Made by a program: the position numbers and the translations under genes. Source: Chloroflexota bacterium (GTDB lineage Bacteria > Chloroflexota > Anaerolineae > Promineifilales > Promineifilaceae). Taken from it: 15,121 nt of DNA. Under the pieces are notes generated by a model. The model did not search any database and had not been told where the DNA came from. It saw only the letters and a program-made list of their open reading frames with translations. The stretch lies in NCBI GenBank assembly GCA_008501785.1, contig QQUD01000386.1, positions 1-15,121 on the forward strand, given 5' to 3'. This document shows, one piece after another, positions 1 through 15,121 of the stretch (its first letter is position 1; each line of letters starts with the position of its first letter).

Positions 1-3
1 TGC

Positions 4-957
4 TCACGCTGCGGGCATATGGACATTTGCCTGATGGCGTTGGCTGATAAGAACGGCCGTTTCCGCTACCACTTGGCGTAATTCAGAGGGAGCCAACACC
101 TCCATCCCGGCCCCCCAACTCAATAACCAACCAATAATTCGATCGAGCGAACGCGGTTGATACACAGCTTCAATCCAGCCATCTGCGGTTGGATTTGAAG
201 CGATGTGTGAAAAATGATTTCGTTCTTGCACCCAACGACTTATTTCAGGGGCAAATCGAACCGTCACAGTTACATCCCCGTGCATGCGGTCCCGGTCTGG
301 CAGATGGTGTGGGATAAACTTTTCATCGGTGATGTGCAGATGGTCGATGCGATCTAGCCGAAAAATACGCTCACTTTGGCGCAATCGGCAGTAGCCCACC
401 AGCATCCACGCTTTGTCTAAAAACACCAAGTGTGACGGTTCAACCGCGCGCTCGGTGATGCGGTTTGAGTGCAAAGCATGGTAGCGCAAACGGACCATTT
501 GCTGCCGATGGATGGCTTCTTGCAAGCTGACAAACGTGGCATCATCAAAATTGAGCGGCGGTGAGGGAAATGAGTAAAAATGCAAGATTGCTTGTAGGGC
601 TTCAACTTGTCGTCGCGTTGCATTTGGGAGAACGGTTTGGATTTTGGCTAGGGCTGAGGAAACGGCCGTTTTCGTCTCCCCCTCACTTGTAAACCCATCT
701 AGCATCGCTACTGCTAAAAACAACGCACGCGCCTCGTCTGGGGTGAACATGATGGGCGGTAAATAGTAGCCATCCATCAGCCGATATCCCTCACCGGGCA
801 TCGCCGAAATTGGCACCCCCACTTCACTCAATGCCTGCATATCCCGATAAACAGTGCGTTCGCTTATTTCAAACTGCTTCGCAATATCTTGTGCCCGTAT
901 TAGCTCACGGCTTTGCAACATGATCAAATAGCCCATCAAACGATCAATTCGGTTCAT
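4..957 (-). CDS. YafY-like HTH/WYL-domain transcriptional regulator
   Basis: Cytosolic DNA-binding regulator of the YafY/DeoR-like class, 317 aa. Residues 1-60 form a winged helix-turn-helix (AQDIAKQFEISERTVYRDMQ), followed by the family's GEGYRL segment. Residues 145-210 match a WYL domain, with WML at 184-186 in place of W-Y-L and the characteristic FRLDRI at 199-204. The C-terminal third fits the WCX extension. WYL domains are thought to sense ligands such as nucleic-acid pieces or small molecules; the effector here is unknown. I chose the ATG at 955-957 because AGGAAA lies just upstream and MNRIDRL is the usual family N-terminus. A GTG at 994-996 would add 13 unlikely residues. The gene is divergent from the hybrid kinase across about 90 bp, so it may control that gene or itself. 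It carries two copies of the ACGGCCGT palindrome. The family is clear; the target is not. Confidence 0.92.
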   Translation of the reverse strand: MNRIDRLMGYLIMLQSRELIRAQDIAKQFEISERTVYRDMQALSEVGVPISAMPGEGYRLMDGYYLPPIMFTPDEARALFLAVAMLDGFTSEGETKTAVSSALAKIQTVLPNATRRQVEALQAILHFYSFPSPPLNFDDATFVSLQEAIHRQQMVRLRYHALHSNRITERAVEPSHLVFLDKAWMLVGYCRLRQSERIFRLDRIDHLHITDEKFIPHHLPDRDRMHGDVTVTVRFAPEISRWVQERNHFSHIASNPTADGWIEAVYQPRSLDRIIGWLLSWGAGMEVLAPSELRQVVAETAVLISQRHQANVHMPAA

Positions 958-1025
958 ATTTCCTATTCCAACAGGGTTGAATTGGGTCAGAATCACACAT
1001 TTTACTTACTTCGCCCCATAATCTT

Positions 1026-1031
1026 TATGAT
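1026..1031 (+). promoter_or_regulatory. candidate -10 element for the hybrid kinase
   Basis: TATGAT matches the sigma70 -10 consensus at 5 of 6 positions, with only a poor -35 (TTACTT near 1002). Transcription would begin about 1037, leaving roughly 10 nt before the ATG at 1047, or no leader at all for the TTG at 1038. No Shine-Dalgarno is visible, so leaderless or near-leaderless translation is possible. Weak call. Confidence 0.33.
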
Positions 1032-1046
1032 ACACTGTTGTCACCC

Positions 1047-3647
1047 ATGACCAAATTGAATGAATCGGACACGTTTGAGCGCGTTAGCCGCCGGGAAGTT
1101 GATTTTTTACATGCCATCAATGCGATAGCGGTTTCATTGCAATCGGCTGTTCATTCAGAAACGGCCGTTTTTAATGCCTTCACCGAGCAGTTTGTCAAAC
1201 TGGGATTACATGGCAGTATCAACCTGATTGACTCAACAGGTCAATTCATGGTTGTGCGGGCTATGGCAATGCCGTCGAAATTACAAAAAATCATTAAAGC
1301 AGTTGAAAAGTTAATTGGTTTCAGTCTTGAAGGCTATCGATACAATGTTGAAAAATCAAGCCTAAATCAAGATGCCATAAAAGCTGGTCAAACCATTTTC
1401 ATGCGAGACAATAGTCAAAGAATCAGGGAAGTGATGCCTAAAGCCAGCCAAACAGCGATAAATTTGATGGTCAAATTTTTTACTGGGCACCCATCTATCA
1501 CAGCACCTATTATGGCAAACGAGGGAAAAATCCAAGGGCTGCTTTATGCATCTGGTGAATGGCTAAAAGAGTCAGATGTGCCAGCCATTACTGCTTTTGC
1601 CAATCACATTTCCATCGCATTAAAAAACGCTAGACTCATGGAAGAAATGCAAACAGCGAAGGCCTCTATGCAGCGTGTCAATTCCACACTTGCCGCCTCA
1701 CGTGATGCGATTCATGGATTAGTACAGCAAATGCCGGTTGGTATTCAAGTATTTGATCCAGATGGCCTGTGTGTCGATGTTAATGAAACCCATTTAAACA
1801 TTTTTGGAACCACTAAAAAACAGCTTGTTCGAAATTACAATATTTTTACAGACCCCTTTGCCGCAGAAATTGGTATTCATGCAGCGGTGGATCGTGTATT
1901 GGATGGCGAGGTTGTGCAGATGGGCGACCTCGATTTTTATTTTGAGCAAGCTGACGGCCGTTTTTCTCAAAAAAATGGGCAACGCACAGTTAATGTGACG
2001 CTTTTTCCTGTATTTGGTAGCGCGGGTCAGGTGGTGCAGTTTGTACGCCTGAATGTGGATGTGACTCAGCGCAAAGAAAATGAAAAAGCATTAAGTCATA
2101 TGAGTGTTGAACTCGCACAGCAAAGACAAATGATTGATGCGATGCTGACCACAACGCCTGATGGTTTTTCTTTTATGGATATAAACGGCCGTTACTTATA
2201 CGCTAGCCCGCTTGTCTTGCATGATTTTCAAATGACAATGCCAGAAATTATCGGTAAAACCTGGTCGGAAATCGGGGTTTCCAAAGAGTTAAATGAAAAA
2301 GGCAATCAGGCGATTCAGCAAATGCTTGATACGGCAAAACCAGTGATGATTGAGTATGGTTATTGGCTAAATGATGAATATCATGAACGTGAATTTATTT
2401 TTAGCCCGTTAATCAGTCCGCAAGGGGAAATCTTTCGATACGTCATTACTTCTCGTGAAGTAACAGAGCGCAAGCGTGAACTGGCAGCATTCCAAGAAGC
2501 GCAAAAAATGGAAAGTCTTGGCATTTTAGCAGGGGGGATTGCGCACGATTTTAATAATTTGTTGGTTGCCATGCTGGGGCAAACATCGTTAGCATTGAAA
2601 AAATTGCCGGAGGACAACTCGGCTCGTCCAAACATTCAAAAAGCAATGAATGCAGCACAAAAAGCAGCTGACCTCACACGCCAAATGCTGGCTTATTCAG
2701 GACGCGGCAACTTTGAAGTACAGCCGCTAAATCTCAATCAATTGATTGAGGAGAACCTTCATTTGTTTAACGTTGTGATTCCGAATCCTGTCGAATTCGT
2801 CTTGAATTTGCAGCCAACTCTTCCGTTTGTGGATGCTGATCCGGGTCAAATGCAGCAAATTGTGATGAATTTATTGCTAAATGCTGCGGAAGCATTGGAA
2901 AAACACGGGGGAACGATTGTCGTATCGACCTTAGAGATGATGATTGAAAATGAAAATGTCGCGTTATGGCGGCGAGCGAATCAAACACTCAAACCAGGAA
3001 AGTATGTCGCTTTGCGCGTTGCAGATGATGGGGTGGGCATGGATCAAGACACGGTTCAGAAGATTTTCGATCCTTTTTTCACCACAAAATTTACGGGACG
3101 AGGGTTGGGGTTAGCGGCCGTTTTGGGCATTGTGCGTGGGCATTATGGTGGATTACGTGTGTTGAGTCAGAAGGGTGATGGTACAACGTTTGAGATTGTT
3201 TTCCCAATTAGCCAAAAATCTAAAATTGAGCCGAAATCTGATGTTGATGATGTTTTGACAAAATCTGGCGTTGTGCTGGTGATTGATGATGAGCAAGGGG
3301 TGCGGGAATTTGTTCAAGAAATTTTAGGGTCGGAGGGGATTGAGGTGATAACGGCCGTTAACGGCCAAAACGGCATCAACATTTTTCAACAGCGCCATCA
3401 CGACATTAACCTCGTGTTGCTCGATCTCTCCATGCCCGGGATGAGTGGTGTGGAAACATGCTCACAATTGCGCCAAATCAACCCAAACATACCTATTTTG
3501 CTTGCATCAGGTTATAGCGAGGCAGAATCACTTGGTCATTTTAAACAAGATAACGGCTTAAGTGGATTTATCCAAAAACCTTTTCATATGCAGACCCTTA
3601 TTCGTACAATTTATACACATTTGCCAAATCGTGTTGACAAGCCCTAG
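1047..3647 (+). CDS. soluble hybrid histidine kinase (GAF-PAS-PAS-HisKA-HATPase-REC)
   Basis: Sensor kinase of 866 aa with no membrane segment, so probably cytosolic. Numbered from ATG 1047: a GAF-like domain at about 15-200, a PAS domain at about 220-345 (MPVGIQVFDPDGLCVDVNE), and a second PAS at about 365-480 (TPDGFSFMDINGRYLY). HisKA follows with phospho-acceptor H500 in GGIAHDFNNLL. The ATPase domain has N612 (NLLLNAAEA), G1 box DDGVGM (660-665) and G2 box GRGLGLA (684-690). The C-terminal receiver has D793 in LLDLSMPGMSG and K844 in QKPF. All catalytic and phospho-acceptor residues are present. The expected relay is H500 to D793. No DNA-binding output and no adjacent response regulator are visible, so the output partner is elsewhere or the receiver is regulatory. 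TTG 1038 would add three residues. The sensed signal cannot be read from the sequence. Confidence 0.95.
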   Translation: MTKLNESDTFERVSRREVDFLHAINAIAVSLQSAVHSETAVFNAFTEQFVKLGLHGSINLIDSTGQFMVVRAMAMPSKLQKIIKAVEKLIGFSLEGYRYNVEKSSLNQDAIKAGQTIFMRDNSQRIREVMPKASQTAINLMVKFFTGHPSITAPIMANEGKIQGLLYASGEWLKESDVPAITAFANHISIALKNARLMEEMQTAKASMQRVNSTLAASRDAIHGLVQQMPVGIQVFDPDGLCVDVNETHLNIFGTTKKQLVRNYNIFTDPFAAEIGIHAAVDRVLDGEVVQMGDLDFYFEQADGRFSQKNGQRTVNVTLFPVFGSAGQVVQFVRLNVDVTQRKENEKALSHMSVELAQQRQMIDAMLTTTPDGFSFMDINGRYLYASPLVLHDFQMTMPEIIGKTWSEIGVSKELNEKGNQAIQQMLDTAKPVMIEYGYWLNDEYHEREFIFSPLISPQGEIFRYVITSREVTERKRELAAFQEAQKMESLGILAGGIAHDFNNLLVAMLGQTSLALKKLPEDNSARPNIQKAMNAAQKAADLTRQMLAYSGRGNFEVQPLNLNQLIEENLHLFNVVIPNPVEFVLNLQPTLPFVDADPGQMQQIVMNLLLNAAEALEKHGGTIVVSTLEMMIENENVALWRRANQTLKPGKYVALRVADDGVGMDQDTVQKIFDPFFTTKFTGRGLGLAAVLGIVRGHYGGLRVLSQKGDGTTFEIVFPISQKSKIEPKSDVDDVLTKSGVVLVIDDEQGVREFVQEILGSEGIEVITAVNGQNGINIFQQRHHDINLVLLDLSMPGMSGVETCSQLRQINPNIPILLASGYSEAESLGHFKQDNGLSGFIQKPFHMQTLIRTIYTHLPNRVDKP

Positions 3648-3682
3648 CCCATTTGTTAATATCTCCCCCACAACTAAATAAC

Positions 3683-3688
3683 TATAAT
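3683..3688 (+). promoter_or_regulatory. candidate -10 element of the SAM-riboswitch operon
   Basis: TATAAT is a perfect sigma70 -10 match about 35 bp upstream of the aptamer, but I find no good -35 at the usual spacing. Transcription would begin near 3695, inside the perfect dyad at 3691-3718. Confidence 0.42.
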
Positions 3689-3690
3689 GC

Positions 3691-3718
3691 TGTGATAAAT
3701 ATAAAATAATTTATCACA
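3691..3718 (+). repeat. perfect 10-bp dyad at the predicted transcription start
   Basis: TGTGATAAAT (3691-3700) is exactly inverted as ATTTATCACA (3709-3718) around an 8-nt A/T spacer. It lies directly downstream of the TATAAT box and just upstream of the SAM aptamer. It could be an operator for a dimeric repressor or a 5'-end mRNA hairpin. The dyad is seen directly; its role is inferred. Confidence 0.6.
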
Positions 3719-3721
3719 CAC

Positions 3722-3833
3722 TTCTTATCCAGAGAGGCGGAGGGACCGGCCCGCAGATGCCTCAGCAACCGTTCTAATCAGTAGAAAAGGTGCTAATTCC
3801 GGCAGAAGTCAAAGAACTTCTGGGAGATGAGGG
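3722..3833 (+). ncRNA. SAM-I (S-box) riboswitch aptamer
   Basis: The conserved SAM-I core is present almost to consensus: CTTATCCAGAGAGG, GGAGGGACCGGCCC, CAGCAACC and GGTGCTAATTCC. P1 forms between CTTATC (3724-3729) and GATGAG (3826-3831). P3 is TTCTA/TAGAA around 3777-3781. P4 is CAGAAGT (3803-3809) with ACTTCTG (3816-3822). In this class, SAM binding stabilises P1 and permits a downstream terminator, lowering transcription when methionine/SAM is plentiful. The next gene is a transsulfuration enzyme of methionine synthesis, as expected. An antiterminator can be drawn between 3825-3832 and 3857-3864 (one mismatch), which would compete with both P1 and the terminator. Confidence 0.97.
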
Positions 3834-3855
3834 GTGGCGAACTATGAAACTGTGA

Positions 3856-3893
3856 GCCTCTTCTGAAACTTCTAGAAGAGGCGTTTTGTTTTT
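3856..3893 (+). terminator. SAM-riboswitch terminator 1
   Basis: A perfect 9-bp stem, GCCTCTTCT (3856-3864) with AGAAGAGGC (3874-3882), has a 9-nt loop and is followed by GTTTTGTTTTT. It is the expected intrinsic terminator of the expression platform. Its 5' arm can instead pair with the 3' strand of aptamer stem P1. Confidence 0.9.
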
Positions 3894-3906
3894 AGAACAC
3901 TAAACG

Positions 3907-3945
3907 GCTCTTTGCTCTGGATAACTATGAGCGAGGAGCTTTTTT
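3907..3945 (+). terminator. second, tandem terminator before the metB-like gene
   Basis: An 11-bp stem, GCTCTTTGCTC (3907-3917) with GAGCGAGGAGC (3929-3939) including two G-U pairs, has an 11-nt loop and is followed by six T residues. It lies 13 bp after the first terminator's T-run and ends 9 bp before the ribosome-binding site. Both hairpins must be passed to express the operon. It also contains an in-frame upstream ATG (3927). Confidence 0.8.
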
Positions 3946-3965
3946 GTTGGCAGAAAGGAAGGATT

Positions 3966-5222
3966 ATGACGGACAAAAAAAATGTAAACGAAACGAATAA
4001 ATCTGGAAAACACACGATGGGTCCGTCAACTCGTGCAGTTCATGGACGTGTGGACCTGCGGCAGCCGAATGCGAATTACGCGCTGACGACCCCCATTGTG
4101 CAAACGGCAACGTATACATTTGAAAATACAGCCGAATTGTGCGAATTTCAGGAAGAAAAGTTGTGGGGCAAAAAGCTGAAACGGCGTGAATACAATCGCT
4201 ATGGAAATCCCACTGTGAAAGCTGTGGAACAACGACTGGCCGCCCTCGAAAATGCGGAAGCTGCTATTTTGTTTCCAACGGGCATGACGGCCGTTACCAA
4301 CGTGCTGCTTTCCATCTTGCCCACCGGCAGCCACGTCATCTACACCGATGATTGCTACAACAAAACCCGTGAATTTTGCACAACTTTTTTGAAGCGGCTG
4401 GGCATTGAATCAACAATGGTAGCGATGGGTAATTATGAAGCAATAGCAGCAGCCATTCAACCCAACACGCGCATCATCCTCAGCGAAAGCCCCACAAACC
4501 CCTATTTGCGCGTGGCCGATTTGGCTCGTATTGCAGCAATTGCCAAACAGCACAAACGCATCAAAACCATCATTGATGCCACGTTTGCCACGCCAGTCAA
4601 CCAAAATCCACTCGATTTTGGCATCGATTTAGTCATTCACAGCGCCACAAAATATTTAAGCGGACACAATGATGTGATGGGTGGTGCGGTTGTCGGTGAG
4701 GCTGGCTTGCTGCAAGCACTGCGCCAGAGCCAGGGTGTTTTGGGTGGGGTTTTGGACCCACATGCCGCCTTTTTGCTGGAACGTGGGTTAAAAACGCTGG
4801 ATTTGCGCGTGCGCCATCAAAACCAGGCGGCACAAACAGTTGCTGAGTATTTGGAAAGTCACCCCATAGTTGATCGGGTCTGGTATCCAGGGCTGGCATC
4901 CCATCCCGAGCATGAGGTGGCAAAGGCGCAAATGCGTGGTTTTGGCGGCGTGGTTAGCTTTGAGGTTAAGCCCAAGAATGATGAAAAACCAGTGGATGCA
5001 GCATCAAACCTTATTGATGCTGTGCAGATTCCGCTGATTGCACCCAGCCTGGGTGGTGTAGAAAGTCTCATCATGCAACCAGCATTGGTTTCGTATTATG
5101 ACCTGTCAACTGAAGAAAGGTTGGCACTTGGTATTAAAGATAATTTGGTCAGGTTAGCCATTGGCGTGGAAGATACGGCGGATATTGTGGCAGACCTTGA
5201 GCAAGCGTTAGGGAGATTTTGA
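3966..5222 (+). CDS. metB: cystathionine gamma-synthase (plant-like transsulfuration PLP enzyme)
   Basis: PLP-dependent Cys/Met-metabolism enzyme, 418 aa, expected to condense an activated homoserine ester with cysteine to cystathionine in methionine synthesis. The PLP-binding lysine is K229 in HSATKYLSGHND. YNRYGNPT, ESPTNPYLR, DATFATPVNQ, LGGVLDPHAAFLL, YPGLASHPEHE and the C-terminal IKDNLVRLAIGVED are family motifs. From memory they resemble plant cystathionine gamma-synthase closely. Start ATG 3966 follows AAGGAAGGA; TTG 3912 and ATG 3927 lie within or next to the terminator stem and lack a ribosome site. The SAM-I riboswitch supports a methionine-pathway role. Aspartate kinase starts one base after the stop, so the two are co-transcribed. 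Alternatives are O-acetylhomoserine sulfhydrylase or a gamma-lyase; sequence alone does not settle the sulfur donor or the ester. Confidence 0.9.
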   Translation: MTDKKNVNETNKSGKHTMGPSTRAVHGRVDLRQPNANYALTTPIVQTATYTFENTAELCEFQEEKLWGKKLKRREYNRYGNPTVKAVEQRLAALENAEAAILFPTGMTAVTNVLLSILPTGSHVIYTDDCYNKTREFCTTFLKRLGIESTMVAMGNYEAIAAAIQPNTRIILSESPTNPYLRVADLARIAAIAKQHKRIKTIIDATFATPVNQNPLDFGIDLVIHSATKYLSGHNDVMGGAVVGEAGLLQALRQSQGVLGGVLDPHAAFLLERGLKTLDLRVRHQNQAAQTVAEYLESHPIVDRVWYPGLASHPEHEVAKAQMRGFGGVVSFEVKPKNDEKPVDAASNLIDAVQIPLIAPSLGGVESLIMQPALVSYYDLSTEERLALGIKDNLVRLAIGVEDTADIVADLEQALGRF

Positions 5223-5223
5223 T

Positions 5224-6630
5224 ATGACATTGGTAATGAAATTTGGTGGAACGTCGGTGGGGAGTGCGCAGGCCTTGCGGGAAACGGCCGTTTTGATTCA
5301 ACAAACACAAAAAGCATGGGGGCAAGTCGTTGTGGTGGCGTCGGCGATGGGGTCGAAGCCGGTGAAGGTGACAGACTTGCTGCTGGATGGGGCCAATGCG
5401 GCTGCTGCTGGTGATGGTGAATTGTACAAGCAGAATGCAGAACAACTGCGCCAGATTCATTTTGCAGCGATTGATGGCTTGTTGTCACCAGAAAATGAGC
5501 GGCAGATGGTGTTGGCGGAAAACGGCCGTTTTATCGATCGTTACGAAGCACTCTGCCAGGCCGTTCATGTGCTGGGTGAACTCAGCCCACGCGCACTGGA
5601 TGCAATCGGGGGCATGGGTGAGCAAATGAGTGTTCGCATTTTGGCGGCATATTTGCGTGAAGTTGGCTATCAGTCAGAGGCGATTGATGCGACAGAACTG
5701 ATTGTGACAGATGATAATTTCCTGGCAGCTTCCCCTGATTTTGTGGCAACAGCAGAGAAGACGGTGGGGCGATTACGGCCGTTTCTAGCCGAAGGTGGCA
5801 TTCCCATCGTCACTGGCTTTATTGCGGCGACGCCTGAAGGTGTGACCACGACCCTAGGCCGTGGTGGTTCTGATTTTAGTGGTGCTATTCTGGGGCAAGT
5901 GCTGGACGCCGATGAAGTGTGGATTTGGACCGATGTGGATGGTGTTATGTCGGCCGATCCGCGCATTGTGGCAGATGCACACAATATCCCGATTTTGAGC
6001 TATCGTGAAGTGTCAGAACTGGCATTTTACGGCGCAAAAGTGCTGCATCCCAAAACAATGCGTCCCTGTATCGAAAACAATATCCCGCTGCGCATCAAGA
6101 ATACATTTAATCCAGATCACTCCGGCACGGTCATTGTGCCACATCGTGGACACAATAACGGCGCAATCAAAGCGGTAACAGCCATTAAACGACTGGGTCT
6201 CGTCACAGTTGAAGGGAAAGGCATGTTGGGGATTCCCGGTATTGCTGCGCGCACGTTTGGCGCAGTTGCCAAAGCGGGCAAAAGTGTGCTGCTCATCAGT
6301 CAGGCATCATCTGAGCAATCGATTTGTTTTGCTGCACCAGATAATGCAACCGACGATATCATTGCAGGTTTAGAAGCTGAGTTTGATGAAGAGTTGCAGC
6401 GTCAGGACATCGACAAAGTGTGGTCGTTAGAACCGGTTTCGATTGTGACGATTGTTGGCGGCGGCATGCGCGGAACAAAGGGTGTCTCAGGACGAATTTT
6501 TACAGCGTTGGGTGATAATGATGTTAATGTTATAGCCATCGCGCAAGGTTCCTCAGAATGCAGCATTAGCGTGGTGGTTGACGATAAAGATACTGCCCAA
6601 GCCGTGAGCAGCATTCACGCCCTGATTTAA
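5224..6630 (+). CDS. lysC: aspartate kinase (monofunctional, two ACT domains)
   Basis: Phosphorylates aspartate, the first step towards lysine, threonine and methionine; cytosolic, 468 aa. The amino-acid-kinase domain occupies about 1-300: KFGGTSV (6-12), IGGMGEQMS (128-136), LGRGGSDFSGAILG (211-224) and WTDVDGVMSADPR (235-247). Two ACT regulatory domains follow (about 322-395 and 404-468), with ISQASSEQSICF and IAQGSSECSISVVV motifs. It resembles the kinase part of ThrA but has no homoserine dehydrogenase domain, so allosteric inhibition by lysine or threonine is likely; which one cannot be told. ATG 5224 lies one base after the metB-like stop, with its ribosome site (AGGGAG) inside the upstream gene, which suggests translational coupling. 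The kinase is therefore also under the SAM riboswitch. Confidence 0.95.
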   Translation: MTLVMKFGGTSVGSAQALRETAVLIQQTQKAWGQVVVVASAMGSKPVKVTDLLLDGANAAAAGDGELYKQNAEQLRQIHFAAIDGLLSPENERQMVLAENGRFIDRYEALCQAVHVLGELSPRALDAIGGMGEQMSVRILAAYLREVGYQSEAIDATELIVTDDNFLAASPDFVATAEKTVGRLRPFLAEGGIPIVTGFIAATPEGVTTTLGRGGSDFSGAILGQVLDADEVWIWTDVDGVMSADPRIVADAHNIPILSYREVSELAFYGAKVLHPKTMRPCIENNIPLRIKNTFNPDHSGTVIVPHRGHNNGAIKAVTAIKRLGLVTVEGKGMLGIPGIAARTFGAVAKAGKSVLLISQASSEQSICFAAPDNATDDIIAGLEAEFDEELQRQDIDKVWSLEPVSIVTIVGGGMRGTKGVSGRIFTALGDNDVNVIAIAQGSSECSISVVVDDKDTAQAVSSIHALI

Positions 6631-6643
6631 CCAACCATTCTGT

Positions 6644-6718
6644 AGGGGTGGGGTAATCGGGCCATAATCTTTGACAACACAAAGAACCGTTTCTCCCGAT
6701 TACCTCACCCCTTTTTTT
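6644..6718 (+). terminator. long-stem terminator of the metB-lysC operon
   Basis: An 18-bp stem, 6644-6661 with 6695-6712 (one G-U pair in plus-strand RNA), encloses a 33-nt loop and runs into seven T residues (6712-6718). It begins 14 bp after the aspartate kinase stop. In minus-strand RNA the G-U pair becomes an A-C mismatch, so the hairpin favours the plus strand. Confidence 0.85.
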
Positions 6719-6724
6719 AGAAGA

Positions 6725-6789
6725 GGAGCGAGGTAGGTCGGAGACATCGTCGTTTGCTTTGTATAATTAATTCCGACCTACCCCGCCCC
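6725..6789 (-). terminator. long hairpin after the ABC transporter operon
   Basis: An 18-bp inverted repeat (6725-6742 with 6772-6789) begins 6 bp beyond the ABC stop codon on the minus strand. In minus-strand RNA two positions are G-U pairs; in plus-strand RNA they are A-C mismatches, so it folds best for the ABC operon. The tract after the stem is only CTCTTCT before an A-run, so it may end or protect the mRNA rather than be a classic U-tract terminator. Confidence 0.55.
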
Positions 6790-6794
6790 TGGTA

Positions 6795-8645
6795 TTATGA
6801 TTTTTCGGCCCATAGTTTTTGCATTTCGTCGCAGCGGGTTAAGAGTTCGTTGAGCGTGCCAATGTCAGCAATACGGCCGTTTTTCATCACAACGATCTGA
6901 TCAGCTCTCTGCAACGCCGCCCGCCTATGCGATACAACCAAACAGGTCGGCGGCAACCCATTTTCCGTTTTCCGTTTTCCGTTTTCCGTTTTTTGTTGCA
7001 ACAGCCTTCCCCACAACTGCTGCTCCGTCTCCACATCCAACGCACTCGACAAATCGTCGAATACCAGCAATTCCGCATCCCGTACAAACATGCGCGCAGC
7101 GGCAGTACGCTGAATTTGGCCGCCAGAGAGGCGGACGCCGCGAGGACCCACCATTGTCGCCAATCCATCTTCCATTTCGTGCAGGTCTTGGGTGAAAACG
7201 GCCGTTTCCACCGCCCCCAGCACCGCATCTTGCGACTTTGGCAGGCCCAGCAAAATATTGTTGTTCAGCGAATCGCTAAACAGCCGGGGAACTTGAGCCG
7301 TATAAGCGACACGTGGTGGCACAAAAAACGTAGTCGGATCTTCAATCGAATCGCCATTCCACAAAATTGCGCCTGTTTGCGGCGGCAGCAAACCCAGCAG
7401 CACTTTTAACAGTGTCGTTTTTCCAGACCCAATGCGCCCAGTGATGACAGTAAAACTTCTCTGCTGCAGCGAAAAGCTAATATTTTCGATGCCATGCCCT
7501 TTCCCGTTTAGCTGATTGCTGACACCTGATACCTGATCGCTCCCCCCGTACCGATATGTCAAATCATTTACAACTAGCGATTCAAAACGATGAACGGCCG
7601 TTTTCTCCACATCTTCAAGCTCTGGCGCAGGTTCGCGCAGGTAAATTGGGTTATGCTGCACCACCGTACCAGGGGGCAAGCCTTGCATAATCGCATCCAT
7701 GCGCTGGGTCGAAATGCTGACTTGCTTGTAGCGCGTAATCAGATTGCCCGCCATCCGCATCAGGTGGGTGGAAGGCCAAATGTACGATGCAAACAAAGCA
7801 AAGTCGCCCACGCTGAATGCGCCAGCAAACATCGCTTGTGCTGCAGCCAGCAAAATGAAGCCCATGCCAATATCGACTGTGCCGCTGCTGAGTGCATCGA
7901 TGAGCTGCGTGAGCAGCTTGTCTTTTACCATTGCCGTGCGCCGTTGATCGTTGATCTGGCGAAAACGGCGAATGATGCGTTCTTCCGCGTTGGCAACTTT
8001 TAGCGCCTGGGTGGCGTTGAACATGTCCGCAATCATGCCGGTCACTTCGGCAGTGGCGGCACGGCTGTTTTTGCGATACCGTTTTGCCAGCGTACCCAGC
8101 CGCTGGGCAATGATGATAATGATGACAAGCGGCGCAAATGTGCCCAGTGTGACCCAGACATTGATGCGAAACATGATGGTGAAGGAGATAACGGCCGTTA
8201 CCGTCAGCGCAATCACATCATCAATCACAATCACCGAATGCACCATCTCCTCTACGTCATCCCGCAGTGTGCTAATCACCTTTCCCGAACTCATGGGAAC
8301 GCCGCTTTGCTCAATTGGCAATGCCTTGCCTCCCGGCATTTCTAAAATGCGATGCATCATGTTGCGTGTCAGCAGCGCCATGCCGTGTTCGGTAAACGAG
8401 ATATATGCCATCACAGCCGCAAAAAGAGTGATAATTGACAGCAAGAGCTGCAAAAGCTGCACGCCAATAACAGGCGTTAATGTCAAACCAAAGCCCTGAT
8501 CACCTGTCAAGCCGTTAAAGAAGGCGCGTAAAACAAGCCCTAACACGGTTGTCAGCGCAAAATGAACCGTCGCACCGGTAACGTCCGTCGCGTAGTAGCG
8601 CGGCCTAAATTTCATTAATTCCCAAAAATAGTGATAGGTTTTCAT
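6795..8645 (-). CDS. ABC exporter half-transporter, degenerate-site subunit
   Basis: 616-aa membrane protein with a type-I exporter membrane domain (about 1-320, six hydrophobic segments) fused to an ATPase domain (about 355-616). Motifs: Walker A GRIGSGKT (403-410), Q451, canonical signature LSGGQ (506-510), Walker B LLVFDD (526-531) and switch H573. The residue after Walker B that is normally the catalytic glutamate is D531. The preceding operon gene has the opposite pattern, so the two should form a heterodimer with one active and one degenerate site. Two low-complexity segments, residues 367-385 and 552-563 (KTENGKRKTENG), are encoded by heptamer repeats and look like insertions in an otherwise compact domain. 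The ATG at 8645 has only a weak ribosome site (GAAGAG). Substrate unknown; multidrug, lipid or peptide export are the usual roles. Confidence 0.93.
   Translation of the reverse strand: MKTYHYFWELMKFRPRYYATDVTGATVHFALTTVLGLVLRAFFNGLTGDQGFGLTLTPVIGVQLLQLLLSIITLFAAVMAYISFTEHGMALLTRNMMHRILEMPGGKALPIEQSGVPMSSGKVISTLRDDVEEMVHSVIVIDDVIALTVTAVISFTIMFRINVWVTLGTFAPLVIIIIIAQRLGTLAKRYRKNSRAATAEVTGMIADMFNATQALKVANAEERIIRRFRQINDQRRTAMVKDKLLTQLIDALSSGTVDIGMGFILLAAAQAMFAGAFSVGDFALFASYIWPSTHLMRMAGNLITRYKQVSISTQRMDAIMQGLPPGTVVQHNPIYLREPAPELEDVEKTAVHRFESLVVNDLTYRYGGSDQVSGVSNQLNGKGHGIENISFSLQQRSFTVITGRIGSGKTTLLKVLLGLLPPQTGAILWNGDSIEDPTTFFVPPRVAYTAQVPRLFSDSLNNNILLGLPKSQDAVLGAVETAVFTQDLHEMEDGLATMVGPRGVRLSGGQIQRTAAARMFVRDAELLVFDDLSSALDVETEQQLWGRLLQQKTENGKRKTENGLPPTCLVVSHRRAALQRADQIVVMKNGRIADIGTLNELLTRCDEMQKLWAEKS
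6961..6995. repeat. heptanucleotide tandem repeat (TTTTCCG)x4 inside the ABC gene
   Basis: Four exact copies of TTTTCCG run from 6961 to 6988, followed by a degenerate fifth (TTTTTTG). Read on the minus strand they encode the KTENGKRKTENG segment between the D-loop and the switch histidine. Gain or loss of one or two units would break the frame; three units would keep it. Confidence 0.95.
7511..7538. repeat. degenerate heptamer repeat inside the same ABC gene
   Basis: Four successive heptamers, GCTGATT, GCTGACA, CCTGATA and CCTGATC, encode part of the low-complexity stretch at about residues 369-379, upstream of Walker A. It has the same 7-bp period as the repeat at 6961 but a different sequence. 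Confidence 0.8.
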
Positions 8646-8664
8646 ATGCTAAGTCTCTTCGTTT

Positions 8665-8696
8665 GGTGCGATGCACCTTCCGAGGTGCACCGCACT
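8665..8696 (-). other. intercistronic hairpin spanning the ABC stop codon
   Basis: Stem segments GTGCG/CGCAC (8666-8670 with 8691-8695) and TGCACCT/AGGTGCA (8672-8678 with 8683-8689) flank a TTCC loop. The position between them is a G-U pair only in minus-strand RNA. The structure overlaps the first bases of the upstream gene's TAG stop (8695-8697) and ends 20 bp before the next ATG. No T-run follows, so mRNA processing, stabilisation or translational tuning is likelier than termination. Confidence 0.65.
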
Positions 8697-10473
8697 AATT
8701 GATTACGGTACCTTGCTCTAAACCCGTTTGCAATAAATTGTAAAATTGCGAATTGAGGTCAGTTGCCAAATTTAGGCGGTTGTCGTGTTCGAGAATACGG
8801 CCGTTTCCCAACACCATAATCTCGTCTGCACGCTGTACTGTTGCCAGCCGGTGGGCAATGATAATGACTGTGCGTCCTGCTAACAGCTTGTCCAGCGCAC
8901 GTTCAATGAGCTGCTCAGTCGCCGGGTCGAGCCGTGAAGACGCTTCATCGAGAATCACCAGACCGGGGTCTGCCAAAAAGACGCGAGCCAGTGCTAAAAG
9001 CTGTGCTTCGCCAGCCGATAGATTTTCAGCCGCATCGAGGCGCGTGTCTAGTCCATTGTCCAACTCATTTAGCCAGTTTTGCAGCCCAAGCTCAATTAGA
9101 GATGACAAAATGCGTTCATCGCTGATGTGCTCGTTGAATAAAGTGAGATTGTCGCGCACGCTGGCGTGAAATAGCTGCACGTCTTGCGTGACCATGCCGA
9201 TGTGCTGCCGCACTGTTTGCTGCTGCAACTGGGGCAGAGCAGCCATGTTGTCCTGGCTGTTTCCAAGTAAAATTGTGCCGCTGGTGGGATCGTAGAAGCG
9301 ATAGAGCAGCCGGGTAATGGTGGTTTTACCGCTGCCGGTGCGCCCGAGCAGCCCGAGAATGCGACCTGGTTGCAGGTGGAAGTTGATGTTGGAGAGAACG
9401 GCCGTTTCATCATCCTCATAATGAAATGATACATCTTCAAACTGCACCGCCAATGAACCAGAGGGCATTGTTGCTACCGGTCCATCCCAAATGGTCGGCT
9501 GTTCAGCAAACAGCGCCGATATTCGATTTAGGCTGGCTGCCGCCTGCTGTAAATCTTGAATATAGCGTTGAATTGTCCACAGCGGCGACTTGAGCACGTC
9601 GATGTAGTAAAAAATGAGGTACACCGTGCCAATTGTGAGTACGCCATTACGAAATAGTTGATCCCCCCAAATGTATGCTGCAATGTACGCCAGCGTCGGC
9701 ACCACGATGGGCAGCGACATAATTACTAGGTTGAGTCGCATTGCGTGTTGTTTGGCTTGCCACCGGTCTCGCAGCAGCCTATACAGTCGATTCATCACGT
9801 AAGGGGCCGCACGATTTGTCTGAATTTCCTCAGTGCCATTTAACCACTCTTCAAGATAGCCAAACAAGTCAGAGCTGATCTGGCGCAGGCGTTCCCAGCG
9901 AGGGACAGTGTAGGTTTTGATCCAGTTCAGCACAAACAACCCAACGCCAGCGATGAGTGTAATGGTCAAACCTACGCGCCAATCAACCAGCCACAGCAGC
10001 ACAATCACGCCAATGATGAGCAAAAAATTACTGAGCAGTTGGATGATTAGCTGGGAGAAGAAGTTGGCTAATTTGTTTACGTCGCCATCTACACGTTCGA
10101 TTAGTTCGCCCGGTTTGTGTGTTTTATGAAACGACATGTCGAGCTTGAGGCAGTGCAGCGCTAGATCGGCTCGCAGGTGATTGGTAGCTGTCCAGGCCAC
10201 GTTTTCACCGATGTAAGTGGCCGCAACTTTGATGACTTGTGCCAGAAGGGCGATCCCTATAAATATTGCCGACGTGATGAACAGTTCGCGTAGAGTGCGA
10301 CCCGTTTCCACTGCGTCTAAAAAGCGGCGAACAAGCTGCGGATTGATCAATTGCAGGGTAATGCTGCTGATGATCAGTCCAGTTAAGAGTGCCACCGCTT
10401 TTTTCTGTGGCTGCATGTAGGTCTTTAGCAGCTGCCAATATGAGATGGTTGGTCGTTCTTTTGTATTTATCAT
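8695..10473 (-). CDS. ABC exporter half-transporter, catalytic-site subunit
   Basis: 592-aa membrane protein with a type-I exporter membrane domain (about 15-315, hydrophobic segments near 27-47, 66-86, 143-163, 168-186, 250-270 and 277-293) and an ATPase domain (about 340-575). Motifs: Walker A GRTGSGKT (377-384), Q430, Walker B LVILDE with catalytic E510, and switch H541. The signature is LSAGE (485-489), not LSGGQ. This pairs with the downstream gene, which has a normal signature but lacks the catalytic glutamate. The ATG at 10473 follows GGGAAAA. It is the first of the two ABC genes; the next starts 49 bp downstream across a strong hairpin. The SDR gene lies 127 bp upstream on the same strand, so all three may share a transcript. 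Substrate unknown. Confidence 0.94.
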   Translation of the reverse strand: MINTKERPTISYWQLLKTYMQPQKKAVALLTGLIISSITLQLINPQLVRRFLDAVETGRTLRELFITSAIFIGIALLAQVIKVAATYIGENVAWTATNHLRADLALHCLKLDMSFHKTHKPGELIERVDGDVNKLANFFSQLIIQLLSNFLLIIGVIVLLWLVDWRVGLTITLIAGVGLFVLNWIKTYTVPRWERLRQISSDLFGYLEEWLNGTEEIQTNRAAPYVMNRLYRLLRDRWQAKQHAMRLNLVIMSLPIVVPTLAYIAAYIWGDQLFRNGVLTIGTVYLIFYYIDVLKSPLWTIQRYIQDLQQAAASLNRISALFAEQPTIWDGPVATMPSGSLAVQFEDVSFHYEDDETAVLSNINFHLQPGRILGLLGRTGSGKTTITRLLYRFYDPTSGTILLGNSQDNMAALPQLQQQTVRQHIGMVTQDVQLFHASVRDNLTLFNEHISDERILSSLIELGLQNWLNELDNGLDTRLDAAENLSAGEAQLLALARVFLADPGLVILDEASSRLDPATEQLIERALDKLLAGRTVIIIAHRLATVQRADEIMVLGNGRILEHDNRLNLATDLNSQFYNLLQTGLEQGTVIN

Positions 10474-10600
10474 AATTTTCCCAAATGGTTATGCACATTT
10501 CCCAGGGAATCATCTTATGGGAAACGGCCGTGTTCGTAAACTGCACCAAAGTCCGATGTTTTTGCAGGTGCTGGACGGTATAATTGATCCCATCAATTGC
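10474..10600 (-). other. intergenic gap between SDR and ABC genes
   Basis: 127 bp without a gene. It holds an AATTGAT/ATCAATT inverted repeat (10582-10598, 3-nt loop) just after the SDR stop and the only non-coding copy of ACGGCCGT (10524-10531). I find no convincing promoter or U-tract terminator, so read-through from the SDR gene is possible. Confidence 0.5.
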
Positions 10601-11479
10601 TTACATGCCATGTCCCCCACCAACGTAAAGTCGCTGCCCGGTTATCCATTGTGCTTGGTTTGATGCGAGGAAAACGGCCGTATCGCCAATATCTTTTGGC
10701 GTACCCAGTCGTCCCATCGGAATGGTAGGTAAAAGTTGCTCCTCCATTTCAGGTGTAATGTAGCCGGTTTGAATAGGACCGGGTGAAATCGTGTTAACGG
10801 TGATGCCAAATTGTCCTAATTCGGTGGCGGCACTGCGGGTATATCCTTCCAGTGCTAATTTGCCAGCCCCATACGTTACCTCAGATGGAAACACATACGC
10901 GCCTGCCGTGCTGATGTTAATGATGCGGCCCCACTCTGCGTTGCGTTGTACCTGACGATGGGCAAATTCAGCCATAATGAGAGCAACAGCCCGCGTGTTG
11001 ACCGCAAAAATGCGATCAATGCTGCCCGCATTAATTGTTTGAGGGCGCGCCGTCCACATTTCGACCATTTTGTTGCGGGTGCTGCCTTTGACCGGAACGA
11101 AGGTGTCTGCTTCCCAGTAAGCGGCATTGTTCACGACAATGTCTACAGGACCGAGTGCTTTTTCTGCGGCATCGAATAGGGTGGAAACGGCCGTTTCCAC
11201 ACCCAAATCTGCTTCCCAGGCAACCGCTTCTGCACCCAGTTCGCGCAAATTAGTTAAGACTTCATCGGCCGTTTTTTGGCTTTGTGCAGTGTAAAATAGT
11301 TCACCAGGTTTATCTGTAAGGGACGGAACCACTTCACCAACAATCGGCGGACGAAAGTAGTGCAAAAACAATCGGATGCCCTGGTTGGCAAACGCTTTGG
11401 CAATGCCTGCACCAATGCCATATGGGTTATTGGCTCCTGTAATGATTGCTATTTTCCCTTTCAATCCTGTATCTAACAT
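10601..11479 (-). CDS. SDR-family NAD(P)-dependent oxidoreductase
   Basis: Short-chain dehydrogenase/reductase of 292 aa, soluble. The Rossmann nucleotide motif is TGANNPYGIG (14-23), followed by NNAA (117-120), a serine at 190 in IINIST, and the catalytic pair Y203 and K207 (YGAGK). PGPIQTGYI (233-241) and the C-terminal QWITGQRLYVGGGHGM match FabG-like enzymes. It is about 40 residues longer than a typical FabG because of extra sequence at about 43-66 and 125-152. Start ATG 11479 is preceded by GGAG at 5-nt spacing. A longer reading frame to 11542 would translate straight through an intrinsic terminator and is rejected. The gene sits behind the leader ORF and terminator and upstream of the two ABC genes. 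The substrate cannot be told. Confidence 0.93.
   Translation of the reverse strand: MLDTGLKGKIAIITGANNPYGIGAGIAKAFANQGIRLFLHYFRPPIVGEVVPSLTDKPGELFYTAQSQKTADEVLTNLRELGAEAVAWEADLGVETAVSTLFDAAEKALGPVDIVVNNAAYWEADTFVPVKGSTRNKMVEMWTARPQTINAGSIDRIFAVNTRAVALIMAEFAHRQVQRNAEWGRIINISTAGAYVFPSEVTYGAGKLALEGYTRSAATELGQFGITVNTISPGPIQTGYITPEMEEQLLPTIPMGRLGTPKDIGDTAVFLASNQAQWITGQRLYVGGGHGM
11181..11200. repeat. 20-bp perfect palindrome centred on the iterated octamer
   Basis: GTGGAAACGGCCGTTTCCAC is its own reverse complement. It is the longest perfect extension of the ACGGCCGT word in the window and lies within the SDR coding sequence (ETAVST). Confidence 0.95.
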
Positions 11480-11488
11480 GAAAACTCC

Positions 11489-11520
11489 AAAAAAAAACCC
11501 CACATGTTGGACATGCGGGG
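11489..11520 (-). terminator. intrinsic terminator (attenuator) upstream of the SDR gene
   Basis: In minus-strand RNA, CCCCGCATGT (11520-11511) pairs with ACATGTGGGG (11507-11498) over 10 bp with one G-U and a 3-nt loop, followed by nine U residues. It lies between the leader ORF and the SDR ribosome site, only 1 bp upstream of GGAG, so it must be read through for the SDR gene to be expressed. Confidence 0.88.
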
Positions 11521-11548
11521 CTAATTCAAAAATTGATGACAAGGAGGC

Positions 11549-11647
11549 TTAAAGACAGTTGTATGCCAACCGCCTTCCAACCTTCGGATTACCGAAAAGC
11601 CAACGCATACCGGGCGCTTTGGGTGTGTGGTGACTAAATAAGATCAT
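11549..11647 (-). CDS. putative 32-aa leader peptide of the SDR-ABC operon
   Basis: A small ORF starts with ATG at 11647 behind an excellent Shine-Dalgarno (AAAGGAGG, 5-nt spacing) and ends with TAA at 11549. The peptide begins MILFSHHTPKAPGMRWLFG and ends RRLAYNCL. It has no run of a single amino acid typical of His, Trp or Leu attenuators, no signal peptide and no recognised family. A perfect promoter-like sequence lies upstream and an intrinsic terminator downstream, before the SDR start. Right after its stop, CCTCCTT (11547-11541) can pair perfectly with its own Shine-Dalgarno. The arrangement suggests a regulatory leader whose translation controls read-through. Alternatives are an exported small peptide handled by the downstream ABC pair, or a structured RNA with a chance ORF. 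Not tested by conservation. Confidence 0.55.
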   Translation of the reverse strand: MILFSHHTPKAPGMRWLFGNPKVGRRLAYNCL

Positions 11648-11685
11648 CGGTTCCTCCTTTAAATAAGGCTGTTTAGCTGACGGAG

Positions 11686-11714
11686 ATTCTACCGGTTCCA
11701 TTTGGGTCTGTCAA
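11686..11714 (-). promoter_or_regulatory. sigma70-type promoter of the leader-SDR-ABC operon
   Basis: Reading the minus strand: TTGACA (11714-11709), a spacer of exactly 17 bp, then TAGAAT (11691-11686). This is a perfect -35 and a 5-of-6 -10. Transcription would start near 11679, giving about 30 nt before the leader ATG and a leader transcript of about 200 nt before the SDR start. Confidence 0.68.
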
Positions 11715-11861
11715 CGATGAACAAATTCTCATACAGTTGCCGCTGTAAAAGGGTGGTTGTAAACTCATACTAACCCAAGTTGCTTGCCAAATTGTCCCAA
11801 AATTCATTTTGGGTCTAATGAGGTTAAAAACACGATAAATCGTGTTCATCAAGAGCGTTTT

Positions 11862-12031
11862 AACCTGATTATGAAGGTTAAGAAAATAAAACAGTAATAG
11901 AGAACTTGTCATTCCTGCGAAGGCAGGAATCCAAATTGAGTCGAGTAGATTCCTGCCTTCGCAGGAATGACAGGACAAAATTCGTGGTTTTTCTATTACC
12001 TGATTAATTATTTAACCTCCATTATCAGGTT
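11862..12031. mobile_element. MITE-like element with imperfect ~42-bp terminal inverted repeats
   Basis: The left arm, starting AACCTGATTATGAAGGTTAA (11862), recurs inverted on the right, ending at 12031. The reverse complement there reads AACCTGATAATGGAGGTTAA. Similarity continues to a shared TAATAGA, with roughly four in five positions identical by eye. The interior holds a second, perfect inverted repeat (11907-11972). No transposase is present. This could be a non-autonomous element invaded by a REP-like doublet. T-rich bases flank both ends, but a target duplication is not certain. Confidence 0.5.
11907..11972. repeat. REPIN-like pair of inverted palindromic repeats
   Basis: 25 bp at 11907-11931 are exactly inverted at 11948-11972 with a 16-bp spacer. 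Each arm is itself a hairpin (ATTCCTGC, GAAG loop, GCAGGAAT). Two inverted REP-like units with a short spacer is the organisation called a REPIN, and the core resembles the GTCATTCCTGCGAAGGCAGG family of dispersed repeats found in many bacteria. Confidence 0.85.
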
Positions 12032-12036
12032 TTTTG
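11998..12036 (+). terminator. possible terminator formed by the right end of the element
   Basis: ACCTGAT (11998-12004) pairs with ATCAGGT (12024-12030) and is followed by six T residues. It could block transcription entering the aldo/keto reductase from the repeat region. The stem is short and the loop long. Confidence 0.4.
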
Positions 12037-12136
12037 TATGGAACAGCTTGTGAATTCATTTATAGGTGACAAAAATAGCAACTTGAGATGAAATAGCGTA
12101 ATTAAAAAAGCTGAAAGCATACGAGGAGTATTAAGA

Positions 12137-13135
12137 ATGGAGTATCGTCGTTTAGGAAAATCTGGTTTAAAAGTTAGCGAATTGTCATTTGGCTCATGGG
12201 TTACCTTTGGTAATCAGGTAGACATTGATAATGCTGTAGAAATCATGAAAGTTGCCTACGATGGTGGTGTTAACTTTTTTGATAATGCCGAAGTTTATGC
12301 GCAAGGCAAATCTGAGTTGGTAATGGGGGCCGCACTGAAAAAGCTAAATTGGTCACGTGACAGTTACATTGTTTCGAGCAAGGTGCTCGGTGGTGCTGTG
12401 CCTAATCCGAAACCAACACAGCGTGGTTTAAGCCGTAAACATATCTTTGAGGCGTGCCATCAGGCAATGGAACGGCTGCAAGTCGATTATCTAGATCTCT
12501 ATTTTTGCCATCGCCCTGACCCAGAAGTGCCGATGGAAGAGGTGGTGCGGACGATGACGGAACTGATTCAACAAGGTAAGGTGTTTTACTGGGGCACGTC
12601 GGAATGGTCGGCGCAGCAATTGATGGAAGCGCACAGCGTGGCACGGCAGTACAATTTAATTCCGCCAACGATGGATCAGCCGCAGTACAATATGTTCCAT
12701 CGGGATCGGTTTGAGGTGGAATACGGCCGTCTTTACGACACCATCGGCCTTGGCACAACCATTTGGTCACCACTGGCATCTGGTATTCTCACCGGCAAGT
12801 ACAACGATGGCGTACCGGATGATTCACGGATGAACCTTCCTGGCTATGAATGGCTGCGTAAAATGTTCGAAGGCGAAGCGTGGCAGGCACGTTTGGAAAG
12901 TGTACGGACTTTGACCGGCATGGCCGAAGAGATGGGAACCACCATGGCGCGGCTGGCAATTGCCTGGACATTGAAAAATCCAAACGTGAGTACCGTCATT
13001 TTGGGCGCTTCTCGCATTTCCCAGCTTGAAGACAATTTGCAAGCGTTAGACGTTGTTTCGCAGCTAACTGATGATGTGATGGAAAAGATTGAAGAAGTGT
13101 TGCAGAATAAACCTGCACCGATGGAATTTCAGTAA
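12137..13135 (+). CDS. aldo/keto reductase (Kv-beta/AKR6-like)
   Basis: NADPH-dependent oxidoreductase with a TIM-barrel fold, 332 aa, cytosolic. The family tetrad is visible as D49 and Y54 (FFDNAEVYAQGKSE), K82 (SSKVLGG) and H125 (DLYFCHRPDPE). YRRLGKSGLKVSELSFGSW at the N-terminus, GTSEWSAQQLMEA, QPQYNMFHRDRFE, WSPLASGILTGKY and the cofactor-binding VILGASRISQLEDNL match the voltage-gated potassium-channel beta-subunit-like group. Bacterial members reduce aldehydes and ketones; no channel partner is present. ATG 12137 is preceded by GAGGAG at 8-nt spacing. The gene starts about 105 bp after the repeat-rich region and is divergent from the SDR-ABC operon. The physiological substrate cannot be inferred. 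Confidence 0.95.
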   Translation: MEYRRLGKSGLKVSELSFGSWVTFGNQVDIDNAVEIMKVAYDGGVNFFDNAEVYAQGKSELVMGAALKKLNWSRDSYIVSSKVLGGAVPNPKPTQRGLSRKHIFEACHQAMERLQVDYLDLYFCHRPDPEVPMEEVVRTMTELIQQGKVFYWGTSEWSAQQLMEAHSVARQYNLIPPTMDQPQYNMFHRDRFEVEYGRLYDTIGLGTTIWSPLASGILTGKYNDGVPDDSRMNLPGYEWLRKMFEGEAWQARLESVRTLTGMAEEMGTTMARLAIAWTLKNPNVSTVILGASRISQLEDNLQALDVVSQLTDDVMEKIEEVLQNKPAPMEFQ

Positions 13136-13141
13136 AAGAGG

Positions 13142-13196
13142 GGTGCAAGGGGCAGGTTGCAAGGGGTAAAAAACGCCTTGCACCTTGTATCTTGCG
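13142..13196 (+). repeat. intergenic hairpin built from heptamer repeats
   Basis: Degenerate heptamers TGCAAGG, GGCAGGT and TGCAAGG (13144-13164) face CCTTGCA, CCTTGTA and TCTTGCG (13176-13196). GGTGCAAGG (13142-13150) pairs exactly with CCTTGCACC (13176-13184), and a longer stem with one bulge forms from 13154. It fills the gap between the reductase and the acetyltransferase. No T-run follows. Confidence 0.7.
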
Positions 13197-13210
13197 CCTC
13201 ATATTGAAAA

Positions 13211-13948
13211 ATGTTATCTCAAAAACGACAAGCGATTCGACACTTATTAGATGAACAAAACCCGGAAGATGCGATGGCGGCTTATTTCGCATTTTATCAC
13301 CCGGACAATATGACAAACATTGTCACTTATCCGGCCGATGCAGACCGGGCAACCGGTTATCTGGCATTTTCGCGTACAGGGATGGATTTGTTTCGTCCGC
13401 TGGTGACGCTGCGGCTGCCGCAAAATGACATGCAGGCTGGCGCGGGATTGATTGAGCAGGCGGTCGGGCCGGGAACGGCCGTTTTTCTCAGCAGTCGTCC
13501 GCAAGATTATCCGCTGGTGCAGGCCATGTTTGACATTCAAACCGAAGAAACATTGTTGACGTATGAGTTAGACCGCAACCGATTTGAGCCGATTATTAAT
13601 GTATTTGTGACCCGCAGCAAAGGTCCCAATAGTTTACCTCGTTTTGTGATTCAAAAGTCAGAGGGTAACAATCAGATGATGGCTGCGTCTGCTGGACTTA
13701 ATTGGCTTTCACCGATATTTGGCGAAATATCGGTGAACACATCACCTAATTATCGCCGCCGTGGGTGGGGGCGTAGTGTGGTGGCATCGATGGTGAATTA
13801 TTTATTGGAAAACGGCCGTAAACCCCTCTATGTTGTCTCCCAACAAAACGAAGCCTCTATGCAATTAGCCGAGCGTGTCGGCTTTACGTATCGTGGCATT
13901 CAGCAAATTTTGGTACAAGCTGTACGCCGTTCTCCACAGAGTAAATAA
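13211..13948 (+). CDS. GNAT-family N-acetyltransferase
   Basis: 245-aa soluble protein. The C-terminal half (about 145-235) has the GNAT acyl-CoA fold: GEISVNTSPNYRRRGWGRS (171-189) contains the acetyl-CoA pyrophosphate-binding R-x-x-G-x-G segment, and VSQQNEASMQLAERVGF (209-225) is the usual motif B/C end. The N-terminal half (1-140) is not recognised; two-part proteins of this kind occur among FR47-like acetyltransferases. Start ATG 13211 lacks a clear Shine-Dalgarno, and the hairpin of heptamer repeats just upstream may separate it from the reductase, 75 bp away. A perfect 13-bp inverted repeat lies inside the gene (13708-13737). It carries two ACGGCCGT copies. The acceptor substrate is unknown. 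Confidence 0.88.
   Translation: MLSQKRQAIRHLLDEQNPEDAMAAYFAFYHPDNMTNIVTYPADADRATGYLAFSRTGMDLFRPLVTLRLPQNDMQAGAGLIEQAVGPGTAVFLSSRPQDYPLVQAMFDIQTEETLLTYELDRNRFEPIINVFVTRSKGPNSLPRFVIQKSEGNNQMMAASAGLNWLSPIFGEISVNTSPNYRRRGWGRSVVASMVNYLLENGRKPLYVVSQQNEASMQLAERVGFTYRGIQQILVQAVRRSPQSK
13708..13737. repeat. perfect 13-bp intragenic hairpin
   Basis: TTCACCGATATTT (13708-13720) is exactly inverted at 13725-13737 with a GGCG loop. It lies within the acetyltransferase, just before the acetyl-CoA-binding motif. Confidence 0.95.
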
Positions 13949-13953
13949 CGCTA

Positions 13954-13977
13954 GGGTGGGGATGTTTTTCCCCACCC
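13954..13977 (+). terminator. G/C-rich hairpin after the acetyltransferase
   Basis: GGGTGGGG (13954-13961) pairs perfectly with CCCCACCC (13970-13977) around an 8-nt loop, beginning 5 bp after the stop. The T-run is in the loop rather than after the stem, so it may act as a rho-independent-like or 3'-stabilising structure. Confidence 0.55.
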
Positions 13978-14242
13978 AGGCCCCTTTCTTACGCTGTTCA
14001 CGCCTCATTTATCCTCGTGAAAGTGCTGTGAAAACAATGCGTAACCGATTGACTCCACTCCTGTAAAATGCTAATTTGAATACAGTTCTTCGGTGTGCAA
14101 ACAAATTGGGATGTATTGGTAGTATGCATATCACAAGAGCACTGTTCTCCTAAAGACGAATGGCGCTGAATTTTGACATCGTAGACACCGTTTTTATTGA
14201 ACTGTAGACCTCGTAGTGATTAAGTGTAGTGGAGGCATCATA
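13978..14242 (+). other. upstream region of the cold-shock gene
   Basis: 265 bp without a gene. Candidate promoter parts include a perfect TTGACA at 14173-14178 with TATTGA at 14195-14200 (16-bp spacer), and TTGACT at 14049-14054 without a good -10. GTAGAC is repeated at 14181 and 14204. If the 14173 promoter is used, the 5' leader is about 36 nt, shorter than the long cold-responsive leaders of enterobacterial cspA. Confidence 0.4.
14173..14200 (+). promoter_or_regulatory. candidate promoter of the cold-shock gene
   Basis: A perfect -35 TTGACA (14173-14178) is followed after 16 bp by TATTGA (14195-14200), only a 3-of-6 -10. It is the best-placed candidate but weak. Confidence 0.33.
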
Positions 14243-14473
14243 ATGAAAAGTACTGGTATTGTTAAATGGTTTAGTCGTTTGAAAGGGTATGGATTTATTA
14301 ACCCAGATGATAATGCTGATCAAGAAGTGTTTGTGCATTATTCAGCAATTGAGGGTGAAGGTTACCGGAATTTGTATGAAGGTGACAGAGTAGAGTTTGA
14401 GTTGGTTGACCAGGGGAAAGGTCCCCAAGCACAAAAGGTTAACGCTCAACGAAGCTATGGCCCGGGCGAATAA
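14243..14473 (+). CDS. CspA-family cold-shock domain protein
   Basis: Single cold-shock domain of 76 aa that binds single-stranded RNA/DNA, typically as an RNA chaperone in the cytoplasm. [16 protein letters not shown] contains the RNP1-type KGYGFI (14-19), and VFVHYSAI carries RNP2 (29-33). [15 protein letters not shown] closes the OB fold as in CspA relatives. The length is typical. Start ATG 14243 has a strong GGAGG at 7-nt spacing; an upstream in-frame start at 14216 would lie before this site and is rejected. Transcribed alone and ended by the strong hairpin at 14506-14540. Whether it is cold-inducible cannot be read from the sequence. Confidence 0.96.
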
Positions 14474-14505
14474 TATCGTCAATCGACACCATTAATTTAA
14501 AATTG

Positions 14506-14540
14506 AAGCCGTTTGCACGTTCGTGCAAACGGCTTTTTTT
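14506..14540 (+). terminator. strong, probably bidirectional terminator
   Basis: AAGCCGTTTGCACG (14506-14519) pairs perfectly with 14522-14535, followed by T residues through 14540. It terminates the cold-shock gene. The last two T residues are also part of the convergent gene's TAA stop (14539-14541). On the minus strand the stem is followed by a T-rich tract, so it can serve both genes. Confidence 0.92.
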
Positions 14541-14952
14541 ATGATCGGTGCTCGATAATGACAGATTTATTGTCGTCACGTTCGTTGTTATCTTTAATCA
14601 ATAAATTAATCACACTGCTGACAAAGCTAATCACAATCGCACCGAAAAAAGTTGCCCAAAATCCGGTTGAACTCAGCCCTAAATTTAACATCTCCGGTCC
14701 TGCTAACCAAATGGTTAGTGACAGCATAATTGTATTGATAATGACGACGAAGAATCCCAAGCTGAGGATAATAAGTGGACAAGTCATTAAAATGATAATG
14801 GGACGCACGAGTGCATTCACAAGACCAAAAATAAGCGCAATAATGATTAACGATGTACCAGTTTCGGACGTGTGTTCTAACCCAGGCACGATTTGGAATG
14901 CTGCCCAAAGAGCAATGGCATTGACGGCTAAACGAATAAGTAAACGAATCAT
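14539..14952 (-). CDS. PF04020-type phage-holin-like four-helix membrane protein
   Basis: 137-aa integral membrane protein with four hydrophobic helices (about 4-22, 34-56, 58-83 and 98-118) and a charged, probably cytoplasmic tail (DNNERDDNKS). The central segment GLVNALVRPIIILMTCPLI followed by LSLGFFVVIINTIML is the hallmark of the family named after mycobacterial four-TM phage holins (YvlD-like). These genes are common on bacterial chromosomes without phage, as here, so a lysis role should not be assumed; function is largely unknown. ATG 14952 follows GGGAGG at 6-nt spacing, preferred over a start at 14979 that would place the ribosome site inside the gene. Convergent with the cold-shock gene and sharing its terminator. 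Confidence 0.88.
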   Translation of the reverse strand: MIRLLIRLAVNAIALWAAFQIVPGLEHTSETGTSLIIIALIFGLVNALVRPIIILMTCPLIILSLGFFVVIINTIMLSLTIWLAGPEMLNLGLSSTGFWATFFGAIVISFVSSVINLLIKDNNERDDNKSVIIEHRS

Positions 14953-15121
14953 AACAAACCTCCCTTTAAAGTTTTTCAAAAAAATGTAACAAAAGCGAAC
15001 ATTCTAAAAATCACTCGCTTATTTTAAATGATATTGCGATAATTTTTAAAGCGTGAAAAAATCGTAAACCTTGATGGGTATATGCGGCTATTTACCCATA
15101 TAGCGCCTCTCTATAAAATGA
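14953..15121. other. A/T-rich right edge, no gene seen
   Basis: 169 bp upstream of the holin-like gene. It contains an inverted repeat ATGGGTA/TACCCAT (15074-15080 with 15093-15099) and a TAGAAT on the minus strand (about 15001-15006) that could be a -10 without a good -35. The window ends before any further gene is visible. Confidence 0.4.

Follow-up and report, generated by a model that had tools for sequence, protein, structure and literature searches.

A genome-wide palindromic word resembling HIP1 in one order of the Chloroflexota

A stretch of 15,121 nt of Chloroflexota DNA (the window, by which we mean the whole stretch analyzed) repeats one 8-base palindrome, ACGGCCGT, and this raises the question whether the repetition is a side product of composition and codon usage or a word of the genome in its own right, comparable to HIP1 of cyanobacteria. 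In the parts of PMC4390886 and PMC6604393 that deal with it, HIP1 (GCGATCGC) is described as an 8-base palindrome of unknown function that occurs far over expectation at about one copy per kb, and whose flanks are palindromically extended in some genomes; a work cited in PMC6604393 reports that HIP1 sites are maintained by selection. The first-pass annotation of the window had proposed a HIP1-like genome word of different sequence, and this is supported by the genome counts of relatives, codon-controlled tests, and the conservation of sites in place. In one order of the Chloroflexota, ACGGCCGT forms a genome-wide word of the HIP type. It resembles HIP1 as an 8-base palindrome with a high excess, about one copy per kb, maintained sites, and extended flanks, but it occurs in Chloroflexota and has the core CGGCCG instead of CGATCG, with no internal GATC (Dam-like) site. 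It is therefore not HIP1 proper (GCGATCGC in a cyanobacterium), as both sequence and phylum differ.

The word in the window

All 22 copies of ACGGCCGT that the first-pass annotation had reported were found as exact matches at the same positions (Table 1), and its count of 13 sites with the longer form AACGGCCGTT also agrees. Dinucleotide shuffling (200 shuffles) gave a mean of 0.20 copies and a maximum of 2, in line with the earlier estimate of about 0.2 per window. The word, which is its own reverse complement, has a density of 1.45 per kb and ranks first by over-representation among the 256 palindromic 8-mers in the window. Its flanks prolong the palindrome: 77% of half-sites have A at -1, 68% have A at -2, and 61% have G at -4. 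A check of the chosen reading frames bore out that 21 of the 22 sites lie within genes, in varying frames. Three of the four additional CGGCCG cores were where they had been placed, while the fourth lies ten bases away, at 11266 instead of 11276 (Table 1).

Table 1. Copies of the word and additional CGGCCG cores in the window
Feature	Positions	Basis
ACGGCCGT (AACGGCCGTT)	53..60	exact match and context
ACGGCCGT (AACGGCCGTT)	662..669	exact match and context
ACGGCCGT (AACGGCCGTT)	1161..1168	exact match and context
ACGGCCGT	1954..1961	exact match and context
ACGGCCGT (AACGGCCGTT)	2185..2192	exact match and context
CGGCCG, other flanks	3115..3120	exact match
ACGGCCGT (AACGGCCGTT)	3351..3358	exact match and context
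ACGGCCGT	4287..4294	exact match and context
ACGGCCGT (AACGGCCGTT)	5284..5291	exact match and context
ACGGCCGT (AACGGCCGTT)	5522..5529	exact match and context
ACGGCCGT	5775..5782	exact match and context
CGGCCG, other flanks	5951..5956	exact match
ACGGCCGT	6873..6880	exact match and context
ACGGCCGT (AACGGCCGTT)	7198..7205	exact match and context
ACGGCCGT (AACGGCCGTT)	7594..7601	exact match and context
ACGGCCGT (AACGGCCGTT)	8191..8198	exact match and context
ACGGCCGT	8797..8804	exact match and context
ACGGCCGT (AACGGCCGTT)	9398..9405	exact match and context
ACGGCCGT, sole intergenic copy	10524..10531	exact match and context
ACGGCCGT	10674..10681	exact match and context
ACGGCCGT (AACGGCCGTT)	11187..11194	exact match and context
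CGGCCG, other flanks	11266..11271	exact match
ACGGCCGT	12723..12730	exact match and context
CGGCCG, other flanks	13332..13337	exact match
ACGGCCGT (AACGGCCGTT)	13475..13482	exact match and context
ACGGCCGT	13812..13819	exact match and context

Peptides such as T-A-V and N-G-R can accommodate the word, which might then be a side product of base composition or of codon and dipeptide preference. Synonymous-codon shuffling of the window's 10 genes (500 runs), however, yielded a mean of 1.37 and a maximum of 5 copies vs the 21 real ones, and the same procedure in the relative G020 gave 44.8 expected vs 376 observed copies.

Abundance and conservation in the order

The aspartate kinase of the window shares 70-79% identity with word-rich Chloroflexota MAGs (L001-L009 and L011, e.g., Ardenticatenaceae CFX1, CFX8, and BJ8). 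The genomes behind these loci and a Promineifilum sp. MAG (L010) fall within what is here called the order, i.e., 56 genomes grouped in the order of G002, which are MAGs with completeness not stated and sizes rounded. Promineifilum and Candidatus Leptofilum are placed in Promineifilales by the NCBI taxonomy.

Genome-wide counts, proposed earlier as a check and run in these relatives, are far above expectation in 27 of the 56 genomes (the A-word genomes), where ACGGCCGT has 2,984-15,176 copies each, or 0.99-2.10 per kb, and the reversed word used as a control has 40-459. The resulting 990-2,100 copies per million bases lie inside the range of about 500-2,500 given for HIPs in the relevant part of Elhai 2015 (PMC4390886). 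Computed with a pseudocount, the excess over base composition ranges from 19- to 49-fold in the five genomes that were compared and reaches 62-fold in G002. ACGGCCGT is the most over-represented palindromic 8-mer in all 25 A-word genomes with readable stretches, the other two (G026 and G038) having been left out of the ranking as their sampled stretches consist of N. Of 396 genomes sampled across the class, the 360 outside the order have at most 430 copies each (list read by eye), and in loci L018-L080 outside the order CGGCCG stays under its composition expectation (313 vs 462 expected in 977 kb). Because the window carries 1.45 words per kb, its genome is presumably like its relatives. Neither counts near expectation nor a full explanation by codon usage, the two outcomes that had been named as speaking against a genome word, was found, the genome-wide half of this statement being judged in relatives.

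In G020, the density of ACGGCCGT is alike in genic (2.06 per kb) and intergenic DNA (1.84 per kb). This would suit a mark of nucleoid or chromosome organization bound by an architectural protein, a role that has also been proposed for HIP1 according to a part of PMC6604393. Regular spacing, however, was looked for in 240 kb of G020 and was not found; the 488 gaps are random to mildly clustered, with a CV of 1.13 (random, 1.00; 97.5% limit, 1.09), and the tallest Rayleigh peaks, at 53-90 kb, comprise too few cycles to judge. As the word is also present on phage contigs, such an organizing mark appears distinctly improbable.

The conservation of individual sites was compared between close species along a single syntenic region, which covers at most 60 kb of G003, with 8-mers of equal base composition as controls. 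G003 has 79 of 86 words in common with G020 (85% DNA identity; controls 0.36), 49 of 50 with G019 (89% DNA identity; controls 0.52), 31 of 31 with G021 (controls 0.61), and 34 of 37 with G004 (controls 0.37). The corresponding values are 49 of 53 for G019-G020 (controls 0.30), 34 of 37 for G019-G004 (controls 0.39), and 37 of 41 for G020-G004 (controls 0.28). Against G002, at about 73-74% identity, 6 of 13 and 7 of 15 words are common vs 0.07 and 0.09 for the controls. The flanks of the words are conserved no more than those of the composition controls, and one-base variants of ACGGCCGT are conserved like controls (0.26-0.61, both directions counted). When amino acid and codon are matched, third codon positions inside the word are identical in 176 of 180 cases (98%) vs 0.66 expected, and in 78 of 79, 113 of 115, and 83 of 86 cases in three more pairs (expected over all four pairs, 0.60-0.66). 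The question raised by the first-pass annotation, whether orthologous sites are kept beyond the protein need, can thus be answered with yes. In rpoB, for which a match was obtained in 28 of 30 genomes, one word position is common to 18 of the 28 (3 of them flank-free, as described below), and other fixed positions are found in 13 genomes (one position) and 9 genomes each (two positions).

In these relatives, a selection-like force that goes beyond the needs of the protein keeps ACGGCCGT in fixed positions, and we have hardly any doubt that a maintained HIP-like word exists. A side product of composition or codon preference is refuted by the codon shuffles and the codon-matched conservation; the 360 other genomes of the class without enrichment and the exchange of outer base pairs among sister lineages (see below) also speak against it, so that its probability is negligible. 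The ratio of word to control loss rates (0.058-0.145 in seven comparisons) translates into a scaled preference S of 3.1-4.3, assuming one mutation rate common to words and controls. Such values predict a 23-76-fold excess at equilibrium, and the excess measured in the five genomes under comparison is 19-49-fold. This agreement fits selection and conversion bias equally well, because both reach the same steady state.

Dialects and phage contigs

Sister lineages of the order retain the core CGGCCG, which is made up of C and G alone, and differ in the outer base pair. Copies of TCGGCCGA (the T-word) number 9,414 in G022 and 7,668 in G035, whereas none of the 27 A-word genomes has more than 298, and GCGGCCGC (the G-word) has 36 copies in 35 kb of G047. 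In another six genomes (G023, G016, G051, G052, G017, and G053) CGGCCG is flank-free, i.e., present at 9.5-22 times its composition expectation with no dominant flank. The flank of G016 is A at 40%, which still does not dominate. Weaker flank-free enrichment occurs in the low-word genomes G010, G012, G014, G015, and G041-G044 (about 2-5 times expectation) and in G048-G050 and G054-G057 (2.4-4.9 times), some genome samples in this survey of flanks and cores being just 4-14 kb. G027 is intermediate with 2,887 words (0.44 per kb); CGGCCG is not clearly in excess in G029, G013, and G033 (1.2-1.3-fold); and G032 has a depleted core (0.3-fold) along with 3,665 copies of TGCCGGCA vs 14 of ACGGCCGT. 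Because the word is palindromic and has the dialects TCGGCCGA and GCGGCCGC, a reader with two-fold symmetry and variable specificity is suggested.

An rpoB tree, which lacks G052 and G017 and is weak at several deep forks, groups G035 with G022 and G023, and G053 with G016 and G051. An in-place swap from A-word to T-word was considered for this gene and rejected, because the T-words of G022 and G035 sit away from the common A-word positions, at none of the six that hold A-words in at least two genomes. Alternate HIPs such as GGGATCCC, TCGATCGA, GGCGCC, and others are described as sporadic in few cyanobacterial genomes in parts of Elhai 2015 (PMC4390886). As in the order, one palindrome is replaced by another in related genomes, and TCGATCGA differs from HIP1 by the outer pair only, just as TCGGCCGA differs from ACGGCCGT; here, however, one core with several dialects extends throughout a Chloroflexota order.

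The word is not restricted to chromosomes. IMG/VR was scanned for pairs of words lying within 30 bases, a search that favors dense contigs. It returned at least 120 stretches, and among the matches listed, of which 80 loci were examined, at least 16 carry at least 5 words at one or more per kb. Two of these contigs, L343, which encodes a terminase, and L356, which encodes terminase-like and portal proteins, carry ACGGCCGT at 1.94-1.96 words per kb. Other contigs among the matches listed (L308 and L363, which are one contig, L345, L296, and L304) reach 2.8-3.7 words per kb but are less surely viral, with few phage hallmarks among the frames tested. In the 8 IMG/VR loci tested, codon shuffles do not account for the words.

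These observations bear on the possibility that the word serves DNA uptake or self-recognition, marking kin DNA for transformation or sparing it from a defense nuclease. DNA uptake words (DUS/USS) have thousands of copies and lineage dialects, and the density, conservation, and lineage-specific outer pairs of the present word resemble them. Its presence on the two phage contigs with terminase genes and on further IMG/VR elements, in some cases at densities above any host mean seen (in a search favoring dense contigs), would also be compatible with such a role. On the other hand, ACGGCCGT is palindromic and lacks the strand asymmetry of uptake words, none of which is a palindrome to our knowledge. 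An uptake or self-recognition word is therefore improbable. As a palindrome without orientation, ACGGCCGT is likewise no oriented motif of the Chi or KOPS type.

Candidate readers and the origin of the word

Without any function for the word, mismatch repair or conversion bias might both create and keep it as an epiphenomenon, a possibility that corresponds to the GmeC-directed repair model of Elhai for HIPs. In that model, according to the part of PMC4390886 that presents it, the gain levels off at about one site per kb. The model needs a methylatable C, and the core GGCC does contain GC; conversion would also extend to phage DNA that replicates in these cells, and conversion bias explains loss rate and excess as well as selection does. 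It also requires a C-methyltransferase, whereas PF00145 (cytosine-5 methyltransferase) is present in only 26 of the 56 genomes, and a search of the 56 gave no PF00145 enzyme that all word genomes share. Clustering at 40% identity of 41 of the PF00145 loci listed, one of which (L089 of G018) comes from outside the order, gave five groups and 21 singletons (5 of the 21 without a usable reading frame), the largest group comprising 9 loci from 7 genomes. Vsr was found in 8 of the 56 genomes only. PF01555 (N4-cytosine/N6-adenine) matches 52 of the 56, in 45 above the cut-off. Neither PF00145 nor PF01555 matches in G053, and G020 has only weak matches, one of them to the DUF1156-like candidate described below. 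All three families were rejected, on their distribution across the 56 genomes, as a cause common to all word genomes. Moreover, saturating gain should presumably even out the spacing, but the gaps in G020 are not evened out. According to a part of Elhai 2015 (PMC4390886), one-base deviations from HIPs fall mainly on the two outermost bases. As a fingerprint of repair they were dropped, since the first or last base is affected in 469 of 730 cases in the 25 A-word genomes and in 180 of 282 in 11 word-poor genomes, both 64%. Overall, we regard biased repair without function as unlikely.

The weak PF01555 matches led to a conserved enzyme of about 660-690 aa with an HKWWARR stretch and with what we take to be a glycine-rich motif I and a DPPY motif IV. 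Three whole proteins of this type score 40.7-54.9 bits against PF01555 (that of G020, 40.7) and match part of the DUF1156 antiphage methyltransferase model NF042963 at 70.8-75.8 bits, far under the cut-off of 1000. The best of these matches (E = 2e-21, 75.8 bits) has 674 residues vs 960 in the model, and the variable neighbors are a further difference from that system: in the 12 of 30 loci examined, the adjoining frames are alike in close genomes (L448, L450, and L453) and different elsewhere. The predicted structure of a relative, P0001, has a mean pLDDT of 86; a fold search with the model returned generic methyltransferase folds alone, none at E < 0.001.

Strong matches to this DUF1156-like enzyme (E below 1e-70) occur in 43 of the 56 genomes, namely in 25 of the 27 A-word genomes, both T-word genomes, the one G-word genome, and none of the six strongly enriched flank-free genomes. 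Its absence from the latter represents about two independent events on the rpoB tree, which contains four of the six and has weak deep forks. The enzyme is missing from the strong A-word genomes G045 and G046 (MAGs, completeness not stated), and it is present, with no dominant palindromic word, in the low-word G010, G012, G014, G015, and G041-G044 as well as in G027, G029, G049, G050, and G055-G057. Matches are weak in G032 and G054, absent in G013, G033, and G048, split over two frames in the T-word genome G035, interrupted by an internal stop in G011, and partial in several cases. The family is large, with 1,665 proteins at E <= 0.001 among those scored. Because G045 and G046 lack the enzyme and many word-poor genomes have it, it is a lead that, in these data, is neither necessary nor sufficient. 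That it reads the word is a tentative proposal whose mechanism is deduced, and one about which we are somewhat doubtful.

The explanation that we tentatively prefer, although it falls somewhat short of being probable, is a maintained dialect word that is read by a sequence-specific protein. ACGGCCGT would be the recognition site of a symmetric reader that acts on all DNA present in the cell. This reader would most likely be an orphan DNA methyltransferase, with the DUF1156-like enzyme as the candidate. Repair, replication, or self-recognition might make use of the methyl mark; every site would confer a small fitness gain, and the dialect would change in a lineage when the outer-base specificity of the reader shifts. 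An order-wide recognition code of CGGCCG core and lineage-specific outer pair, in which shifts in the specificity of an orphan DUF1156-like reader rewrite the sites of a genome by the thousand and phages of these cells obey, is a bolder and rather unlikely version.

In the open-access PMC literature, none of the papers containing the string ACGGCCGT concerns genome words or Chloroflexota by title; CGGCCG was not found together with methyltransferase and Chloroflexi, nor in the metaepigenome papers listed, and "overrepresented palindrom" was not found with Chloroflexi. A part of PMC6329791 reports methylation at GANTC, TTAA, and GCWGC in Chloroflexi bins (CL500-11).

The word of this order represents a second strong HIP-like case, in another phylum than the cyanobacteria. 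We know of no function of HIP1 that has been agreed upon since its description in the 1990s. Sister species with other outer letters, no flanks, or no word provide natural contrasts for testing candidate readers, and the phage contigs that carry the word help to distinguish chromosome-specific roles from those that apply to all DNA inside the cell. A scaled preference of about 3-4 that covers both excess and conservation turns an "over-represented word" into a measurable force.

Words other than ACGGCCGT in the order and in Anaerolineae

One member of the order Promineifilales (G032, represented by loci L177, L214, L491, and L492) is depleted in the core CGGCCG and carries TGCCGGCA as its word, with 3,665 copies in the whole-genome count and 26 in a sample of 22 kb. 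A further HIP-like word occurs in another Anaerolineae MAG (locus L030), where a stretch of 15.6 kb holds 28 copies of CGCCGGCG and GCCGGC lies about 8-fold above the composition-based expectation. In the Anaerolineae MAG of locus L018, CGATCG is enriched about 6-fold above composition (48 copies in 21 kb); the same hexamer forms the core of the cyanobacterial HIP1.

Other features of the window and a contig end

The ORF listing of the window additionally revealed a short tandem repeat and a minus-strand frame, the latter resembling a translated dispersed palindromic repeat that is present in many bacteria.

Further features of the window
Feature	Position	Strand	Remark
ABC transporter gene	6795-8645		contains the tandem repeat
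Short tandem repeat	~6940-6990		protein reading KTENGKRKTENG
Open frame	11673-11978	minus	translation HSCEGRNLLDS...PAFAGMT

On contig C849 of genome G044 (locus L430), a frame starts with YGLVGSEMCIRDR, presumably translated sequencing-adapter contamination, and the end of this contig may therefore be an artefact.

Word-dense mobile or viral contigs and a methyltransferase locus in two genomes

Among the IMG/VR matches listed, ACGGCCGT occurs at 2.8-3.7 per kb in mobile or viral contigs (L308 and L363, which lie on one contig, L345, L296, and L304), whereas the highest average in any of the host genomes counted is 2.1 per kb; the search favours dense contigs. A PF01555 methyltransferase locus is 97% identical over 2.3 kb between genomes G021 (L123) and G003 (L124), above the 91-95% identity of the two genomes in the syntenic region; perhaps this locus was recently exchanged.
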